Both the position numbers and the translations under genes were made by a program. From NCBI GenBank assembly GCA_902800305.1, contig CADCDP010000013.1, forward strand, positions 33,662 to 97,661: a stretch of DNA of 64,000 bases, given 5' to 3'. Shown piece after piece: positions 1 through 64,000 of the stretch. A model generated the notes under the pieces. It saw nothing but the letters and a program-made list of their open reading frames with translations. It made no database searches and was not told the DNA's origin. The DNA is from an uncultured Bacteroidales bacterium. GTDB lineage: Bacteria; Bacteroidota; Bacteroidia; Bacteroidales; Bacteroidaceae. The first letter of the stretch is position 1. Each line of letters starts with the position of its first letter.

Positions 1-1
1 C

Positions 2-337
2 TACCCCGTGGTAACGTTCGACTACCAATATACGCATAAAGGAAGCCGTCACGGCTTGATTGGCGAGAATGCTCCGCAAGAACTGGTAAATCTCTACAGT
101 AACGAGCTACAAGTGACCACCAAGACTCCCCCTGCCATCATGCTGCTGAGCGACGACGATGGGCTGGTGGTGCCACAAAACAGCGTCAACTACTATTTGG
201 CATTGAAGAAGAACCACGTGAAAGCCACCATGCACATCTATCCGTCGGGCGGTCACGGCTGGGGATGTCGAGAGAACTTCAAGTACCACAAAGAAATGAT
301 GGCCGACCTCAGTGCTTGGCTGGAAAGCTTTAAATAA
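2..337 (+). CDS. alpha/beta-hydrolase (esterase-like), C-terminal part only
   Basis: The reading frame is already open at base 2, so the gene begins upstream of the window; only about 111 C-terminal residues are present. The segment holds the end of an alpha/beta-hydrolase fold. An acidic-loop region (LLSDDDGLVVPQNS) is typical for the catalytic Asp. It is followed by YPSGGHGWG, where the His is the expected third member of the triad. This pattern matches the Bacteroidales BD-FAE/xylanase-associated esterase group, which deacylates plant polysaccharide esters, but the nucleophile region is not visible and the substrate is unknown. It ends two bases before the next gene, so the two are probably co-transcribed. 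Confidence 0.75.
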   Translation, partial: YPVVTFDYQYTHKGSRHGLIGENAPQELVNLYSNELQVTTKTPPAIMLLSDDDGLVVPQNSVNYYLALKKNHVKATMHIYPSGGHGWGCRENFKYHKEMMADLSAWLESFK

Positions 338-339
338 AT

Positions 340-1098
340 ATGATACTACTACAAACAATACCTCAGATGCCGTCGCTGAACTTCCAAGACTGGATGCAGA
401 ACGTCGGCGTGTTCGAGGAAATCATGAAGGGTTTCCTCATTGGGGTACTGGCATCGGCACCCATGGGGCCTGTGGGTATCCTCACTGTCCAGCGCACTTT
501 GAACAAGGGACGTTGGGAAGGTTTCGCTACGGGCATCGGTGCCAGCATCAGCGACATCCTGTATGCCATCATCACAGGTTACTTCATGTATCTGGTGGTG
601 GACATCATCGAAGACCCCATCATCGCCTTGTGGATTAAGGTGATAGGTTCGGTGCTGTTGTTCGCTTTTGGTGTATATACGTTCAAGAGCATACCGCCAC
701 ACAAGGTGTTAGACCGCGAGTCGCCTGTCGAAACCAAGAACAAGTTGAACGGTTTCATTATCTCAGGCTTCTTCATCACGGTGTCTAATCCGCTGATTAT
801 CCTGCTGTTTGTAGCTCTCTTCGGCCAGTTCACCTTTATCTTGGCAGGTAACTGGCTGGCGCAGACGATGGGCTACATCTCCATCGTGGCAGGTGCACTG
901 GCTTGGTGGTTCGGATTGACATGGTTGGTGGACAAGGTAAGGGCACGGTTCAGCCATCAGGTCATCTGGCGCATGAACCGAATTATCGGTATCGTGGTGA
1001 TGGTGGTGAGTGCCTTGATGATTGTGTATGCGCTGACGGGACACACGTTCCATTACATCCCATTCGGCAACGACCCAGGGTTCCAATTATTTGAATAA
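340..1098 (+). CDS. LysE/RhtB-type membrane exporter
   Basis: A 252-residue, strongly hydrophobic protein with about six predicted membrane segments. After a short amphipathic N-terminus comes GFLIGVLASAPMGPVGIL, the conserved first segment of LysE/RhtB translocators, followed by QRTLNKGRWEGFATGIGAS, the typical loop. The family exports amino acids or similar small metabolites across the inner membrane; the substrate here cannot be read from sequence. The start lies two bases after the preceding stop, suggesting translational coupling, and 17 bases separate its stop from the DUF4924 gene. Confidence 0.8.
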   Translation: MILLQTIPQMPSLNFQDWMQNVGVFEEIMKGFLIGVLASAPMGPVGILTVQRTLNKGRWEGFATGIGASISDILYAIITGYFMYLVVDIIEDPIIALWIKVIGSVLLFAFGVYTFKSIPPHKVLDRESPVETKNKLNGFIISGFFITVSNPLIILLFVALFGQFTFILAGNWLAQTMGYISIVAGALAWWFGLTWLVDKVRARFSHQVIWRMNRIIGIVVMVVSALMIVYALTGHTFHYIPFGNDPGFQLFE

Positions 1099-1115
1099 TC
1101 AAGACAGATTATAGC

Positions 1116-1661
1116 ATGTATATATCAGAACAGCTGAAAAAGAAGAACATAGCGGAGTATCTGCTCTATATGTGGCAGGTGGAGGACACGTTGCGTGCAT
1201 GGGGACTGGATGCTGACAAGATGGCTGAAACATACATTCCACAATTCGGTCTCGATGCCAGCAAAAGCGAAGAGTTGAAGGGGTGGTACGAAAACCTTAT
1301 ACAGATGATGCGTGAGGAGGGGGTGACGGAAAAAGGACATCTGCAAGTCAACAAGAACATCCTCATTCTGCTGACCGACCTACACGCACAACTCTTAAAA
1401 TCGAGCAAGCACCCGTTCTACTCTGCGGCTTACTACAAGGCACTACCCTTCATTGTAGAGCTAAGGGCAAAAAGCCCACAGAGCCAAGAGAAAAACGAAT
1501 TAGAGACTTGCTTCGATGCCCTCTATGGGGTGATGTTGCTCAGAATACAGAAGAAGCCCGTTTCATCGGCCACAGCCAATGCCGTTGACCACATCGCCAA
1601 GCTTATCGGCCTCTTGAGCGACTACTACAAGAAAGACAAAGAGGGAGAAGTGGAATATTAG
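1116..1661 (+). CDS. DUF4924 family protein
   Basis: A 181-residue soluble, mostly helical protein opening with MYISEQLKKKNIAEYLLYMWQVED, which fits the DUF4924 family found almost only in Bacteroidales. No signal peptide, membrane segment or catalytic motif is visible, so no function can be assigned. It follows the LysE-type gene by 17 bases and is probably in the same transcript. The gap after it contains A-rich heptamer-like repeats ahead of the rfbD-like gene. Confidence 0.7.
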   Translation: MYISEQLKKKNIAEYLLYMWQVEDTLRAWGLDADKMAETYIPQFGLDASKSEELKGWYENLIQMMREEGVTEKGHLQVNKNILILLTDLHAQLLKSSKHPFYSAAYYKALPFIVELRAKSPQSQEKNELETCFDALYGVMLLRIQKKPVSSATANAVDHIAKLIGLLSDYYKKDKEGEVEY

Positions 1662-1729
1662 ACGCTGTGCGGCGCTTCGCTAAATGATAAAGGATAAATG
1701 AAAAATGAAAAAGTAAAAAAGAATTAGAT
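1662..1729. repeat. short A-rich heptamer repeat next to GCGGCGCTTCGC hairpin
   Basis: Directly after the DUF4924 stop a small GC-rich dyad (TGCGGCGCTTCGC) is followed by degenerate ATGATAAAGGATAAATG repeats. It is the inverted form of the TCATTTGTCATTT...AGCGTAGCG repeats seen at about 3003 and 4653. Confidence 0.5.
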
Positions 1730-2608
1730 ATGAACATTTTAGTAACTGGATGTAACGGGCAACTTGGTAACGAGATGCAGTTGCTCGCTAACGAGAATCC
1801 TCAACATGAGTATTTTTTCACCGATGTAGTGATTCCGGAGGGGTCAGTGGCTCAAAAACTGGACATCACGAATGAGGAAGAGGTAAAGGATTTCGTGGAC
1901 AAGAACAAGATAGATTGTATCGTGAACTGTGCAGCTTTCACGGCTGTGGATAAGGCTGAAAGCAGCGAGGAACTGTGCAACCTGCTCAACAACGTGGCTC
2001 CAGGCTATCTGGCCAAAGCTGTCGGAGTGAGAGGTGGTTGCATGGTACAAATCAGCACCGACTATGTATTTGACGGTACGAGCTATCGTCCTGTAACAGA
2101 AGAGCAACCCACGTGTCCGAACTCTGTGTACGGTCGCACGAAGCTGGCTGGCGAGGAGAGCGTGAAGGCAAATTGCCAGAACTACCTCATCATCCGCACC
2201 GCATGGCTCTACTCCACTTTCGGCAACAACTTCGTGAAGACGATGATTCGTCTCGGCAAAGAGAAGCCCGAACTGGGAGTCATCTTCGACCAAGTAGGCA
2301 CACCCACCTATGCAAGAGACTTGGCTGCAGCCATTTTTGCCGCCATCAACAAGGGCATCGTACCAGGCATCTACCACTTCTCGAACGAGGGCGTTATCTC
2401 TTGGTACGACTTTACGAAAGCCATCCACCGTATTGCTGGCATCACCACTTGCCACGTAAAACCGCTCCACACAGCCGAGTACCCCACTCCCGCTGCACGT
2501 CCCCACTATTCGGTGTTGGACAAGACAAAAATCAAGCAGACATACGGCATCGAGATTCCCTATTGGGAAGAATCACTCGAAGCTTGTATATACAAACTTC
2601 TAAATTAA
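1730..2608 (+). CDS. rfbD: dTDP-4-dehydrorhamnose reductase
   Basis: A 292-residue Rossmann-fold protein. It opens with MNILVTGCNGQLGNEM, the NADPH-binding glycine motif of RmlD/RfbD enzymes, and carries YGRTKLAGE, the YxxxK catalytic motif of extended short-chain dehydrogenases. The family makes the last step of dTDP-L-rhamnose synthesis for surface polysaccharides, reducing dTDP-4-dehydro-L-rhamnose. Length is normal for the family. The partner genes rfbA/B/C are not adjacent, so it stands alone here, flanked on both sides by short AT-rich intergenic repeats. This is biosynthetic rhamnose and is distinct from the catabolic rha operon at 42-47 kb. Confidence 0.9.
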   Translation: MNILVTGCNGQLGNEMQLLANENPQHEYFFTDVVIPEGSVAQKLDITNEEEVKDFVDKNKIDCIVNCAAFTAVDKAESSEELCNLLNNVAPGYLAKAVGVRGGCMVQISTDYVFDGTSYRPVTEEQPTCPNSVYGRTKLAGEESVKANCQNYLIIRTAWLYSTFGNNFVKTMIRLGKEKPELGVIFDQVGTPTYARDLAAAIFAAINKGIVPGIYHFSNEGVISWYDFTKAIHRIAGITTCHVKPLHTAEYPTPAARPHYSVLDKTKIKQTYGIEIPYWEESLEACIYKLLN

Positions 2609-2640
2609 AAATGATAAATGATAAATGATAAACGCAGGTC
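2609..2640. repeat. heptamer repeat array, left arm (AAATGAT)n
   Basis: Between the rfbD stop and the next start are three to four AAATGAT units ending in AACGCAGG. The array is the reverse complement in type of the CATTTAT/CATTTGT array at 3003-3055, so the small gene at 2641-3000 sits between inverted arrays. Confidence 0.7.
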
Positions 2641-3000
2641 ATGACGCAAGATAATATACTTGTTGATAAATCTATTGACTTCGCTATTCGTATGTCAAAT
2701 TGTTACAAATATCTCCTGAAAGAGAAGCGAGAGGATATAATATCTAAGCAAATGTTTCGTAGTGGAACAAGTATTGGTGCCAATATACACGAAGGAATTC
2801 AAGCACAAAGCAAAGCGGATTTTGTTAGTAAATTGAGTATCGCCCTCAAAGAGGCAAGTGAAACATCCTATTGGCTTATTGTCCTTTATAAAGCAAATTA
2901 CTTAGAAGAAAAACTATTTGAGTCATTAAAGAAAGATTTAGACGAAATTATAAGAATATTAATAGCATCAATAAAAACGACAAAAAAGAATATGGTATAA
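2641..3000 (+). CDS. four-helix-bundle protein, S23/23S rRNA intervening-sequence type
   Basis: A 119-residue, all-helical protein with features of the S23 (23S rRNA intervening sequence-encoded) four-helix-bundle family: an N-terminal MSNCYKYLLKE helix, then SKQMFRSGTSIGANIHEG and ASETSYWLIVLYKANY. Members occur in rRNA intervening sequences and as free-standing genes in Bacteroidetes; their function is not established. Codon use is clearly more AT-rich than in the flanking rfbD and prfC genes (many ATA, TTA and AAA codons), suggesting separate origin. The gene lies between inverted heptamer arrays at 2609-2634 and 3003-3055. There is no rRNA gene in the window. Confidence 0.85.
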   Translation: MTQDNILVDKSIDFAIRMSNCYKYLLKEKREDIISKQMFRSGTSIGANIHEGIQAQSKADFVSKLSIALKEASETSYWLIVLYKANYLEEKLFESLKKDLDEIIRILIASIKTTKKNMV

Positions 3001-3056
3001 CTTTGTCATTTATCATTTATCATTTGTCATTTGTCATTTGTCATTTAGCGTAGCGT
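3001..3056. repeat. heptamer repeat array (CATTTGT/CATTTAT)n ending AGCGTAGCG
   Basis: Six heptamers of the form CATTTRT run from about 3006 to 3047 and end in a small dyad AGCGTAGCGT just before the prfC start. A second direct copy lies at 4653-4706 ahead of the next gene, and an inverted copy at 2609-2634. Confidence 0.75.
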
Positions 3057-4652
3057 ATGAAGAACGAGATAGAAAGAAGACGAACATTTGCGATTATCTC
3101 GCACCCTGACGCAGGAAAGACGACGCTGACGGAAAAGCTGTTGCTGTTTGGCGGTCAGATTCAGGTGGCTGGTGCGGTGAAGAGCAACAAGATTAAGAAG
3201 ACTGCCACCAGCGACTGGATGGAGATAGAGAAGCAACGCGGTATCTCGGTAAGCACGTCGGTGATGGAGTTTGACTACCTGCCGCCCCATGTTGACCAGA
3301 GTCTGCCACCCTACAAGGTGAACATCCTCGACACACCTGGTCACCAAGACTTTGCGGAGGACACCTTCCGTACACTGACTGCTGTCGATTCCGCCATCAT
3401 CGTCATCGACGGAGCGAAAGGTGTGGAAGCACAGACACGAAAGCTGATGACCGTGTGCCGCATGAGGAAAACCCCTGTTATCGTGTTTATCAACAAGATG
3501 GACCGAGAGGGAAAAGACCCGTTCGACCTGTTGGACGAAGTGGAAAGTGAGCTACAAATCAAGGTGCGCCCCCTCTCTTGGCCCATCAACCAAGGTGCTC
3601 GTTTCAAGGGCGTATATAATATATATGAGGAGAACCTGAACCTCTTCACGCCCAACAAGCAGATGGTCACAGAGAAGGTGAACGTGGATATTCACTCGAA
3701 AGAACTTGACGAGCGTGTAGGCGAAGATGATGCGGAAAAACTGCGAGAAGACTTGGAGATGATTGACGGTGTATATGATACCTTCGATGTCAACACGTAT
3801 TTGGAGGCTGAAGTGGCTCCTGTCTTCTTCGGGTCGGCACTGAACAATTTTGGCGTTCAGGAACTGCTCGATTGCTTCGTCGAGATTGCTCCCCAACCAC
3901 GACCAACGACAGCCGAGGAACGCATGGTGCAGCCAGAAGAACCGAAGTTCACGGGCTTCATCTTCAAGATTACTGCCAACATCGATCCCAATCACCGTTC
4001 CTGCACCGCCTTCTGCAAAGTCTGCTCTGGAAAGTTCGTCAGGAACGCCCCCTATCTGCATGTACGGAACGGCAAGACCGTCCGTTTCTCCAGCCCCACA
4101 CAATTCATGGCACAGCGTAAGAGCACCATCGACGAAGCCTATCCAGGCGACATCGTCGGTCTACCCGACAACGGCATCTTCAAGATTGGCGACACGCTGA
4201 CCGAGGGCGAACAACTGCACTTCAAGGGATTGCCCAGTTTCTCGCCCGAGATGTTCAAATACATCGAGAACGCCGACCCCATGAAGACGAAGCAGTTGGA
4301 GAAGGGCATCAACCAGTTGATGGACGAAGGTGTAGCACAGCTGTTCGTCAACCAGTTCAACAACCGAAAGATTATCGGTACCGTAGGTCAGCTCCAATTC
4401 GAAGTCATCCAATATCGCCTTGAAAACGAATACAATGCCAAGTGCAAGTGGGAGCCTGTGAGCCTCTACAAAGCTTGCTGGATAGAGAGCGACGACGATG
4501 CAGAGTTGGAAGCCTTCAAGAAACGGAAATATCAGTATATGGCGAAGGATAAGGAAGGCAGAGACGTCTTTCTGGCCGATTCCAATTATGTGCTCCAGAT
4601 GGCACAGCAAGACTTCAAGCATATTAAATTCCATTTCACCAGTGAGTTTTAG
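3057..4652 (+). CDS. prfC: peptide chain release factor 3
   Basis: A 531-residue translational GTPase, very close to the usual RF3 length. The G1 loop [19 protein letters not shown] lies near residues 15-33. The switch I region has [12 protein letters not shown], the G3 motif is DTPGHQDF and the G4 motif is [10 protein letters not shown]. These together with the RF3-specific [11 protein letters not shown] segment distinguish it from EF-G. It recycles RF1/RF2 from the ribosome after termination. It sits between two direct copies of the CATTTGT heptamer repeat. Confidence 0.95.
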
Positions 4653-4706
4653 CCATTTGTCGTTTATTATTTGTCATTTGTCATTTATCATTTAGCGTAG
4701 CGCCCT
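4653..4706. repeat. heptamer repeat array, second direct copy ending AGCGTAGCG
   Basis: After the prfC stop, degenerate TTTGTCATTTATCATTT heptamers end in TTTAGCGTAGCG, the same arrangement as at 3003-3055, directly before the start of the tsaC-like gene. Confidence 0.7.
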
Positions 4707-5273
4707 ATGTTACAAGACGAAGTAAAGAAAGCAATCGAAGTGATGAAGGCGGGTGGAGTCATCCTCTACCCTACCGACACGGTATGGGGCATCGGCTGTG
4801 ATGCCACCAACCCCGAAGCCGTAAAGAAGGTGTACGAAATCAAGAAGCGGGAAGATAGTAAGGCATTGATCTGTCTGGTGGACAGCGAGGCACGTCTGCA
4901 ACGCTATGTACGGAACGTGGCCGACGTGACGTGGGACATGATAGAGCTAAGCGAAAAGCCCCTCACCGTCATCTTCGATAAAGTGACTGGCTTGGCACCC
5001 AACGTGATTGCAGAAGATGGTAGTGCAGGGCTGCGCATCACTAAGGAAGAATTTAGCAAGGAACTCTGTTTCCGTTTCCAGAAGGCCATCGTCAGCACCA
5101 GTGCCAACATCAGCGGCGAACCAACCCCACGGACGTTCGACGAAATCAGTGACGAGATAAAGAATGCCGTGGATTACGTCGTGAAATACAGTCGGCAGAG
5201 TCGCGAGAAGCATAAACCCAGCAGCATCGTCAAGATAAACAGCAGCGGACAATTCACCATCATCAGAGAATAA
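4707..5273 (+). CDS. tsaC: L-threonylcarbamoyladenylate synthase (Sua5/YrdC family)
   Basis: A 188-residue YrdC-domain protein. ILYPTDTVWGIGCDATNP near residue 20 is the hallmark substrate-binding motif; KKREDSKALICLV and STSANISGEPTPRTFDEI are further conserved blocks. The enzyme makes threonylcarbamoyl-AMP from threonine, bicarbonate and ATP for the t6A37 modification of ANN-decoding tRNAs. It is the short form without the Sua5 C-terminal domain. Its stop is two bases before the CLC channel start, so the two are likely co-transcribed. Confidence 0.9.
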   Translation: MLQDEVKKAIEVMKAGGVILYPTDTVWGIGCDATNPEAVKKVYEIKKREDSKALICLVDSEARLQRYVRNVADVTWDMIELSEKPLTVIFDKVTGLAPNVIAEDGSAGLRITKEEFSKELCFRFQKAIVSTSANISGEPTPRTFDEISDEIKNAVDYVVKYSRQSREKHKPSSIVKINSSGQFTIIRE

Positions 5274-5275
5274 AC

Positions 5276-7087
5276 ATGAACGTCACGGGAATTAGGAGGA
5301 AAGAAATTCGCCTCATCAACTTCATCACAGAATGGATCAAAGGCGACCATACAGAAAAGCAAATAGTGCTGATGATCAGCCTCATGGTGGGTGTATGCAC
5401 AGGGCTTACAGCCTTCGTGCTGAAATCGTTGATTGAAGAAATCAAGCACCTGCTCACGTCGGAATTCGCAGCCGAAGACACCAACCTGCTCTATTTGGTT
5501 TTCCCTGCCGTCGGCATCCTGCTGTCCCTGCTCTTCGTCAACTACATCGTCAGAGCCGACATCAGCCATGGTGTAACAAAAATTCTCTATGCCATGTCGC
5601 GCGGACGAAGCCGCATCAAGTCGCACAATCGTTGGTCAAGCATCATCGCCAGTGCCATCACCATTGGCTTCGGTGGTTCGGTGGGAGCTGAGGCCCCCAT
5701 CGTACTGACAGGTGCGGCTTGGGGCTCCGACTTTGGCAAACGTTTCCACCTTCCCCCAAAGACCCTCATGCTCCTTGTAGGGTGCGGTGCTGCAGGAGCC
5801 GTGTCGGGTGTGTTCAAAGCACCCATCGCAGGACTTGTCTTCGTGCTCGAAGTGCTGATGCTCGACCTCAGCTTCTCTTCTCTGCTGCCCCTCATGGTCA
5901 CCAGCATCACCTCCGTCTGTGTGTCCTACGCTTTCTATGGCACGGCACCACAATTCGACTTCAACCTCAGCAAAGCCTTCTCCATCGACATCATCCCAGG
6001 ATGTATCCTGTTGGGTGTGGCCTGTGGACTCGTCAGTCTCTACTTTACCCGCACCATGAACTGGTTGGAAGGCATCTTCGGACGCATCAAGCGGAAACGG
6101 CACAAATTCTTGCTAGGAGCCATCGTGCTGGGTGTACTCATCTATTTCTTTCCAGCCATGTATGGTGAAGGCTATGATGTCATCAACCAGCTCATCAACA
6201 ACGTCCCAGCCAAGGAGATCATGCACAACACTCTCTTCTATGGCAAGGACAGCAACCTGCTTATCTATCTCGGCTTGGTGCTCATCTTCAAGGTGTTCGC
6301 CACCACTGCCACCAACGGCGGCGGGGGATGCGGTGGTGTATTCGCTCCCAGCCTCTTCCTCGGCTGCATCGCAGGCTTCCTTTTCGCCCACCTATGGGAT
6401 TGGGGCTTCCGTCTCGATGTCGGCAGCACTTGCTACGTATCGCCCAAGAACTGCGGTCTCTATGGCATGGCAGGTCTAATGTCAGGTGTGATGCACGCAC
6501 CCCTCACGGGCATCTTCCTCATCGCCGAGCTGACAGGAGGCTACGACCTCTTCGTTCCCTTGATGATTGTCTCCGTCATCTCCTACCTGACCATCAACCT
6601 CTTCGAACCTCACAGCATCTACGCCATGCGCTTGGCACGACGCGGACAGCTCATCACCCACAATAAAGACAGTGCTATCCTCACCCTGCTCAGCCTGGAA
6701 TCGCTCATCGAGAAGAACTTCAAGACCGTCACCCCCGACATGCCGCTTCGACAGTTCATCGTGACCATCTCCCAATCACACCGCAACCTCTTCCCTGTCG
6801 TCGATGCCAATGGCCGACTACTCGGAGTTGTTCCTCTCGATGCAGTTCGTCTCTATATGTTCCGTCCCGAACTCTACCACCAATACAAGGTATCCAACTT
6901 CATGGTGGAGCCACCAGCCGTGCTGATGGTCAACGACCCCCTCAGCGTGGTCACCCAAAAGTTTGAAGAAACCAAGACATGGAACCTTCCCGTGGTGGAC
7001 GAGAACCGTCAATACATCGGATTCATCTCGCGTTCCGGCCTCTTCAACAGCTACCGCGAGACCCTCATCAAATTCAGCGAAGAATAA
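5276..7087 (+). CDS. CLC-type chloride channel/antiporter with C-terminal CBS pair
   Basis: A 603-residue membrane protein. Residues about 25-440 carry the CLC core. The segment FGGSVGAEAPIVLTGAA retains the gating-glutamate position, and a conserved glycine-rich GGGGCGGVFAPSLFLG block follows in the second half. The C-terminal 150 residues form two CBS domains (around 455-595; for example HRNLFPVVDANGRLLGVVPLD and WNLPVVDENRQYIGFISRSG), which commonly bind adenine nucleotides. The gating-Glu context GAEAP differs from the textbook GREGP. Function is chloride transport or Cl-/H+ exchange across the inner membrane; the ion preference cannot be settled by reading. Confidence 0.88.
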   Translation: MNVTGIRRKEIRLINFITEWIKGDHTEKQIVLMISLMVGVCTGLTAFVLKSLIEEIKHLLTSEFAAEDTNLLYLVFPAVGILLSLLFVNYIVRADISHGVTKILYAMSRGRSRIKSHNRWSSIIASAITIGFGGSVGAEAPIVLTGAAWGSDFGKRFHLPPKTLMLLVGCGAAGAVSGVFKAPIAGLVFVLEVLMLDLSFSSLLPLMVTSITSVCVSYAFYGTAPQFDFNLSKAFSIDIIPGCILLGVACGLVSLYFTRTMNWLEGIFGRIKRKRHKFLLGAIVLGVLIYFFPAMYGEGYDVINQLINNVPAKEIMHNTLFYGKDSNLLIYLGLVLIFKVFATTATNGGGGCGGVFAPSLFLGCIAGFLFAHLWDWGFRLDVGSTCYVSPKNCGLYGMAGLMSGVMHAPLTGIFLIAELTGGYDLFVPLMIVSVISYLTINLFEPHSIYAMRLARRGQLITHNKDSAILTLLSLESLIEKNFKTVTPDMPLRQFIVTISQSHRNLFPVVDANGRLLGVVPLDAVRLYMFRPELYHQYKVSNFMVEPPAVLMVNDPLSVVTQKFEETKTWNLPVVDENRQYIGFISRSGLFNSYRETLIKFSEE

Positions 7088-7135
7088 TTAGTCTCCGTGC
7101 TTTGCGGTTCTCCCACAAAGAATAATCGAAAAACA

Positions 7136-8089
7136 ATGACCAAAGAAGAACTCAGAATCGTCTATATGGGCACTCCTGACTTTGCCGTGGAGAGCCTCCG
7201 AGCCTTAGTGGAAGGCGGCTACAACGTGGTCGCAGTCATCACCATGCCCGACAAACCGATGGGACGGCATGGCAGTGTGCTACAACCCAGCCCCGTCAAG
7301 CAGTATGCTGTGGAGCATGGACTGAAAGTGCTCCAACCCGTCAAACTGAAAGACCCCGATTTCGTGGAAGAGCTACGAGCCTTGAAAGCCGACCTTCAGA
7401 TAGTCGTCGCCTTCCGAATGCTGCCCGAAGTCGTGTGGGCTATGCCACCCCTCGGCACCTTCAACGCCCACGCCAGTCTCCTGCCCAAATACCGCGGTGC
7501 CGCACCCATCAACTGGGCAGTCATCAATGGCGAGACTGAAACGGGCATTACCACGTTCTTCCTCAAACACGAGATAGACACGGGCGACATCATCCAGCAA
7601 GTGCGCATCCCCATCGCCGACACCGACAACGTGGAGGTGGTACACGACAAGCTGATGCACCTCAGCGGACAGCTCGTCATCGAGACCGTCAATCGCATCA
7701 TCGATGGCACCGTCACCTCCATCCCACAAGATGCCATCGAAGGCGTGGAGCCGACACCTGCACCCAAAATCTTCCGCGACACCTGCCGCATCGACTGGAA
7801 CCAACCCACCAAACGCATATACGACTTCATCCGTGGCCTCAGCCCCTACCCTGCCGCATGGACAACCCTCAACGGAAAAGCTGTCAAGATTTACGAGACA
7901 GAAAAAGAGCCAGCCCACGAAGCTAAACAACCAGGTTCCATTCTCTCTGACGGCAAAACATTCCTAAAGGTCGCCACTGCCGACGGCTTTCTCAACATCA
8001 AGTCTCTACAGCTCGAAGGAAAGAAGAGAATGCCCACAACCGACCTCCTAAGAGGCATAAAGATAGGAGAAAACGCATTTTTTGTTTAA
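7136..8089 (+). CDS. fmt: methionyl-tRNA formyltransferase
   Basis: A 317-residue protein starting at MTKEELRIVYMGTPDFA, the normal family N-terminus. An in-frame upstream ATG at 7097 would add 13 residues without homology appearance and is less likely. The formyl-THF-binding and catalytic block THE NAHASLLPKYRGAAPINW region lies near residues 106-124, with GITTFFLKHEIDTGDII following, and a C-terminal domain (KIYDFIRGLSPYPAAWT onward) binds tRNA. It formylates Met-tRNAfMet for initiation. It follows the CLC gene by 48 bases and precedes the sigma factor promoter. Confidence 0.93.
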   Translation: MTKEELRIVYMGTPDFAVESLRALVEGGYNVVAVITMPDKPMGRHGSVLQPSPVKQYAVEHGLKVLQPVKLKDPDFVEELRALKADLQIVVAFRMLPEVVWAMPPLGTFNAHASLLPKYRGAAPINWAVINGETETGITTFFLKHEIDTGDIIQQVRIPIADTDNVEVVHDKLMHLSGQLVIETVNRIIDGTVTSIPQDAIEGVEPTPAPKIFRDTCRIDWNQPTKRIYDFIRGLSPYPAAWTTLNGKAVKIYETEKEPAHEAKQPGSILSDGKTFLKVATADGFLNIKSLQLEGKKRMPTTDLLRGIKIGENAFFV

Positions 8090-8093
8090 AAAG

Positions 8094-8125
8094 TTTGCAT
8101 TTTTCAAATAAAAGCCGTTACTTTG
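8094..8125 (+). promoter_or_regulatory. Bacteroidales-type promoter for the ECF sigma gene
   Basis: TTTG at 8094-8097 and TTACTTTG at 8118-8125 are separated by 20 bp, close to the Bacteroidales -33 TTTG / -7 TAnnTTTG consensus. The sigma factor start at 8204 leaves a leader of roughly 70 nt. Confidence 0.6.
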
Positions 8126-8203
8126 CAACATAAATTAGTAATAACCCTCTAAAACCCATTGCCTATCGGAGAAACATTACGCTAAACAAAACAAGTAAGC
8201 ATA

Positions 8204-8797
8204 ATGAAAACATTGCGAGCACTCAACGACAAAGAGTTGGTTGAGTTGTACACGAAAGGCAATAATAGTGCATTCGACATTCTACTGAAGCGCTACGAGG
8301 ATAAAGTATTTTCTTATCTCCTCTATTCAGTTAAAAACCAAGAACTGGCCGAAGACCTTTTCCAAGACATCTTCGTCAAGATTGTGGTACGTCTTAAAAA
8401 CGGACAATACGCCGAGAACGACAAATTCTCGTCGTGGATGATGCGTATTGTCCACAACCATCTTATCGACTACTACCGCACCTTCCCCACCGAACGCATC
8501 ATCTCCAACGACGAGTCAGAGGTTGACCTGTTCAATAATCCCCACATCGCTGTCAACGAGAATCGCGAACAGGAAATGATTGACCAACAGACCCTTCAGG
8601 AAGTGAAGAGTCTTATCGCTCTGTTGCCCGACCCACAGCGCGAAGTGCTGCTGATGCGAGTTTACGACGAACTCTCCTTCAAGGAAATCGCCCAAAAGAC
8701 TAATTGCAGCATCAACACCGCCCTCGGTCGTATGCGCTACGCCATCCTCAACCTCCGCCACATGGCCTTCGAGCGCGGCATCAGCATGGCATCATAA
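8204..8797 (+). CDS. ECF-type RNA polymerase sigma factor
   Basis: A 197-residue sigma-70 family protein. Region 2 spans roughly residues 10-90 (YEDKVFSYLLYSVKNQELAEDLFQDIFVKI) and region 4 roughly residues 125-185 (LPDPQREVLLMRVYDELSFKEIAQKT, the -35-binding helix-turn-helix). No anti-sigma (FecR-like) gene or TonB receptor is adjacent, so how its activity is controlled is unknown. It faces the small lipoprotein gene at 8900-9088 tail to tail, with a terminator between them. Confidence 0.9.
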   Translation: MKTLRALNDKELVELYTKGNNSAFDILLKRYEDKVFSYLLYSVKNQELAEDLFQDIFVKIVVRLKNGQYAENDKFSSWMMRIVHNHLIDYYRTFPTERIISNDESEVDLFNNPHIAVNENREQEMIDQQTLQEVKSLIALLPDPQREVLLMRVYDELSFKEIAQKTNCSINTALGRMRYAILNLRHMAFERGISMAS

Positions 8798-8804
8798 GAA
8801 CAAC

Positions 8805-8834
8805 AAAAAACCTGCGAGACGAAAGTCTTGCAGG
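8805..8834 (-). terminator. intrinsic terminator of the small lipoprotein gene
   Basis: CCTGCGAGAC and GTCTTGCAGG (8811-8820 and 8825-8834) pair over 10 bp around a 4-nt loop. The six A residues at 8805-8810 give a U-tract when read on the - strand, so it terminates the leftward transcript. Confidence 0.8.
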
Positions 8835-8899
8835 TCCAATTCCCTCACGGATACGTCCACCGTCAGGTGGAGCGATCCAGAAAATGGTGTGCCCTCTGA

Positions 8900-9088
8900 T
8901 TACTCAGCAATAGTATCAGCAGCAACAGTGTCAGTAGCTACAGTGTCAACAGCTACAGTGTCAACCTCAGCTACAGTGTCAACAGCTACAGTGTCAACGG
9001 CAGGAGCCTGAGTGTTGTTGCAAGCTACGAATGATACAGATGCTGTGAGAGCGATAGCAGCAACAGCTGCGAAAACCAACTTCTTCAT
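8900..9088 (-). CDS. small lipoprotein with VDTVA tandem repeats
   Basis: A 62-residue protein. Residues 1-22 form a signal peptide (MKKLVFAAVAAIALTASVSF), with a Cys at residue 23 (FVAC) as the probable lipidation site. The mature part is almost entirely degenerate VDTVA/TDTVA/ADTIA pentapeptide repeats after NNTQAP, with no globular domain. It has its own promoter -7 box at 9143-9150 and an intrinsic terminator, so it seems to be a real monocistronic gene despite its low complexity. Function is unknown; a highly expressed envelope lipoprotein is plausible. I recall similar small lipoproteins in Prevotella but cannot verify it. Confidence 0.75.
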   Translation of the reverse strand: MKKLVFAAVAAIALTASVSFVACNNTQAPAVDTVAVDTVAEVDTVAVDTVATDTVAADTIAE

Positions 9089-9142
9089 AATTTTCTTTTA
9101 CTTTAAATTTGTTAAACAATCAATTTGCTTTCAAAACCGATG

Positions 9143-9150
9143 CAAAGTTA
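9143..9150 (-). promoter_or_regulatory. -7 promoter box for the small lipoprotein gene
   Basis: Read on the - strand the bases give TAACTTTG followed by CATC, a perfect TAnnTTTG match about 55 nt upstream of the start codon. No clear TTTG is seen at the -33 position. Confidence 0.65.
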
Positions 9151-9258
9151 CGGACTTTTAAGATACGATATTCGTTAAAAGCCCTTTTTTTTCATTTTTT
9201 CACGAAAAATTCTCTCGTTTTAGGTAAATAGTGACAATTTTAATGTAAAAGAGTACTT

Positions 9259-9274
9259 CTGTGTACGTACACAG
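9259..9274. promoter_or_regulatory. perfect 16-bp palindrome in the divergent intergenic region
   Basis: CTGTGTACGTACACAG is a perfect dyad lying between the leftward small lipoprotein gene and the rightward TlpA-like gene. It could be an operator for a dimeric regulator. The rest of 9151-9395 shows only AT-rich sequence and no reading frame I can support. Confidence 0.4.
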
Positions 9275-9395
9275 CTACCACTAAACCCTTTAAACAGGCA
9301 GTCCCCAAAAACGACAAACAACACCTTCTAAAGACGGATGAAAGAGCCACAGCCAACAAAACGGAACCATTTTTTTCTTTATTCAGCCATATCTA

Positions 9396-9426
9396 TTGGC
9401 CGTTTGATGGAAAATGCTTAACTTTG
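9396..9426 (+). promoter_or_regulatory. promoter of the TlpA-like gene
   Basis: TTGG (9396-9399) and TAACTTTG (9419-9426) are spaced 19 bp, matching the Bacteroidales promoter layout. Transcription would begin near 9432, which excludes the in-frame ATG-like start at 9424 and supports the start at 9475. Confidence 0.65.
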
Positions 9427-9474
9427 CCCATCGAGAAACAAAGAACAGTTATTAACTATCAACCATCAACCCCT

Positions 9475-10041
9475 ATGAAACTAAAACATTTATCCATCCT
9501 TTCAGCACTGCTGCTCCTGTTTTCCGCTTGCAACCAGAAAGCGCAGCAAGGTAACACCACCACTGGTACAGCCGAAGAAGAGACCGAAATTGCCGTCGAA
9601 AGCACCAACGAAGGCATCAACGAAGGTGACACCTACACCGACTTCCAGCTGCCAGACCCACAGGGCAAGACCATCAAGGTGAGCGACTACGTGGGCAAGA
9701 ACAAATATGTGCTCATCGACTTCTGGGCTTCGTGGTGCGGTCCCTGCCGTGCCGAGATGCCCACCGTCGTGGAGGCTTACACTCGATTCCACGCCAAAGG
9801 TCTCGAAGTCATTGGCGTATCGCTCGACAACGACAAAGAGGCGTGGGTGAATGCCATCGACGTACTCCAGATGCCTTGGCCACAAATGAGCGACCTCAAA
9901 GGTTGGGAGAACGAAGCCGCTGCCACCTACCAAGTACAAGCCATCCCCTCCAACGTCCTTATCGACGAGGAAGGCACCATCATCGCCAAAGACCTACGAG
10001 GCGAAGACCTGCTTAACAAGCTGGCCGAACTGCTGCCATAA
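9475..10041 (+). CDS. TlpA/ResA-type thioredoxin-fold lipoprotein
   Basis: A 188-residue protein with a lipoprotein signal ending LLLLFSAC, so it is probably anchored in the periplasm or outer membrane. An acidic Thr/Glu-rich linker precedes the thioredoxin fold. The active site WCGPC has cysteines at about residues 88 and 91 (DFWASWCGPCRAEMP), and the cis-proline loop reads QAIPSNVLID. The family reduces periplasmic disulfides. The start at 9475 is chosen because the promoter overlaps any earlier start. A strong terminator follows at 10077. Confidence 0.9.
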   Translation: MKLKHLSILSALLLLFSACNQKAQQGNTTTGTAEEETEIAVESTNEGINEGDTYTDFQLPDPQGKTIKVSDYVGKNKYVLIDFWASWCGPCRAEMPTVVEAYTRFHAKGLEVIGVSLDNDKEAWVNAIDVLQMPWPQMSDLKGWENEAAATYQVQAIPSNVLIDEEGTIIAKDLRGEDLLNKLAELLP

Positions 10042-10076
10042 GCGGTCGGGAAAAATAGCCATCGATTCATCCACAA

Positions 10077-10126
10077 AGCGAAAGCTCGCCCACATATCCC
10101 AATGTGAGCGAGCTTTCGCTGTTTTT
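10077..10126 (+). terminator. intrinsic terminator after the TlpA-like gene
   Basis: Arms 10077-10095 and 10102-10120 (AGCGAAAGCTCGC... / ...GCGAGCTTTCGCT) pair over about 19 bp with one mismatch, followed by GTTTTT. Confidence 0.85.
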
Positions 10127-10183
10127 ACACGTCGTCCATTCCGCCGTTTTCCTTGTATAAGTTGTGGAGGAAAGAAGTTTTCT

Positions 10184-11309
10184 TCAATCGTCCACGATGG
10201 TGATGCGGCCTTGCGGGGCAGCGTATTCGGCGGGGACGATACCGGAGAGAGTCTTCTCAAGGTAGTCGGCAAGAGCGTCACGATCGACAAAGGTGGCGTT
10301 GGTGACGAGGCGGCAATTCTTCAACTTGTCGTAAAAGCCGCCGCCGCTGTAGTAGTCGGTGGTGGCCACCTGACGTAGCACGACTGCCGCCATCTCCTTA
10401 GACACACTGTCGATAGTGGCGTTCACGAGGTCGCTCTCGTAGGGGATGTCGTCAGCAGCGATGAGCGTGGTGGAGATGTGTCCGTCGGCGGTGATGACGA
10501 GTTTACCCACATTGGCAAACTGCGTGCCAGTCTGGGTGACGGGCACCAATACGCCATCGAGGTTCATCACGTCGTCGCGCTCGATGACGCTGTGAGTGTG
10601 GCCGTCAAGCACCACGTCGATGCCGCGCGTAGCAGCCACAAGTTCATGCGACGAAATGCCCAGCGCAGGTTTCGCCTCGCCCAAGTGCGACAGCAGCACC
10701 ACATAGTCGGCTCCCTGGCTGCGCACCTTCATCGACGGCGGTCTGCACAAGGCTGGTCACATCGTCTGTACGCAGGTCGTAGAGCTGGTTGCCGTCATTG
10801 TCGTAGAAGGAATAGCTCTCGTTCACCATCGTTTCCGGCATAACCACACCGACGAAGGCGACGCGACGCGAGCCGTAACTGCGGATGATGTACGCGGCAT
10901 AGTAGGGCCGCGAGGCACCCATGTCGAAGAAGTTGGTGCAGATGACTGGAGCGTTCAGCTTGGCCAGCAAGTCCTTCATGCGCTGCCCGCCGTAGTCGAA
11001 CTCGTGGTTGCCCAAGGTCACCGCCGCGTAGCCCACGTTGCGCATGATGTCGATGATGTACTCCCCCTGCGAGAGTGCTCCGGCCATGCCCCCTTGCAGG
11101 AAGTCGCCGCTACTTACGGCAGCAGACCAAGCGGTGTCGCTCGCGGCGATGGCATCACGCAGTCCAGCTATCTTGGCATATCCGTCAATACTACAATGTA
11201 CGTCATTGTCATACAGGATGACAATGCTCTTTTGCCGGTTGACAACGGCGTTGTCCTCGCTGCTGCACCCCGTCAGAATGAGGACGCACAGCAGGGCGAG
11301 AATCGTCAA
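10184..11309 (-). pseudogene. 5'-nucleotidase/metallophosphoesterase-like gene, frameshifted
   Basis: Two overlapping frames on the - strand together encode one UshA-like protein. The N-terminal frame has a lipoprotein signal (LTGCSSED) and metal-binding motifs YDNDVHC, GDFLQGG and GNHEFDYG. The downstream frame continues with GADYVVLLSHLG, LDGHTHSV and the end of a 5'-nucleotidase C-terminal domain (ATTDYYSGGGFYDK, GRITIVDD). The join lies near 10728-10732, consistent with one extra base: removing it gives ...VDKVRSQGADYVV.... No ATG precedes the first frame; TTG at 11309 is possible, and an ATA at 11325-11327 sits where an ATG would give a longer signal. The C-domain also looks shortened. 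Damage plus a lost start favours a pseudogene, but a sequencing error at the shift is not excluded. Confidence 0.75.
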
Positions 11310-11357
11310 TGCTTTCTGTTTCTTTATTGTGAAGATTAAATTTGTTTTCTTTTATAT

Positions 11358-14300
11358 TTACTGAATCGCCACTTTCCTGCCGTTATGGATGAACAATCCG
11401 CGAACGGTGGGTTTCCCAGCGAGGCGAACACCACTCAGCGTGTACCAGCCGTCAGCCACACCTTCTCTCCCTTCCTCAGACAAAGAGACAATACCCGTCT
11501 CCTCAGAGTCGTCGCCGAAGTTCAGCACGAAGGCACGGACATATTGGCCACCAGCACCAGGAGCATCGTCGGGGTCGTCGTCGAGGTTGAGCTGGAAGTA
11601 AGCACGACAAGTGTTAATGTTCATCGCGGCATTAGGGTAGTAGAGCGTGTTGCCGCTACCAAGGTAAAGCTTGGTTTTGTCGCCACCAGAGCCGATGGCC
11701 ACAGGGGCGTAGGTGCCGATGAAGCTGAGTTTGCCGTCTTCGCTCATAGCAGAATTGGTATAGAGGAAGCTGGCAGCCTTCTCAGCGGCGGTGCTACCCT
11801 TACTGTCGCTAAAGTCGGCCAGACGGACACCCTCGAAGGTCGGGTTCTGCCCTGCATTGGCATCGGCGGTCACCCACTTCACGATGTAGGGCTTGCCAGC
11901 CTCGATGCTGGTGGCATCTTTGAAATAGAGGTAGAGGGTGCCGTTCTTGGAGTCGAAGCCCGTCTGAAGTGTGCCTTGCTCATTGTCAATCGCACCAGCG
12001 TCGGTGTACAGGTTCTCCGTGTCGAGTTCCTTGACGATGGCATTTTCGAGGGGAGAACCCTCGAACACGGTCACGTCGAAGGGGAGGCAGAGCGTGTTCC
12101 AGTTGGTGTCGTGGAAGAGCTTGCGGTTGGCGAGGGTCACGTCATACACCTTGCCGCTTGCAGCTGCGTTAAGGATGTTTTCGCTGTTGTCGGCGGCATT
12201 GAAAAGTTCCAGCGTATTCTTCTCCGTCGTGACGCTGATGGTGACATTCTGGTCAGGCATGGTAAACTTGTAGAAGTTCTCCGTAGCACTGAGGGTACCT
12301 GCGCTGGCTGTATAGCCTGTGGCGGTGTAGCCTGATTGCTCATAGTCGAGGTTGAGGCGCACCTCATCTTCGTAGCCAGCATAGAGCACGCCATTATACA
12401 TAATACCTTCAAGGAAGCCAGTGATGCCGCTAACATCGTATTCGGTGACAGTGCCGCCACCCTCTATAGTAATACCAGTGTCAGCGGTGATGCTTCGGGC
12501 TTGCTTGCCCTGAGCCTCGCCGAGGGTCTGGGTGTAGTAGCAGTTGTTAATCCCAAGGTCATCCTCGTCGCCTTGGAAATAGGTAAAGGTTCCACAATCG
12601 CTGTAGCTGTTGGTGATGGCTGCCGGAGCGAACAGACAGTCGTTGAACTGCACGCTGCCAAGGGTTGTGCCTATGAAGCCGCCGCAATAGTCGTAAGCCG
12701 ATTCGCTTTCACTGAAGAACTGCATACTGCCGTCGAAGAGACAGCCCGTCATGATGATTTTACCGTTAGGGCTGTAGGCTATGAATCCGCCATTATGCTG
12801 GCTACTGCTACCGGTGATGTTGATGGTGACACTGCTGCGGCAGTTCCTGATGGTCGTAGTGCCCTTGACGTAGGAGATGAGGCCAGCTGCGTAACTTCCC
12901 AGGGTGTTGATAGTGCCGCAGACGTGCAGGTTCTCTACGGTGGCACCATCAACAAAGCGGAACGGTGCTATGTAGTAATTTGTCGCCGTGGGGGTGAAGG
13001 TCAACTTGTTACCTGCACCGTCGAAGTTGCCCTTGAAGGGGAAGGGTAACCACTCAGTGCTGCCTATCATGCTGCTGACGGTGATGTTGGTGGCCAACTG
13101 GAAGTATTTGCCCTCGTATAGCTCTCCCTGCGCCACGTTGGTGGCCAGGCCATTCCAGTCACCAGCGGAGGCGATAATGTAGGGCGACCCCTGCGTACCC
13201 TCGCCGTCGAAGCCGTAGATGCCCATGATGGGAACCAGCTCATTGCTCTTGATTTGCCAGCCGTCGCCAAGCTTTTCAAGCAATAGTTCGTTGCTATATT
13301 CGGTAGCATTCGTGGCACCTTGAGCATCCTTGATGAGGGTCTTATAGTAGCAGTTGGTAAGGGTGGCCGTGCCGTCGTGGCGAGCAAAAGTCTTGCTGTT
13401 GTCATTACTATCGTTGATGTCAAAGTCAGTCGCAGCAGGAGCAAAGAGACAGTTGGTAAGGGTCACGGTATTGCCGCTTGCCACCCAGCCGACGAAGCCG
13501 CCCCACTTATAGGCATTCGTTCCTCTCAGCTTTCCGTCGAAGAGGCAGTTGATCATGCTCGTGGTGCCGCCACCGCGCAGTTCGCCGATGAAGCCGCCAG
13601 AGGACACGTCTCCTTCCGTATTGAGCAAGATGTCCACGCTGCTGCGGCAGGCGGTGATGGTGTTCGTGCCTACGGCCTTGCCCACCAGGCCTCCAGCGTT
13701 CTTGCCGTTAGCCTTGGTGATGGTGCCGCTGACGTTCAGGTTCTTGATGGTGGCTCCGTTGATGAAGCGGAACGGGGCGCAGTATTCGGCACTGGTGTTG
13801 TCGGTGTAGTTGACGGTGATGGTGTGGCCGTCGCCGTCGAAGGTGCCTCTGAAGCAACTGTCGTCGCTCCAACCCACCATCTTGATGGCATTGCCCTCGC
13901 TGACAGTCTCCGTCACCGTGATGTCGGCCATCAGCTTGAAGAACTCGCCACTGTAAGTGCTGATGCCGTGGTTCACACGCTCGGCCAGCCGGTTCCACTG
14001 TCCTTCATTATATATAAGGTAGGGGTTGTACTCAACGCCGCTGCCCGCCCATTCTTCAGGAAGGAGTCCGATGGTGACGTTGTGGTTCGGCATATTGAGC
14101 AAGTAGTAGTCGCTCTGCTCGGGCTTGTTGAGCTGCGAGCCGGGGGTGGCGATGAAGAAACCTTCGGTATAGCCCGTAGGAGTGCCGCCAATCTGACTCA
14201 GGTTGAGAGAGACATCTTTGTCGCCGATGGAGTACATCACGCCGTTACACGTGATGAACGCGCCGTTCTCGTAGCTATCGATGCCACTGACGCTGTAACG

Positions 14301-17255
14301 AGTTTCGGCGACCGTGGAGAAGGCCACGCTGACGTGCTCGTCGCCGCTAATGCTGTAGGCTTGCTTGCCCTGTGCACTGCCGAGGGGCTGCGTGTAGTAG
14401 CAGGTGGTCAGCGTCACGTCGTCGCCGTTTTCGCGACGGGCGAAGGTGCGGCTGTCCTTCTTGTCCTTGAGGCTAATCTCCGTCGGGGCGAAGACGCAGG
14501 TGTTGAGGATGGCTTTCTTGCCCTTGGCCACCCAGCCGATAAAGCCGCCCCACTTCATGGTGCGCGACCTGGCACCGCCAGGACCGCGCATCTTACCGTC
14601 GAAGGTGCAGCCCGTCAGCGTGGTCTCTCCACCACGCAAGTCGCCGATGAAGCCGCCGTGCGAGCCGTCGCCGTCGGTGTTGGCCTGAATGTCAACGCTG
14701 CTGCGGCAGTTGGTAATGGTGTTCGTGCCGTAAGCCTTGCCAGCGATGCCGCCCACGTGCTTCTTCTTCGTCTTGACGATGGTACCTGTAACGTGCAGGT
14801 TCTCGATGGTGGCACCGTTGATGAAGCGGAATGGGCCACAATAGTGCTCGTCGCGCTCGTCGGTGATGTCGAGGGTCAGCGTGTAGCCGTTGCCGTCGAA
14901 GGTGCCGCTGAAGGCGTTCGTCTCGCTGGTACCTATCATGCGGACGGGTGTCTCGCCTTTGTTCACGGTCTCGCTGATGCTGATGTTGTCCATCAGCTTG
15001 TAGTATTTATTGTTGTATGAGCCACCGCCGTCGTTGATGTAGTGAGCTAAGGTCAGCCAGTTGCCGTCCGAGGCAATCTCGTAAGGAACTTCCGCCGTGC
15101 CACTACCCTTCATCCACTGGGCTGTCAAGGTGATGGTGGCTCCCGGATCCACGTCAAGGTCGCTGTACTTCGTGCCACCAGGGTAGAACGTCAGCGTGCC
15201 ACCGTTCTCGGCCACCCAACCCATGAAGGTGTAGCCCTCACGAGTGAGGTTGTCGGAGAGCGTCTTGTTAGAGTCGAAGCCGCGGTCCACCCCCTCGGTG
15301 GTCATGTTGCCAGTGCCGTCTGCGTCGAGCTTGGCAGTGTAGTGGAAGTAGGTGAAGGGGCTGGCTTTGACCCCACCCACATGTCCGCCCACGGGGTTGC
15401 CGTTGCTGTCGAGCGTGCAGCCGATGGTCACAGTGCCGCATTGCGACTTACCAGTCCAACTATCTGTTCCTTTGCCGATACTATAGGGGCCATGGTCCCC
15501 TGCAATGGCAGTGACCATAGCATCCTTGGTGATGGTGACAGGACCATTGGTGCCCAAATAGCCGCTTCCGATGCCGCCACACGACATGCCGCCTGTAGCA
15601 TTGACGACACCTCCCTCGATGCGAATGTAGCCGCCGCTCTTCCCATGTCCGCAGCCAATGCCTGGTGCCCAGGCGTTTGCCTTGGCATTGATGATGCCAC
15701 CCTTGATAACGATGTTGCCACTATTTGCTGACTTGTGGCCACCGATGCCGGCGGCTCCCTCCTTGTCCGAATGGATGTCACTAGTGCTGACGTTGAGCGT
15801 CCCGCTGCCCTCGATGGTGAGCGTTTTGTTCTCGGGAATGAAGATGCCGGGAAAGTATTGGTAAAATTTCCCGACGGTGTTCTCCGTACCGTCTGCCAGG
15901 ACAATGGTGGCATTGCCCAGACAGGTGAGGCCGGCCCAACTATAGGCTTCGTTGTCCTCGCCCTCGATGGTGATACCGCTCAGGGTAACGGTGGCATCGT
16001 CGGCGATGGAAATCTGCACCTTGCTGCCGAGCTTGCCAGTGACGATTTCGCCGTTCTGAATCACGTAATCTCCAGTGACGCTGGCCAGGTTCGTGGGGTT
16101 CTCCACGTTGAAGGTCAGTGTCTTCGTGCCGCTATAGGGATCCTTGCCGGTGAGCGTCAGTTTGTAGTAGCCCTTATCGGTAACGCTGGTCACAGGCACG
16201 GTGTTGTGGGTGATTTCCGCAGTGTAGTCCGTGCCCTTGGTCAGTTCTTTGCCGTCAGCAGCCATTACGGTGTAGGCGATGTCGATGGCCTCGCCAGTAT
16301 ATTGGTAGCGGAACTTCATGCCCGTGACGTAGGCACAGGCGATGTTGGTGCCGCTCATGGCAGGAACAACCTTTTCGTTCTCTATCTTCCAGCCGTCGCC
16401 GAGGTCAGAGAGTATGCTGGCGGTGCTAAAGCCTTTGCGGCTCTCGCCCTGGCCAAGGCCAAAAGTATGGTCTGTGTAGTAGCATCTGTCCATCTTCACC
16501 AGGTTGACGCCGTTGTAGCGCACAAATGCCTTGCTACCGCTGCCGCTCATGGTGACCTGCGCGGGGTTGAAGAGACAGTTGGTGAGCATGACGCTGGCCC
16601 CCGCGTTCGTATTGCACCAGCCCACGAAGCCACCGCACTTGGTGGTCTCGCTGCCCAGCAGCCAATAGTCGAAGAGGCAGTTGTCTATCGCGGTCGTGCC
16701 GCCATCGATGATGGCCACCACACCACCATGCGACCCCTCGCCGTTCACCTCACTGTTCATGGCCACGCTGATGCGGCAGTCCGCGATGACGTTGTCACCA
16801 TTGGCAACCGCCACAAGGCCACCGGCGAACTGCGCCGAAGTCCAGATAATGCCATCGACCGTCAAGTTGGTGATGGTGGCGCCATCGATGTAGCGGAACG
16901 GCGCGGCGTATGGCTCTGAGGGGACATAGCTCACCGTCAGCGTCTTGCCGTTTCCGTAGAAGTGGCCCGCGAAGGCCTTGTCCTTACTGCTGCCCACCAT
17001 CGTCTCGACTCTGTCGATATTGTTGGTCAACTTGAAATACGTGCCGCTGTAGCTCTGGCCATTCTCCACGTTCGTAGCCAGTGCGTTCCAGTCGTCAACT
17101 GTACCAATCTGGTACGGGTCGGCCTGTGTACCGCTACCCGTCCACTCTGCCCATGCCGAGTTCGTGCAGAGCAGGGTGAGGAACAGCACCATCGCTGCTC
17201 TACCACTGCGGGTCAGCCTCCCTGCTGCCCGCCCAACTAAAGGAATTTCTTTCAT
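11358..17255 (-). CDS. giant secreted repeat protein (GLUG-like modules)
   Basis: A 1965-residue protein. A long signal peptide ends near residue 36 (CTNSAWA). Four homologous modules of about 250-300 residues begin near residues 37, 718, 1068 and 1352. Each opens with (E)W.GSGT...PY.I...W..LA, then FKLM.NI, GTFDGNGYTLT, APFRFINGATI.NL, and short GG(F/L)IG turns, which resemble GLUG/beta-helix repeats. Between modules 1 and 2 lie an Ig-like segment, a glycine-rich beta-helix (about 395-640) and an InlB B-repeat-like domain (about 670-715). The C-terminus (GWYTLSGVRL...RGLFIHNGRKVAIQ) resembles a secretion-sorting tail. Function is unknown; a surface adhesin or polysaccharide-binding role is a guess. 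It is preceded by a TAATTTTG promoter box. Confidence 0.85.
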   Translation of the reverse strand: MKEIPLVGRAAGRLTRSGRAAMVLFLTLLCTNSAWAEWTGSGTQADPYQIGTVDDWNALATNVENGQSYSGTYFKLTNNIDRVETMVGSSKDKAFAGHFYGNGKTLTVSYVPSEPYAAPFRYIDGATITNLTVDGIIWTSAQFAGGLVAVANGDNVIADCRISVAMNSEVNGEGSHGGVVAIIDGGTTAIDNCLFDYWLLGSETTKCGGFVGWCNTNAGASVMLTNCLFNPAQVTMSGSGSKAFVRYNGVNLVKMDRCYYTDHTFGLGQGESRKGFSTASILSDLGDGWKIENEKVVPAMSGTNIACAYVTGMKFRYQYTGEAIDIAYTVMAADGKELTKGTDYTAEITHNTVPVTSVTDKGYYKLTLTGKDPYSGTKTLTFNVENPTNLASVTGDYVIQNGEIVTGKLGSKVQISIADDATVTLSGITIEGEDNEAYSWAGLTCLGNATIVLADGTENTVGKFYQYFPGIFIPENKTLTIEGSGTLNVSTSDIHSDKEGAAGIGGHKSANSGNIVIKGGIINAKANAWAPGIGCGHGKSGGYIRIEGGVVNATGGMSCGGIGSGYLGTNGPVTITKDAMVTAIAGDHGPYSIGKGTDSWTGKSQCGTVTIGCTLDSNGNPVGGHVGGVKASPFTYFHYTAKLDADGTGNMTTEGVDRGFDSNKTLSDNLTREGYTFMGWVAENGGTLTFYPGGTKYSDLDVDPGATITLTAQWMKGSGTAEVPYEIASDGNWLTLAHYINDGGGSYNNKYYKLMDNISISETVNKGETPVRMIGTSETNAFSGTFDGNGYTLTLDITDERDEHYCGPFRFINGATIENLHVTGTIVKTKKKHVGGIAGKAYGTNTITNCRSSVDIQANTDGDGSHGGFIGDLRGGETTLTGCTFDGKMRGPGGARSRTMKWGGFIGWVAKGKKAILNTCVFAPTEISLKDKKDSRTFARRENGDDVTLTTCYYTQPLGSAQGKQAYSISGDEHVSVAFSTVAETRYSVSGIDSYENGAFITCNGVMYSIGDKDVSLNLSQIGGTPTGYTEGFFIATPGSQLNKPEQSDYYLLNMPNHNVTIGLLPEEWAGSGVEYNPYLIYNEGQWNRLAERVNHGISTYSGEFFKLMADITVTETVSEGNAIKMVGWSDDSCFRGTFDGDGHTITVNYTDNTSAEYCAPFRFINGATIKNLNVSGTITKANGKNAGGLVGKAVGTNTITACRSSVDILLNTEGDVSSGGFIGELRGGGTTSMINCLFDGKLRGTNAYKWGGFVGWVASGNTVTLTNCLFAPAATDFDINDSNDNSKTFARHDGTATLTNCYYKTLIKDAQGATNATEYSNELLLEKLGDGWQIKSNELVPIMGIYGFDGEGTQGSPYIIASAGDWNGLATNVAQGELYEGKYFQLATNITVSSMIGSTEWLPFPFKGNFDGAGNKLTFTPTATNYYIAPFRFVDGATVENLHVCGTINTLGSYAAGLISYVKGTTTIRNCRSSVTINITGSSSQHNGGFIAYSPNGKIIMTGCLFDGSMQFFSESESAYDYCGGFIGTTLGSVQFNDCLFAPAAITNSYSDCGTFTYFQGDEDDLGINNCYYTQTLGEAQGKQARSITADTGITIEGGGTVTEYDVSGITGFLEGIMYNGVLYAGYEDEVRLNLDYEQSGYTATGYTASAGTLSATENFYKFTMPDQNVTISVTTEKNTLELFNAADNSENILNAAASGKVYDVTLANRKLFHDTNWNTLCLPFDVTVFEGSPLENAIVKELDTENLYTDAGAIDNEQGTLQTGFDSKNGTLYLYFKDATSIEAGKPYIVKWVTADANAGQNPTFEGVRLADFSDSKGSTAAEKAASFLYTNSAMSEDGKLSFIGTYAPVAIGSGGDKTKLYLGSGNTLYYPNAAMNINTCRAYFQLNLDDDPDDAPGAGGQYVRAFVLNFGDDSEETGIVSLSEEGREGVADGWYTLSGVRLAGKPTVRGLFIHNGRKVAIQ

Positions 17256-17282
17256 TTATTATTATGTTAGTGTATTTGGCTA

Positions 17283-17290
17283 CAAAATTA
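17283..17290 (-). promoter_or_regulatory. -7 promoter box for the 1965-aa protein gene
   Basis: On the - strand the bases read TAATTTTG then TAGCC, a full TAnnTTTG match about 28 nt ahead of the start codon. The -33 element is not convincing. Confidence 0.6.
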
Positions 17291-17403
17291 CAACCTTTTT
17301 CCCAATTATCGCACAACTATGGCATGAAACCGACGAAAAACAAACAAATATGCACAATTTATATTCGTTTTGTGTACCATACGCTTCATTGACAACTCTT
17401 TAT

Positions 17404-17541
17404 GCCTGTATCCACTTTCACCACTCACCCACATCCACTTCCATCACAAGCCCATATCGCCCTACAACACGTGCCCGTATCCACTTCCATTACATCCCCG
17501 CATCCACTTCCATCACACGCCCGTATCTACTTTCAGACAAA
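17404..17541. repeat. six 23-bp tandem repeats
   Basis: Six consecutive units with an exact 23-bp period, each of the form GCCCGTATCCACTTCCATCA plus three bases. Units start at 17404, 17427, 17450, 17473, 17496 and 17519. The third unit is the most diverged. No start codon or protein context supports coding. Confidence 0.85.
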
Positions 17542-17624
17542 GTCTGTGTCTGTACAAACACAGCCTAAGATTATACAAACACAGGCTGAGTCTGTACAAA
17601 CTCAGTCTGTGATTATACGTTTTA
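17541..17624. repeat. four 21-bp tandem repeats
   Basis: Four units with an exact 21-bp period start at 17541, 17562, 17583 and 17604, for example AGTCTGTGTCTGTACAAACAC. The units contain local dyads such as CTGTGTCTGTACAAACACAG. They follow immediately after the 23-bp array and lead into the ~200-bp palindromic element. Confidence 0.85.
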
Positions 17625-17827
17625 AAAGTCAGAGAATTTTAAGAGTTATAAGAAGGCCATGCGGCAAGGGTAAAAGAATTCCGCAAGCGGCGGAGAATTG
17701 TAAGAAGCTGGCGCAGTGTTAGGAAACTGGCCGCATGGTCTTAAAATTCTCAGCGCCTAAGGCGAATTCCAAACACCCTGCATAGCTCTTAAAATCCTTG
17801 AAATTCTATGACTTAAAAACTTTAAAA
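17621..17827. repeat. ~200-bp palindromic element A, copy 1
   Basis: The ends are inverted copies of each other (AAGTCAGAGAATTTTAAGAG against GACTTAAAAAC preceded by AATTCTAT). The inside carries the shared core GAAGCTGGCGC...CCGCATGGTC at 17704-17742 and further dyads such as GAATTCCGCAAGCGGCGGAG. It is homologous, in inverted orientation, to 19100-19340, and to 56670-56846. Confidence 0.8.
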
Positions 17828-17845
17828 TAAATCTTTCTTTTTTTA

Positions 17846-17899
17846 CTGTTTTTATTTGTTTTTACCTGTTTTTCTTTCGTCCGCCGAAGGCGTATAACC
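17846..17899. repeat. T-rich tract plus CCGCCGAAGGCG hairpin, copy 1
   Basis: Reading + the element is CTGTTTTTATTTGTTTTTAC..., then CGTCCGCCGAAGGCGTATAACC. Nearly the same sequence in the same orientation lies at 19341-19395. On the - strand it is a short hairpin followed by an A-rich stretch downstream of hemW. Confidence 0.75.
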
Positions 17900-17930
17900 T
17901 CTGAATGTTAAAAGCTCCTTGGAGCGATAG

Positions 17931-19046
17931 CTATGGCAGCTGCATGAAGTCGGACATGATGTCGTTGGAGACGAAAAGGCCCTGGCGGGTGAGGGTCAGC
18001 ACATCGCCGTGGCGTTCCATGCGTCCCGACAGCAAATGGGGACGAGCATTCTCCAAACAATACTGGAGATACTGCGAACCAAAAGCTGTTTGCAAAGTGT
18101 GGAGGTTGATGCCGTCGGAAGTACGCAAACCTGTGAAGATAAACTCATTGTAACGTTCATCCTCAGTCAGGACTTCCTCGGCGAGCGGCTTTCCCTCCAT
18201 GTAGTCGGAGAGAGAATCGGGATGGTAAAAGCGGTTCTGCCCGTCGTAGGAATGTGCCCCAGCCCCTACACCGAGATAAGGGATGCCGCGCCAATAACTC
18301 GAATTGTGACGCGAACGGAAGCCAGGCAAGGCGAAGTTGCTGATTTCGTAATGCTCGAAACCAGCTGCGGCAAGGGCATCCATCAGGTTCTCGTACATCT
18401 GGCGCGACACCTCTTCATCCACCTCCTCCACCCTACCCGCTTCGAGCATTCGGAACAGCGGAGTGCCCTCTTCGTACATGAGGGAATAGGCGGAAAGGTG
18501 CTGCACACCCAGCGACAAAGCTTGCTGCACGTCCGCATGCCACTGGCCGAGCGTCTGGGAGGGGAAGCCAAACATGAGGTCGATACTGATATTGTCGAAA
18601 CCAGCACACTGGGCATCCTGCACGGCTTGGAGCGCTTGACGGGCAGTGTGGCGACGACACAAAAACCGCAGCCTCGTATCATCGAACGTCTGTACGCCCA
18701 TGCTCAGTCGGTTGATGCCCATCTCCCGAAGGGACTCCAAGTAGGCAGGGGTGAGGTCGTCGGGATTGCCCTCCAGGGTCACCTCCGCCTCTGCGCGTAC
18801 ATGATAGATAGAATGGATGGTTTTCAGAAGGCGACCTATCTCAGAAGCTGCCAACTGCGAGGGTGTGCCACCACCGAAATAGACGGTCTCGACGGTCTCT
18901 CCCCGAAGAAATTCCTTCCGCCGTTCCAGCTCTTGCAGCACAGCATCCACATAACCACCACGTTCCCCCAGGGAGGTGGTGGAAAAGAAGCCACAATAGG
19001 CACAGCGTGACTTACAGAAGGGGATATGCACGTAAATACCAGCCAT
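17931..19046 (-). CDS. hemW: HemW-type radical SAM protein
   Basis: A 371-residue protein. The radical SAM cluster motif is CKSRCAYC with Cys at residues 11, 15 and 18, preceded by IYVHIPF. VETVYFGGGTPSQL and EGNPDDL are characteristic of the HemN/HemW group. The short N-terminus, starting directly at IYVHIPFC and lacking the HemN extension, points to HemW, a heme chaperone, rather than true coproporphyrinogen oxidase. The C-terminal HemN-like domain is present (ERYNEFIFTGLRTSDGINL). The gene is bracketed by inverted copies of the ~200-bp element A and shows no clear promoter box. Confidence 0.9.
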   Translation of the reverse strand: MAGIYVHIPFCKSRCAYCGFFSTTSLGERGGYVDAVLQELERRKEFLRGETVETVYFGGGTPSQLAASEIGRLLKTIHSIYHVRAEAEVTLEGNPDDLTPAYLESLREMGINRLSMGVQTFDDTRLRFLCRRHTARQALQAVQDAQCAGFDNISIDLMFGFPSQTLGQWHADVQQALSLGVQHLSAYSLMYEEGTPLFRMLEAGRVEEVDEEVSRQMYENLMDALAAAGFEHYEISNFALPGFRSRHNSSYWRGIPYLGVGAGAHSYDGQNRFYHPDSLSDYMEGKPLAEEVLTEDERYNEFIFTGLRTSDGINLHTLQTAFGSQYLQYCLENARPHLLSGRMERHGDVLTLTRQGLFVSNDIMSDFMQLP

Positions 19047-19049
19047 TAA

Positions 19050-19092
19050 CGCTGCGCTAAATGATAAATGACAAATGATAAATGATAAAACA
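19050..19092. repeat. heptamer repeat array ahead of hemW
   Basis: CGCTGCGCTAAATGATAAAT and further AAATGAC/AAATGAT units lie directly upstream of the hemW start on the - strand. It is the same repeat type as at 2609, 3003 and 4653. Confidence 0.7.
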
Positions 19093-19099
19093 AAAACAA

Positions 19100-19340
19100 A
19101 GTTTAAAGGTTAAAGTTTTTTTAAGTCAGAGAATTTAAAGATTTTAAAGAGCTATGCAGGGTGTTCGGAATTCGCCTTCGGCGCTGAGAATTGTAAGAGG
19201 CTGACGCGATGTTGGTAAACACTCCGCATGGTCTTCTTGAAATTCTCCGCCGCTTGCGGAATTCTTTTACCCTTGCCGCATGGCCTTCTTCTAATTCTTA
19301 AAATTCTCTGACTTTTTAAACGCAGACTTTAAACTTTTTA
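19100..19340. repeat. ~200-bp palindromic element A, copy 2
   Basis: Outer arms are TTTAAAGGTTAAAG-type heptamers and inner arms are TTAAGTCAGAGAATTTAAAG / AAAATTCTCTGAC. The core GAGGCTGACGC...CCGCATGGTC is at 19197-19235. Long stretches match the reverse complement of 17621-17827, for example GAGCTATGCAGGGTGTT and CTTTTACCCTTGCCGCATGG. Confidence 0.8.
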
Positions 19341-19394
19341 CTGTTTTTACTTGTTTTTACCTGTTTTTTCTTCGTCCGCCGAAGGCGTATAAAC
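19341..19394. repeat. T-rich tract plus CCGCCGAAGGCG hairpin, copy 2
   Basis: Second copy of the element at 17846-17899. It abuts the stop codon of the 1523-aa gene, so on the - strand it forms a hairpin in the 3' untranslated region followed by A-rich sequence. Confidence 0.75.
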
Positions 19395-22300
19395 CTATGG
19401 TTGTTGTCCCTCATACACGATGCCGGTGCCATCGCTGACCACCACGCGCACCTTGATGGGTGTGTCGGTGGAGATCTTGCCGAGGATGGCGTTCACTAAC
19501 GTGGTCACGTCGGAGATGTCCACGTTGCCGTCGCCGTTCAGGTCGGCGGTGTTCTTGTCCTCCGGTGTGCTCTTGCCGAGGATGATGTTCACGAGGGAAG
19601 TCACGTCGGAGATGTCCATGTGGCTGTCGCCGTTCACGTCGTAACCGCCGCCCTTCAGCTTGAAGTAGGCGCGGCAGGAGCCGAGGGTCATGTTGGCAGA
19701 GGGGCTGTGGAGCATATTGTCCTCGTCGAGGTAAAGCACGGAGGGGTCGTTTGCGTTGAAAGTCACAGGCGAGGTGCAGCCGATGAAGTCCACGTAGGAG
19801 GTCTTGACGGGAGCTGTGGCATCGCTGATGGTGACACCTAAGAATTTGGGATTGGCGATGTTCTCCACCCTGAAGACGGGAATGGAAATTTTCAGAACCA
19901 GATAACCATCTTCATCCAAATACCACTGGTTGCCAAGCGCTTCTGAGTATAAAGGAGCCTCGGAGTCTATTATGACACGGTTGATGTTGTCGGTGCAGCC
20001 AGTGATGGTGCTGGTGCCACCGTCCGTCAGCATCATGCCTAAACTGAGGCTGTTGCCGTAGGAGCCAGCACCCACACAATGCTCGATAGTGTGTGTGCCA
20101 CCGGCATTGCCCCAGCCATAGACGATGCCGATATGGGAGGCGGAGAGTGAACCGCCCACTTTGCAGTCGTGGATGGTGGTGGACGACGTGGTGCCGTTGC
20201 CTAAGATGCCACCCACATGGGAACCACCCGTCACTGTGGCAGCCATCCAGCAGTTGTGGATGGTGTTGGTGCCTCCCGTGGCAATGCCCACAAGCCCCGA
20301 TGTATAGTTGTCGCCACTGACGCTGCCGACTATCCATACATTGCGGATGGTGGCACCGTTGATGTAGCGGAACGGGGCGGCACCTTCGCCGCCATTGCTG
20401 ATATTGAGTTTTAGCTTTTGGGCAGCTCCCTCGAAGATGCCACTGAACGGATGCTCTGCTGTGCCCACCATCGTCGATACGTTGATGTCTGCACCTAACA
20501 TCACGGTCTTGCCAGCATACGTGTTGCCGTTGTTCACGCTTTCGGCGAAGGCGTTCCAGTCTTCCGTCGAGTTGATGGTGAGGTAGGCGGCTCTCTCCCA
20601 ATTCACGAGGTAGGGCTTGCCCGCCTCGATGCTGTTGGCATTCTCAAAGTTCAGGGTCAACGTGCCGTTGCTGAACGAGGTGCTGCTCAACGTCTTTACC
20701 GTAGCTTCTGCCAACGGAGTGCCCGTAAAGTTGCTGACATCGAACGGCAGACATAGCGTTTGCCACATACCGTCGCGGTGGAGGGTGCGGTCTTGAAGGG
20801 TCGCCTGCGCCTCCTTGTCTTTGTTGTCGTTGATGGTCATGCTGTTGTCGGCATGGTCGGCAAGGTCAATCTCCAACATCGAAGTGAAACAGAAGTCGTC
20901 CAAATAGAGCATAGCACTTCCTTTAAGATTGCAGATAACAACATATTGTGTTTCAGCAGGGAAGGAAGTTTCATACTGTGTCCACTCTCCGTCATAGGTT
21001 ATTACTGCACGCTCCCAAGTGATGGAAGCTGTTTTGCTGCTGGCATAGCCCACCTTAAATGCCGCTGGCCAATTGGAATTCGCATTCCTATAATAAAACG
21101 ACACTTTTATGGGCGTTCCGCCAGCAAAGTGAGGAGAATAGAGATATTCGTCTTTAGAGGTACCGTAGAAAAAGAAGAAACGTTTGCCAGTATGGACGCA
21201 TCCTCCTTCACTTATTCTATGTATTCCTGTAATCTGCTGGCAGTCTCTCATACGCCAGCCGCCCATGCCGTTTTCAAAGCCATCGGTATAGGGCAGACTC
21301 ACCACACTGCCATCGGTAAGGAAACTGTCTGAGGTGAAATTGCTGGCAATGCCTCCGCTTCCGAGCGCCTTGACACGGAATAGGTAGGTGGTGTTCTCAT
21401 CCAGGTTGCTCAAGGTGACGGTCGTGGTCTGTACCGTCGTCTCAGCCGACCATGTGTTATCCGTGGACTTTCGGTATTGGTAGGCATAGCCCGTGACGTT
21501 TCCTTCGGGAGCCGTCCACGAGAGCGTGGCTTCAGTGTCAGTCAGGTTGCTGACTGTGAGGTTCGTCGGTTTTTGGAATGCAGAATATTTCTCGAAGGAA
21601 AAGTCATCTATGTATGTACCCATTCCATCCTCAAAGTATTTGACGGCAATAAACCTGGTGCCCGTTGGGAAGCTATGTTCGTATCTTGTCCATGGGATGT
21701 TACGGAAATTAATCGCTTCGCCCCATTGAAAGGCATCAGGGTCGCTGGTCGTGGTGGAGTAACCCACATAAAAGATTTCCTTAGGACCTTCGTCCGGGTA
21801 ACGATCCTTGTAGTAGAACGACACGGACAAGGGGGTGGTACCCCCAAAACGAGGGGAAATGAGGTATTTGGGGGAGGGAGTGGTAGGCGAAGAGTGAAAA
21901 TAATAGCTTTTCTCTCCCTCATATTTGTCTCCCCCACGGATTCCCGTAGGTGCCAATCCATCATCCACCCTGCTCCAGCGGTCCATGCCGTTCTCGAAGC
22001 CGTATTCGTAGGGCAATCCCATGGCGGTGGTGAAGCTGAAGGGCTGCACATAGACGCTCTCGTCCTCACCGTAAAGGGCTTTCACACGGAACTGGTAGTT
22101 GGTGTTGGCGGTGAGTCCCGTCAGGGTGGCGGAAGTGGCATCCACGGTGGCTTCGGCAGACCAGTCTGCCTCATTCGCTTTCTTGTATTGGTAGGCATAG
22201 CCCGTAATGGTTTCGTCCGCTTCGGGTGCCTCCCATGTCAGCGAAGCCGTATATTCAGTAATATCAACAGCATCGAGATGCGTTGGGGATGGAGTATTGC

Positions 22301-23966
22301 AAACTGTGAAGCTGAAGTCGTCTAAATATAAACCACCCATGTAGTTGGGATGCCATTTGACTGCAATATATTTCGTCCCTACGGGAAAACTCCCCTCGTA
22401 GAGAATCCACTGTTCTATACAGCTGGTCGTCTCGTTGTCCCAACTGAAAGCGTCAATGTCAGGGGTCGTGGTAGAATAACCCACTTGGAATGTGGCAGAT
22501 CCTAATGTATATGGACTTTTTAAGTAGTAGAACTTCACCGTTATGGATGAGTGGCCGTCAAATTCTGGAGATATCAAGTATTGGTGCTGTTGTTTGCCGC
22601 CGTTCGTGTAAATAATAAAAGCAGAATTACCACTATGAATATCAGAGTCTGAATATACTCCCGTATAACCCATACAATCTACCATCTTCCAACCATCCTC
22701 GTCTAGTGGCGTCTCGAAACCGTATTCGTAAGGTAAGCGTTTCCCGTCAAAATGAGCCTCATAGTAGGTGATGCCGTCGGCAGCCAAAAGAGGTTCGTCC
22801 CATACGCCATCGATGAGGGTGGCACTCACTGGGATGCCCTCTGATCTGGGAATGCAGTTGTCCCCCAGTCCTTCAGACGGAGCCACAGTGTGTACGTAGT
22901 AAAAATCAATGACGGGAGGCATGGTGACGGTTTTGGAGGCATCTTTGCAGGCAATGGGGTGGTACTTGCCACCGTTGGCGGGGCTGAACGCGCCCTTGAA
23001 CAGGCTGTTCTTCATGGTGAGCGAAAGGTCATCGCACCAGCCGAGGAGTCCGCCGGCGAATTGGCTGAAGCCACTGATGGTGGCACCGCAGGCGCAGTTC
23101 TTGAGGGTGAGGGTGTTTTTGGCATAGCCCACGATGCCGCCGGCTGATTGTGTGGCGTTGATGGTGCCAACAACGGTGAGGTTCTGGATGGTGACACCTT
23201 TGGTGTAGGCGAAGGGTGCCACGTGCTCAGTGCCGCTCAGCTGGACGTTGAGGGTCTGCCCGTTGCCGTCGAACGTGCCGGTGAAGGGTCGGGTGCTTTT
23301 GCCGAACATCTTGGTGACGGGGGTCGAGTTGTCGAAGCTTTCGTACAGCCTATAGTTGCAACTGCTGAAGTAGTTGCCCACCACCCCGTTGCAGCGGTCG
23401 TCCTCCATGGCTGTTGCCACGGCATCCCATTCGTCGGCATCGCAGATGTAGTAAACTTCCTCTTCCGCGTCGTAGGCGAGATCCCTCCTGACGTTCAAGA
23501 CGTAGGGGGTTTTGTTCAGCAGAATCTCTTCGTCACCATTCCCGAAATTGGCGCAGGCATAGATGTTCACATAGAGGGTCTTCTCTGTTTCTTCCTCGAA
23601 CAAAATGGGACCGAGTCCCTCCAGTCTCATCTTGAAGCCGTGGATGCCGGAAAGGCCGTATTGGCTGTTGATGTCCTCGCGCACGAGGTACTCGTCTGGT
23701 TCATTGAAGAGGCCTTGGAAATTGTCGTCTTGTTCGTCAGGGACGTTGGAGACGACGACCTTGATGGTCATCTCCTTGCCTAACTGCCAGTGCTTCGCTC
23801 CTGGGTCGAACGCCCATCCGCTGAGGAAGATGCATCCGACACTGGTTCCGCAGTAGTCTATTCCAGACGTCAGGTTTTGTGCCCTTGTCGTGAGGGTGGT
23901 CATCACTGCGAGCAGCACTGTCATGGCTGCCCGTGCCATTTGGTGTTTGAAGGTTGTTGTTTTCAT
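19395..23966 (-). CDS. secreted multidomain protein with FN3, MAM-like and dockerin-like domains
   Basis: A 1523-residue protein. A signal peptide ends near residue 29 (LTTRAQ). An N-terminal region with GLUG-like segments (FDGNGQTLNVQL, GGIVGYAK) is followed by three segments that open LPYEYGFE(N/T) or LPYTDGFE and end in LDDFSF, the choice-of-anchor-J/MAM-like type. Two fibronectin III domains lie near residues 555-652 and 794-870. Another GLUG-like block lies at about 1135-1355. A pair of calcium-binding repeats (DVNGDSHMDISDVTSLVN and DLNGDGNVDISDVTTLVN, about 1439-1495) resembles a dockerin. Unlike neighbouring secreted proteins it lacks the GRR/GLYI-type C-terminal tail. Probably surface-exposed; ligand unknown. 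Confidence 0.85.
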   Translation of the reverse strand: MKTTTFKHQMARAAMTVLLAVMTTLTTRAQNLTSGIDYCGTSVGCIFLSGWAFDPGAKHWQLGKEMTIKVVVSNVPDEQDDNFQGLFNEPDEYLVREDINSQYGLSGIHGFKMRLEGLGPILFEEETEKTLYVNIYACANFGNGDEEILLNKTPYVLNVRRDLAYDAEEEVYYICDADEWDAVATAMEDDRCNGVVGNYFSSCNYRLYESFDNSTPVTKMFGKSTRPFTGTFDGNGQTLNVQLSGTEHVAPFAYTKGVTIQNLTVVGTINATQSAGGIVGYAKNTLTLKNCACGATISGFSQFAGGLLGWCDDLSLTMKNSLFKGAFSPANGGKYHPIACKDASKTVTMPPVIDFYYVHTVAPSEGLGDNCIPRSEGIPVSATLIDGVWDEPLLAADGITYYEAHFDGKRLPYEYGFETPLDEDGWKMVDCMGYTGVYSDSDIHSGNSAFIIYTNGGKQQHQYLISPEFDGHSSITVKFYYLKSPYTLGSATFQVGYSTTTPDIDAFSWDNETTSCIEQWILYEGSFPVGTKYIAVKWHPNYMGGLYLDDFSFTVCNTPSPTHLDAVDITEYTASLTWEAPEADETITGYAYQYKKANEADWSAEATVDATSATLTGLTANTNYQFRVKALYGEDESVYVQPFSFTTAMGLPYEYGFENGMDRWSRVDDGLAPTGIRGGDKYEGEKSYYFHSSPTTPSPKYLISPRFGGTTPLSVSFYYKDRYPDEGPKEIFYVGYSTTTSDPDAFQWGEAINFRNIPWTRYEHSFPTGTRFIAVKYFEDGMGTYIDDFSFEKYSAFQKPTNLTVSNLTDTEATLSWTAPEGNVTGYAYQYRKSTDNTWSAETTVQTTTVTLSNLDENTTYLFRVKALGSGGIASNFTSDSFLTDGSVVSLPYTDGFENGMGGWRMRDCQQITGIHRISEGGCVHTGKRFFFFYGTSKDEYLYSPHFAGGTPIKVSFYYRNANSNWPAAFKVGYASSKTASITWERAVITYDGEWTQYETSFPAETQYVVICNLKGSAMLYLDDFCFTSMLEIDLADHADNSMTINDNKDKEAQATLQDRTLHRDGMWQTLCLPFDVSNFTGTPLAEATVKTLSSTSFSNGTLTLNFENANSIEAGKPYLVNWERAAYLTINSTEDWNAFAESVNNGNTYAGKTVMLGADINVSTMVGTAEHPFSGIFEGAAQKLKLNISNGGEGAAPFRYINGATIRNVWIVGSVSGDNYTSGLVGIATGGTNTIHNCWMAATVTGGSHVGGILGNGTTSSTTIHDCKVGGSLSASHIGIVYGWGNAGGTHTIEHCVGAGSYGNSLSLGMMLTDGGTSTITGCTDNINRVIIDSEAPLYSEALGNQWYLDEDGYLVLKISIPVFRVENIANPKFLGVTISDATAPVKTSYVDFIGCTSPVTFNANDPSVLYLDEDNMLHSPSANMTLGSCRAYFKLKGGGYDVNGDSHMDISDVTSLVNIILGKSTPEDKNTADLNGDGNVDISDVTTLVNAILGKISTDTPIKVRVVVSDGTGIVYEGQQP

Positions 23967-24030
23967 TGTGTTTTGGTTTTAGTTCTTAACTTCGCCGTAC
24001 ACTCTTGTTCATGCCCACGCGTTACGGCGA

Positions 24031-24062
24031 CAAAATTACGAAGTTTTAAGTTTTTCACCAAA
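24031..24062 (-). promoter_or_regulatory. promoter of the 1523-aa protein gene
   Basis: On the - strand TTTG (24062-24059) and TAATTTTG (24038-24031) are separated by 20 bp, a full match to the Bacteroidales promoter consensus. The leader to the start codon is about 60 nt. Confidence 0.75.
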
Positions 24063-24119
24063 AAAATCGCATAAATCTTTCTACAGAGTGCCCTTTCTAT
24101 GGAGCCAAGGGGTTTAAAA

Positions 24120-24205
24120 GTCTAAGGAGTTTAGGAGTAAAGGAGTTTTTTGGGCGGCTTGTGCGCCGAGTGTCTTCTACTCCTTAACTCCTAAACTCCT
24201 TAGAC
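24120..24205. repeat. palindromic element B, copy 1
   Basis: Arms 24120-24145 and 24180-24205 (GTCTAAGGAGTTTAGGAG... / ...CTCCTAAACTCCTTAGAC) match over 25 of 26 bases. Each arm is built from 7-8-bp AAGGAGT-like units. The centre contains GGCGGCTTGTGCGCCGAGT, shared with the second copy at 55494-55613. Confidence 0.85.
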
Positions 24206-24271
24206 CCCAAAAAACTCTCTCCTTAGCCTAAAAACCTCTCTCCTTAGAAAATCTTCGGAAGAGTCTTCGAC

Positions 24272-24340
24272 GTTGAGTCTCGAGGGGCAACGACGTAGAG
24301 TCACGAGGGGCAACGACGTAGAGTCATGCGGGGCAACGAC
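24272..24340. repeat. three 23-bp tandem repeats
   Basis: Three units with an exact 23-bp period start at 24272, 24295 and 24318, of the type GTAGAGTCACGAGGGGCAAC plus GAC. The remaining bases 24341-24658 form the AT-rich leader region of the EF-G2-like gene, with another hairpin and A-rich element near 24430-24460 (TGCGCCTTCGGCGGACGAAG). No gene is seen there. Confidence 0.85.
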
Positions 24341-24658
24341 GAAGCCTATAGGGAAAATGTGGACAAAATGGAGGTGTCTCTCCTCGCGCGTACATTAAAT
24401 ATATATAGAAAGGCAACTTTGGGAAGTTTATGCGCCTTCGGCGGACGAAGGAAAAACAGCCGAAACTTAATTCATCTTACACGAATACCTGCCATAATGT
24501 GGCGATTTTAGCCAATAAATACTAAAAATAGAAAATAATGGGTCTTTTTTATGGCTTGTTTGTGGAAAAATTCGTAAATTTATCGCCGATTTTCAGATTT
24601 CAGCGTCATCTGTATAAAAGAAACTCTATACTAATCATTATAAACTAACCTAAGAACA

Positions 24659-26818
24659 ATGAAAGTTTACCAGACGAACGAAATCAAGAACATTGCCTTG
24701 CTTGGCAATGACGGTGCCGGTAAGACGACTCTTACCGAAGCACTGCTGTATGAGGCTGGCATTATCAGCCGTCGTGGCCGCATCACGGCTAAGAACACTG
24801 TGAGCGACTATTTCCCCGTGGAACAAGAGTATGGCTACAGCGTATTCTCCACGGTTTTCCATGTGGAATGGAACGGTAAAAAACTGAACATTATCGACTG
24901 TCCTGGTGCCGACGACTTTGTGGGTGCTGCCATGACGGCACTGCACGTGACTGACACGGCTCTGCTGCTCATCAACGGTCAGTATGGTCCCGAAGTGGGC
25001 ACACAGAACCACTTCCGCTACACCGAGAAGCTGGGCAAGCCCGTCATCTTCTTGGTGAACCAACTCGACTCCGACAAGTGCGACTACCACCAAGTGCTCG
25101 ACAACCTCATCAGCATCTATGGCCCGAAGGTGACGCCGATTCAGTACCCTCTGAACGAAGGTCCTGAGTTCAATTCGCTCATTGACGTGCTGCTGATGAA
25201 GAAGTACTCATGGAAGCCAGAAGGTGGTGCTCCTATCATCGAGGACATCCCAGAGTCAGAGATGGAGAAGGCGATGGAGATGCACCGCGCTCTCGTGGAG
25301 GCTGCTGCCGAGAACGACGAGGAACTGATGGAGAAGTTCTTCGAGACAGAGACGCTGACCGAGGACGAACTGCGTTTGGGCATCCGTCGCGGCTTGGCTA
25401 CCAGGAGTATGTTCCCCGTGTTCTGCGTATGTGCCACCAAGGATATGGGTGTGCGCCGCTTGATGGAGTTCCTCGGCAACGTGGTACCATTCGTGGACGA
25501 GATGCCACAGGTACACAACACGCGTGGCGAGGAAGTGAAGCCTGACTCGAACGGGCCTACATCACTCTATTTCTTCAAGACTGCCAACGAGCCTCACATC
25601 GGCGGTGTGCAGTACTTCAAGGTGATGTCGGGTAAGGTTCACGAAGGCGACGACCTGACGAACACTGACCGTGGCTCAAAGGAGCGCATGGCTCAGCTCT
25701 TTGTCTGTGCAGGTGCCAACCGCATCAAGGTGGAAGAACTGGTGGCTGGCGACATTGGCTGTACGGTGAAGCTGAAGGATGTGCGCACGGGCAACACGCT
25801 GGCTGGCAAGGACTGCGACAACCGCTTCAACTTCGTGAAGTATCCTGATCCGAAGTATATCCGCGCCGTGAAGGCCGAGAACGAGGGTGACACGGAAAAG
25901 ATGGTGGCTGCCATCCAGAAGATGTCGCAGGAAGACCCAACCTGGATTATCGAGCAGTCGAAGGAACTGAAGCAGACGCTCATCAAGGGTCAGGGCGAAT
26001 TCCACCTCCGTACACTGAAGTGGCGCATGGAGAACAACGAGAAAATCAACATCAAGTTTGAGGAACCGAAGATTCCATACCGCGAGACTATCACGAAGGC
26101 AGCACGTGCCGACTATCGTCACAAGAAGCAGTCGGGTGGTGCCGGACAGTTTGGCGAGGTTCACCTCATCGTGGAGCCATATTACGACGGTATGCCAGAC
26201 CCAACGGTTTACAAGTTTGGCAACCAAGAGTTTAAGATTACGCCCAAGAGCCGTGAAGAAATCGACCTGGAATGGGGCGGCAAGCTCGTGTTCATCAACT
26301 CTGTGGTGGGTGGTGCCATCGATACCCGCTTCATGCCCGCTATTCTGAAGGGTGTGATGAGCCGTATGGAGCAAGGCCCATTGACGGGTTCCTACGCTCG
26401 CGACGTACTGGTGGTGGTGTACGACGGAAAGATGCACCCAGTAGATTCTAACGAACTTTCGTTCATGCTGGCTGGCCGTCACGCATTCTCCGACGCCTTC
26501 AAGGCTGCTGGTCCGAAGTTGCTCGAACCTATCTACGACGTGGAGGTGTTTGTGCCAAGCGACAAGATGGGCGACGTGATGTCTGACTTGCAGGGTCGCC
26601 GAGGCATGATTATCGGTAGCGAAAGTGAGAATGGCTACGAGAAGCTGATTGCCAAGGTGCCACTCAAGAGCCTGTCCAGCTACTCCACGACGCTCAGCTC
26701 CATCACGGGTGGACGCGCCAGCTTCATCATGAAGTTTGCTTCCTACGAGCTTGTTCCGACCGACCTCCAGCAGAAGCTGATGAAGGAATTCGAGGAGCAG
26801 AACAAGGAGGAAGATTAA
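24659..26818 (+). CDS. fusA2: EF-G paralogue (EF-G2 type) with altered GTPase motifs
   Basis: A 719-residue protein with full EF-G domain order. The P-loop is [13 protein letters not shown] (residues 16-28) rather than the usual AHIDAGKTT. Switch I reads EQEYGYSVFST where EF-G has EQERGITITS. The G3 motif is DCPGADDF (residues 80-87), so the catalytic histidine of DTPGH is Ala84, and G4 is NQLD instead of NKMD. These changes predict poor or absent GTP hydrolysis. Established knowledge: Bacteroides carry a second EF-G, induced on carbon limitation, that lacks GTPase activity and supports gut colonisation. This gene is probably its orthologue, but that rests on motifs only. The canonical fusA is not in the window. 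A terminator follows at 26869. Confidence 0.85.
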   Translation: MKVYQTNEIKNIALLGNDGAGKTTLTEALLYEAGIISRRGRITAKNTVSDYFPVEQEYGYSVFSTVFHVEWNGKKLNIIDCPGADDFVGAAMTALHVTDTALLLINGQYGPEVGTQNHFRYTEKLGKPVIFLVNQLDSDKCDYHQVLDNLISIYGPKVTPIQYPLNEGPEFNSLIDVLLMKKYSWKPEGGAPIIEDIPESEMEKAMEMHRALVEAAAENDEELMEKFFETETLTEDELRLGIRRGLATRSMFPVFCVCATKDMGVRRLMEFLGNVVPFVDEMPQVHNTRGEEVKPDSNGPTSLYFFKTANEPHIGGVQYFKVMSGKVHEGDDLTNTDRGSKERMAQLFVCAGANRIKVEELVAGDIGCTVKLKDVRTGNTLAGKDCDNRFNFVKYPDPKYIRAVKAENEGDTEKMVAAIQKMSQEDPTWIIEQSKELKQTLIKGQGEFHLRTLKWRMENNEKINIKFEEPKIPYRETITKAARADYRHKKQSGGAGQFGEVHLIVEPYYDGMPDPTVYKFGNQEFKITPKSREEIDLEWGGKLVFINSVVGGAIDTRFMPAILKGVMSRMEQGPLTGSYARDVLVVVYDGKMHPVDSNELSFMLAGRHAFSDAFKAAGPKLLEPIYDVEVFVPSDKMGDVMSDLQGRRGMIIGSESENGYEKLIAKVPLKSLSSYSTTLSSITGGRASFIMKFASYELVPTDLQQKLMKEFEEQNKEED

Positions 26819-26868
26819 AAAAGACGCATCGAAATCGACTGTCCGTTCCAAGAACGAACGATTATACG

Positions 26869-26904
26869 AGAGGGAATCCGTACCACACGGATTCCCTCTT
26901 TATT
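26869..26904 (+). terminator. intrinsic terminator after the EF-G2-like gene
   Basis: AGAGGGAATCCG and CGGATTCCCTCT (26869-26880, 26888-26899) pair perfectly over 12 bp around a 7-nt loop, followed by TTATTT. Confidence 0.9.
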
Positions 26905-26987
26905 TGTTATTTTGACAAGTAAAGTTTACCAAAACGTTAATAGACTAAAAACTTTTAACCTAAATAAGGAATATTTTCGTTAATCCC

Positions 26988-27018
26988 TTTTAGTATTTTA
27001 AGGAATGCCGTACATTTG
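26988..27018 (+). promoter_or_regulatory. promoter of the RprXY-like operon
   Basis: TACATTTG at 27011-27018 matches TAnnTTTG, with TTTT at 26988-26991, 19 bp upstream, in place of TTTG. Its position rules out the in-frame start at 27016 and supports the histidine kinase start at 27049. Confidence 0.65.
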
Positions 27019-27048
27019 TACTATCAAAGAAAAACGTCAGCAACATTT

Positions 27049-28578
27049 ATGAAAAAATCCACCATAATAACATTGGCCATCGTGATGGGAGTCTCTTTCG
27101 TCAGCTTGCTTGTGATGCAGATGCGGTATATTGCCGAGATTTCCTCGCTGCGCCAAAAGCATTTCGAGGAATCCGTCAGCCGAAGCCTCTACGAAACGGC
27201 GCATCAGCTGGAACTGTCGGAAGCTAAGCGGTATCTTGAACAAGGACAAGATGCGCTCACGGGAATCGCCACGGCGGTAGATTCCATCTACGCCACCACC
27301 GATTCGTCCATCATCCAGCATACACGCCAAGTGACCGCTAAAGACGGTAGCGTGTTCACTTCTCGCGAGACAACTGCCAGCACGAATCTCTCCGACAAGT
27401 ACTTCACCAAGAAGATGTCGGCCAACATCGACCGCCAACGTTCTTTGCAAGAGATTATGGCCATGCGGTATGCGACCGAGAAAAGTTTGGTGGAGGAGGT
27501 TATCTACAGTATCTTATATACTGCCAGCGACCGCCCTTTGGTGGAGCGTATCGACTTCAAGGAACTGGATCAGATTCTCAAGAACGAACTGAGCAACAAT
27601 GGCATCAACATTACTTACCACTTCAGCGTGAGCACGAGCAACGGGCAAATCGTGTACCAATGTTCCGACTACGATGCAACGGGCAGCCATTATGCCTTCA
27701 CGGAAACACTCTTCAAGAACGACCCCGTGCAACGCAGTGGCATCCTGAAGGTACACTTTCCTGACCTTGGCGACTACATCTGGCGCTCCATGTGGTTTAT
27801 GATTCCGTCGCTCATCTTCACCATTATCCTGTTGATTACCTTCATTGTCACGTTGGTGCTAGTGTTCCGGCAGAAGAAGCTCTCGGAGTTGAAAAACGAC
27901 TTCATCAACAACATGACGCATGAGTTTAAGACCCCTATCTCCTCCATCTCGCTTGCAGCACAAATGCTCGGAGACGACTCGGTGAAGAAGACACCTGCAC
28001 TCATGCAACGGCTTACAACCACCATCATCGACGAGACAAAGAGACTGCGCTTCCAAGTAGAGAAGGTCTTGCAGCTATCGATGTACGCCAACCAGCAAGC
28101 CAACCTTCACATGAAGGAAGTCGATATGAACGAGCTAATTGCGGGTGTGACTCACACGTTTGCCCTCAAAGTGGAAAAGAACGGAGGCAAAATCATCACG
28201 AACCTCAATGCGGAAGATCCCATCGTCTGTGTGGATGATATGCACTTCACGAATGTCATCTTCAACCTCATGGACAATGCCGTGAAATACAAACGCAAGG
28301 ACGTGGATTTGGAACTGAATGTAGAGACTTGGAACGAGCCTGGGCTGCTCTGCATCTCCATCCAAGACAACGGCATCGGCATCAAGAAGGAAGATTTGAA
28401 ACGCATCTTTGAGAAGTTCTACCGTGTGCATACAGGCAACTTGCACGACGTGAAAGGTTTCGGCCTCGGTCTGGCTTACGTACATAAAATTGTGAAAGAC
28501 CACAAAGGCACTATTGTGGCAGAAAGCGAACCTGCCATTGGCACCAAGTTTATCATCAAACTGAAAATGAACGAATAA
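27049..28578 (+). CDS. rprX: sensor histidine kinase, RprX-like
   Basis: A 509-residue membrane sensor kinase. Membrane segment 1 spans about residues 5-22, a periplasmic sensor of about 220 residues follows, and segment 2 lies near 247-272 (WFMIPSLIFTIILLITFIV). The H-box NMTHEFKTPISSI places the phosphorylated His near residue 291. N-box NVIFNLMDNAVKYK, G1 box DNGIGIKKEDL and G2 box GFGLGLAYVHK are all intact. It pairs with the response regulator just downstream. Together the proteins resemble RprX/RprY of Bacteroides fragilis; the ligand is not known. A 9-bp tandem repeat spacer lies between the two genes. Confidence 0.85.
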   Translation: MKKSTIITLAIVMGVSFVSLLVMQMRYIAEISSLRQKHFEESVSRSLYETAHQLELSEAKRYLEQGQDALTGIATAVDSIYATTDSSIIQHTRQVTAKDGSVFTSRETTASTNLSDKYFTKKMSANIDRQRSLQEIMAMRYATEKSLVEEVIYSILYTASDRPLVERIDFKELDQILKNELSNNGINITYHFSVSTSNGQIVYQCSDYDATGSHYAFTETLFKNDPVQRSGILKVHFPDLGDYIWRSMWFMIPSLIFTIILLITFIVTLVLVFRQKKLSELKNDFINNMTHEFKTPISSISLAAQMLGDDSVKKTPALMQRLTTTIIDETKRLRFQVEKVLQLSMYANQQANLHMKEVDMNELIAGVTHTFALKVEKNGGKIITNLNAEDPIVCVDDMHFTNVIFNLMDNAVKYKRKDVDLELNVETWNEPGLLCISIQDNGIGIKKEDLKRIFEKFYRVHTGNLHDVKGFGLGLAYVHKIVKDHKGTIVAESEPAIGTKFIIKLKMNE

Positions 28579-28628
28579 ACTAAATAACTAAATAACCAAA
28601 CAACTAAAAAACTAAAAAACTAAAAAAC
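28578..28628. repeat. 9-bp-like tandem spacer between kinase and regulator genes
   Basis: After the kinase stop the spacer consists of degenerate AACTAAATA/AACTAAAAA units, ending about 12 bases before the rprY start. It is non-coding and purine-rich on the + strand. Confidence 0.6.
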
Positions 28629-28639
28629 ATATAAGAACT

Positions 28640-29365
28640 ATGACTACAGACGAAAGAATCGAAGAAGTTAGCATTCTTCTTTGCGAAGACGACGAAAGCT
28701 TGGGTATGCTCCTCCGCGAGTACCTGGAAGCAAAGGGCTACAACACTACGCTCTGCCAAGATGGCGAGGAAGGTTTTGCCACATTCCTGCAAGGCACCTT
28801 CGACCTCTGCATCCTTGACGTGATGATGCCACGCATGGACGGATTTACGCTGGCAAGCAAAATCAAGGAACTCAACTACGAGATGCCTTTCATGTTCCTC
28901 ACCGCCAAAAACCTGAAGGACGATGTGCGTTCCGGATTCGAGCTGGGTGCTGACGACTACATCACGAAACCCTTCTCGATGGAAGAGGTGGTGTACCGCA
29001 TCGAAGCCATCTTGCGCCGTGTGCGTGGCAAAAAGAGCAAAGACCAAGCAATACGTCCGATTGGCTTGTTCACCTTCGACACTCAGAAGCAGATTCTGAG
29101 TATCGGCGAAGAGCAGGAGAAACTCACAACCAAGGAAGCAGAACTGCTCACCCTGCTTAGCAACCGTCAGAACGAACTGCTGCAACGCGACTATGCCTTG
29201 AAGACCATCTGGATTGACGACAACTACTTCAACGCACGTTCCATGGATGTCTATATCACCAAACTGCGCAAGCATTTAAGGAAAGACCCGAATGTGGAAA
29301 TCATCAATGTGCATGGCAAAGGTTACAAATTAGTCATCTCTGATAGCAAAAACACCACCGAGTAG
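28640..29365 (+). CDS. rprY: OmpR-family response regulator, RprY-like
   Basis: A 241-residue protein. The receiver domain spans about residues 10-125 with acidic pocket CEDDES, phospho-acceptor Asp60 in FDLCILDVMMPRMDG, Thr in FLTAK and Lys in ITKPFSMEE. A linker leads to a winged-helix DNA-binding domain from about residue 140 (LTTKEAELLTLLSNR, SMDVYITKLRKHLR, NVHGKGYKL). It follows the kinase gene by 61 bp and is evidently co-transcribed with it. The bidirectional terminator-like hairpin at 29378 closes the operon. Confidence 0.9.
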   Translation: MTTDERIEEVSILLCEDDESLGMLLREYLEAKGYNTTLCQDGEEGFATFLQGTFDLCILDVMMPRMDGFTLASKIKELNYEMPFMFLTAKNLKDDVRSGFELGADDYITKPFSMEEVVYRIEAILRRVRGKKSKDQAIRPIGLFTFDTQKQILSIGEEQEKLTTKEAELLTLLSNRQNELLQRDYALKTIWIDDNYFNARSMDVYITKLRKHLRKDPNVEIINVHGKGYKLVISDSKNTTE

Positions 29366-29377
29366 TAATGAACAACA

Positions 29378-29422
29378 AGCATAAAGGTGGACATCCCTCT
29401 AAGGAATGTCCACCTTTATGCT
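29378..29422. terminator. hairpin between convergent rprY and small membrane protein genes
   Basis: AGCATAAAGGTGGACAT and ATGTCCACCTTTATGCT (29378-29394, 29406-29422) pair perfectly over 17 bp. No strong T-tract follows on either side, but its position between convergent genes suits a two-way terminator. Confidence 0.7.
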
Positions 29423-29467
29423 GACATGGAAGACTGAGAATGCCTTCCTCAAAGTCCGCTTAACGAA

Positions 29468-29647
29468 CTATGCGGTCTCCAGTTTCTTGTTCACAACAAT
29501 ATGTGTGATAAGACCCACGATGATGAGGAAGAAATTGCCCCATGTGTACCAATTCTGGTCTGCCAAATCGCCCATGGCAGGAACGAGAGCACAAAGAATG
29601 AGAAGCAGTGCGCCCACGATGATAAGGATAATACCGAGATTCTTCAT
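29468..29647 (-). CDS. 59-residue two-span membrane protein
   Basis: On the - strand a start at 29647 opens a 59-residue reading frame ending at 29468. The sequence begins MKNLGIILIIVGALLLILCA, has PAMGDLADQNWYTWGN in the middle and a second hydrophobic stretch FFLIIVGLITHIVVNKKL. Two membrane helices with a short loop rich in Asp and Trp are predicted. I recall very similar small proteins as widespread in Bacteroidales, but function is unknown. It converges on rprY with a shared hairpin between the stops. Upstream on the - strand TTATTTTG may be a weak promoter box. Confidence 0.8.
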   Translation of the reverse strand: MKNLGIILIIVGALLLILCALVPAMGDLADQNWYTWGNFFLIIVGLITHIVVNKKLETA

Positions 29648-29860
29648 GTTTATTTTAGATGATTATTTTTAGTTGCATTCAAATCAGCTACAAAATAAGC
29701 ACTTTTTTTCCAAACGGCGAAACTTTTCAGCAAGAAAATTGCATTTAAGGCTGAAAAAACTCATTTAACAACAAAAAATTCCTAAATCCTAATTTATTCG
29801 CACCTTTGGCTCCACCGAAGGTACTTTCACTCGACAAGACACAAAAAAAACTTGTTTTAT

Positions 29861-29891
29861 TTTGTCATGTCCTCGTTTATTCGTACCTTTG
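29861..29891 (+). promoter_or_regulatory. promoter of the rpsF operon
   Basis: TTTG at 29861-29864 and TACCTTTG at 29884-29891 are 19 bp apart, an exact match to the Bacteroidales consensus. The leader to rpsF is about 70 nt. A related degenerate sequence (TTATTCGCACCTTTGG) occurs 87 bp upstream and may be a decayed duplicate. The gap 29648-29860 otherwise shows only AT-rich sequence. Confidence 0.85.
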
Positions 29892-29970
29892 CACCGCTTT
29901 TGCGAAATGCGGAAGCACAAGTAACAAATATTTATTATTAATAACAAACCAAACTTACTTTATTGATTTT

Positions 29971-30306
29971 ATGAATCAATACGAAACCGTTTTCATTTTA
30001 ACTCCCGTTTTGTCTGATGTTCAGATGAAGGAAGCGGCAGATAAGTTTGTCAACTACCTCAAGGAAAAAGGTGCTGAGATTATCAACACCGAAAGCTGGG
30101 GTCTGAAGACATTGGCTTATCCTATCCAGAAAAAGACTTCTGGTTTCTACCAGATGGTCGAGTACAAAGCCGAACCAACAGTGATTGCTAAATTAGAGTT
30201 GCAGATGCGCCGCGACGAGCGTGTGCTCCGCTATCTGACAGTTAAGAACGAAAAGTACGCAGCAGCTTACGCTGAGAAGCGTCGTAACAAGAACAAGGAG
30301 GCTTAA
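29971..30306 (+). CDS. rpsF: 30S ribosomal protein S6
   Basis: A 111-residue protein beginning [16 protein letters not shown], the usual S6 N-terminus, with [16 protein letters not shown] and [11 protein letters not shown], both S6 landmarks. The frame stays open upstream to 29806, but that segment spans the promoter, so 29971 is the start. It binds the central 16S domain with S18. First gene of the rpsF-rpsR-rplI operon, two bases before rpsR. Confidence 0.96.
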
Positions 30307-30308
30307 TT

Positions 30309-30575
30309 ATGGCAGCACCATCAGAAATCAGATACTTAACCCCAACCACTGTTGACGTTAAGAAAAAGAAGTATTGCCGTTTCAAGAAGAGCGGAATTAA
30401 GTACATCGACTACAAAGACCCAGAGTTCTTGAAGAAGTTCCTCAATGAGCAGGGTAAGATTCTTCCACGCCGCATTACAGGTACTTCTCTGAAATATCAG
30501 CGCCGTGTGGCACAGGCCGTGAAGCGTGCCCGCCACCTTGCACTTCTCCCATTCGTAACAGACTTGATGAAATAA
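30309..30575 (+). CDS. rpsR: 30S ribosomal protein S18
   Basis: An 88-residue basic protein. [40 protein letters not shown] and [19 protein letters not shown] are the classic S18 motifs. A single Cys near residue 21 is retained but the zinc-binding set is not, as in C-minus paralogues. It forms a heterodimer with S6 on the ribosome platform. Located between rpsF and rplI. Confidence 0.96.
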
Positions 30576-30595
30576 AAAATAGGAGGTAAGACAGT

Positions 30596-31144
30596 ATGAA
30601 AATCATTCTCAAGAAAGACGTTCTCGGCTTAGGCTACAAGGACGAAATCCTCACAGTAAAGGACGGTTATGGTCGCAACTATCTTCTTCCTCAAGGTTTC
30701 GCAGTGCTCGCCACTGAGAAGGCCATCAAGCAGTTGAACGAGGAACTGAAGCAGCGTGCTCACAAAATTGCAAAGATTAAGGCCGACGCTGAGGCACAAG
30801 CCAAGAAGTTCGAGGGTGTATCTCTCACCATCAAGGCAAAAGTGTCTGAAGGCCGCAACATCTACGGTTCTGTTGGTCCGAAGGAAATCGCAGCAGCCCT
30901 TGCAGAAAAGGGTCTCGAAATCGACAGCAAGCTCATTGTTATCAAGGGCGTGAAAGCTCTTGGCGACTACGAGGCTGTGGCTCACTTCCACCGCGAGGTT
31001 TCTGTGACCATCCCATTCGAGGTGGTTAACGAAAAAGGCGAGAAGAACCCTGCCACAAAGGCTCCAGCCAAGGAAGAAGCTCCCGTCGTAGCAGCTCCCG
31101 TTGAGGAAGAGGCAGAAGATGAGGTAGAAGAAAGCGCAGAATAA
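30596..31144 (+). CDS. rplI: 50S ribosomal protein L9 with acidic C-terminal tail
   Basis: A 182-residue protein. The N-terminal domain has the L9 signature (MKIILKKDVLGLGYKDEIL... GRNYLLPQGFAVLAT), followed by the long connecting helix and a C-terminal domain (SEGRNIYGSVGPKEIAAAL). Ordinary L9 is about 149 residues; here the last 35 residues form an Ala/Pro/Glu-rich acidic tail (KAPAKEEAPVV, EEEAEDEVEESAE) that is probably disordered. The tail's role is unknown. A sequence like GGAGG upstream serves as ribosome binding site, uncommon in this group. A strong terminator ends the operon. Confidence 0.95.
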   Translation: MKIILKKDVLGLGYKDEILTVKDGYGRNYLLPQGFAVLATEKAIKQLNEELKQRAHKIAKIKADAEAQAKKFEGVSLTIKAKVSEGRNIYGSVGPKEIAAALAEKGLEIDSKLIVIKGVKALGDYEAVAHFHREVSVTIPFEVVNEKGEKNPATKAPAKEEAPVVAAPVEEEAEDEVEESAE

Positions 31145-31168
31145 TCAGTTTGCAAAAAACTAAATAGC

Positions 31169-31208
31169 AACGAGGCTGACCCCAGTAGGGTGTCAGCCTC
31201 GTTTTTTT
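31169..31208 (+). terminator. intrinsic terminator of the rpsF-rpsR-rplI operon
   Basis: AACGAGGCTGAC and GTCAGCCTCGTT flank a short inner CCC/GGG stem and AGTA loop, followed by seven T residues. Confidence 0.95.
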
Positions 31209-31245
31209 GTAGTAATTTTTTGAATTTTTAAGTTAGAAACCATCA

Positions 31246-34194
31246 TCAGTCACTCAGCCACTGAAGGAAGTCCACTTCGACGATGCGGAGTTCGCTGCGC
31301 ACCTTATCGCCATCCTTGGCCTTGAAGAGGTCGAGTTCGTTGGCGACGGGTTCGGCCAATTCCTTCACGTTACTATATTGTTCATTGTCGGAAGCGGTAC
31401 CTTGAAGACGGATGGTGATGGTCTTAACCTTCTCTACCTTGGGGACAAAAGGCAGATGCACATAGCCAAGGGAAACAGGCGTTTTGCCTTCCCACACAAG
31501 GGTGCTGTCGGCAAAGATTTGGAGGGGATATTCCCGTTTGCGCCAACCCGTGAGCTTGAGGACCACTTCATCGACACGGGCAGGTTCAGCCAGTTCGTAG
31601 CGAATCCATGCCGTAGAGGCTCGACCATCGTTCTTCCACTCGGTGTCCTCACTGTCATCGATGGAGTTTTGGGCTGTTTCTTGGTTGCAGCCAGCCACCA
31701 CATTCTTTACATGAATCGTCTTTTTCAAGTCGCTATAAGAAGGAGTTGACGGAGTTTCCCCACGGGTGAGAAGCCCCAGCTGAGGAGGTTGTTCCGTACC
31801 CTTCACATCGAGGGTGAGGGAAGCAACTCCAAGCCCATCGGCTGCAACCTTCACGCTTGCTCTGCCTTCACCCCCTGTAGAACGAACGAGTACGCGGTTC
31901 ACACCACATTCCAATGGCAACGAAAGCGAACGGATGCAGTTAGTGCCAAGGCTGTCCTTTCCGATGCCACCAATCCATTCGATGGGGCCATCGATGGTAA
32001 AGTGCAGTTGCTGATGCGCCAATGGATGCCGACGACCTTGTGCATCGACAGCCTCCACCTGCAGGAGTGCCATGTCTGCACCGTCTCCCACCAGTTGATG
32101 GTCTTGGATATTCGTCAACTTCAATGCGACAGGTTCGCCTACCGTTTCCAGCGTGGCAGACGACAACGTACGCCCCTCTGCATCAGCAGACACAGCCATG
32201 AGAGAACCTGGTTCATATTTCACCCCTTCGAACACATGGAGAAAGTGGTAGGCATTTTTCTCATCCCCTACTTCTTTACCATTCACAAAAAGTTTCACTC
32301 GTGGTGCGTCGGACACTACATAGACCGTCTTTACGGTACCCTCGTCGTAGTTCCAATGCCCCACGATATGTGTCTGCGACGAATCGGGCGTAACCCATCC
32401 GTTCCACATCACCTGGTGGGCATAGAAAGCATCCTTGGGCAGACGCATGGCATCCACCACCCCACTGGTGCGGTAGTTGCTCTCGCCACGGTTATGGGTA
32501 TTGGTGTCGGAGAAGACAATCTTCGTGCCACCATTCGACACCCTTTCGCCCGTGCCAGGACGCTCCTGCCAATAGTCGAACCAACGCCTCACCATCTCTA
32601 CCGCAAACTGGTCGTTGTTCTGGTTGTAGGCCGATGCATCGTCACCACGATAAAGAGGACCATCACCATGCTTGTGGTAAGGATAAGACCAATCGTCCCA
32701 GTAGCGACGCAGTGCCTCATCGCGGCAATACTCCATCGCCCACACAGGTTTGGTGGCACTCTTGTTAATGTATAGCATCTCGCCACCATACTCGGCAGCG
32801 GTGTCGTGGTTCAACATCTCGCGGCAACCGATGGCACGCCCTCCATGAGGGTCGAACGCATCGCGGATGGCTTTCATCTCAACCATGTGCTCTTCCGTAA
32901 TGCCCTTGTTGCCACACTCATAGAAGAGGATGGAGGGATTGTTTCGATTATAGATGATGGCATCGCGCATCAGCTCCACACGCTGCTCCCAATGCCTTCC
33001 TGTCACATCCTTTTCGGCATCGCCAGCGGGCATGGCTTGAATGAGTCCCACACGGTCGCACGACTCGATGTCCTGCTTCCACGGGCAGACGTGCATCCAG
33101 CGGACGAGATTACCGCCCGACTCCACCATGAGGCCGTTGCTGTAGTCGCTGAGCCAAGCAGGAACACTCATGCCCACTCCAGGCCATTCGTTACTAGTGC
33201 GCTGGGCATAGCCATGCATCATCAGAGTGCGGTCGTTGAGGATGGTCTGACCATGCTCGAAGGCGGTCTTGCGGAAGCCTGTGGTGGTGGAGGCCTCGTC
33301 AACGGGTAAACCGTTGACCACGAGGCGGGTCTTTACGTCGTAAAGATAGCCATAGCCCCACGACCAAAAGTGGAGACCACCAACATGCTGTTGTGCAGAG
33401 AGCGTGGTCGTTTCGCCTTTCGCCACAACGACGGGGTCGGACGAGAATCGAGCAAGCGAGGAGCCATCGCGGTCGATAACTTCCACTTCATAGACAACTT
33501 TCTGTGCCTTGCCCGTCTCGTTCCTCACCTCCGACTCCGCATGGATAGTGGCACGATGCCCCTGCACATCATGGTCAGTGGCATAGACATAAACGCCCGT
33601 CGTACCCAACGAAGAATAGAGCGGCAACGTCTGGTACAAGCGTCCCACCACGTGCAGCCGCACATGTTTGGGCAAACCGCCGTAGTTGGCGTTGAAGTTC
33701 TTGTTGTTCCACTGGAAAGAGGCTGGTTCGAGCGTGTTGTTGGGAAGGCTGTTGCCATCCGTCACACCCTCCCCCTCGGTCGAGGCACCACGCTCCTTAT
33801 ATCCCCAATCATTGTCGGTCAACACCTCCATCCGATTCTCCTTTCCTATATATAAATAAGGAGTCAAGTCGAAGCCAAAAGCCATCACGCCATTTTCGTG
33901 CAGTCCGAGTCGATGGCCGTTCAGCCACACCTCAGCCGCCTGACGCGCACCTTCAAACTCGATGAACACTTTCTTCCCCTTCCACTCCTTTGGAGCCACA
34001 AACGTCTTCACATAGCGCACCGTATCGTCTGGCAAGGCTGCGATGCGCACCTTGAAGGCATACTCTTCGTTCCATGCACGGGGCAAAGTCACGTTCTTTC
34101 CTCCCATCTGCCAGTCAGCATCAAAGTTAAGTGCTCGCTGTGCCACTACGGGGAGGGCACAGACAAGCATACAGATAGTCAAAATCCTTCTCAT
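31246..34194 (-). CDS. GH2-family glycoside hydrolase with DUF4982 and discoidin-like domains
   Basis: A 982-residue secreted protein (signal peptide ends near residue 18, PVVAQ). The N-terminal GH2 sugar-binding domain contains FEGARQAAEVWLNGHRLGLHENG. The TIM barrel carries NNPSILFYECGNKG, where the usual acid/base Glu of the GNE motif is Lys430, and WAMEYCRDE with Glu488 as likely nucleophile. A DUF4982-like region (PRVKLFVNGKEVG), an Ig-like domain and a C-terminal F5/8 (discoidin)-like domain (ASTAWIRYELAEPARVDEVV) follow. Its start overlaps the PL11 stop by four bases (ATGA), so the genes are translationally coupled. This makes a role in RG-I side chain or backbone breakdown likely. The altered acid/base position makes exact activity uncertain. 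Confidence 0.85.
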   Translation of the reverse strand: MRRILTICMLVCALPVVAQRALNFDADWQMGGKNVTLPRAWNEEYAFKVRIAALPDDTVRYVKTFVAPKEWKGKKVFIEFEGARQAAEVWLNGHRLGLHENGVMAFGFDLTPYLYIGKENRMEVLTDNDWGYKERGASTEGEGVTDGNSLPNNTLEPASFQWNNKNFNANYGGLPKHVRLHVVGRLYQTLPLYSSLGTTGVYVYATDHDVQGHRATIHAESEVRNETGKAQKVVYEVEVIDRDGSSLARFSSDPVVVAKGETTTLSAQQHVGGLHFWSWGYGYLYDVKTRLVVNGLPVDEASTTTGFRKTAFEHGQTILNDRTLMMHGYAQRTSNEWPGVGMSVPAWLSDYSNGLMVESGGNLVRWMHVCPWKQDIESCDRVGLIQAMPAGDAEKDVTGRHWEQRVELMRDAIIYNRNNPSILFYECGNKGITEEHMVEMKAIRDAFDPHGGRAIGCREMLNHDTAAEYGGEMLYINKSATKPVWAMEYCRDEALRRYWDDWSYPYHKHGDGPLYRGDDASAYNQNNDQFAVEMVRRWFDYWQERPGTGERVSNGGTKIVFSDTNTHNRGESNYRTSGVVDAMRLPKDAFYAHQVMWNGWVTPDSSQTHIVGHWNYDEGTVKTVYVVSDAPRVKLFVNGKEVGDEKNAYHFLHVFEGVKYEPGSLMAVSADAEGRTLSSATLETVGEPVALKLTNIQDHQLVGDGADMALLQVEAVDAQGRRHPLAHQQLHFTIDGPIEWIGGIGKDSLGTNCIRSLSLPLECGVNRVLVRSTGGEGRASVKVAADGLGVASLTLDVKGTEQPPQLGLLTRGETPSTPSYSDLKKTIHVKNVVAGCNQETAQNSIDDSEDTEWKNDGRASTAWIRYELAEPARVDEVVLKLTGWRKREYPLQIFADSTLVWEGKTPVSLGYVHLPFVPKVEKVKTITIRLQGTASDNEQYSNVKELAEPVANELDLFKAKDGDKVRSELRIVEVDFLQWLSD

Positions 34195-37100
34195 CGTTCT
34201 ATATACACTTTTTTACCATTTATAATGTAAAATCCTGATTGCGAGATGTTCCCGAGGCGGCGACCCGTCATGTCGCAAACCACATCACTATCCGTCAGCG
34301 TGGAAGCCGAAAGGGTACGAATGCCCGTTGGGTCTGGCACCACTCGGATAGTTCCATCCGTAGCTAACGTGCTGGTATCCCACAGCCAACCCTCTTTCGG
34401 TGTAGCTGGTTGCATCGTGATGTCACCCGTGATAGTGATGCTGCCATCGCCTGTAAACACCTTGATTTCAGCATTATCCACATAGTTGTTGGCATCATTC
34501 AACTCTTCCATCACAAGCATTGGCGAAGTCAGCTTCACCTTACCAGCCACCTTGAAAGCATCCGCTGTGGTTCTCGTAGCCGTGGAACGAGTGCGCACAC
34601 GGAGTATGGAACCAGCATTCATCGTCAGATTCCCGTTGACAATGAGTGTTCCTACCGCCGTAGCCGACTTCCCTGCGCCCAACATTCCATCCTTCTGCAC
34701 CGTCACGTTCTGCACCTGTCCCGTTCCTGCCAAGCGACCGCCGCCACGCACCGTGATGGTACCCATTGTGACAGAAGCAGAAGTGTTCTGTGCCTGAATT
34801 TCACCACCATAGATGTTGATGGCACCCTCCGATGCCCCCGTCAGCGTCAACACGCCATCGCCATACTTGTTCAGCGTGGCCGAGGCGTTGAATTTGCCAG
34901 CGAATGTCGTGTTCGTGCCTAAATAACCCACATTCCATGTACCCGTACCAAACGAAGCGTCCGCTGCCGTTCCTTGCAAAGCCCCAATCTTGTTTGTGCG
35001 ACCTTCCTCCGTTCCGCTCTGGCTCTTCACATTCGCCACATACACCCCTGCCTCTGGCTGGAACGTACCCTTCGAGAGGTCAAGTGTATTGGAGATACGG
35101 AACTGGCCACTGGTGGGGTTGAGCACACCTTCGAACGCTGAGCAGTTCGCCTCGAAGTCGCCGCGCACGTAGGGGAAACTGATTTTCACGGTTCCCTCGC
35201 CCAACAGCTTTCCTTGCACCTTGCAACGCTGTCCCGTGTTGAGCGTCAACACCTTACCTTTCTGTACCGTGATGGCATTATTCAGCGAAGGCACGGCACT
35301 CGTCGAGTTGTTGTTGAAGATGGAAATGGCGGCATTGCCCATCACCTCTATCTTCGAACCCGACTTCCCTAATGTGGCATTCCATGCACCCTGCGAAAGT
35401 GTTCCTCCATAAAGCATCGTACCCTCATAACCATTCGTTCCACCGTAGGTAAGATTCAGTTGTCCACTCCCCTTCTTCACCAACACACCCTTACCCGTCA
35501 AGGCCGACTTCAGCGTCGTAGAACCATTCGGGATGTTCAGTGTGGCTGTGTCCGTCAACGTGATATTGCGGTCGGAAGCCGCATTCGTGCTATTGATGGT
35601 CAATGTCCCCTTGCTCAGCTCGATAGCCGAACCAGCGCCGAAACAACTTGCCACGCCCTTGTTCTCCAGATTCGTCACCGTCACCGTTCCCTTGTTGAGG
35701 ATAGTCTTACCCGTATAGTCACTCCGTGTGACATTCAGCACCACCGTTCCATCGCCATTCATCACGAAGTCGCCCTCACCACTGAAGCCTCCTTCACCTT
35801 TGAATGTGTAAGTGCCGCTATTGTGAGCCAAACGCACCCCCTTCGTCACCATCTTGTCAGAGAGCGTCACCGTGCGCTGGATAGCCTCGTCGTTGAACAG
35901 CACCTCATCGTTGGCGACAAAAGCCACCGCCTCTCCATTGAGGGTGAAGTTGTTCGTTTGATAATCCCAGATGCCACTTTCGGCACCCGTCCATGTCACA
36001 CCCATAGCAGGAGCACGCATTCCCTTTACATGAAGCACCACCTGCTTTTCCTTCACCTCCACCTCATAGTTCAGCCCCACCAAACCACGCACTTTCAGTT
36101 GGGCGACATCCACTGTCAACACCCCTGTACATTCAGCCAACACATATTCCCCTTCAGCAGGGACTTCCTCCGTCGGAACAATCGTAAAGGTATTCGTATG
36201 CAGGAACGTCAAATCGCCATTCACCTTCAGCAGGTCGCACTTCACAACATCTTTCGTTTGCAAATCCATCTCCAAGAAAACATCGCCAGAAAGGGTCAGA
36301 CTTTTGTTGAAGGTAAGGATGCCGAAGGGAGCCTCCTTTGTCCCTGGAGCCAGTCGGCAACCTTCGTAGTTCAAACCACCTTCAAACGTAGTTTCGCCAT
36401 TCAGGAAGGCATTACCAGCCAATGTTCCCCTCGCACGAAGCTCCAAGTCACCATCCATCAAGCCGTTCAGCGTCAATGTACCCTCACTCACCATCGTCTT
36501 TCCCGTCGTCTTCAAATCGCCGTTGATGGTGACCATTCCCTGTTGAGACTTGAAAATCAAGCCATCACCACCGATAGTGCCGTTCAACACATAATCCTTA
36601 CCCACGGGATTCATGAAGTAAGTCGCACTGGGCTTTACTTCACCCGTCATGTCCACCGTAGTGCTTGCGCTACTCATATCGAACATGACACTCTTTCCAT
36701 CTGCGTATGCCACATCGCGAGTCTGGTCGAATGAAGTGAATCCTGCTGCACCATTGCTCCAAACGCCTGATTGATAGCGCATATCGGCTTCAAGCACAGG
36801 TGGAAGAGGCGGCATGGGCATATCGCCACCGAGATAGAAACCCGTGTTAGGATGCTGATAGTAGCCACGAGTGGTACAGTCGAGACGATAGTGGGGGTCT
36901 TGCTGCAAGCAGTAGATGCTGTAATTGGTAGGGATTGCTGTCGTGTAGCCGACCAGTCCCGTACTACCACTATCGTTTTGTTTGGCCAAGATGACTTCCT
37001 CACGCCAGTCACCCATGATGTCGCCCATAAAGGCAGGACGTGTACCTGTAGCACCCATCGCACCCCAGTTGGCTTCGCGAGAGAACTCAATGAGACGAGC

Positions 37101-38792
37101 CTTATTCAGCACACTGGTTACCATCATGTTAGTGCCCCACCCGCTTCCGCCTGGAGAATTTAGTTCTTCACGCTGCAGGTCGCCATTCCACCACACACCT
37201 TCGTAGATGGAACCGCTACGTGTATTGCTGGTTGCCTCACCCTTACAGGTGTAGTAGTAGTCGTCAGCATAGCTGTAGATCTCGAAGCCCTTATGAGCAG
37301 GATCGACGTCCATCGCCGTACCACGTCCCACATCATAGACACTGGGCAAGTACCATTCTTTGATGCGTTCTGCCGTGCGAGCATCGTAGAGGCATTGTCC
37401 GAGCAAGGCACTCTGCTGGATGGCAAAACCCTCCAAACCAGGACGTTCGGGGTCGATGTCGCTGATGACAAATCGGTCGCCATGTGCCAAGCCCGTGGAG
37501 GTGAAACGGTTCTGAGCAGGATTCACCCCGTAGCCACCAGCCCACATCTCGTCGCAACCATCGCCGTCGCTGTCGAGAATGCGGATTTGGTGGAACTCAG
37601 CACAGCCAGGACGCTTGGGATTGCGCACCCAAGTGTGACTGTGATGCCAGTTAGACGGCTGTCCGCTGTTCCAGTCGAAGTCCCACGTGAGCACATAGCC
37701 ATGATGCAACTTCCCTGTGTCGCGGTCTTCGCACTCCATGATGAGCGAAGGATGGATGCCGTCGAGATAGGCAATACCATAGTGTCCCTCCATCGCCCCA
37801 TAGCCGAAATTCATGTAATTAGAACGGTTGTCACGACCATAGCTGTCGCCGCTTCCACCTTCAGAAAGTTCGCTGTATTTCAGTTCGTTGTAAGCTAATT
37901 CTGCTCCTGTTGCACCATCGATGACCGAGATGTAGAAAGGAGGATTACGCTTCGTCTGGGTGCGGTAGTCGATGATGCCGTCACCATCGATGTCGCCCGT
38001 GTCGCTACCACCCACGTAAGTGCCCCACGTTTCGCGGGCCTTGTTCCAGAAACGAGTGCCATCCGACGAACGGATGATGACCTCACACCGACCGTCGCAG
38101 TTGATGTCGTAAGCCAACACCATGTCGTTCTGACCCGAACAAATGTTCACGTTGGGTCCCATATCGACCGTCCAAAGCAGGGTGCCGTCCAACTTGTACG
38201 CCTGAATCTTATGGCTCGTCGTGGCGGTGTTGTCTGTACTATTTTCCGCATCGTCTTCACCCGAAACGGCTCCTGCATAGAGGCGATCCACCACAACGGC
38301 ATCAAACTCGCCATTGCCATCGAGATCCATCGGCCACACGAACTTCGTGCGGTAGTCGTTACGCTTGATAACTGTATCGTCGAAGTCGAAGTCAAACCAC
38401 ACATTGTCCCACGTGCGCGTTTTATATAAGAATGGAAGGCTTTTCTCCCCTTCCACGCCGTCGATGATGGCAGTCACCGCCCATTCGGTGTTGGTGGTCA
38501 AAGCTGATGTGGCAAGCGTATAGTTCGTCTTCGTCAGGGGTTGGGCATTCACCTTCGTATAATCGCCCGAACCAGCAGACCGCTTGTATAGATTATAGGT
38601 GGTGCTTTCTGGCTCCTCAGCCAGTTTGCGCCACGACACCAATGCGCCACTGCCACCGTCGCCCGTACGACTGGTGCCATTGCGCTTCACAACCACCACA
38701 CCACGCCCCAATCGTTGCTGAAGACGTTGGGCGAATGTCAAAGACGATGAGAGTATCAACGCCGACAAGAGAAGAAGTAATTTTTTTGTCAT
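34191..38792 (-). CDS. PL11 rhamnogalacturonan lyase fused to autotransporter-like beta-strand repeats
   Basis: A 1533-residue protein starting MTKKLLLLLSALILSSSL with a signal peptide. An in-frame upstream start exists but adds nothing recognisable. Residues about 20-610 form a PL11 rhamnogalacturonan lyase (YesW/YesX type): HKIQAYKLDGTLLW, MDLDGNGEFDAVVVDR, AYDINCDGRCEVIIRSSDGT and VLTWDFDWNSGQPSNWHHSH are all typical, with calcium-type DxDGDG loops. After about residue 620 the protein changes to glycine- and threonine-rich repeats such as KGSGQLNLTYGG, GDGVLTLTGAS and GGRLAGTG, resembling passenger-domain-associated repeats of autotransporters. The tail (MTGRRLGNISQSGFYIINGKKVYI) looks like a secretion-sorting signal. 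It cleaves RG-I backbone outside the cell. First gene of an operon with GH2. Confidence 0.88.
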   Translation of the reverse strand: MTKKLLLLLSALILSSSLTFAQRLQQRLGRGVVVVKRNGTSRTGDGGSGALVSWRKLAEEPESTTYNLYKRSAGSGDYTKVNAQPLTKTNYTLATSALTTNTEWAVTAIIDGVEGEKSLPFLYKTRTWDNVWFDFDFDDTVIKRNDYRTKFVWPMDLDGNGEFDAVVVDRLYAGAVSGEDDAENSTDNTATTSHKIQAYKLDGTLLWTVDMGPNVNICSGQNDMVLAYDINCDGRCEVIIRSSDGTRFWNKARETWGTYVGGSDTGDIDGDGIIDYRTQTKRNPPFYISVIDGATGAELAYNELKYSELSEGGSGDSYGRDNRSNYMNFGYGAMEGHYGIAYLDGIHPSLIMECEDRDTGKLHHGYVLTWDFDWNSGQPSNWHHSHTWVRNPKRPGCAEFHQIRILDSDGDGCDEMWAGGYGVNPAQNRFTSTGLAHGDRFVISDIDPERPGLEGFAIQQSALLGQCLYDARTAERIKEWYLPSVYDVGRGTAMDVDPAHKGFEIYSYADDYYYTCKGEATSNTRSGSIYEGVWWNGDLQREELNSPGGSGWGTNMMVTSVLNKARLIEFSREANWGAMGATGTRPAFMGDIMGDWREEVILAKQNDSGSTGLVGYTTAIPTNYSIYCLQQDPHYRLDCTTRGYYQHPNTGFYLGGDMPMPPLPPVLEADMRYQSGVWSNGAAGFTSFDQTRDVAYADGKSVMFDMSSASTTVDMTGEVKPSATYFMNPVGKDYVLNGTIGGDGLIFKSQQGMVTINGDLKTTGKTMVSEGTLTLNGLMDGDLELRARGTLAGNAFLNGETTFEGGLNYEGCRLAPGTKEAPFGILTFNKSLTLSGDVFLEMDLQTKDVVKCDLLKVNGDLTFLHTNTFTIVPTEEVPAEGEYVLAECTGVLTVDVAQLKVRGLVGLNYEVEVKEKQVVLHVKGMRAPAMGVTWTGAESGIWDYQTNNFTLNGEAVAFVANDEVLFNDEAIQRTVTLSDKMVTKGVRLAHNSGTYTFKGEGGFSGEGDFVMNGDGTVVLNVTRSDYTGKTILNKGTVTVTNLENKGVASCFGAGSAIELSKGTLTINSTNAASDRNITLTDTATLNIPNGSTTLKSALTGKGVLVKKGSGQLNLTYGGTNGYEGTMLYGGTLSQGAWNATLGKSGSKIEVMGNAAISIFNNNSTSAVPSLNNAITVQKGKVLTLNTGQRCKVQGKLLGEGTVKISFPYVRGDFEANCSAFEGVLNPTSGQFRISNTLDLSKGTFQPEAGVYVANVKSQSGTEEGRTNKIGALQGTAADASFGTGTWNVGYLGTNTTFAGKFNASATLNKYGDGVLTLTGASEGAINIYGGEIQAQNTSASVTMGTITVRGGGRLAGTGQVQNVTVQKDGMLGAGKSATAVGTLIVNGNLTMNAGSILRVRTRSTATRTTADAFKVAGKVKLTSPMLVMEELNDANNYVDNAEIKVFTGDGSITITGDITMQPATPKEGWLWDTSTLATDGTIRVVPDPTGIRTLSASTLTDSDVVCDMTGRRLGNISQSGFYIINGKKVYIER

Positions 38793-38852
38793 GTTAAGAT
38801 AGGATATTAGTGTATTTAAGTTCGCAAATGCTTGGGCTTCATTAATCATTGA

Positions 38853-38883
38853 GCTTTTATCATTGATCATTTAACGAAGCGTC
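38853..38883. repeat. short ATCATT-type repeat ending AACGAAGCG
   Basis: TTATCATTGATCATTTAACG followed by AAGCG repeats the layout of the CATTTGT...AGCGTAGCG elements near 3003 and 4653, upstream of the PL11 gene. Confidence 0.5.
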
Positions 38884-38948
38884 CCGTGTTCCGTCTGTTT
38901 TCCGACGAAGAGGTGGCACATTCCCCTCCCTCGTAGCCTCATCACCGT

Positions 38949-39005
38949 ACCCGTCGGGTCCGACGCATCGCACCCGTCGGGTACGGCTCATCGCACCCGA
39001 CGGGT
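38949..39005. repeat. three ACCCGWCGGGT palindromes at 23-bp spacing
   Basis: ACCCGTCGGGT at 38949-38959 and 38972-38982, and ACCCGACGGGT at 38995-39005, lie exactly 23 bp apart inside 23-bp units (CATCGCACCCGTCGGGTACG type). They sit between the divergent PL11 and AraC-regulator genes. Two helical turns of spacing would place sites on one DNA face, so operator function is possible, but the period equals that of other arrays in this window. Confidence 0.8.
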
Positions 39006-39079
39006 GCGATTTTGGGGTTACTGGCAAGGTTCTTCCCGAGGAAAGGAGTCGAGGGAAAAGGGGCTTGCTTTTTTCGGTG

Positions 39080-39087
39080 CAAAGGTA
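39080..39087 (-). promoter_or_regulatory. candidate -7 promoter box for the PL11-GH2 operon
   Basis: On the - strand the bases give TACCTTTG then CACCG, a full TAnnTTTG match. It would give a leader of about 280 nt containing the three ACCCGWCGGGT sites. The -33 element is not clear. Confidence 0.55.
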
Positions 39088-39172
39088 TCGGTTTTCTCGC
39101 TTCCTCAGAGTAAAAAATTGCTCAAAGACGTATAAAATCGTACCAAAATGCGATTGAATGGTAAAAAATCGT

Positions 39173-39180
39173 TACTTTTG
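39173..39180 (+). promoter_or_regulatory. -7 promoter box for the AraC-type regulator
   Basis: TACTTTTG matches TAnnTTTG 31 bases ahead of the start at 39212 and rules out the longer in-frame start at 39158. Confidence 0.6.
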
Positions 39181-39211
39181 TAGTCGGAAATGTATTTTTT
39201 GCCACTTCACC

Positions 39212-41776
39212 ATGCAACGACACACACATTTTTTAGCCATACTCTTCGTGTTCTGGATGCTGTCGGGAACAGCGCTTGACGGTCAAACCATCACGTATCA
39301 CGAGCTGCCCACACAGGCACAACTGCCTGTGGCCAACGTGAATGTGGTCATGCAGGACTCGGAAGGCTACCTCTGGTATGGCACCGCAGGAGGTGGCATC
39401 TGCCAAGACGATGGCTATCGGGTGGTGGTCTACAACAGCAAAACGGCTGGAACGGGAGTGATGGAGAGCGATGAGGTGACCTGCATGGCTGAAGACCAAC
39501 AAGGCAAAATTTGGTTTGGCACTCGCGCGGGTACATATTATATTTATAAGCAGGATAGGAGTGTTCATCGGGTGAAGGAAGAAGGGATGGAGAAAGGGAA
39601 GGTGAGCAGCATCGCTGTGGGGCACGACGGATGTGTGTGGATAGGCATCAAACGGGAGGTGGCAAGATTTTCTCCCGACGGAATATTGCAGGACATCTTG
39701 AAACTTGACTTGGGGAGTCGTGAGGAGGTGAAGGAGTTGACGGTGGACTCGAAAGGCACGGTGTGGGTCACCATCTTGCGTGGTGGCATCTGGAGCATCG
39801 ACCCAAAGACGGACAAAACCAAGCAGCAGAAGCCTTTTGTGCGGCGTAACCCATGGAACTACCCCTACGCAGCAAGCTATATGCTGGAGGACACGGTGCA
39901 TCATCGGTTCTGGATAGGGACATGGGGAGGTGGCATTGTGAGCTATCCTCCGGTAGCGGTGGAACGGGCGACGCTGGTCACGTCTGGCAGTCAGAAGTTC
40001 GGCAGCGAGGTCAATCATCTCTGGATGGACAAGAAGCAGGGTATCTTGTGGGCTTCGACGATGGATGATGTGTATGCTTACAAGATAGGGACAGACCATC
40101 AGACGGATGGAGGAGATGGCTTTCTTCGGCCATTCGACACGAGCAGCTTCATGCCCAAGGGGAAGAAGATAGTAGGTAAGCTGGCGGCTGACAAGAGGGG
40201 AAATCTGTGGGTAGCAGGCATTTCGCCCCATACGTTTGTTCTTGCCAAAGGTATCTCTGGCAACGACATCCGCAGGGATGAGGTGAAAGCGATGGCAGAA
40301 CAGATGGGGTATAAAATCATGGTGGGTCGCATCGTCCGTGAGGGTGATTATTATTGGATTTACCAGAACCGCACCCGCTTGTCACTCTACAACGGCAGGA
40401 CGGGCGAATTGGCTTTCATGGCTACAGACGCGAGTCCTGAACCGCTGAGCACACAGAGGGTGTTGGCTTCGTGCAAGGAACATCGGGGCGTATGGACTTG
40501 CAACGGAAAACGGCTGATTCACGCCTGGCATGACGGCATGACCATCTGTTGGGAGGAGGTGGAAGAGGCACGAACACCCAACTACATCTCGGCTTTGTCG
40601 GACGAGGGTAACGGGAAACTGCTCATCGGCACGGAGAAGCAGGTGCTCTTGTATGACTACTACCGGAAGGTGCTCACACCGCTAACGGACTCGGTGGGCA
40701 TTGTTCAGCAGGTGGGCTATGACACGAAGGGTGTCCTCTCTTACACGACCGACCCGAAAGCACAAAAAAGACTCATTGATGGGCATGGACACGTATGGAC
40801 GCTGGACGAACTGACCCTGACGGAACAGAATCCGAAAACAGGGGCTTACCGTGTGATTCATGCGTCGGACAAGCACATCGGTATGGACTCGTTTGCGGAC
40901 ATCTTCCTCTATGGCGACAGCATTTGCTTGGGAGGCATGGGCGCTTTCTGTATGGTGGGGCGATGCAAGGAGTTGGACGAAAAGCGTCCTGACGAAAAGG
41001 TGGTTTTGACGGGGATGGACTCTTTGCAATATGTGTATGTCTCGACCATGAACCACCTTCATGCACAGGACATCCAGTTCGCCTATCGTTTCAACGGGTC
41101 GGGGGATTGGACGGAACTACCGAAGGGCACGAATCAGATTGACATCACGGGGTTGAGGGCTGGCCATTACACGTTGCAGGTGAAAGCCACCGACGAGTTT
41201 GGCGTGTGGCACAAAGAGCAGGAAGTGTGCAGTTTTTCAGTTCCATGCCCGTGGTATCTGAGGTGGTACATGGGGTGCATCCTTCTCGCAGGAATAGGAG
41301 GGGCAGTGAGCTTCGGATGGAAGTGGAAAAGGGGAAAGGAAGAGGAAAGGGAAAAAGGAAAAGGGAAAAGTGAAAAATTTGCTGACGCAGTGGAGCAGGA
41401 AGAAGAGGACGAAAAAGAAGAGAAAGCTAAAGTAGAAAAGGATGCCAGACCGACCAAACACCCCTTCTTGGAACGGGTGGAGACCATCGTCGAGGCACAT
41501 TTAGACGAGGCTGACTATGGTGTAGAAGACCTCAGTAGAGACCTTGGCATGAGTCGCATGAACATGTACCGAAAGTTTCAGTCCATCTCCGATGTCACCC
41601 CTTCGGAGTTTATCCGCAAGTACCGACTCAACAAGGCGGCTCAACTGCTACGGGATTCGAACAAATCAGTCACAGAAGTTGCCTACCAGGTGGGCTTCAC
41701 TTCTCCTCAGTATTTCGCCAAATGCTTCAAGGACGAGTTTGGAGTGACTCCCAAACAAGCTTGCAAAGGGATGTAA
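39212..41776 (+). CDS. membrane-bound one-component regulator: beta-propeller sensor plus AraC domain
   Basis: An 854-residue protein with a signal peptide (ILFVFWMLSGTALDG). Residues about 30-600 form a two-component-regulator-type propeller (DSEGYLWYGTAGGGI, DQQGKIWFGTRAGT, DKRGNLWVAG). A Y_Y_Y-type domain follows at about 610-675 (DIQFAYRFNGSGDWTELPKG). One membrane helix lies near 684-702, then a highly charged Lys/Glu linker. An AraC-family DNA-binding domain spans about 755-850 (YGVEDLSRDLGMSRMNMYRKF, SVTEVAYQVGFTSPQYFAKCFK). It looks like a hybrid two-component system from which the histidine kinase and receiver have been lost. Sitting divergently from PL11-GH2 and near the rha operon, it probably senses a pectin product in the periplasm. 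The exact ligand and targets are inference. Confidence 0.85.
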   Translation: MQRHTHFLAILFVFWMLSGTALDGQTITYHELPTQAQLPVANVNVVMQDSEGYLWYGTAGGGICQDDGYRVVVYNSKTAGTGVMESDEVTCMAEDQQGKIWFGTRAGTYYIYKQDRSVHRVKEEGMEKGKVSSIAVGHDGCVWIGIKREVARFSPDGILQDILKLDLGSREEVKELTVDSKGTVWVTILRGGIWSIDPKTDKTKQQKPFVRRNPWNYPYAASYMLEDTVHHRFWIGTWGGGIVSYPPVAVERATLVTSGSQKFGSEVNHLWMDKKQGILWASTMDDVYAYKIGTDHQTDGGDGFLRPFDTSSFMPKGKKIVGKLAADKRGNLWVAGISPHTFVLAKGISGNDIRRDEVKAMAEQMGYKIMVGRIVREGDYYWIYQNRTRLSLYNGRTGELAFMATDASPEPLSTQRVLASCKEHRGVWTCNGKRLIHAWHDGMTICWEEVEEARTPNYISALSDEGNGKLLIGTEKQVLLYDYYRKVLTPLTDSVGIVQQVGYDTKGVLSYTTDPKAQKRLIDGHGHVWTLDELTLTEQNPKTGAYRVIHASDKHIGMDSFADIFLYGDSICLGGMGAFCMVGRCKELDEKRPDEKVVLTGMDSLQYVYVSTMNHLHAQDIQFAYRFNGSGDWTELPKGTNQIDITGLRAGHYTLQVKATDEFGVWHKEQEVCSFSVPCPWYLRWYMGCILLAGIGGAVSFGWKWKRGKEEEREKGKGKSEKFADAVEQEEEDEKEEKAKVEKDARPTKHPFLERVETIVEAHLDEADYGVEDLSRDLGMSRMNMYRKFQSISDVTPSEFIRKYRLNKAAQLLRDSNKSVTEVAYQVGFTSPQYFAKCFKDEFGVTPKQACKGM

Positions 41777-41875
41777 AGTTTAAAGGTTAAGGTTTAAAGT
41801 TTAAAGAGGCTAACGCGGTGTTTGCAAACATACCGCATGGTCTTTAAACTTTAACCTTTAAACTCTAAACTTTAC
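41773..41875. repeat. palindromic element with TTTAAAG heptamer arms
   Basis: Arms 41773-41806 and 41842-41875 consist of degenerate TTTAAAG/GTTAAGG heptamers and mirror each other. The centre GAGGCTAACGC...CCGCATGGTC (41806-41844) is the same core as in elements at 17704 and 19197. It overlaps the regulator's stop codon. Confidence 0.85.
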
Positions 41876-41876
41876 A

Positions 41877-41912
41877 CAAAAAAGATATTCCCACGCCTCA
41901 CGGTGTAGGAAT
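41877..41912 (-). terminator. intrinsic terminator downstream of rhaD on the - strand
   Basis: On the - strand ATTCCTACACC and GGCGTGGGAAT pair over 11 bp with one mismatch around a GTGA loop, followed by ATCTTTTTT. It may end the rha operon transcript, a separate small RNA, or both. Confidence 0.8.
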
Positions 41913-42053
41913 AATCAGGTGAAATGTTAATATTTCTATTGGGGGAATGGACTAGAGCCTCTCGGCTCGTGGTCGCTCTCGCCAAAATCTTTGGGGACAA
42001 AAACACGAGAGCCAGTGTCCAAATAGCATAATATAAGTATGAACCATTATTGA
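41877..42053 (-). ncRNA. candidate small RNA downstream of rhaD
   Basis: A TATATTTG box on the - strand at 42066-42059 is followed about 140 bp later by the intrinsic terminator at 41912-41877, with no credible reading frame between. The predicted RNA of about 175 nt holds complementary stretches (GGCTCTCGTG against CACGAGCC) that could fold into a central stem. It may be an independent sRNA or a 3'-end fragment of the rha mRNA. No known family was recognised. Confidence 0.4.
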
Positions 42054-42058
42054 TATTG

Positions 42059-42066
42059 CAAATATA
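42059..42066 (-). promoter_or_regulatory. orphan TATATTTG promoter box on the - strand
   Basis: A full TAnnTTTG match followed by CAAT, pointing away from rhaD into a gene-free region. No TTTG is seen at the -33 position. Confidence 0.45.
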
Positions 42067-42139
42067 CGGCTTTTTTCTGACTCACGATGCTTTTTCCCCC
42101 ACTTTTTTTCAAAAAAAGGGGAAAAAAGTTGTAAAATAG

Positions 42140-42961
42140 TCAACAAGGACGTGTTTTTGGCAAATGGAACACGTCCTGAACCTCACGGATGGCTGCTTCG
42201 GTCATGCCGTCGGGTTCACTGCCCATGTTGCGAGCACACATATATATATTAGCCGCCTTGCAGAGCACGTCGGTCTGGTCGAAGGCATCCATGATGTCTT
42301 GTCCGACGGCCACGGTGCCATGCTTTTCCCACAGCACCACATCGTGCGTTTTGATTTGCTCCAACGTGGCCTCAGCCAGTTCTACGGACGAGGGCAGGGC
42401 GTAGGGGACGATACCGATGCCGAGGGGAGCGAAAGCGAGTGTTTCGGGTATCATGCTCCAGAGCACACGGGTCATTTCGTCGCCTCGGAGGAACCGTTGG
42501 ATGTGGCTCATGGCGACCAACTCGATGGGATGGGTGTGGAGCGTGGCCTTGTAGCAAGAGCCTGTTTCCAACAGATAGTTCTGCAAAGCAAGATGGGTGG
42601 GCAGTTCGGAGGTGGGCACAACTGGCTCATCAGCGATGATTTCATAGCTGGAGCAGTCGTCGCAAATGCGCACGATGGATCCGTTCTGCATAGGCCAACG
42701 AGCCAAGTCGCGCATCCGCTTTCCCGTACCCTTGCAGTAAAAGTACTTGCCTTTCAACTGTGGCAGCACCATTCCAATCTGCTTCACGGGTGCGATGGCT
42801 GGCATCGCCTCTATCTCTTCATCCACAAATTCTGTGACGTTCACGGTGATATTACCGCCATTTCTTTCAGCCCAGCCTTTTTGCCAGAGGTAGCCAGTCA
42901 CTTCGGCTATCTGGTCGATAACGGCCTTGAGGCCTGGACGGTTGTCTAATATACTTTTCAT
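42140..42961 (-). CDS. rhaD: rhamnulose-1-phosphate aldolase
   Basis: A 273-residue class II aldolase. The N-terminal block GYLWQKGWAERNGGNITVNV and the zinc-binding LHTHPIELVAMSH are diagnostic of RhaD; a later LWEKHGTVAVG carries the third metal-ligand histidine. It splits L-rhamnulose-1-phosphate into DHAP and L-lactaldehyde. Last gene of the rhaB-rhaA-MFS-rhaD operon, 17 bp after the transporter. No lactaldehyde reductase gene follows. Confidence 0.93.
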   Translation of the reverse strand: MKSILDNRPGLKAVIDQIAEVTGYLWQKGWAERNGGNITVNVTEFVDEEIEAMPAIAPVKQIGMVLPQLKGKYFYCKGTGKRMRDLARWPMQNGSIVRICDDCSSYEIIADEPVVPTSELPTHLALQNYLLETGSCYKATLHTHPIELVAMSHIQRFLRGDEMTRVLWSMIPETLAFAPLGIGIVPYALPSSVELAEATLEQIKTHDVVLWEKHGTVAVGQDIMDAFDQTDVLCKAANIYMCARNMGSEPDGMTEAAIREVQDVFHLPKTRPC

Positions 42962-42978
42962 TTTTCCTTTTTCTTATT

Positions 42979-44310
42979 TTACAATTTTTCTCCGTATCTC
43001 TCTTTCGTGATTTGCTCCAGCGACTTACCTCGTGTGTTGGGCAGACCTATCAAACCCACCACCAACGAGATGACCAGAAGAGCTACCATGCAATAAGCGG
43101 CCAGGGTGAATCCTTCGCCATTGTCACCATAGATGAAGGTGAAGACGAGTCCCCATGCTGCCGACAAACCACGAACAATGAAAAACATAAGTCCCTGAGC
43201 ACCAGCACGGAACTTGGCTGGAAACAATTCGCTGCCCCACAAGGCATAGAAGACTTGCACGGAACTACCGTTGTTCACTCCCCACAGGATGGTGAAGAGC
43301 CAGATGCCTGTAATGGTCGATACGCCTCCTCCGATGATGAGCACCCATGCAGTCAGTGCGGCAACGAGTCCGAAGACATAGAAGAAGCGGTGTGCCACTT
43401 TATCGACAAAAAAGGAGATGATAAAGGTGGTCACAACCACGAACACCCAACTCACACAACTCAACATGTTGGCAGTCTCGTTACTGAGCCCTCCAGCGGT
43501 CTCGTAGATGTGAGGCATGAAGAAACCCATCACCGAAGCAACAAGGTTCCAAGTGAGATAGATAGCAGCAAGATAGGCGACGGTCTTCACGGCTATCTTA
43601 TTGGTGAAGAGAAGCTTGATGTTTTCCACCATCCCCGTCTTGTCCTTCGCCTTATTAGTGGTAAACTCTGTGCTTTCCTGCAACTGACGCTGCAAGTTCC
43701 ACGCCACGAGTGCCACCACAAAGAGGGTGAAGAACACGACACGCGAACTGAACACCTCCACCGCCACCTGCTCGGCCTCAGCACCGATGATGCTGTGAGC
43801 CAACGACTCGACGGGTGCATAGAAGTAGCCGCCTGGGGCAAAGAGCATACCAAACAGCAGGATGCACATGGGGCCGACACCCCACGACATCTGAGAGATG
43901 CAGATATTACGTCCACGATTGTTCACCTCCGAACTCTCGGAGATGTATGTCCACGAGGCAGGTACACCGATACCCACCGAGATGCCCGTCACCAAAAATC
44001 CTGCCAACAGCATGGGATAATTGACCGTAAACATGATGATGAGCATCCCCAACATATAGACCAGCAGGTTGTAGGTGAAGATGAACTTGCGGCCAAACTT
44101 ATCAGCCAAGAATCCTCCGATGATAGCTCCGATAGCCGCGCCCAGTGCATTGGCACTCAGCGCATTGAGCCATCCCAAATGCACCTCACTCAGTCCGAGG
44201 TAGTTCTGCCAGAGCGTCAGTCCGCTGGCACCAGCCACGATAGCTCCAGCATCCAAATAGTTGTTGAGAGACACCGCCAAGGTGCTCTTCAAACTTCCAC
44301 TTTTTGCCAT
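42979..44310 (-). CDS. MFS sugar transporter, presumed L-rhamnose importer
   Basis: A 443-residue membrane protein with about 12 segments. GGFLADKFGRKFIFTYNLLVY matches the conserved MFS loop 2-3 motif (GxxxDxxGRR/K), and GVNNGSSVQVFYALWGSELFP with FRAGAQG is the sugar-porter-type loop 10 region. Its place between rhaA and rhaD strongly suggests it imports L-rhamnose, replacing the RhaT-type symporter found in other rha operons. The start at 44310 (MAKSGSLKST) is chosen because the upstream extension only translates the palindromic repeat at 44323-44448. Confidence 0.85.
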   Translation of the reverse strand: MAKSGSLKSTLAVSLNNYLDAGAIVAGASGLTLWQNYLGLSEVHLGWLNALSANALGAAIGAIIGGFLADKFGRKFIFTYNLLVYMLGMLIIMFTVNYPMLLAGFLVTGISVGIGVPASWTYISESSEVNNRGRNICISQMSWGVGPMCILLFGMLFAPGGYFYAPVESLAHSIIGAEAEQVAVEVFSSRVVFFTLFVVALVAWNLQRQLQESTEFTTNKAKDKTGMVENIKLLFTNKIAVKTVAYLAAIYLTWNLVASVMGFFMPHIYETAGGLSNETANMLSCVSWVFVVVTTFIISFFVDKVAHRFFYVFGLVAALTAWVLIIGGGVSTITGIWLFTILWGVNNGSSVQVFYALWGSELFPAKFRAGAQGLMFFIVRGLSAAWGLVFTFIYGDNGEGFTLAAYCMVALLVISLVVGLIGLPNTRGKSLEQITKERYGEKL

Positions 44311-44322
44311 AAATTCATTTAC

Positions 44323-44448
44323 AATGTACCATGTACCATGTACAATTATCATTGTGTCATAGTGTCATTTGCCATGCGGCTTGCTTGCGTCAGCCTTTTG
44401 TCTCAATGTCTCAATGATAATTGTACATTGTACATGGTAAATGGTACA
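44323..44448. repeat. palindromic element with GTACCAT heptamer arms
   Basis: Left arm (ACAATGTACCATGTACCATG...AATTATCATTG) and right arm (CAATGATAATTGTACATTG...) mirror each other around a centre containing GCCATGCGGCTTGCTTGCG and TCAGCC. That centre is the reverse complement of the RGGCTRACGC...CCGCATGG core of the other palindromes. It lies between rhaA and the MFS gene. Confidence 0.85.
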
Positions 44449-44451
44449 TAT

Positions 44452-45708
44452 TTAGTTTCTCTTGCTGGTCACATCTGCCACATACTGGTCTATCTCCTTG
44501 ATGAAGTCCGCTCCGACAGGCACATTGTTCCTCACGCAGAACTCGTCATAAACAGCTTGCCACGGCATGGCCTTCTGTTCCTCGATGAGGGCAAGCACCT
44601 TGTAACCCTCGCCAGCCAACTCCAACTTCGAGATGGCCTCACGGGGTTCAAGCAAGGCGCGGAGCATACACTTCTGAGCCGAACGCGAACCGATGACGTA
44701 AGCACCGATGCGGTTGATGCTGCCATCGAAGAAGTCAAGCCCGTAGTGAACGCGGTCAAGGGCATCGGCACGCACAATCTCGAAGAAGAGGTCTTGTGTG
44801 GGGTCGTCCATGATGGTCACGTGGTCGGAGTCCCAACGCACAGGACGGCTCACATGCAGCATCAGCTCCTTCACGAAGGGCAGCACGGCACTCACCTTGT
44901 CGCCAGGCATCTCCGTCGGGTGATAGTGTCCCGTGTCGATGGTCAGAATCTTGTCATACTTGGCAGCGTAAGCCGTGTAGAAATCGTGGCTACCCACCGT
45001 GAAGCTCTCCAGTCCGATGCCAAACACCTTCCCCTCGATGCAGTCCTTCATCATCGGCTGCTCCTTCTCGAAAATCTCGTCCAACGACTGCTTCAGGAGG
45101 TTGCGATACAAGGCATGGTTCACACTCACATCCTTGCAGCCGTCATGCACCCACAAGTTCATAATGCAGGGGTCACCCTGTGCCTCACCCATCGCATTGG
45201 CAATGTCACGACAACGCTTCGTGTGCTCAATCCAGAAGCGACGGATGCCCTCGTCAGGATTAGCCAGCGAGAGAGACCCACTCTTCGGATGCGAGAACGA
45301 CGACGAGTTGAAGTCCAACAACGTTTGGTTCTCCTTCGCCCAATCTATCCACGACTGGAAATACTCCACCGTCACCTCGTCCCTATCGACCACCTTCCCC
45401 TTGAAGTCGCCATAAATCTCATGCAAGTTCAGGCGGTGCGAGCCAGGAATAAGACTCTTCGCCTTCAAGATGTCCATCCGAAGTTCGTCAATGTTGCGGG
45501 CAGCACCAGGGAAGTCACCCGTGCTCTGGATGCCACCGCTCATGGCACCAGCCCGCACCTCAAATCCATGCACATCGTCGGCTTGCCAACAGTGCAACGA
45601 CAAGTGGAACTCCTGCAACTGTTTCAGCACAGCCTCTGTGTCCACACCCATTTCTGCGTAGCGGCTCTTCGCCACCTCATACGCCTTCTTTACCAATTCT
45701 TCTTTCAT
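44452..45708 (-). CDS. rhaA: L-rhamnose isomerase
   Basis: A 418-residue protein, matching the usual RhaA length. Conserved blocks include LSLHCWQADDVHGFE near residue 34, GDFKGKVVDRDEVTVEYFQSW, LDFNSSSFSHPKSG, and TIDTGHYHPTEMPGDK, which supplies metal ligands. It converts L-rhamnose to L-rhamnulose. Second gene of the rha operon, 47 bp downstream of rhaB. Confidence 0.95.
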   Translation of the reverse strand: MKEELVKKAYEVAKSRYAEMGVDTEAVLKQLQEFHLSLHCWQADDVHGFEVRAGAMSGGIQSTGDFPGAARNIDELRMDILKAKSLIPGSHRLNLHEIYGDFKGKVVDRDEVTVEYFQSWIDWAKENQTLLDFNSSSFSHPKSGSLSLANPDEGIRRFWIEHTKRCRDIANAMGEAQGDPCIMNLWVHDGCKDVSVNHALYRNLLKQSLDEIFEKEQPMMKDCIEGKVFGIGLESFTVGSHDFYTAYAAKYDKILTIDTGHYHPTEMPGDKVSAVLPFVKELMLHVSRPVRWDSDHVTIMDDPTQDLFFEIVRADALDRVHYGLDFFDGSINRIGAYVIGSRSAQKCMLRALLEPREAISKLELAGEGYKVLALIEEQKAMPWQAVYDEFCVRNNVPVGADFIKEIDQYVADVTSKRN

Positions 45709-45755
45709 GTTAGTTAGTTAATTTAAATTTTTTAACACGTTATTTCGTTATCACG

Positions 45756-47222
45756 TTATTTCGTCACTTTCAGATACCGCTCGTAAGCCTTATCCCATGC
45801 CTCTGTCTCTTGCGGCAGGTACGTCCGCTGTTCGATGGAGTCGGCAATCACCCTCCGCATCTCAAACAAGTCCCTCACCACACCAGCCGCCTTCGCCTGC
45901 AACATGATATTCCCGATGGCCGTACCCTCCACGGGACCCGTCACCACAGGCATACCCAAGCTGTTCGCCGCCATCTGCATCAAGAACTCATTCTTCGAAC
46001 CGCCACCAATCACGTGCAACCGTTCAATCGGCATCGGAGCCAACTCCTTCAGATAGCCCAGCACCTGCCGATACCGCATGGCCAAGCTCTCGAAGATGCA
46101 CCTCGCCATCGCCCTGTAATCCTGCGGCACAGGCTGACCCGTCCGTTCGCAATAGCCCCGAATGGCCTCCACCATGCTCACAGGATTGGCAAAGTCGGGC
46201 GCATCAGGGAAGATGAAACTCCGAAAAGCAGGAGCCTCCATGCTGTTGCGGTTAATCTCGTTCACATCCGCTGGCGCATCTGTCCACTCCTTCCTGCAAC
46301 GCTCCAAGAGCCACATGCCACAGATGTTCTTCAGGAAACGCGTCGTTCCCTCGATGCCACCCTCATTCGTGAAGTTATACGCATAACTCTTCTCCGAGAT
46401 AATCGCCTCCCTCGTCTCGATGCCCAAGAGCGACCACGTGCCACAACTCAGATAGGCAAACCGCTCATTCTCCGCAGGGACAGCCGCCACCGCCGAACCC
46501 GTGTCGTGACCTGCCACCGCCACCACAGGCACCGCACCCAGCCCCGTCATGCGCTGCACCTCCGCAGTCAGTCCCCCCACCTTCTCACCTGGCTGCACAT
46601 AACGTCCGAACCGTCCTTCCTCCAAGCCCACCGCCTCCAACAGTTCAGCGTCCATCCGCTTCGTGCGAGGGTCGAGCAGCTGACTCGTCGAGAGGATGGT
46701 ATATTCACACACCGCCTCTCCCGTCAGCATATACGTCAGCGCATCCGGCACAAACAGAATCCGCTCCGCCGCCTCCAAAGCCGAATCGTGGTTCCGTCTC
46801 AGCGTCGAAAGCTGAAACAGCGAGTTGAACGGCATCATCTGGATGCCCGTCTTCTCATACACCCGTTCCCTCGGCATCCCCTCGAAAAACGCCTCCATCG
46901 CCCCCTCCGTATGTGGGTCGCGGTAGCAATACGGATTGCGCAGCACACCTCCATCCCGTCCGAAAAAGACAAAATCCACGCCCCACGTGTCGATGCCCAC
47001 CGATGCAATCTCAATGCCCTCGTCAGCCACCAACCGCAAGCCCCTCACCACCTCGTCATACAACGCCAGAATATCCCAGAAAAAATGTCCACCCGTTTCC
47101 ACAATGCGGTTCGGGAACCGCGTCAGTTCCCGCTGCATCAGTTTCCCATCCACGAGCGACCCCAGCACCGTGCGACCACTTGTCGCACCCAAGTCAACTG
47201 CAAAAAAATGAATGTCAGCCAT
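45756..47222 (-). CDS. rhaB: rhamnulokinase
   Basis: A 488-residue FGGY-family sugar kinase starting MADIHFFAVDLGATSGR, which holds the phosphate-1 motif. SVGIDTWGVDFVFF, VVAVAGHDTGSAVAAVP, LSCGTWSLLG and LHVIGGGSKNEFLMQM (adenosine motif) are all typical of RhaB. It phosphorylates L-rhamnulose at O1. The frame is open upstream of 47222 but runs through the promoter. First gene of the rha operon. Confidence 0.95.
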   Translation of the reverse strand: MADIHFFAVDLGATSGRTVLGSLVDGKLMQRELTRFPNRIVETGGHFFWDILALYDEVVRGLRLVADEGIEIASVGIDTWGVDFVFFGRDGGVLRNPYCYRDPHTEGAMEAFFEGMPRERVYEKTGIQMMPFNSLFQLSTLRRNHDSALEAAERILFVPDALTYMLTGEAVCEYTILSTSQLLDPRTKRMDAELLEAVGLEEGRFGRYVQPGEKVGGLTAEVQRMTGLGAVPVVAVAGHDTGSAVAAVPAENERFAYLSCGTWSLLGIETREAIISEKSYAYNFTNEGGIEGTTRFLKNICGMWLLERCRKEWTDAPADVNEINRNSMEAPAFRSFIFPDAPDFANPVSMVEAIRGYCERTGQPVPQDYRAMARCIFESLAMRYRQVLGYLKELAPMPIERLHVIGGGSKNEFLMQMAANSLGMPVVTGPVEGTAIGNIMLQAKAAGVVRDLFEMRRVIADSIEQRTYLPQETEAWDKAYERYLKVTK

Positions 47223-47270
47223 TAGTCCTTTTACATTATACATGATACATTTTACATTCCTTGTATTTTG

Positions 47271-47302
47271 CAAAGTTAAGCCATTTCGTCCGAACCAACA
47301 AA
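47271..47302 (-). promoter_or_regulatory. promoter of the rhaB-rhaA-MFS-rhaD operon
   Basis: On the - strand TTTG (47302-47299) and TAACTTTG (47278-47271) are spaced 20 bp, a full consensus match, with a leader of about 40 nt to rhaB. Confidence 0.85.
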
Positions 47303-47371
47303 AAACAGACAAGAAACATCCCTTTTTCAACATTTTTTTACAAAACATTTCCTCCTTTCCACTTTTTTTCG

Positions 47372-47379
47372 TTTATTTG
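47372..47379 (+). promoter_or_regulatory. weak -7-like box for the 1808-aa protein gene
   Basis: TTTATTTG matches TAnnTTTG in seven of eight positions, about 90 nt ahead of the start codon; the -33 element is unclear. Confidence 0.4.
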
Positions 47380-47470
47380 CACCTCGAAAACCTAACCTCG
47401 GACTTTACCGAAACAAGATACACATCTTTTTATTATTAACCTTTTTAATTAACTAAAACCAAACAAACGT

Positions 47471-50400
47471 ATGAAAAAGTTCTTACTTTCTCTCGTGTCG
47501 CTGTTTGCGCTGACGCTGTTGGCTGTAGCAGGTGAGCCTACGAAGGTGCTCACATTCCCTGCTGTAGGCGGCGAAAACGTGAACGGTTACACAACGGAGT
47601 GGACAGCAACGGTTGGTGAAGACGCATGGGTCATCTATGGCTTCAACACCAACAAGAATGCTGCAACATGGACTTACGTGAGGTGTGGACAGAAGGCTGT
47701 TGAACAGACGGCAACCATCACTTCACCTGCTGTCGATGTGGCCATCACTGATGTGGTCATCACGGTTGACAAGACTTCAAAAGTGACTAACGCATCCCTC
47801 ACCGTCCTCAACGGGACAGAAACCGTGCAGGACATCGACATTACCAGCGACTTCGTGGCTGGTGACGTTGACGTAAAGGTGGAAGGTGCTGCTGGATATT
47901 GCTACAAGCTCACCGTAACGAGCGAAGTAGCTGGCAGCAATGGCACCACTCAGATTAGCAAGGTGGCTCTCTACGAGGACGGCCAGTATGCAGAGGTACA
48001 CATCGCCAACACAGCAGAGACCGCTTACACCGTGGCTCAAGCCATCGAGTTAATCGATGCTGGTCAGGCGCTCACCGACCAAGTGTATGTGAAGGGCATC
48101 GTCAACAAGATTGAGGACTACAACGAGGCCAACAAGAACATTACCTACTGGATTTCGGACGATGGCCAGACCGCCGCGTTCGAAGTGTTCAGAGGCAAAG
48201 GTTTTGAGGGTGCCGACGTGGAATCTGCCGACGAAATCCAAGTGGGTGCCACTGTCATCGTGACGGGCACACTCACGAAGTACGGAGAAATCTACGAATT
48301 TGCACAGGGCAACCAACTTGTGTCTTACGAGGCTCCTGCAATGGTGACCTTCCCTGTCACCATCGCTACGGAGGAAGCCGAAATGGATAATTGGACTATC
48401 ACCAGTGACGACACGTTCCACCGTAACACATGGTCAACGGAGAATGATGAGTCGGGCATGAAGACACCTTTCATCGAGGCTTGGCGTGGGACTGGCAATA
48501 TGCTGAACGACGCTACTATCTCTCACACCACCATCGAAGGACTCACACCGGGTTCTTACACCGTGAAGATTTTCGCTCGTGCTTTCAACGAAGGGAACGC
48601 GACCGACTATCCTTCTGGTATCACCTTCTTTGCCAACGGCACAGAAGTAGTGATGACAGAAGTCGGTTCTACCTCTCTATTCAATGATAAGAGCACCGTG
48701 CTCTATGGTACCCTTGTAGCCGACTGCACCGTGGGCGAAGATGGCAAGCTCGACCTTGGCTTCACCATTACCAATGCCGTGACTGACTGGCTCGCCTTCA
48801 AGAATCTTGAAATCATCTATAACGACCCAGTCATTCCGACTGTGACTGCTGTGACGGGCAAGATGGGTGCGGCTGTTGCCGAGGCACAAACTACCGCTAT
48901 TGCTGCTTTCGAAGCTACCCCAACTCCAGAGACTTACGAGGCAGCCAAGGCTGCCATTGCTGCCGCCCAGAAGTCTGCCGACTTCTATGCTCCTTTTGTC
49001 GCAGCTGTTGACGCACTGGACGAAGCTGGTAAGGCAAAATTCGCTGAAGACGAAATCGCCGCAGCTTACGAGGCTGGAACACTCGACGAAACGACAACAG
49101 AAGGCATCACCGCTGCCATTGTGACTGCACAAAAAGCACAAACCACGGCTGGTGCCGACCTTTCGTTGGTGGCAACCAGCACGGCTTGGACTTGTCCACA
49201 AGGTAATGGTCCTGGTTGGTATGGAGCAGCCCGTGAGACTTACAGCACTTCTGCATACACGGCTGGAAAGGTGATGTACCAAAGGATTGAGGGTCTTGTT
49301 CCTGGCACCTACGAAGTGACATTCATCGCCACAGCTAATATGGCATGGATTGGTGTCGCTACAGGTGAGAATATCGCTCAAATCTATGCAAACAATGACA
49401 CATACGACATCGAGGTGATTGGGCAAACTGCTTGCACTCCTGCAGACTACGAGCGTGTTTACAACGTGGTTGTCGGCGAGGACGGCGTACTTGAGTACGG
49501 TCTTCAGAACATCGCTGAAGGTGGTAACTGGTACGTGGCTCAAGCTCTTGGTCTCAAACTTATCGAGGTTGCCCCAGAGCCTGAGATTGAACTTACCTAC
49601 GTTGACTTGACAGACGATATGTTCCACGAGTGGGACGGCGTTGATGCCAATGCTCAGATTACGGGTAGTGTGCCAAACATCTACTTCGAAAGCCATATTG
49701 GCGAAGAAGTTGCTGCTGGTGGTGTAGTTTATGGTACCAGCACCGTAGCTTACAAGAGCTATGCTGCTTTGGCTGAGTACAAGACACTCAAGATTACCCG
49801 TACCAACGCAACAGGTGGTCTGCCACGCCTCCTCTTCGGTCGTCTGACGGACGGTGGCAATGAGTACATTGAAATCAGCAATGCCGAAAGCGAGTACATC
49901 AAAGCCACAGAGGACGATGGTCTCACATGGATTATCGACCTCGACAAGATTAAGGAAAATAAGGAAGGTTTGGCTAACCTGAACGTCATCAAGGCATCTT
50001 GGGGTGGGGCTGTCACAATCGCAAGCATCCAGCTTGGCAAGATTGGCGAAGACGTTCCAGAGATTGCTGACGTAACCGACCTCATCCAGAATCCTGCTTA
50101 CTTGGAGAATGGCTACGAAGGCTGGACATACACAGAAAATGCTTTCAAGGCTCGCAACTACGAGGCTCCGATGAACCTGATTACCTACAGCGGCAATGCT
50201 GCATTTGAGGTGAGCCAGACCATCGAGAACGTACCCGCAGGTCTCTACAAACTGACCGTGAACGCATTCTACCGCGCTGGAAACCTTGAAGACGAACAAG
50301 CCAAGGTGGCTGCCGGCACTGAACTGGAGAAGGAACTGACATTCTATGCTGACGTGAAGGACGCTGGCAAGTATTCGAAGAAGGTAATGAACCTCTCCGA

Positions 50401-52897
50401 GGGTGCTACCGACGCACAAGTGGAAGGCACAGGTGTAGAATTCTCCGAAGGGAAGTACGTGCCCAACAGTGCCAGCGACTCTCGTACATGGTACATCGCT
50501 GGTCAGTATCTCAACGAAGTGCTCTTCAACGTGTTTGAGGATGGTGCCGTGACCATCGGTGTTTCCAAGACAGAAGGTCTTCCAGGCGACTACTGTCCAA
50601 TCGGTGCATGGAAGCTCTACCGTCTCGGCGACGCTGACGAAAGTGCCGCTACTCCAGACGAAGAGCCTGAACCAGAACCAGAGCCAGAGATTGCTACTGT
50701 GAAGATGACTTACGTTGACATGGACAAGGCCGATGAGGCCATGGGCGAAGTGACAGAAGCCATGACTGGTTACAACAATATTGTCAACGGCGAAATAACC
50801 ATGACCAACACAGGCTGGGGTTGCAACTGGATTACTTACATCCAAGTCGATGCATCGGCTTTGGCTGGCGATGTGAAAAACGCACAACTCACGATTGCTG
50901 CAACAGTTCCAGACCGCGCTCACAACATTGGTGTGGGCTACAACAGCTCTGTTTGGTCTGCTGACATGACCTACAACACGGCAGATAAGTCCATCATCAC
51001 ATTAGGTGAGACACAGACCATTGCCGCATCCAAAGGCTCTACCGCCAGCGGAGAACTCACGTTCGACATTACAGGTGCATTTGCCGATGGTGCCAAAACT
51101 GCCACCATCCTCGTTTACGACCTTGCTGCAGGTGGTACGACCATCACTTCTGCAACAGCTGTGGTTGAAACAGGTGACCCAGAAATCGAAATTGACGGCA
51201 TCATCTACGCCATCAAGAGTGGCAACCTTATCCCCAACGGCTCGTTCGACGACAACTTCGCTGGATGGACTCAGGCAAATGACTTTGCAACAGAAATCTC
51301 TGAAAACGGATTCGAGATTCAGTCTGAAGACGGTCACGAGAACTTCCTCGTAGGAACAAAGAACGAAGGTGCTGGTGGTGCCAACTCGCTCGGTACTGCA
51401 TGGAGCATCGAAGCTGGCAAGACTTACCTCTATTCGTTCGATGTCAAGTCTATCAACGCAGAGTCTGGCCCTGCAACCTACCTGAAGAGTTCTTTGACCA
51501 ACACCATCGGTGACGAGACATTCGTCCTCGATGTACCCAACGTTACTCCAGGCGAATGGACTTCTTACCAGAAGGTCTTCACGAACGAGGAATATCAGTA
51601 TCTACAGGTGAAGTTCCGCTGGCTTGCTGGCAACTTCGGCCTTGACAACTTCGCTCTCTACGAGGTTGAATTAAAGACTTCTGCACTCGAAGCTGCCAAG
51701 AAGACTGCCATTGCAGCCATCGACGCCCTCGCTCCTGTAGGCGACGGTATCTTCCAGTATGCTCCCGACGCTATCGCTACTGCCAAGGCCGCTGTTGAAG
51801 CTGCCGAGACTGTAGAAGCTGTGGAAGCTGTGCCTATGCCTAAGTTGACAGCTCCTGCTGCCGACCAGCTTTACATCCTCTCGCTCAAGACTTCCGACGA
51901 GGCAAGCCCATTCCAGCTGAGCATCACGACTGAGGGTATCAAGATTGAAGAAGAAGGTACTCCGACCTTCATCGTGGCTCAAGAAGACGGCACATTCGCG
52001 CTCTCTAATGGCACCGAATATGTGAACTATGCTGGTGGCGACAGATGGACCATGACGGCTTCGGAAGAGGCTTACGGTTGGATGATTGCCGCTGTTGAAG
52101 GTGGCTACACCATCACTGGTAAGAACGGTCTCCTCGGTACCAACACCAGCGACGGCAACGCTGCCGGTTCTCCTTGCTACGGCGATAAGAACACTTCCAA
52201 CGGCAACTACATTTGGACGATTGAGAAGGGTCCTGATTTCATCTGGTCTAAAAACATCATCAAGAATGGTGACATGGAAGGCGACGACATCAGTTGCTTC
52301 TTCAAGACAGAGCAGGGTGTAGGCGGTCCTTACAACGCTACGATTACTCCTGGTGCTGGTAAGGATGGTACCGCTGGCATCGAAGTACAATCTGGTAATA
52401 ATCCAAAGGAGGATTGGGACACTCAGTTCTTCATCCGTATGCCTTACATCCTGCCCGACGGCACAGACTTCCTCGTAGAGTTTGACTACAAGGCTGACAA
52501 GAACGCCACCACTGACACGCAGTCACACCATGAGCCAGGTACGTACAACCACTGGGCGTGCGTCGGTTCTCCAGACTTCACCACTGAGTGGCAGCACTAC
52601 AAGATGGAAGCTACTGTGGCAGGCGACATGAACAAGAATGGTGGTTTCATGACCATCACGTTCAACCTCGCTAAGGAGAAGACAGCCACGAAGTACTCGT
52701 TCGACAACATCAAGGTTTATGTACACAGCGACGTGCTCGACACGCTCGAACCTGCTCCTGAACGTTCTATCATAACAGGTATCGACGGCATCGACGCTGC
52801 AAGCATGAAGGCCAACGGCAAGTACCTCGACAACAACAAGATTGTCATTCTCCGCAACGGAAAGAAGTACAACGTACATGGCATGGAGCTGAAGTAA
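47471..52897 (+). CDS. large secreted multidomain protein with OB-fold and carbohydrate-binding-like domains
   Basis: An 1808-residue protein. Signal peptide MKKFLLSLVSLFALTLLAVAG. Residues about 185-287 look like an OB-fold domain of YhcR type (DQVYVKGIVNKIEDYN, VGATVIVTGTLTKYG). Several galactose-binding or CBM-like jelly-roll segments follow, ending in typical LDNFALYEVEL and SFDNIKVYVHSD strands. Two Ala-rich helical stretches (EAAKAAIAAAQKSADF, AAKKTAIAAIDAL) resemble FIVAR-like spacers, and an EPEPEPEPE linker sits near residue 1070. The end (NGKYLDNNKIVILRNGKKYNVHG) is a sorting-like tail. No catalytic domain is recognised; a surface glycan-binding or structural role is inferred. Confidence 0.8.
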   Translation: MKKFLLSLVSLFALTLLAVAGEPTKVLTFPAVGGENVNGYTTEWTATVGEDAWVIYGFNTNKNAATWTYVRCGQKAVEQTATITSPAVDVAITDVVITVDKTSKVTNASLTVLNGTETVQDIDITSDFVAGDVDVKVEGAAGYCYKLTVTSEVAGSNGTTQISKVALYEDGQYAEVHIANTAETAYTVAQAIELIDAGQALTDQVYVKGIVNKIEDYNEANKNITYWISDDGQTAAFEVFRGKGFEGADVESADEIQVGATVIVTGTLTKYGEIYEFAQGNQLVSYEAPAMVTFPVTIATEEAEMDNWTITSDDTFHRNTWSTENDESGMKTPFIEAWRGTGNMLNDATISHTTIEGLTPGSYTVKIFARAFNEGNATDYPSGITFFANGTEVVMTEVGSTSLFNDKSTVLYGTLVADCTVGEDGKLDLGFTITNAVTDWLAFKNLEIIYNDPVIPTVTAVTGKMGAAVAEAQTTAIAAFEATPTPETYEAAKAAIAAAQKSADFYAPFVAAVDALDEAGKAKFAEDEIAAAYEAGTLDETTTEGITAAIVTAQKAQTTAGADLSLVATSTAWTCPQGNGPGWYGAARETYSTSAYTAGKVMYQRIEGLVPGTYEVTFIATANMAWIGVATGENIAQIYANNDTYDIEVIGQTACTPADYERVYNVVVGEDGVLEYGLQNIAEGGNWYVAQALGLKLIEVAPEPEIELTYVDLTDDMFHEWDGVDANAQITGSVPNIYFESHIGEEVAAGGVVYGTSTVAYKSYAALAEYKTLKITRTNATGGLPRLLFGRLTDGGNEYIEISNAESEYIKATEDDGLTWIIDLDKIKENKEGLANLNVIKASWGGAVTIASIQLGKIGEDVPEIADVTDLIQNPAYLENGYEGWTYTENAFKARNYEAPMNLITYSGNAAFEVSQTIENVPAGLYKLTVNAFYRAGNLEDEQAKVAAGTELEKELTFYADVKDAGKYSKKVMNLSEGATDAQVEGTGVEFSEGKYVPNSASDSRTWYIAGQYLNEVLFNVFEDGAVTIGVSKTEGLPGDYCPIGAWKLYRLGDADESAATPDEEPEPEPEPEIATVKMTYVDMDKADEAMGEVTEAMTGYNNIVNGEITMTNTGWGCNWITYIQVDASALAGDVKNAQLTIAATVPDRAHNIGVGYNSSVWSADMTYNTADKSIITLGETQTIAASKGSTASGELTFDITGAFADGAKTATILVYDLAAGGTTITSATAVVETGDPEIEIDGIIYAIKSGNLIPNGSFDDNFAGWTQANDFATEISENGFEIQSEDGHENFLVGTKNEGAGGANSLGTAWSIEAGKTYLYSFDVKSINAESGPATYLKSSLTNTIGDETFVLDVPNVTPGEWTSYQKVFTNEEYQYLQVKFRWLAGNFGLDNFALYEVELKTSALEAAKKTAIAAIDALAPVGDGIFQYAPDAIATAKAAVEAAETVEAVEAVPMPKLTAPAADQLYILSLKTSDEASPFQLSITTEGIKIEEEGTPTFIVAQEDGTFALSNGTEYVNYAGGDRWTMTASEEAYGWMIAAVEGGYTITGKNGLLGTNTSDGNAAGSPCYGDKNTSNGNYIWTIEKGPDFIWSKNIIKNGDMEGDDISCFFKTEQGVGGPYNATITPGAGKDGTAGIEVQSGNNPKEDWDTQFFIRMPYILPDGTDFLVEFDYKADKNATTDTQSHHEPGTYNHWACVGSPDFTTEWQHYKMEATVAGDMNKNGGFMTITFNLAKEKTATKYSFDNIKVYVHSDVLDTLEPAPERSIITGIDGIDAASMKANGKYLDNNKIVILRNGKKYNVHGMELK

Positions 52898-52931
52898 TGA
52901 CTCGCTAAGTGCATTGCTGCATAAACAGAAG

Positions 52932-52972
52932 TCCCCCTGCAAGTTGTTAGCCCAACTTGCAGGGGGATTTTT
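52932..52972 (+). terminator. intrinsic terminator after the 1808-aa protein gene
   Basis: TCCCCCTGCAAGTTG and CAACTTGCAGGGGGA (52932-52946, 52953-52967) pair perfectly over 15 bp around TTAGCC, followed by TTTTTC. Confidence 0.95.
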
Positions 52973-53057
52973 CACTTTTCACTTTCCCTTTTCCTTTTTC
53001 CTTTTTCTGCTTTCGCAAATTTTTCCCTTTTCTCTTTTCTCTTTCACTTTTTTATCG

Positions 53058-53065
53058 TACCTTTG
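53058..53065 (+). promoter_or_regulatory. -7 promoter box for the GH51 gene
   Basis: TACCTTTG is a full TAnnTTTG match, with TTTT at 53035-53038, 19 bp upstream. It supports the start at 53109. Confidence 0.65.
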
Positions 53066-53108
53066 GCACCAGAAATATTTTATTCACAATCAAACCTATT
53101 CTATTGAC

Positions 53109-55115
53109 ATGAAAAAGAAATGGAACTTTTTGGGTGCTATGCTGGCTATGGCGGCTGGCATGACGGCACAAACACACTCGCTGGACGTGAACACGTCGAA
53201 GGCGGGAGGCGCGATTCCGAAGACGATGTATGGCATCTTCTTCGAGGACATTAACTATGCCGCCGATGGCGGTCTGTATGGCGAACTGGTGAAGAACCGT
53301 TCGTTTGAGTTTCCAAATCATCTGGCTGGATGGGACATTTCGGGCAAGGTGTCGCTGAAGGATGATGGCCCCTTCAAGAAAAATCCTCATTACGTGAGGC
53401 TTTCTCCGTCGGGACATAACGACAAGCACACGATGATTGAGAATCACGGCTTCTTCGGCATGGGCGTGAAAGGCGGTGAAGAGTATCGCTTTTCGGTGTG
53501 GGCACGTGTGCCCGATGGCGGCACGGCGAAGTTGTGGATTGACTTGGTGGATAATGCCACGATGGGCGATGACCAGAAGTTGGGCAACACTGGTGTGGAA
53601 GTGAGCGGTAAGGAATGGAAGAAATACACCGCCATCATCAAGCCGAAGACAACGTTTGCCAAGGCACACTTGAGGGTGTGGGGCGACGCGAAGGTGACAA
53701 CGGATGTGGAGCACGTGAGCCTCTTCCCTGTGAACACGTACAAGGGGCACGAGAACGGGATGCGCAAGGACTTGGCTGAGAGTCTGGAGCAGTTGCACCC
53801 AGGGGTGTTCCGTTTCCCTGGCGGCTGCATCGTGGAGGGTACGGACTTGGCCACGCGCTATCAGTGGAAGAACTCGGTGGGACCCGTGGAGAACCGTCCG
53901 CTGAACGAGAACCGCTGGCACTACACGTTTACGCACCGTTATTTCCCCGACTATTTCCAGAGCTACGGTCTGGGCTTCTTCGAGTATTTCCAGTTGTCGG
54001 AGGAGATTGGGGCTGAACCGCTGCCGGTGGTGAGTGTGGGACTTTCGTGTGAGTTCCAGAACGGGTCGGCTCGTAGCGATGCGCACGTGCCTGTTGACCA
54101 GTTGCAGCCTTACATCGACGATGTGCTCGACCTGATTGAGTTTGCCAACGGCGACCCTGCCACGAACCAGTGGGCGAAGTTGCGTGCCGACATGGGGCAT
54201 CCTGCTCCGTTCAACTTGAAGTATGTGGGCATCGGCAATGAGCAGTGGGGAGCTATCTATCCTGAGAACTTGAAGCCGTTTGTGGAGCAGGTACGGAAGA
54301 AGTACCCGAACATCAAGATTGTGGGAACAAGTGGTCCCGACTCGGAAGGCAAGGAGTTTGAGTATCTTTGGCCTGAGATGCGCAAGATGGGGGCTGACTT
54401 GGTGGATGAGCACTATTACCGCAATGAGGCGTGGTTCCTCGGCACTCCTGAGGCCAAGCAGCGTTGGGGCAACTGTGGTGCGAACCGTTATGACAGCTAT
54501 CCACGGAAGGGTCCGAAGGTGTTTGCTGGCGAATATGCGTGTCACGGAGCTGGCAAGAAGTGGAACCACTTCAACGCGGCTCTGATGGAGGCTGCCTTCA
54601 TGACGGGACTGGAGCGCAATGCCGACGTGGTGGAAATGGCGACGTATGCACCGCTCTTTGCACACGTGGAAGGCTGGCAGTGGCGACCCGATGCCATCTG
54701 GTATGACAACCTGCGCAAGTTCAACTCCTGTGCTTACTATGTGCAGCAGCTCTATTCGCTCAACAAGGGTACGAACATGCTGTCGCTGACCATGAACGGC
54801 AAGCCTGTGGCTGGCAATCCCGACCAAGACGGACTGTTTGCTTCGGCTGTGCTGGACAAGGGCACGAACGAGGTCATCGTGAAGGTGGTGAACACGGGTG
54901 ACCAGCCGCAGGAGGTGACGCTGAACCTGAAGGGCATGAAGGGTAGCCATGAGGCGCAGCTGATTTCGTTCCACAGCGACAACCTCACGGCGGAGAACAC
55001 GCTGGACGAACCTGAGAAGATTGTGCCCAAGACTTCGACGCTCACAGTGAATGCGCCACAGCAGAGCGTAAGTGTTCCCGCGCGTACATTCTATATATAT
55101 AGGATAAGGAAATAA
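53109..55115 (+). CDS. alpha-L-arabinofuranosidase, GH51
   Basis: A 668-residue secreted enzyme (signal peptide ends near MTAQT). The GH51 N-terminal strand AIPKTMYGIFFEDINYAADGG is followed by an inserted carbohydrate-binding-like segment (GEEYRFSVWARVPDGGTAKLW). The barrel contains FRFPGGCIVEG, the acid/base Glu378 in YVGIGNEQWG and the nucleophile Glu475 in VFAGEYACHG. A C-terminal beta-sandwich domain ends the protein. It removes arabinose from pectic arabinan or arabinoxylan side chains. The frame is open upstream to 52914, but that stretch overlaps a terminator and the promoter. Confidence 0.94.
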   Translation: MKKKWNFLGAMLAMAAGMTAQTHSLDVNTSKAGGAIPKTMYGIFFEDINYAADGGLYGELVKNRSFEFPNHLAGWDISGKVSLKDDGPFKKNPHYVRLSPSGHNDKHTMIENHGFFGMGVKGGEEYRFSVWARVPDGGTAKLWIDLVDNATMGDDQKLGNTGVEVSGKEWKKYTAIIKPKTTFAKAHLRVWGDAKVTTDVEHVSLFPVNTYKGHENGMRKDLAESLEQLHPGVFRFPGGCIVEGTDLATRYQWKNSVGPVENRPLNENRWHYTFTHRYFPDYFQSYGLGFFEYFQLSEEIGAEPLPVVSVGLSCEFQNGSARSDAHVPVDQLQPYIDDVLDLIEFANGDPATNQWAKLRADMGHPAPFNLKYVGIGNEQWGAIYPENLKPFVEQVRKKYPNIKIVGTSGPDSEGKEFEYLWPEMRKMGADLVDEHYYRNEAWFLGTPEAKQRWGNCGANRYDSYPRKGPKVFAGEYACHGAGKKWNHFNAALMEAAFMTGLERNADVVEMATYAPLFAHVEGWQWRPDAIWYDNLRKFNSCAYYVQQLYSLNKGTNMLSLTMNGKPVAGNPDQDGLFASAVLDKGTNEVIVKVVNTGDQPQEVTLNLKGMKGSHEAQLISFHSDNLTAENTLDEPEKIVPKTSTLTVNAPQQSVSVPARTFYIYRIRK

Positions 55116-55176
55116 AAGCAGACAGACCCCTCTCCCCCGTCCTCAGCAAGAGCACTTGCTTCGGTCGCTCCCGACA

Positions 55177-55195
55177 GAGAGACATTTAGTCTCTC
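55177..55195. other. small hairpin in the gap after the GH51 gene
   Basis: GAGAGAC, ATTTA, GTCTCTC form a 7-bp stem-loop. It lies inside a low-complexity stretch (ACCCCTCTCCCC near 55129 and CCAAGGGGAGAAG near 55217) that is itself loosely inverted. No reading frame is supported between 55116 and 55666. Confidence 0.4.
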
Positions 55196-55264
55196 CGTTC
55201 TCTCGGTCGCTACCCCAAGGGGAGAAGTATAGAGATTTTTAGCAACGATTAAAAAATAACTTGG

Positions 55265-55380
55265 TATGATTTGCCGCTTTGCGGCATTAAAAAGAAAAAT
55301 AAAGAAAAACAAATAAAAACATGAAAAAAAAATTTTTATATTTTTTTCTATTTTTTCTTTCTACGCCCCGCAGGGGCATA
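55265..55380. repeat. palindromic element C, copy 1
   Basis: TATGATTTGCCGCTTTGCGGC heads an A-rich arm (AAAAAGAAAAATAAAG...), which is mirrored by a T-rich arm ending CTACGCCCCGCAGGGGCATA. Both ends are small hairpins. The second copy at 63356-63552 is nearly identical outside an insertion. Confidence 0.85.
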
Positions 55381-55480
55381 AGTCAAATGTCAAATGTAAA
55401 ATGTCAAATGTAACTCATTAAATAATTAAGTTATTTTTTTACGATTACTTAATGTAAAATGTCAAATGTCTAAGGAAGTC
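55381..55480. repeat. AAATGTC/AAATGTA heptamer repeats
   Basis: After element C comes AAATGTCAAATGTAAAATG with related units, a short AT stretch, and then another set (AATGTAAAATGTCAAATG) before element B copy 2. The two sets are in the same orientation. Confidence 0.7.
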
Positions 55481-55493
55481 ACTCTAAGGTTTT

Positions 55494-55613
55494 AAGTCTA
55501 AGGAGTTAAGGAGTTAAGGAGTTTTTTGGCGGCTTGTGCGCCGAGTCCTTCTTCTTGGGAGTTTTTAAGGCTTTCGCGAAAGCCACTCCTTAACTCCTAA
55601 ACTCCTTAGACTT
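55494..55613. repeat. palindromic element B, copy 2
   Basis: Arms 55494-55522 and 55585-55613 (AAGTCTAAGGAGTTAAGGAG.../...CTCCTTAGACTT) match over 28 of 29 bases. The centre has GGCGGCTTGTGCGCCGAGT as in copy 1, plus an extra GGCTTTCGCGAAAGCC hairpin. Confidence 0.85.
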
Positions 55614-55666
55614 TAAAAAAACTCTCCTTAGAAAAAAAAAACCCTCCTTAGAAAAAAAAGCACAAC

Positions 55667-56632
55667 ATGAAGAAAAAGCTATTGGCCATCATCGCATTAG
55701 CCCTACCCCTTTGGGGCTTGGGAGGCTCCATGCAAGCACAACAGGCGAAGGTGTATTTCACTCAGGAAATTACGCCAGAATCGTTAGTGAGAATCTATGA
55801 CGCACTCGGTGTAAAGGAGCACGGACGAGTGGGCGTGAAAATCAGCACGGGAGAGAGTGGCGGCAACAACTACCTGAAGCCGACGCTCATCCGCAACCTG
55901 GTCGATAAGGTGAATGGCACCATCATCGAGTGTTGCACAGCCTACGGAGGTAGCCGTCTGGACAAGGCGAAGCACTGGGCGACCATCCATGAACACGGCT
56001 TCGACAGCATCTTTGCCGTCGATATTATGGATGAGCATGGCGACCTGCGCATCCCTGTCGAGGACAAGACGTGGATTAAATACGACATCGTGGGCGAACA
56101 TTTAGGCAACTACGACTTCTGCATCAACCTGGCGCACTTCAAAGGGCACATGATGGGTGGCTTCGGAGGTGTGTTGAAGAACCAGAGCATCGGTTTCGCC
56201 TCGACAGCTGGCAAAGCTTACATTCACTCTCATGGCGTGACTGCCGACCCTGGTAAGTGTTGGCAGCACACACAGCCACAGGATGCCTTCCTCGAAAGCA
56301 TGGCTGCCGCCGCACAAGCGGTGGCGAATTGGTTCGGCAAGGGCAACATCGTGTATATCAACGTGCTGAACAACATCTCCATCGACTGCGACTGCGACGC
56401 TCACCCTCATGCTCCAGAGATTGAGGACATCGGCATCGTGGCCTCTACTGACCCCATTGCTTGCGACCGTGCCGCCTACGACCTCATCTACAAGGTGCAG
56501 AAGGACGACAAGAATAATCCAGACCCTCTGAAACGGCGCATCGAGAAGCAGCACGGCGTACACATCATCGAGCATGGCGAGAAAATCGGCATGGGCACAA
56601 CGAACTACAAACTCGTTTCGTTAGATAAATAA
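55667..56632 (+). CDS. secreted DUF362-domain protein
   Basis: A 321-residue protein with a clear signal peptide (KKLLAIIALALPLWG, cleavage after MQAQQ). The rest is a DUF362 domain: VGVKISTGESGGNNYLKP, NLAHFKGHMMGGFGGVLKN, and DCDCDAHPHAPEIEDIG followed by ASTDPIACDRAAYDL. Many DUF362 proteins carry 4Fe-4S ferredoxin motifs and lie in the cytoplasm; none is present here, and the export signal is unusual. The clustered Cys/Asp/His might bind metal. Its function is unknown. The DNA for its signal peptide is nearly identical to that of the PL1 gene 1.2 kb downstream. Confidence 0.8.
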   Translation: MKKKLLAIIALALPLWGLGGSMQAQQAKVYFTQEITPESLVRIYDALGVKEHGRVGVKISTGESGGNNYLKPTLIRNLVDKVNGTIIECCTAYGGSRLDKAKHWATIHEHGFDSIFAVDIMDEHGDLRIPVEDKTWIKYDIVGEHLGNYDFCINLAHFKGHMMGGFGGVLKNQSIGFASTAGKAYIHSHGVTADPGKCWQHTQPQDAFLESMAAAAQAVANWFGKGNIVYINVLNNISIDCDCDAHPHAPEIEDIGIVASTDPIACDRAAYDLIYKVQKDDKNNPDPLKRRIEKQHGVHIIEHGEKIGMGTTNYKLVSLDK

Positions 56633-56669
56633 CTCAAATTTCTGAAGTAGTTAAGTAGTCAAAGCTTTT

Positions 56670-56846
56670 TTAAGTCATAGAATTTTAAGAATTATGAAAG
56701 AGCTATGCAGGGTGTTCAGAATTCGCCTTCGGCGCTGAGAATTTCAAGACCGTACGGCCAGTTTCCAACATCGCGTCAGCTTCTTAGAATTCTCAGCCGC
56801 TTGCGGAATTCTTATTTCTTGAAATCCTTAAAATTCTTTGACTTAA
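56670..56846. repeat. ~180-bp palindromic element A, copy 3
   Basis: Ends TTAAGTCATAGAATTTTAAG and (reverse complement) TTAAGTCAAAGAATTTTAAG are inverted repeats differing in two of 22 bases. The interior has GAGCTATGCAGGGTGTTC and the core on the - strand (GAAGCTGACGC...CCGTACGGTC, 56746-56783). Homologous to 17621-17827 and 19100-19340. Confidence 0.85.
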
Positions 56847-56869
56847 AAACCTAAAAACTTTAAACCAAC

Positions 56870-59800
56870 ATGAAAAAGCTATTGGCCATCATCGCGTTAG
56901 CCCTCCCCCTTTGGGGGACGGGGGGCTTTGCGTTGGCTCAGCAACTGGCCTTCCCCGAAGCTCAGGGATGGGGACGTTTTGCTACCGGAGGCCGCTACGG
57001 CACCATCTATCACGTGACGAACCTGAACGATAGCGGTGCGGGGTCGCTGCGTGATGCCGTGAGCCAGAAAAACCGCATTGTCGTGTTCGACGTGGCGGGT
57101 GTCATCAAGTTGAACAGCCGCATGACGTTTGCCGCCAACATCTATCTGGCAGGGCAGACGGCACCAGGTGAAGGCATCACGGTGTATGGCGATGGGGTGT
57201 CCTTCTCGGGAGCCAACAACATGATTTGCCGCTATATGCGTTTCCGCATGGGGGCTGGTGGGGCATCAGGAAAGGACTGCGCAGGTGTGGCGAATGGCAC
57301 AAACATGATTTTCGACCACTGTTCCTTCGCTTGGGGCAGGGACGAGACTTTCTCCATCAATTCCGACGGCAAGGGCGACCTGCACAGCATCACCCTCCAG
57401 CACTGTGTGGTGGGACAGGGGTTGATGTCGCACTCGGCTGGCGGTCTGATGCAAGCCGACAACATCACGTTGTTGGGCAATTTCTACTGCGACAACACCA
57501 CTCGCAACAACAAGGTGAAAGGGCGCAACCAGTATGTGAACAACATCGTCTATAACTGGAAAGATGGTGCCTACATCATGGGAGGCGAGTCGGAGGGACA
57601 AAGCTACTGCAACATCGTGGGTAACCTCTTCGTCAATGGCCCCGGCGGTGGAGGCAACGCTTTCACGGGGGGCAACTCGAACTTCCATTGCTACGTGAAG
57701 GACAACCTGCAAGACAAGGACTGCGACGGAAAGCTGAATGCTACGGCTGTGACGAACTTCTCGGAGGCTGACCTCGTGGCAACGCCTTACGACTATCCCG
57801 AATTGGGGACTTACAGCGCATCGAGCATCATTTCCAGTCTTGACAACGTGGGTGCATCCTTCCCCTACCGCGACTATGTAGATTACTACATGGTGGACGA
57901 AGCCAAGAGTTTTGGTAAGGAGGGTGCTTTCATCTCCAACGAAGCCAGCCTCCCCTACGGCATCCCGACCACATGGAAGGTGTGGCAGGGCACGAAGCCT
58001 GTAGATACCGACAAGGACGGCATCCCTGACGAATGGGAAAAGATGTTGGGCACAGACCCTAACAAGAACGATGCCATGACCATCGCCGAGAATGGCTATG
58101 CGAACATCGAGAACTACCTGAATCAGCTCCCCTATATGCTCGACGAGTTGACCTACCTCCGTTCCCCCATGCTCGTGGAACAGACGGCGGCGACCACCAC
58201 GACCCTACAGCTAAAATGGCGTGACTGGACAGTGCGTGAAAAGGGCTTCATCGTGGAGGCAAAGACGGCAGACGGTGACTGGACAGAGGCGGCACGAACG
58301 GAGGCGAACACGACCAGTGTGAAGCTGACGGGACTCCAGCCTGGCACGACTTACACCGTCCGCATCCGTGCTTGGGGAAAGGCACACGACACCAGCACCG
58401 ACATCGTCTATTCCGACTACAGCGAAGAGAAGGTGGTCAAAACCAATCCCATAGAGGAAGGCATCGTAGATATCGACACCTACGAACCGGATGCCGTATG
58501 GAAAAGGAACGGAAGCGGCATTTGGGACAAGACCATGACGGAATGGAACACGGCTGACGGACGTTTCCAAGACGGGATGAAGGTGCTCATCGAGCATGAT
58601 TCGACGTTCCCCAGCACCATCAAAGTGGACGAAGAAGTGGCTCCTGCCTGTGTGGTGGTCGTGGTCAACCAAGAGAGCCTGACGCTGAGTGGTGAACCCA
58701 TCGGAGGCACAGGGTCGATGAACAAGGCTGGAGAAGGGACACTCACCCTCGAAGGCAGGAACACCTACACAGGCGGTATCGTCGTGCAAGACGGTACACT
58801 CGCCTTCACCACCCTGCTCGACGGCGGCCAGCCCAGTGCCTTCGGAGCCAGCGACGACTATGCCAAGAACTGGGTGTTTGCAGGAGGCAAATACCTCTAC
58901 AAAGGAACCAAGACAACGACCAACCGATGTGCCCGACTGCTGAAGGATGGCGAGTTGAGCACCACAGGCACTGCCGCCGTGCTGACCATGAACGGCACCT
59001 TCGAGGGCAGCGGCAACTTCACCTTCTCGGGACGTGGCACCTTGCAGCCCAACACTACCCACTTCTTCGGCTATACGGGTGCGACCATCCTTGCAGGTGG
59101 CACACTCCATCTGCCGAATGCCGAGATTGCCAACAAGGGCATCGGCTCTTCCTCCAAACTCGTCTTTGCTGGAGGCACTCTTTCCACCAAAGGCGAAAAT
59201 GAGGGCTACGAAAACTACACCTTCCCCATCGAAGTGAGGGAAGGCACTACTTCCCAATTCTCTCCCCACCGCAACTGCTACATGAAGAGTACCGTGACAG
59301 GTGCTGGCACCCTGCAACTCAACATTCCCTACGTCCGCGAATATATCCAAGGCAACTGGGATGGCTTCACAGGGCGACTCATCGGCTACGGAACCAGCAG
59401 CGGTAACCTCTTCCTGCTCAGCGGGAAGAACATACCGAACGGCGTGGTTGTGCTGAAGAATGGAGCACGTGCTTGCGGATGGGACACCACGGGCAACTAC
59501 ACCCTGGGTGGACTTTCGGGCGATACAGGGACTTACCTCAGCGGTTCCAGCAAACAGACCAACAACTTCAAATGCGCTTGGACCATCGGCACAGCCAACA
59601 CCGACGAGACCTTCCGTGGCATCATCAACAACTGGTCGTGCTCTGGTAGCGGACACGTCGGCACCGTCAGCATCACCAAAGCTGGCACAGGTGTCTGGCG
59701 ACTCACGGGAGCCAACGAATACAGCGGAACGACCACCGTCGATGGCGGCACCCTCATCATCAACGGCACCCACACTGGCACAGGACTCATCACCGTCAAC

Positions 59801-60361
59801 AAGAATGCCACATTAGGAGGCACTGGCTCGGTGGCAGGAGGCGTGACCGTGAAAGCCGATGCCACTCTCCAAGCAGGCGACACCTTGGTGACGGGACGCA
59901 AAACGCTCACCATCAAGGGGAAGCTCACCGTCAGCCGCAACGGTATCGTGAGCATCCCCCTCTCGATGACCGACGCGACGACCGTCAAGAACAACACCTT
60001 GGTGCTCAGCGGTGGAGCCTCCTTCACAGGTGCCATCCTCCGCATCGAAGCCCAAGACACCACCTCCGTCCTCGACCTTCCTGCCGACACGGAGCTGAAA
60101 ATCTATTCCCCCAATGGCACCATCACAGGCTCCTTCACCGAGATTCAGCCAGCCACACCAGGCATCGGCAAGCTATGGGACACCACCGACCTGCTGAAGA
60201 AAGGCATCCTGCGAGTGGTCATCGACGAAAGCGTGGGCATCGATGCGCCCAACGCACCCACTTCCCAACAAGACACCTACGACCTCGGTGGACGCAGGGT
60301 CAATCCAGCCACGCTACCGCGAGGACTCTATATTAGAGACGGAAAAATCATTCACAAATAA
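56870..60361 (+). CDS. PL1 pectate lyase with FN3 and autotransporter-like repeat tail
   Basis: A 1163-residue secreted protein (signal KKLLAIIALALPLWG). Residues about 25-420 form a parallel beta-helix of the PL1 family, opening FPEAQGWGRFATGGRYG and NDSGAGSLRDAVSQ, with DHCSFAWGRDETFSI on the active face. An FN3 domain follows at about 435-525 (LQPGTTYTVRIRAWG). From about 540 on there are repeats of autotransporter-passenger type (GEGTLTLEGRNTYTGGIVV, GAGTLQLNIP, GTGVWRLTGANEYSGTTTV). The end (YDLGGRRVNPATLPRGLYIRDG) is a sorting-like tail. The last 80 residues resemble those of the PL11 protein. It cleaves homogalacturonan outside the cell. Confidence 0.9.
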   Translation: MKKLLAIIALALPLWGTGGFALAQQLAFPEAQGWGRFATGGRYGTIYHVTNLNDSGAGSLRDAVSQKNRIVVFDVAGVIKLNSRMTFAANIYLAGQTAPGEGITVYGDGVSFSGANNMICRYMRFRMGAGGASGKDCAGVANGTNMIFDHCSFAWGRDETFSINSDGKGDLHSITLQHCVVGQGLMSHSAGGLMQADNITLLGNFYCDNTTRNNKVKGRNQYVNNIVYNWKDGAYIMGGESEGQSYCNIVGNLFVNGPGGGGNAFTGGNSNFHCYVKDNLQDKDCDGKLNATAVTNFSEADLVATPYDYPELGTYSASSIISSLDNVGASFPYRDYVDYYMVDEAKSFGKEGAFISNEASLPYGIPTTWKVWQGTKPVDTDKDGIPDEWEKMLGTDPNKNDAMTIAENGYANIENYLNQLPYMLDELTYLRSPMLVEQTAATTTTLQLKWRDWTVREKGFIVEAKTADGDWTEAARTEANTTSVKLTGLQPGTTYTVRIRAWGKAHDTSTDIVYSDYSEEKVVKTNPIEEGIVDIDTYEPDAVWKRNGSGIWDKTMTEWNTADGRFQDGMKVLIEHDSTFPSTIKVDEEVAPACVVVVVNQESLTLSGEPIGGTGSMNKAGEGTLTLEGRNTYTGGIVVQDGTLAFTTLLDGGQPSAFGASDDYAKNWVFAGGKYLYKGTKTTTNRCARLLKDGELSTTGTAAVLTMNGTFEGSGNFTFSGRGTLQPNTTHFFGYTGATILAGGTLHLPNAEIANKGIGSSSKLVFAGGTLSTKGENEGYENYTFPIEVREGTTSQFSPHRNCYMKSTVTGAGTLQLNIPYVREYIQGNWDGFTGRLIGYGTSSGNLFLLSGKNIPNGVVVLKNGARACGWDTTGNYTLGGLSGDTGTYLSGSSKQTNNFKCAWTIGTANTDETFRGIINNWSCSGSGHVGTVSITKAGTGVWRLTGANEYSGTTTVDGGTLIINGTHTGTGLITVNKNATLGGTGSVAGGVTVKADATLQAGDTLVTGRKTLTIKGKLTVSRNGIVSIPLSMTDATTVKNNTLVLSGGASFTGAILRIEAQDTTSVLDLPADTELKIYSPNGTITGSFTEIQPATPGIGKLWDTTDLLKKGILRVVIDESVGIDAPNAPTSQQDTYDLGGRRVNPATLPRGLYIRDGKIIHK

Positions 60362-60388
60362 GTATTCATTCACTAAAACGAGAAACCC

Positions 60389-61246
60389 ATGAAGAAGTTC
60401 AATTTTTATGCCCTGTCATTCCTGACAGTCGCCATCTTAGCTACCAGTTGCGTCAGCAACAAGCAGTTAGCCCAGTGCAAGGACGAATACAAAGCCCTGC
60501 AAGACCAGTTCACGGCTCAGTCACTCGAACTGAAAGAAGCACAGACCAACGTGACCAACCTCAACACCCGACTGAGCGATGTACAGACCGCGCTGACCGA
60601 CCAGAAGAGTGCCAACAAGGAGTTGCAGAAAGCACTCAGCGAGAGCATCAACCAAGGCGGTGCCAACATCTCGAAGCTGGTGGACGAAATCAATGCCAGC
60701 AACAAATACATCAAACAGCTCGTCGAAGCCAAGAGCAAGAGCGACTCCCTCAACTTGGCGCTGACCAACAAACTCACCAAGTCCCTCTCGAAGGAAGAGC
60801 TGAAGGACGTCGATGTGCAGGTGTTGAAAGGCGTGGTTTATATCTCGCTGAACGACAATATGCTCTACAAGTCTGGCTCCTACGAGATTAGTCCTGCCGC
60901 CGCAGCCACCCTCCAGAAGATTGCCAAGATTATCACCGACTACAAGGACTACGAGGTGCTCATCGAGGGCAACACCGACAATGTGCCCATCTCGAAGACC
61001 AACATCCGCAACAACTGGGACCTCTCGGCATTGCGTGCTTCGAGCGTCGTGCAGGAGCTTCAGAACAAGTACGGCGTGAACCCCAGCCGCCTCACAGCAG
61101 GTGGACGTGGCGAGTACAACCCTGTGGCCGACAACGACACAGAGGCTGGACGCGCCAAGAACCGCCGTACACAAATCATCATCACACCCCAGCTTGACCA
61201 GTTCCTCGACCTGATTGACCAAGCACCCGATGGTGACGACGAATAA
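60389..61246 (+). CDS. OmpA-family lipoprotein
   Basis: A 285-residue protein with a lipoprotein signal (ILATSC, Cys near residue 21). A long helical coiled-coil segment (about 25-130) is followed by a C-terminal OmpA domain (about 140-265) with LYKSGSYEISPAAAATLQKI, VLIEGNTDNVPIS and NWDLSALRASSVVQEL, the peptidoglycan-binding pattern. It probably links the outer membrane to the cell wall. Expression may be shared with the PL1 gene, which ends 27 bases before it. Confidence 0.92.
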   Translation: MKKFNFYALSFLTVAILATSCVSNKQLAQCKDEYKALQDQFTAQSLELKEAQTNVTNLNTRLSDVQTALTDQKSANKELQKALSESINQGGANISKLVDEINASNKYIKQLVEAKSKSDSLNLALTNKLTKSLSKEELKDVDVQVLKGVVYISLNDNMLYKSGSYEISPAAAATLQKIAKIITDYKDYEVLIEGNTDNVPISKTNIRNNWDLSALRASSVVQELQNKYGVNPSRLTAGGRGEYNPVADNDTEAGRAKNRRTQIIITPQLDQFLDLIDQAPDGDDE

Positions 61247-61296
61247 AGGATTGTAGATTCCTCCTAAAGAATATCGTACATCGTACATAAAATAGC

Positions 61297-63177
61297 ATGA
61301 ACAAACTATTTCTTTCGATGGCCATCGCTATGACGGTGGCCATCGGCACAAATGCAAAAGAGAAGGAAGACACGTTGCAGAACGTGGTCGTGACAGGCAC
61401 AAAGAGTGCCACCGATGTGAGACACTTGCCGCTGACCGTGACGGTGGTGGGCAACGAACGCCTGAACGAGCAGTTCCGTGGGTCGGTGTTGCCGACGGTG
61501 ATGGAACAGACCCCAGGACTGTTCACCACCAGTCGAGGCGTGATGGGCTACGGCGTGAGCACAGGTGCAGCAGGCTCCATGAAAATCAGAGGTATCGGCA
61601 GCGGAGCCGAACTGTTAGTGCTGATTGACGGCCAACCACAATACGCAGGACTCATGGGACACCCCATCCCCGACGCCTACCAGACCATGATGGCAGAGAA
61701 AGTGGAAGTGCTCCGAGGCCCTGCTTCGTTGCTCTATGGCAGCAATGCCATGGCGGGTGTGGTCAACATCGTCACACGCCAGATGAACGAAGAAGGTGTG
61801 AAGACCGACCTTCAGCTGCAAGGAGGCAGCTACGGCACATGGCAGTTCGACGCAGTCAACCGACTGAAGACAGGGAAGTTCACGAGTGTGGTCGGTGCCC
61901 AGTATCAGCGCACCGACGGCCACCGCACCAACTCCGAGTTCGAGCAGATGGGTGGATACGTGAAGTTAGGCTACGACCTCACCACCAACTGGCAAGCCTT
62001 GGGCGACCTGAACGTGACCCACTTCAATGCCAGCAACCCAGGTCCCGTGTCGGCTCCACTCTTGGATAACGATTCGAAAATCACACGCGGTCTGGCCAGC
62101 GTGAGCCTCAACAACGACTATGGTTGGACAAGCGGTTCCCTACGTGCCTACCTCGACTGGGGACATCACAACATCGACGATGGCTACACGGCAGATGCCA
62201 CTCCGAGAACCTACCTCTATAAGCACAACGACTACATTGGCGGCTTGGCGTGGTGGCAGAGCGCACAACTCTTCGAAGGCAACCGCACCACGGTAGGCGT
62301 GGATTGGCAGCACTTTGGCGGTTCTGCATGGAACGCCGACAAGACCACAGGCGACAAGACCTACCTGACGAAGGACAAGGACGGCAATGTGGTGGAGAAG
62401 CAACACGCCGACGAAGTGGCAGGATATATAGATTTCCGCCAAGACATCGCCTCATGGCTCACGGTGGATGCAGGTCTGCGCCTCGACCACCATTCCGTGG
62501 TGGGTACGGAGCTGGTGCCACAGGGCGGTGTGTCGTTCCACGTCAGCCGTGATGCCGACGTGAAGGCACTGGTCAGCAAGGGCTTCCGCAACCCCATCAT
62601 CCGCGAGATGTATATGTTCCCACCAGCCACCACCGACCTGAAACCCGAACGCATGATGAACTACGAGCTGTCCTTCTCGCAACGCATCGCCGACAGGGGA
62701 CACGTCAGTGCCAACATCTTCTACATCAAGGGCGACAACCTCATTTCGACCACACGCATCGATGGCCGTCCGAGGAATGTGAACACGGGCGAGTTCAAGA
62801 ACTGGGGTGTGGAACTAGAAGGTGACCTCCGCATCAACTCGCATTGGAGTCTGAACGGCAACTACTCCTACCTCCGCATGGACACACCGATAGAAGGTGC
62901 TCCCGAAGGGAAGCTCTACGTGGGAGCCAACTACCACAGCGGTGCATGGTCAGTCGTGGCAGGACTGCAGAACGTGAGTGGACTCTACATCGCCACGGGC
63001 GAGAACGAGACAAAGGAAAACTACACCCTGCTCAATGCCACGGTGAGCTATCGACTCGTACCAGCCGCCACCCTCTTCGTGAAGGGTGAGAACCTCTTGG
63101 CAGAACGCTACGAAACCTACGCTGGTTTCCCCATGCCCAAAGCCACAGTGATGGGCGGCGTGAAAGTCTGCTTCTGA
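61297..63177 (+). CDS. TonB-dependent outer membrane receptor
   Basis: A 626-residue protein. After the signal peptide (AIAMTVAIGTNA) a TonB-box-like DTLQNVVVTGT leads into the plug domain (VMEQTPGLFTTSRG, MKIRGIGSGAELLVLIDGQ, VEVLRGPASLLYGSNAMAGVVNIVT). The 22-strand barrel ends in an aromatic residue (GGVKVCF). It lacks the SusC N-terminal extension and has no SusD partner, so it belongs to the cobalamin/iron/heme receptor type rather than the glycan type. The substrate is not determined. Confidence 0.93.
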   Translation: MNKLFLSMAIAMTVAIGTNAKEKEDTLQNVVVTGTKSATDVRHLPLTVTVVGNERLNEQFRGSVLPTVMEQTPGLFTTSRGVMGYGVSTGAAGSMKIRGIGSGAELLVLIDGQPQYAGLMGHPIPDAYQTMMAEKVEVLRGPASLLYGSNAMAGVVNIVTRQMNEEGVKTDLQLQGGSYGTWQFDAVNRLKTGKFTSVVGAQYQRTDGHRTNSEFEQMGGYVKLGYDLTTNWQALGDLNVTHFNASNPGPVSAPLLDNDSKITRGLASVSLNNDYGWTSGSLRAYLDWGHHNIDDGYTADATPRTYLYKHNDYIGGLAWWQSAQLFEGNRTTVGVDWQHFGGSAWNADKTTGDKTYLTKDKDGNVVEKQHADEVAGYIDFRQDIASWLTVDAGLRLDHHSVVGTELVPQGGVSFHVSRDADVKALVSKGFRNPIIREMYMFPPATTDLKPERMMNYELSFSQRIADRGHVSANIFYIKGDNLISTTRIDGRPRNVNTGEFKNWGVELEGDLRINSHWSLNGNYSYLRMDTPIEGAPEGKLYVGANYHSGAWSVVAGLQNVSGLYIATGENETKENYTLLNATVSYRLVPAATLFVKGENLLAERYETYAGFPMPKATVMGGVKVCF

Positions 63178-63212
63178 AACAAACACTTATTTAAACACCA
63201 AATATTTTATAA

Positions 63213-63316
63213 AACAACGAATTAAGACGAATTAGACGAATTTGCTACCAAACATGGATGTTTGGCCACCGTCGCTTGCGACGACTCTTTCGTGTAATTC
63301 GTTTTAATTCGTTGTT
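63213..63316. repeat. palindromic element D, copy 1
   Basis: AACAACGAATTAAGACGAATT (63213-63233, one base over 20) is mirrored at 63296-63316 with one mismatch. The centre contains CCAAACATGGATGTTTGG and CCGTCGCTTGCGACGACTC. Further ATCCGTGCAATCCGTTGTTG units follow. Confidence 0.8.
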
Positions 63317-63355
63317 GAGCTAATCCGTGCAATCCGTTGTTGAGAACAAAAACCG

Positions 63356-63552
63356 TATGATTTGCCGCTTTGCGGCATTAAAAAGAAAAATAAAGAAAAA
63401 CAGATAAAAACATGAAAAAAGATGCGAGTCGAATACAGAGCCAAGCCTGCTTGGGCTATGCTGAGACGAAGCTCTTTTTATGTAAAAAAAATTTTTTATC
63501 TATTTTTGCCTATTTTTTTCTATTTTTTCTTTCTACGCCCCGCAGGGGCATA
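63356..63552. repeat. palindromic element C, copy 2, with a 64-bp insertion
   Basis: Ends match copy 1 at 55265-55380 almost base for base. Between the A-rich and T-rich arms lies an extra segment (63421-63484) containing AGCCAAG, CCTG, CTTGGGCT, a bulged hairpin, and a GAGTCGAATACAGAGCC stretch not seen elsewhere in the window. Confidence 0.85.
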
Positions 63553-63585
63553 AAACGTACCAAGTTATTTTTTTACAATTACTAA

Positions 63586-63790
63586 AACAACGAATTAAAC
63601 GAATTTCACGAATTGGTTACCAAACATAGCTGTTTGTCCATCGTCGCTTGCGACGACTCATTCGTGTAATTCGTAAAAAATTCGTGAAATTCGTGTAATC
63701 CGTCTTAATTCGTTGTTGAGAAAATCCGTGTAATCCGTTTTAATTCGTTGTTGAGAAAATCCGTGTAATCCGTGCAATCCGTTGTTGAAA
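63586..63790. repeat. palindromic element D, copy 2, with tandem tail
   Basis: The left arm AACAACGAATTAAACGAATT and right arm ending CTTAATTCGTTGTTGAG mirror each other, with a ~10-base length difference. The centre shares CATCGTCGCTTGCGACGACTC with copy 1. Two more tandem units (GAGAAAATCCGTGTAATCCG type) extend the right side. Confidence 0.8.
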
Positions 63791-63808
63791 AAAGGTTGAG
63801 TGAATTAC

Positions 63809-63839
63809 TTGCAAATCTCGAAAAATTGTTGTATATTTG
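63809..63839 (+). promoter_or_regulatory. promoter of a gene beyond the window
   Basis: TATATTTG (63832-63839) matches TAnnTTTG, with TTGC at 63809-63812, 19 bp upstream. No convincing coding start occurs before 63990, where ATGCCCGTTGA may open the next gene. Confidence 0.55.
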
Positions 63840-63900
63840 CACCTGAAAAGGATGTTCTTGTGGGCTTCCCACACATTTCCGCCCCCAAAACCCAAGTTCC

Positions 63901-63984
63901 GATCGTAAGCTTCGATAGTACAATCGTAAGCTTCGATAGTATAATCGCAACCTTCGATAGTACAATCGAAGGTTGCGATTGGTT
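63901..63984. repeat. four 21-bp tandem repeats
   Basis: Units start at 63901, 63922, 63943 and 63964 with an exact 21-bp period, for example AATCGTAAGCTTCGATAGTA. The third and fourth units become partly inverted to each other (CGCAACCTTCGA and TCGAAGGTTGCG). They would lie in the 5' leader of the next gene. Confidence 0.85.
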
Positions 63985-64000
63985 TTAGTATGCCCGTTGA

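Follow-up and report, generated by a model that had tools for sequence, protein, structure and literature searches.

Intergenic elements in which a conserved core of 24–45 bp is flanked by arrays of 7- or 8-bp units, one array inverted relative to the other, were found in the window (the whole stretch of 64,000 nucleotides that was analysed) and in related species of the genus. This family is real, and it is likely a small mobile repeat of a new style, whose arm swaps and core flips probably arise when a folded hairpin is miscopied. As a rule, palindromic repeats of bacteria are defined by a conserved stem; here, the stem is variable and the interior is constant, which suggests that a repeat finder based on stem sequence would break one such family into many.

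All five intergenic elements reported in the preliminary description are present in the window (Table 1). The pattern GGCTRRCGC-N(4-30)-CCGYAYGG, for which the mean chance level in the window was 0.00 (100 shuffles), occurs exactly in three of the five, while the cores at 17706 and 56750 begin with AGCT instead of GGCT. The proposed spacer of 10–25 bases does not extend to the core at 44372, where only 7 bases were found. Mirrored degenerate heptamer arms, described earlier for every locus, were recovered at 41772–41876 (TTTAAAG type) and 44317–44449 (GTACCAT type), but not at 17621, 19100 and 56670. These three elements are members of a single composite subfamily, about 200 bp long, that has a common frame and side hairpins, and therefore their arms are not locus-specific. 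The idea of one core with locus-specific arms fits the genome and the genus better than the window, since 33 left-arm consensus units, some of them one base apart, were found among 94 sites.

Table 1. Positions of the core elements and their parts in the window.
Feature	Position	Strand	Description
Core of element A	17706–17738	+	
Core of element B	19199–19231	+	
Core of element C	41808–41840	+	GGCTAACGC...CCGCATGG
Core of element D	44372–44395	-	7-base loop
Core of element E	56750–56781	-	reverse relative to the composite frame
Composite element A	17612–17830	-	palindrome of ~200 bp with a pair of side hairpins; inner core in reverse to the frame
Composite element B	19110–19322	+	frame as in element A; inner core forward, opposite to element A
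Element C, left arm	41772–41807	+	TTTAAAG-type heptamer array
Element C, right arm	41841–41876	+	array of inverted heptamers; 89% complementarity with the left arm
Element D, arm	44317–44367	-	GTACCAT-type heptamer array
Element D, opposite arm	44399–44449	-	82% complementary
Composite element E	56667–56846	+	inner core 56750–56781

The search of the whole genome and its relatives with the gapped core pattern confirmed the family, giving 34 matches in the 3.67-Mb genome (G000) versus 0 for the reversed pattern. Using a core model with strict filters, for which 150 candidates were scored in each genome, at least 70 copies were detected in G000, and copies were present in 24 of the 45 genomes of the genus, the habitat of which is likely the rumen. 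Across the order, the family is almost missing: a somewhat narrower pattern gave one single match besides G000 among 295 genomes drawn from it. It should be noted that GGCT/CGC and CCGCATGG look invariant in the gathered cores largely because both were fixed in the search pattern; in the composite copies, these positions do vary.

The arms are 30–50 bp long and consist of tandem arrays of a changing unit. Arrays of 7- or 8-bp units lie on both sides of 118 of the 184 gathered cores versus 59 of 18,086 random positions, and the self-match of the arms is 0.64/0.62 at lag 7 and at most 0.35 at the other lags from 3 to 12 (130 elements). At 73 of 94 sites, the left-hand unit agrees with the right-hand one; in 20,000 permutations, the maximum was 35 and the mean 19. 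Over 28 positions, 22.1 are paired in matched arms versus 16.6 in swapped arms. Pairing is poor (fewer than 18 of the 28 positions) at 14 of the 94 sites, and of the 34 sites that do not belong to the TTTAAAG class, only 9 have the true partner arm as the best match among all arms. Several G014/G081 elements have unlike and hardly complementary arm units (GACAATT on the left, CCTCATT on the right). The z-scores of single-stranded DNA folds were between −2.9 and −6.8 (six strands).

Orthologous sites were compared between species, with one genome per species. The gaps proved to be filled in some species of the genus and empty in others. At site A, a gap of 27–30 bp occurs in 6 of 30 loci and a core-I element in 10 others, one of them degenerate, and the gap at 44312–44451 (element D) measures 0–47 bp in 10 of the 17 genus loci for which both flanks were found. 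It is possible, if rather doubtful, that the arm classes are separate subfamilies, each moving as a whole block into hotspots, with nothing regrown or flipped in place. Some gaps do hold other cores in other species, and thus unlike arms at one site can mean separate, that is, successive or independent, insertions. In addition, the TTTAAAG class in G000, with its similar loops, resembles one expansion, and the states of site A are scattered on the flank-gene tree, where 12 of 27 inner branches are well supported.

Such insertion of fixed blocks is at odds with a site at which two species share an identical 29-bp core in the same orientation between flanks that are 95.0 and 99.1% identical, while both arms differ (heptamers versus octamers). 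This is one case; the same species pair has the same arms at two other sites, and at the adjoining site the core loop is altered as well. An octamer remnant beside the heptamer arm in G127, which would mark the ancestral arms, was considered and dropped because a third site has a similar flank, and the orthologue of that site carries different arms. Also difficult for fixed blocks is an identical core that is inverted between two other species, with the arm type the same and flanks 98.6 and 98.1% identical. Inside the asymmetric composite frame, the core orientation is also split, being forward in 7 and reverse in 12 of the 19 distinct copies in which a core and both frame markers were present (from 31 entries examined). 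One of the seven groups called flipped, L030/L104, was not counted as firm, as its flanks match poorly (49 and 41% over the compared stretch). A segment between inverted repeats in both orientations, as in invertons, is seen between species and between paralogous copies. The segment that flips is about 30 bp long.

As for the arms themselves, there is no mutation-by-mutation mirroring, and the arms at one site diverge independently; at site A, the left arms gain units and mutate, and the right arm does not follow. Arm exchange, where seen, is by blocks. The length of the arrays differs between orthologues by about whole units.

Based on the above results, we suggest, with roughly even confidence, that the family is a non-autonomous hairpin repeat recognised at its core and remodelled by replication slippage and template switching. 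The elements likely spread as such hairpins, and it is likely slippage together with template switching that exchanges the arms and flips the core. Filled sites would arise by copying of the unit, a trans-acting enzyme may recognise the core, and the working form is presumably a folded single strand. The mirroring of the arms and the flipping of the core could then be ascribed to template switching and not to the enzyme. The rebuilding of arms by slippage and templated hairpin copying, one of two options offered in the preliminary description, gains support from the arm exchange, the whole-unit length differences and the core inversion. The last is relevant because, according to the available text of PMC8604942, template switching between inverted repeats homogenises the arms and inverts the spacer as a known by-product. 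That system is alike in that the arms are made alike and the spacer is inverted in place; however, it concerns yeast coding DNA with arms of 10–16 bp and spacers of 3–5 bp in the entries available, whereas here a spacer of about 30 bp is compared between species.

Since related species show different arm and orientation states at the same site, two old questions become testable in one natural system: where long stems come from and how their pairing persists, and at what frequency intergenic DNA is remodelled by template switching.

The other option, a structured RNA (terminator, mRNA stabiliser or regulator) with a stem free in sequence, is improbable. Strong hairpins, arm complementarity above chance and the frequent position of elements 20–60 bp from the nearest called ORF agree with it, but orientation relative to genes is mixed: among 104 copies flanked on either side by a called ORF, 39 are antisense to both neighbours, 25 sense, 24 between convergent and 16 between divergent genes by simple ORF calls. 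Mismatches of the G.T and A.C types in the arms are similar in number (75 versus 88, p = 0.35), and these counts together carry no strand-specific RNA signature. Moreover, presence varies between species, the core is flipped at an orthologous site, and Rfam covariance models gave no match at gathering level in the window.

We regard as similarly improbable a scheme in which only the core is inherited, the folded core being recognised by a trans-acting machine that builds both arms anew from species-specific units of 7–8 nt. If true, the family would form a new class of bacterial mobile repeat and the arms would be disposable tails, like telomeric repeats, exchangeable at every copy while the core persists.

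Some features of MITEs are present, namely short, non-coding, multicopy sequences with empty sites in relatives and an intergenic position (from simple ORF calls; 22 of 132 entries fall inside a called ORF, and several of these are core matches without arrays). Conserved terminal inverted repeats are not among them, as the inverted ends differ by locus and species. No target-site duplication was evident by eye between filled and empty sites, compared between species only. It is very unlikely that the elements are REPs moved by a RAYT or IS200/IS605 Y1 transposase. They do resemble GTAG REPs (PMC3733652, as far as available) in being short palindromes between genes that number in the tens and vary in presence, but the arms are arrays and not a fixed short stem. 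By eye, no shared GTAG or CGTC tag was seen at the element ends, which are array units differing by locus. PF01797, the only transposase family tried, had 0 matches in G000 at an E-value of 0.001 and none in 15 of the 24 genus genomes with core-model matches. Most carriers thus have no Y1 transposase by this model, which weakens the RAYT reading, and membership in REP/RAYT was rejected on the absence of PF01797 from G000. Inverted repeats are a known source of assembly mis-joins and the named carriers are mostly MAGs; an artefact of this kind is nevertheless very improbable, because the arms of about 35 bp are imperfect, so that one read would presumably span flank, arm and core, and several species that were assembled separately share the same alleles.

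No description of array arms around a constant core was found in the open-access literature searched, parts of which were available, and this is not a claim of absence. In the available text of PMC3733652, GTAG/CGTC REPs and BIMEs are likewise short intergenic palindromes, often in at least tens of copies and uneven between species or strains, and CGTC REPs too seem to be without a dedicated transposase. Their stems, however, are 5–13 bp with a GTAG or CGTC tag, whereas here the arms are arrays and it is the interior that is conserved. BrickBuilt and other MITEs of Porphyromonas gingivalis (PMC4596501, in the part available) are also intergenic, non-coding Bacteroidales elements with tandem repeats and inverted ends, but BrickBuilt has central 23-nt direct repeats and short terminal inverted repeats, while here the repeats are the mirrored arms and the ends differ by locus. 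PINSR, a 188-bp repeat of Prevotella intermedia, is similarly lineage-restricted, intergenic and probably non-coding with no known mover; it is set apart by its available description (PMC4755523) as lacking terminal inverted repeats. Heptamer direct repeats such as TAACTGA, noted in five Bacteroidetes, are mostly intergenic arrays of 7-bp units as well; in the accessible text of PMC4679880, they are direct arrays without a core, and the genome mainly treated there has one inverted case.

In genus g22, GC-rich matches were observed in G048 (20 copies) and G069 (12 copies), with no 7–8-bp arrays at the loci printed, and these may be another repeat. The core pattern was also present in nine IMG/VR stretches; phage carriage of the family was rejected. 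In eight of the nine, no arrays were seen in the 45 bases on each side. In the IMG/VR stretch L394, the left side of the core is AT-rich and array-like.

The pattern GGCTRRCGC-N(4-30)-CCGYAYGG matched 34 times in the source genome G000 (3.67 Mb, both strands) against zero matches for the reversed control, so that the genome-wide search proposed in the preliminary description placed the core above chance. The window itself contains three matches, with none in 100 shuffles. Of the five intergenic elements described earlier, three fit the GGCT pattern, and the core of the remaining two has AGCT in its place. A model of the core, built from 39 sequences from these genomes, detected at E 0.01 no fewer than 70 copies in G000, and at least 24 of the 45 genomes of the genus had one or more; these counts are lower bounds because 150 candidates were scored per genome under strict filters. 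The pattern search found the core in 25 of the 45 genomes, and an exact array-armed copy in G141 was overlooked by the model run.

Read from the outside inwards, an array arm is followed by the 5′ motif; then come a variable loop, the 3′ motif and, lastly, the inverted arm. The loop can often pair as TG..CA (46 and 40 of the 48 distinct 29-base cores). Arm self-match peaked at lag 7 (0.64 and 0.62, n = 130 elements), all other lags from 3 to 12 giving at most 0.35. Among 184 cores from 43 genomes, chance core matches included, arrays were found on both sides in 118, on the left only in 18, on the right only in 16 and on neither side in 31 (the remaining one being too short); at random positions in these loci, two-sided arrays were found in 59 of 18,086 cases. 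When one of the 118 was kept per orthologous site, 94 sites remained, whose left arms gave 33 consensus units, some one base apart. Left and right units agreed with no more than one mismatch at 73 of these sites versus a permutation maximum of 35 (20,000 permutations), and 22.1 of 28 positions were paired in matched arms versus 16.6 in swapped arms. There are exceptions: several elements of G014 and G081 combine a GACAATT array with a CCTCATT array on the opposite side, some copies are single-armed, fewer than 18 of the 28 positions are paired at 14 of the 94 sites, and at the 34 sites not belonging to the TTTAAAG class the best-pairing arm was the true partner in only 9.

The separate, locus-specific arms described earlier do not extend to the elements at 17621, 19100 and 56670, which form one subfamily with a common composite frame of ~200 bp and side hairpins. 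BLAST of the 17621 composite against G000 gave at least 70 matching pieces (40 of 81 candidates scored). Both frame markers occurred with the core in 21 of 31 composite entries and without it in one, and nine had a single marker. As the frame is asymmetric, the orientation of the inner core is readable: it was forward in 7 and reverse in 12 of 19 copies (the 21, with each of two pairs of similar contig ends counted once as duplicates). Both orientations occur in the window, forward at 19199 and reverse at 17706 and 56750. Adjoining two composite elements, 17838-17900 and 19330-19395 hold similar TTTTTACYTG-like runs followed by CGTCCGCCGAAGGCGTATAA, which recurs as a near reverse complement near 24430.

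Cross-species site pairs, obtained by BLAST of both flanks of the 184 elements, were non-independent and had the same orientation in 40 cases and the opposite in 26. Both orientations were present in 7 of 20 site groups (G048, G069, G099 and G184 excluded), one of the seven being weakly flanked. In three of them, namely site A (one intergenic gap compared in 30 loci), L068/L108 and L070/L226, the arms differ too, so separate insertion is possible there. In the best flip, G081 versus G014, the 29-bp core is identical yet inverted between flanks of 98.6 and 98.1% identity, with the same arm type and each arm on its own side. In the best arm exchange, G127 versus G306 (flank identity 95.0 and 99.1%), an identical core in the same orientation lies between TTTAAAG heptamers in both arms of one and TTGAAGAA-type octamers in both arms of the other. 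At a neighbouring site ~0.5 kb off both arms differ likewise, as does the core loop; three further sites comprise two with identical or near-identical arms and one octamer-armed in both genomes. The alignment of orthologous gaps, made between species, revealed one case of joint arm change round the same core; at site A the arms mutate independently.

Site A is a gap of 27-30 bp in six species of the 30 loci. The core lies forward between GTTAGGA arms in six loci and reversed between octamer arms in four (one of these cores is degenerate); in two loci the arrays enclose another putative core, and the remaining 12 have other sequence, partly short arrays. These states are scattered over the flank-gene tree, in which 12 of 27 inner branches are well supported. 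For the gap around the window element at 44323, both flanks were located in 17 of 30 loci: the gap measures 0-47 bp in ten, contains this element in G000 and other sequence in four, and in G113 and G314 is occupied by an element whose arms are also arrays but whose core differs. This second core, AAATGTYATGCT...AAGGTATC, marks a sister family that likewise adjoins inverted arrays (7 copies in 3 of the 45 genus genomes; L290-L296 in G113, G314 and G141). Since other cores occur with inverted arrays in such gaps, the architecture is not bound to one core and the gaps are reused.

The empty gaps, the range from 0 to 70 copies within the genus and the similar-looped TTTAAAG class of G000 speak for a likely spread of the element as a unit. 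Of the 104 copies with a called ORF on either side, 39 were antisense, 25 sense, 24 convergent and 16 divergent, and G.T arm mismatches were about as frequent as A.C; this mixed gene orientation and mismatch parity point to DNA rather than RNA. Six strands folded as DNA gave z of -2.9 to -6.8. According to PMC8604942, template switching between inverted repeats makes arms alike and inverts the spacer, and according to PMC8794818 it can create stems in a single step. Whole-unit slippage would yield arms of unequal length; combined with template switching, a new array on one side could be mirrored on the other with the core unchanged. Against slippage with template switching stand the single case of arm exchange, the independent mutation at site A, the arms disagreeing at some sites, and the failure to find a mover or target duplication: no PF01797 transposase was found in G000 or 14 other carriers, nor was a duplication evident by eye when filled and empty sites were compared between species. 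Slippage with template switching is nevertheless the likeliest explanation, and we consider it rather unlikely that whole blocks were replaced by insertion instead of the arms being mirrored in place.

These repeats have traits in common with REPs, MITEs, BrickBuilt, PINSR and heptamer arrays, as far as tested fit the full definition of none of them, and are filed as a variant among short intergenic palindromic repeats. A loose core pattern occurred in 36 of 301 genomes of the bacterial family, 12 within the genus and 24 outside; the latter mostly had 1-2 matches each, and nearly all inspected ones were intragenic or array-less. Beyond the genus, three genomes labelled g15 (G226, G156 and G295) had array-armed copies, and G115 (g19) has a single core match whose loop is typical. 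In G226, L063:11273-13120 contains the core 24 times head-to-tail on one strand with a period of 79 bp. An order-wide sample of 295 genomes gave the pattern in G000 plus one single match elsewhere. A stricter pattern retrieved 61 stretches from a collection of 84,980 species: 58 from records labelled Prevotellaceae, Bacteroidaceae or Bacteroidales and three from Alphaproteobacteria. As record titles among them often mention rumen, reticulum or omasum, we infer the source of the window to be a bacterium of the rumen. A core-like sequence adjoining an AT-rich, array-like stretch was also seen in a viral contig (L394:5027-5054).

Further arrays and palindromes of the window.
Feature	Coordinates	Remark
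Palindrome, mirrored AAGGAGTT-type octamer arms, common core GGCGGCTTGTGCGCCGAGT	24120-24205 and 55490-55617	arms 94-96% complementary
Third array-armed palindrome, ACGAATTA-type arms, shared core with GTCGCTTGCGAC	63213-63316 and 63590-63703	
Core-less TAAATGA/TTTGTCA-type arrays in short inter-ORF gaps	1681-1712, 2601-2632, 3002-3046, 4654-4693, 19058-19089, 38839-38873	
Minisatellite, 23 bp, GCCCGTATCCACTTCCATCACAC	17404-17532	
Minisatellite, 21 bp, ATCGTAAGCTTCGATAGTACA	63902-63968	

The core of the octamer-armed palindrome was absent from the 394 loci searched. Five of the six core-less arrays terminate in GCGNAGCG or ACGAAGCG, which may form a mini-hairpin.
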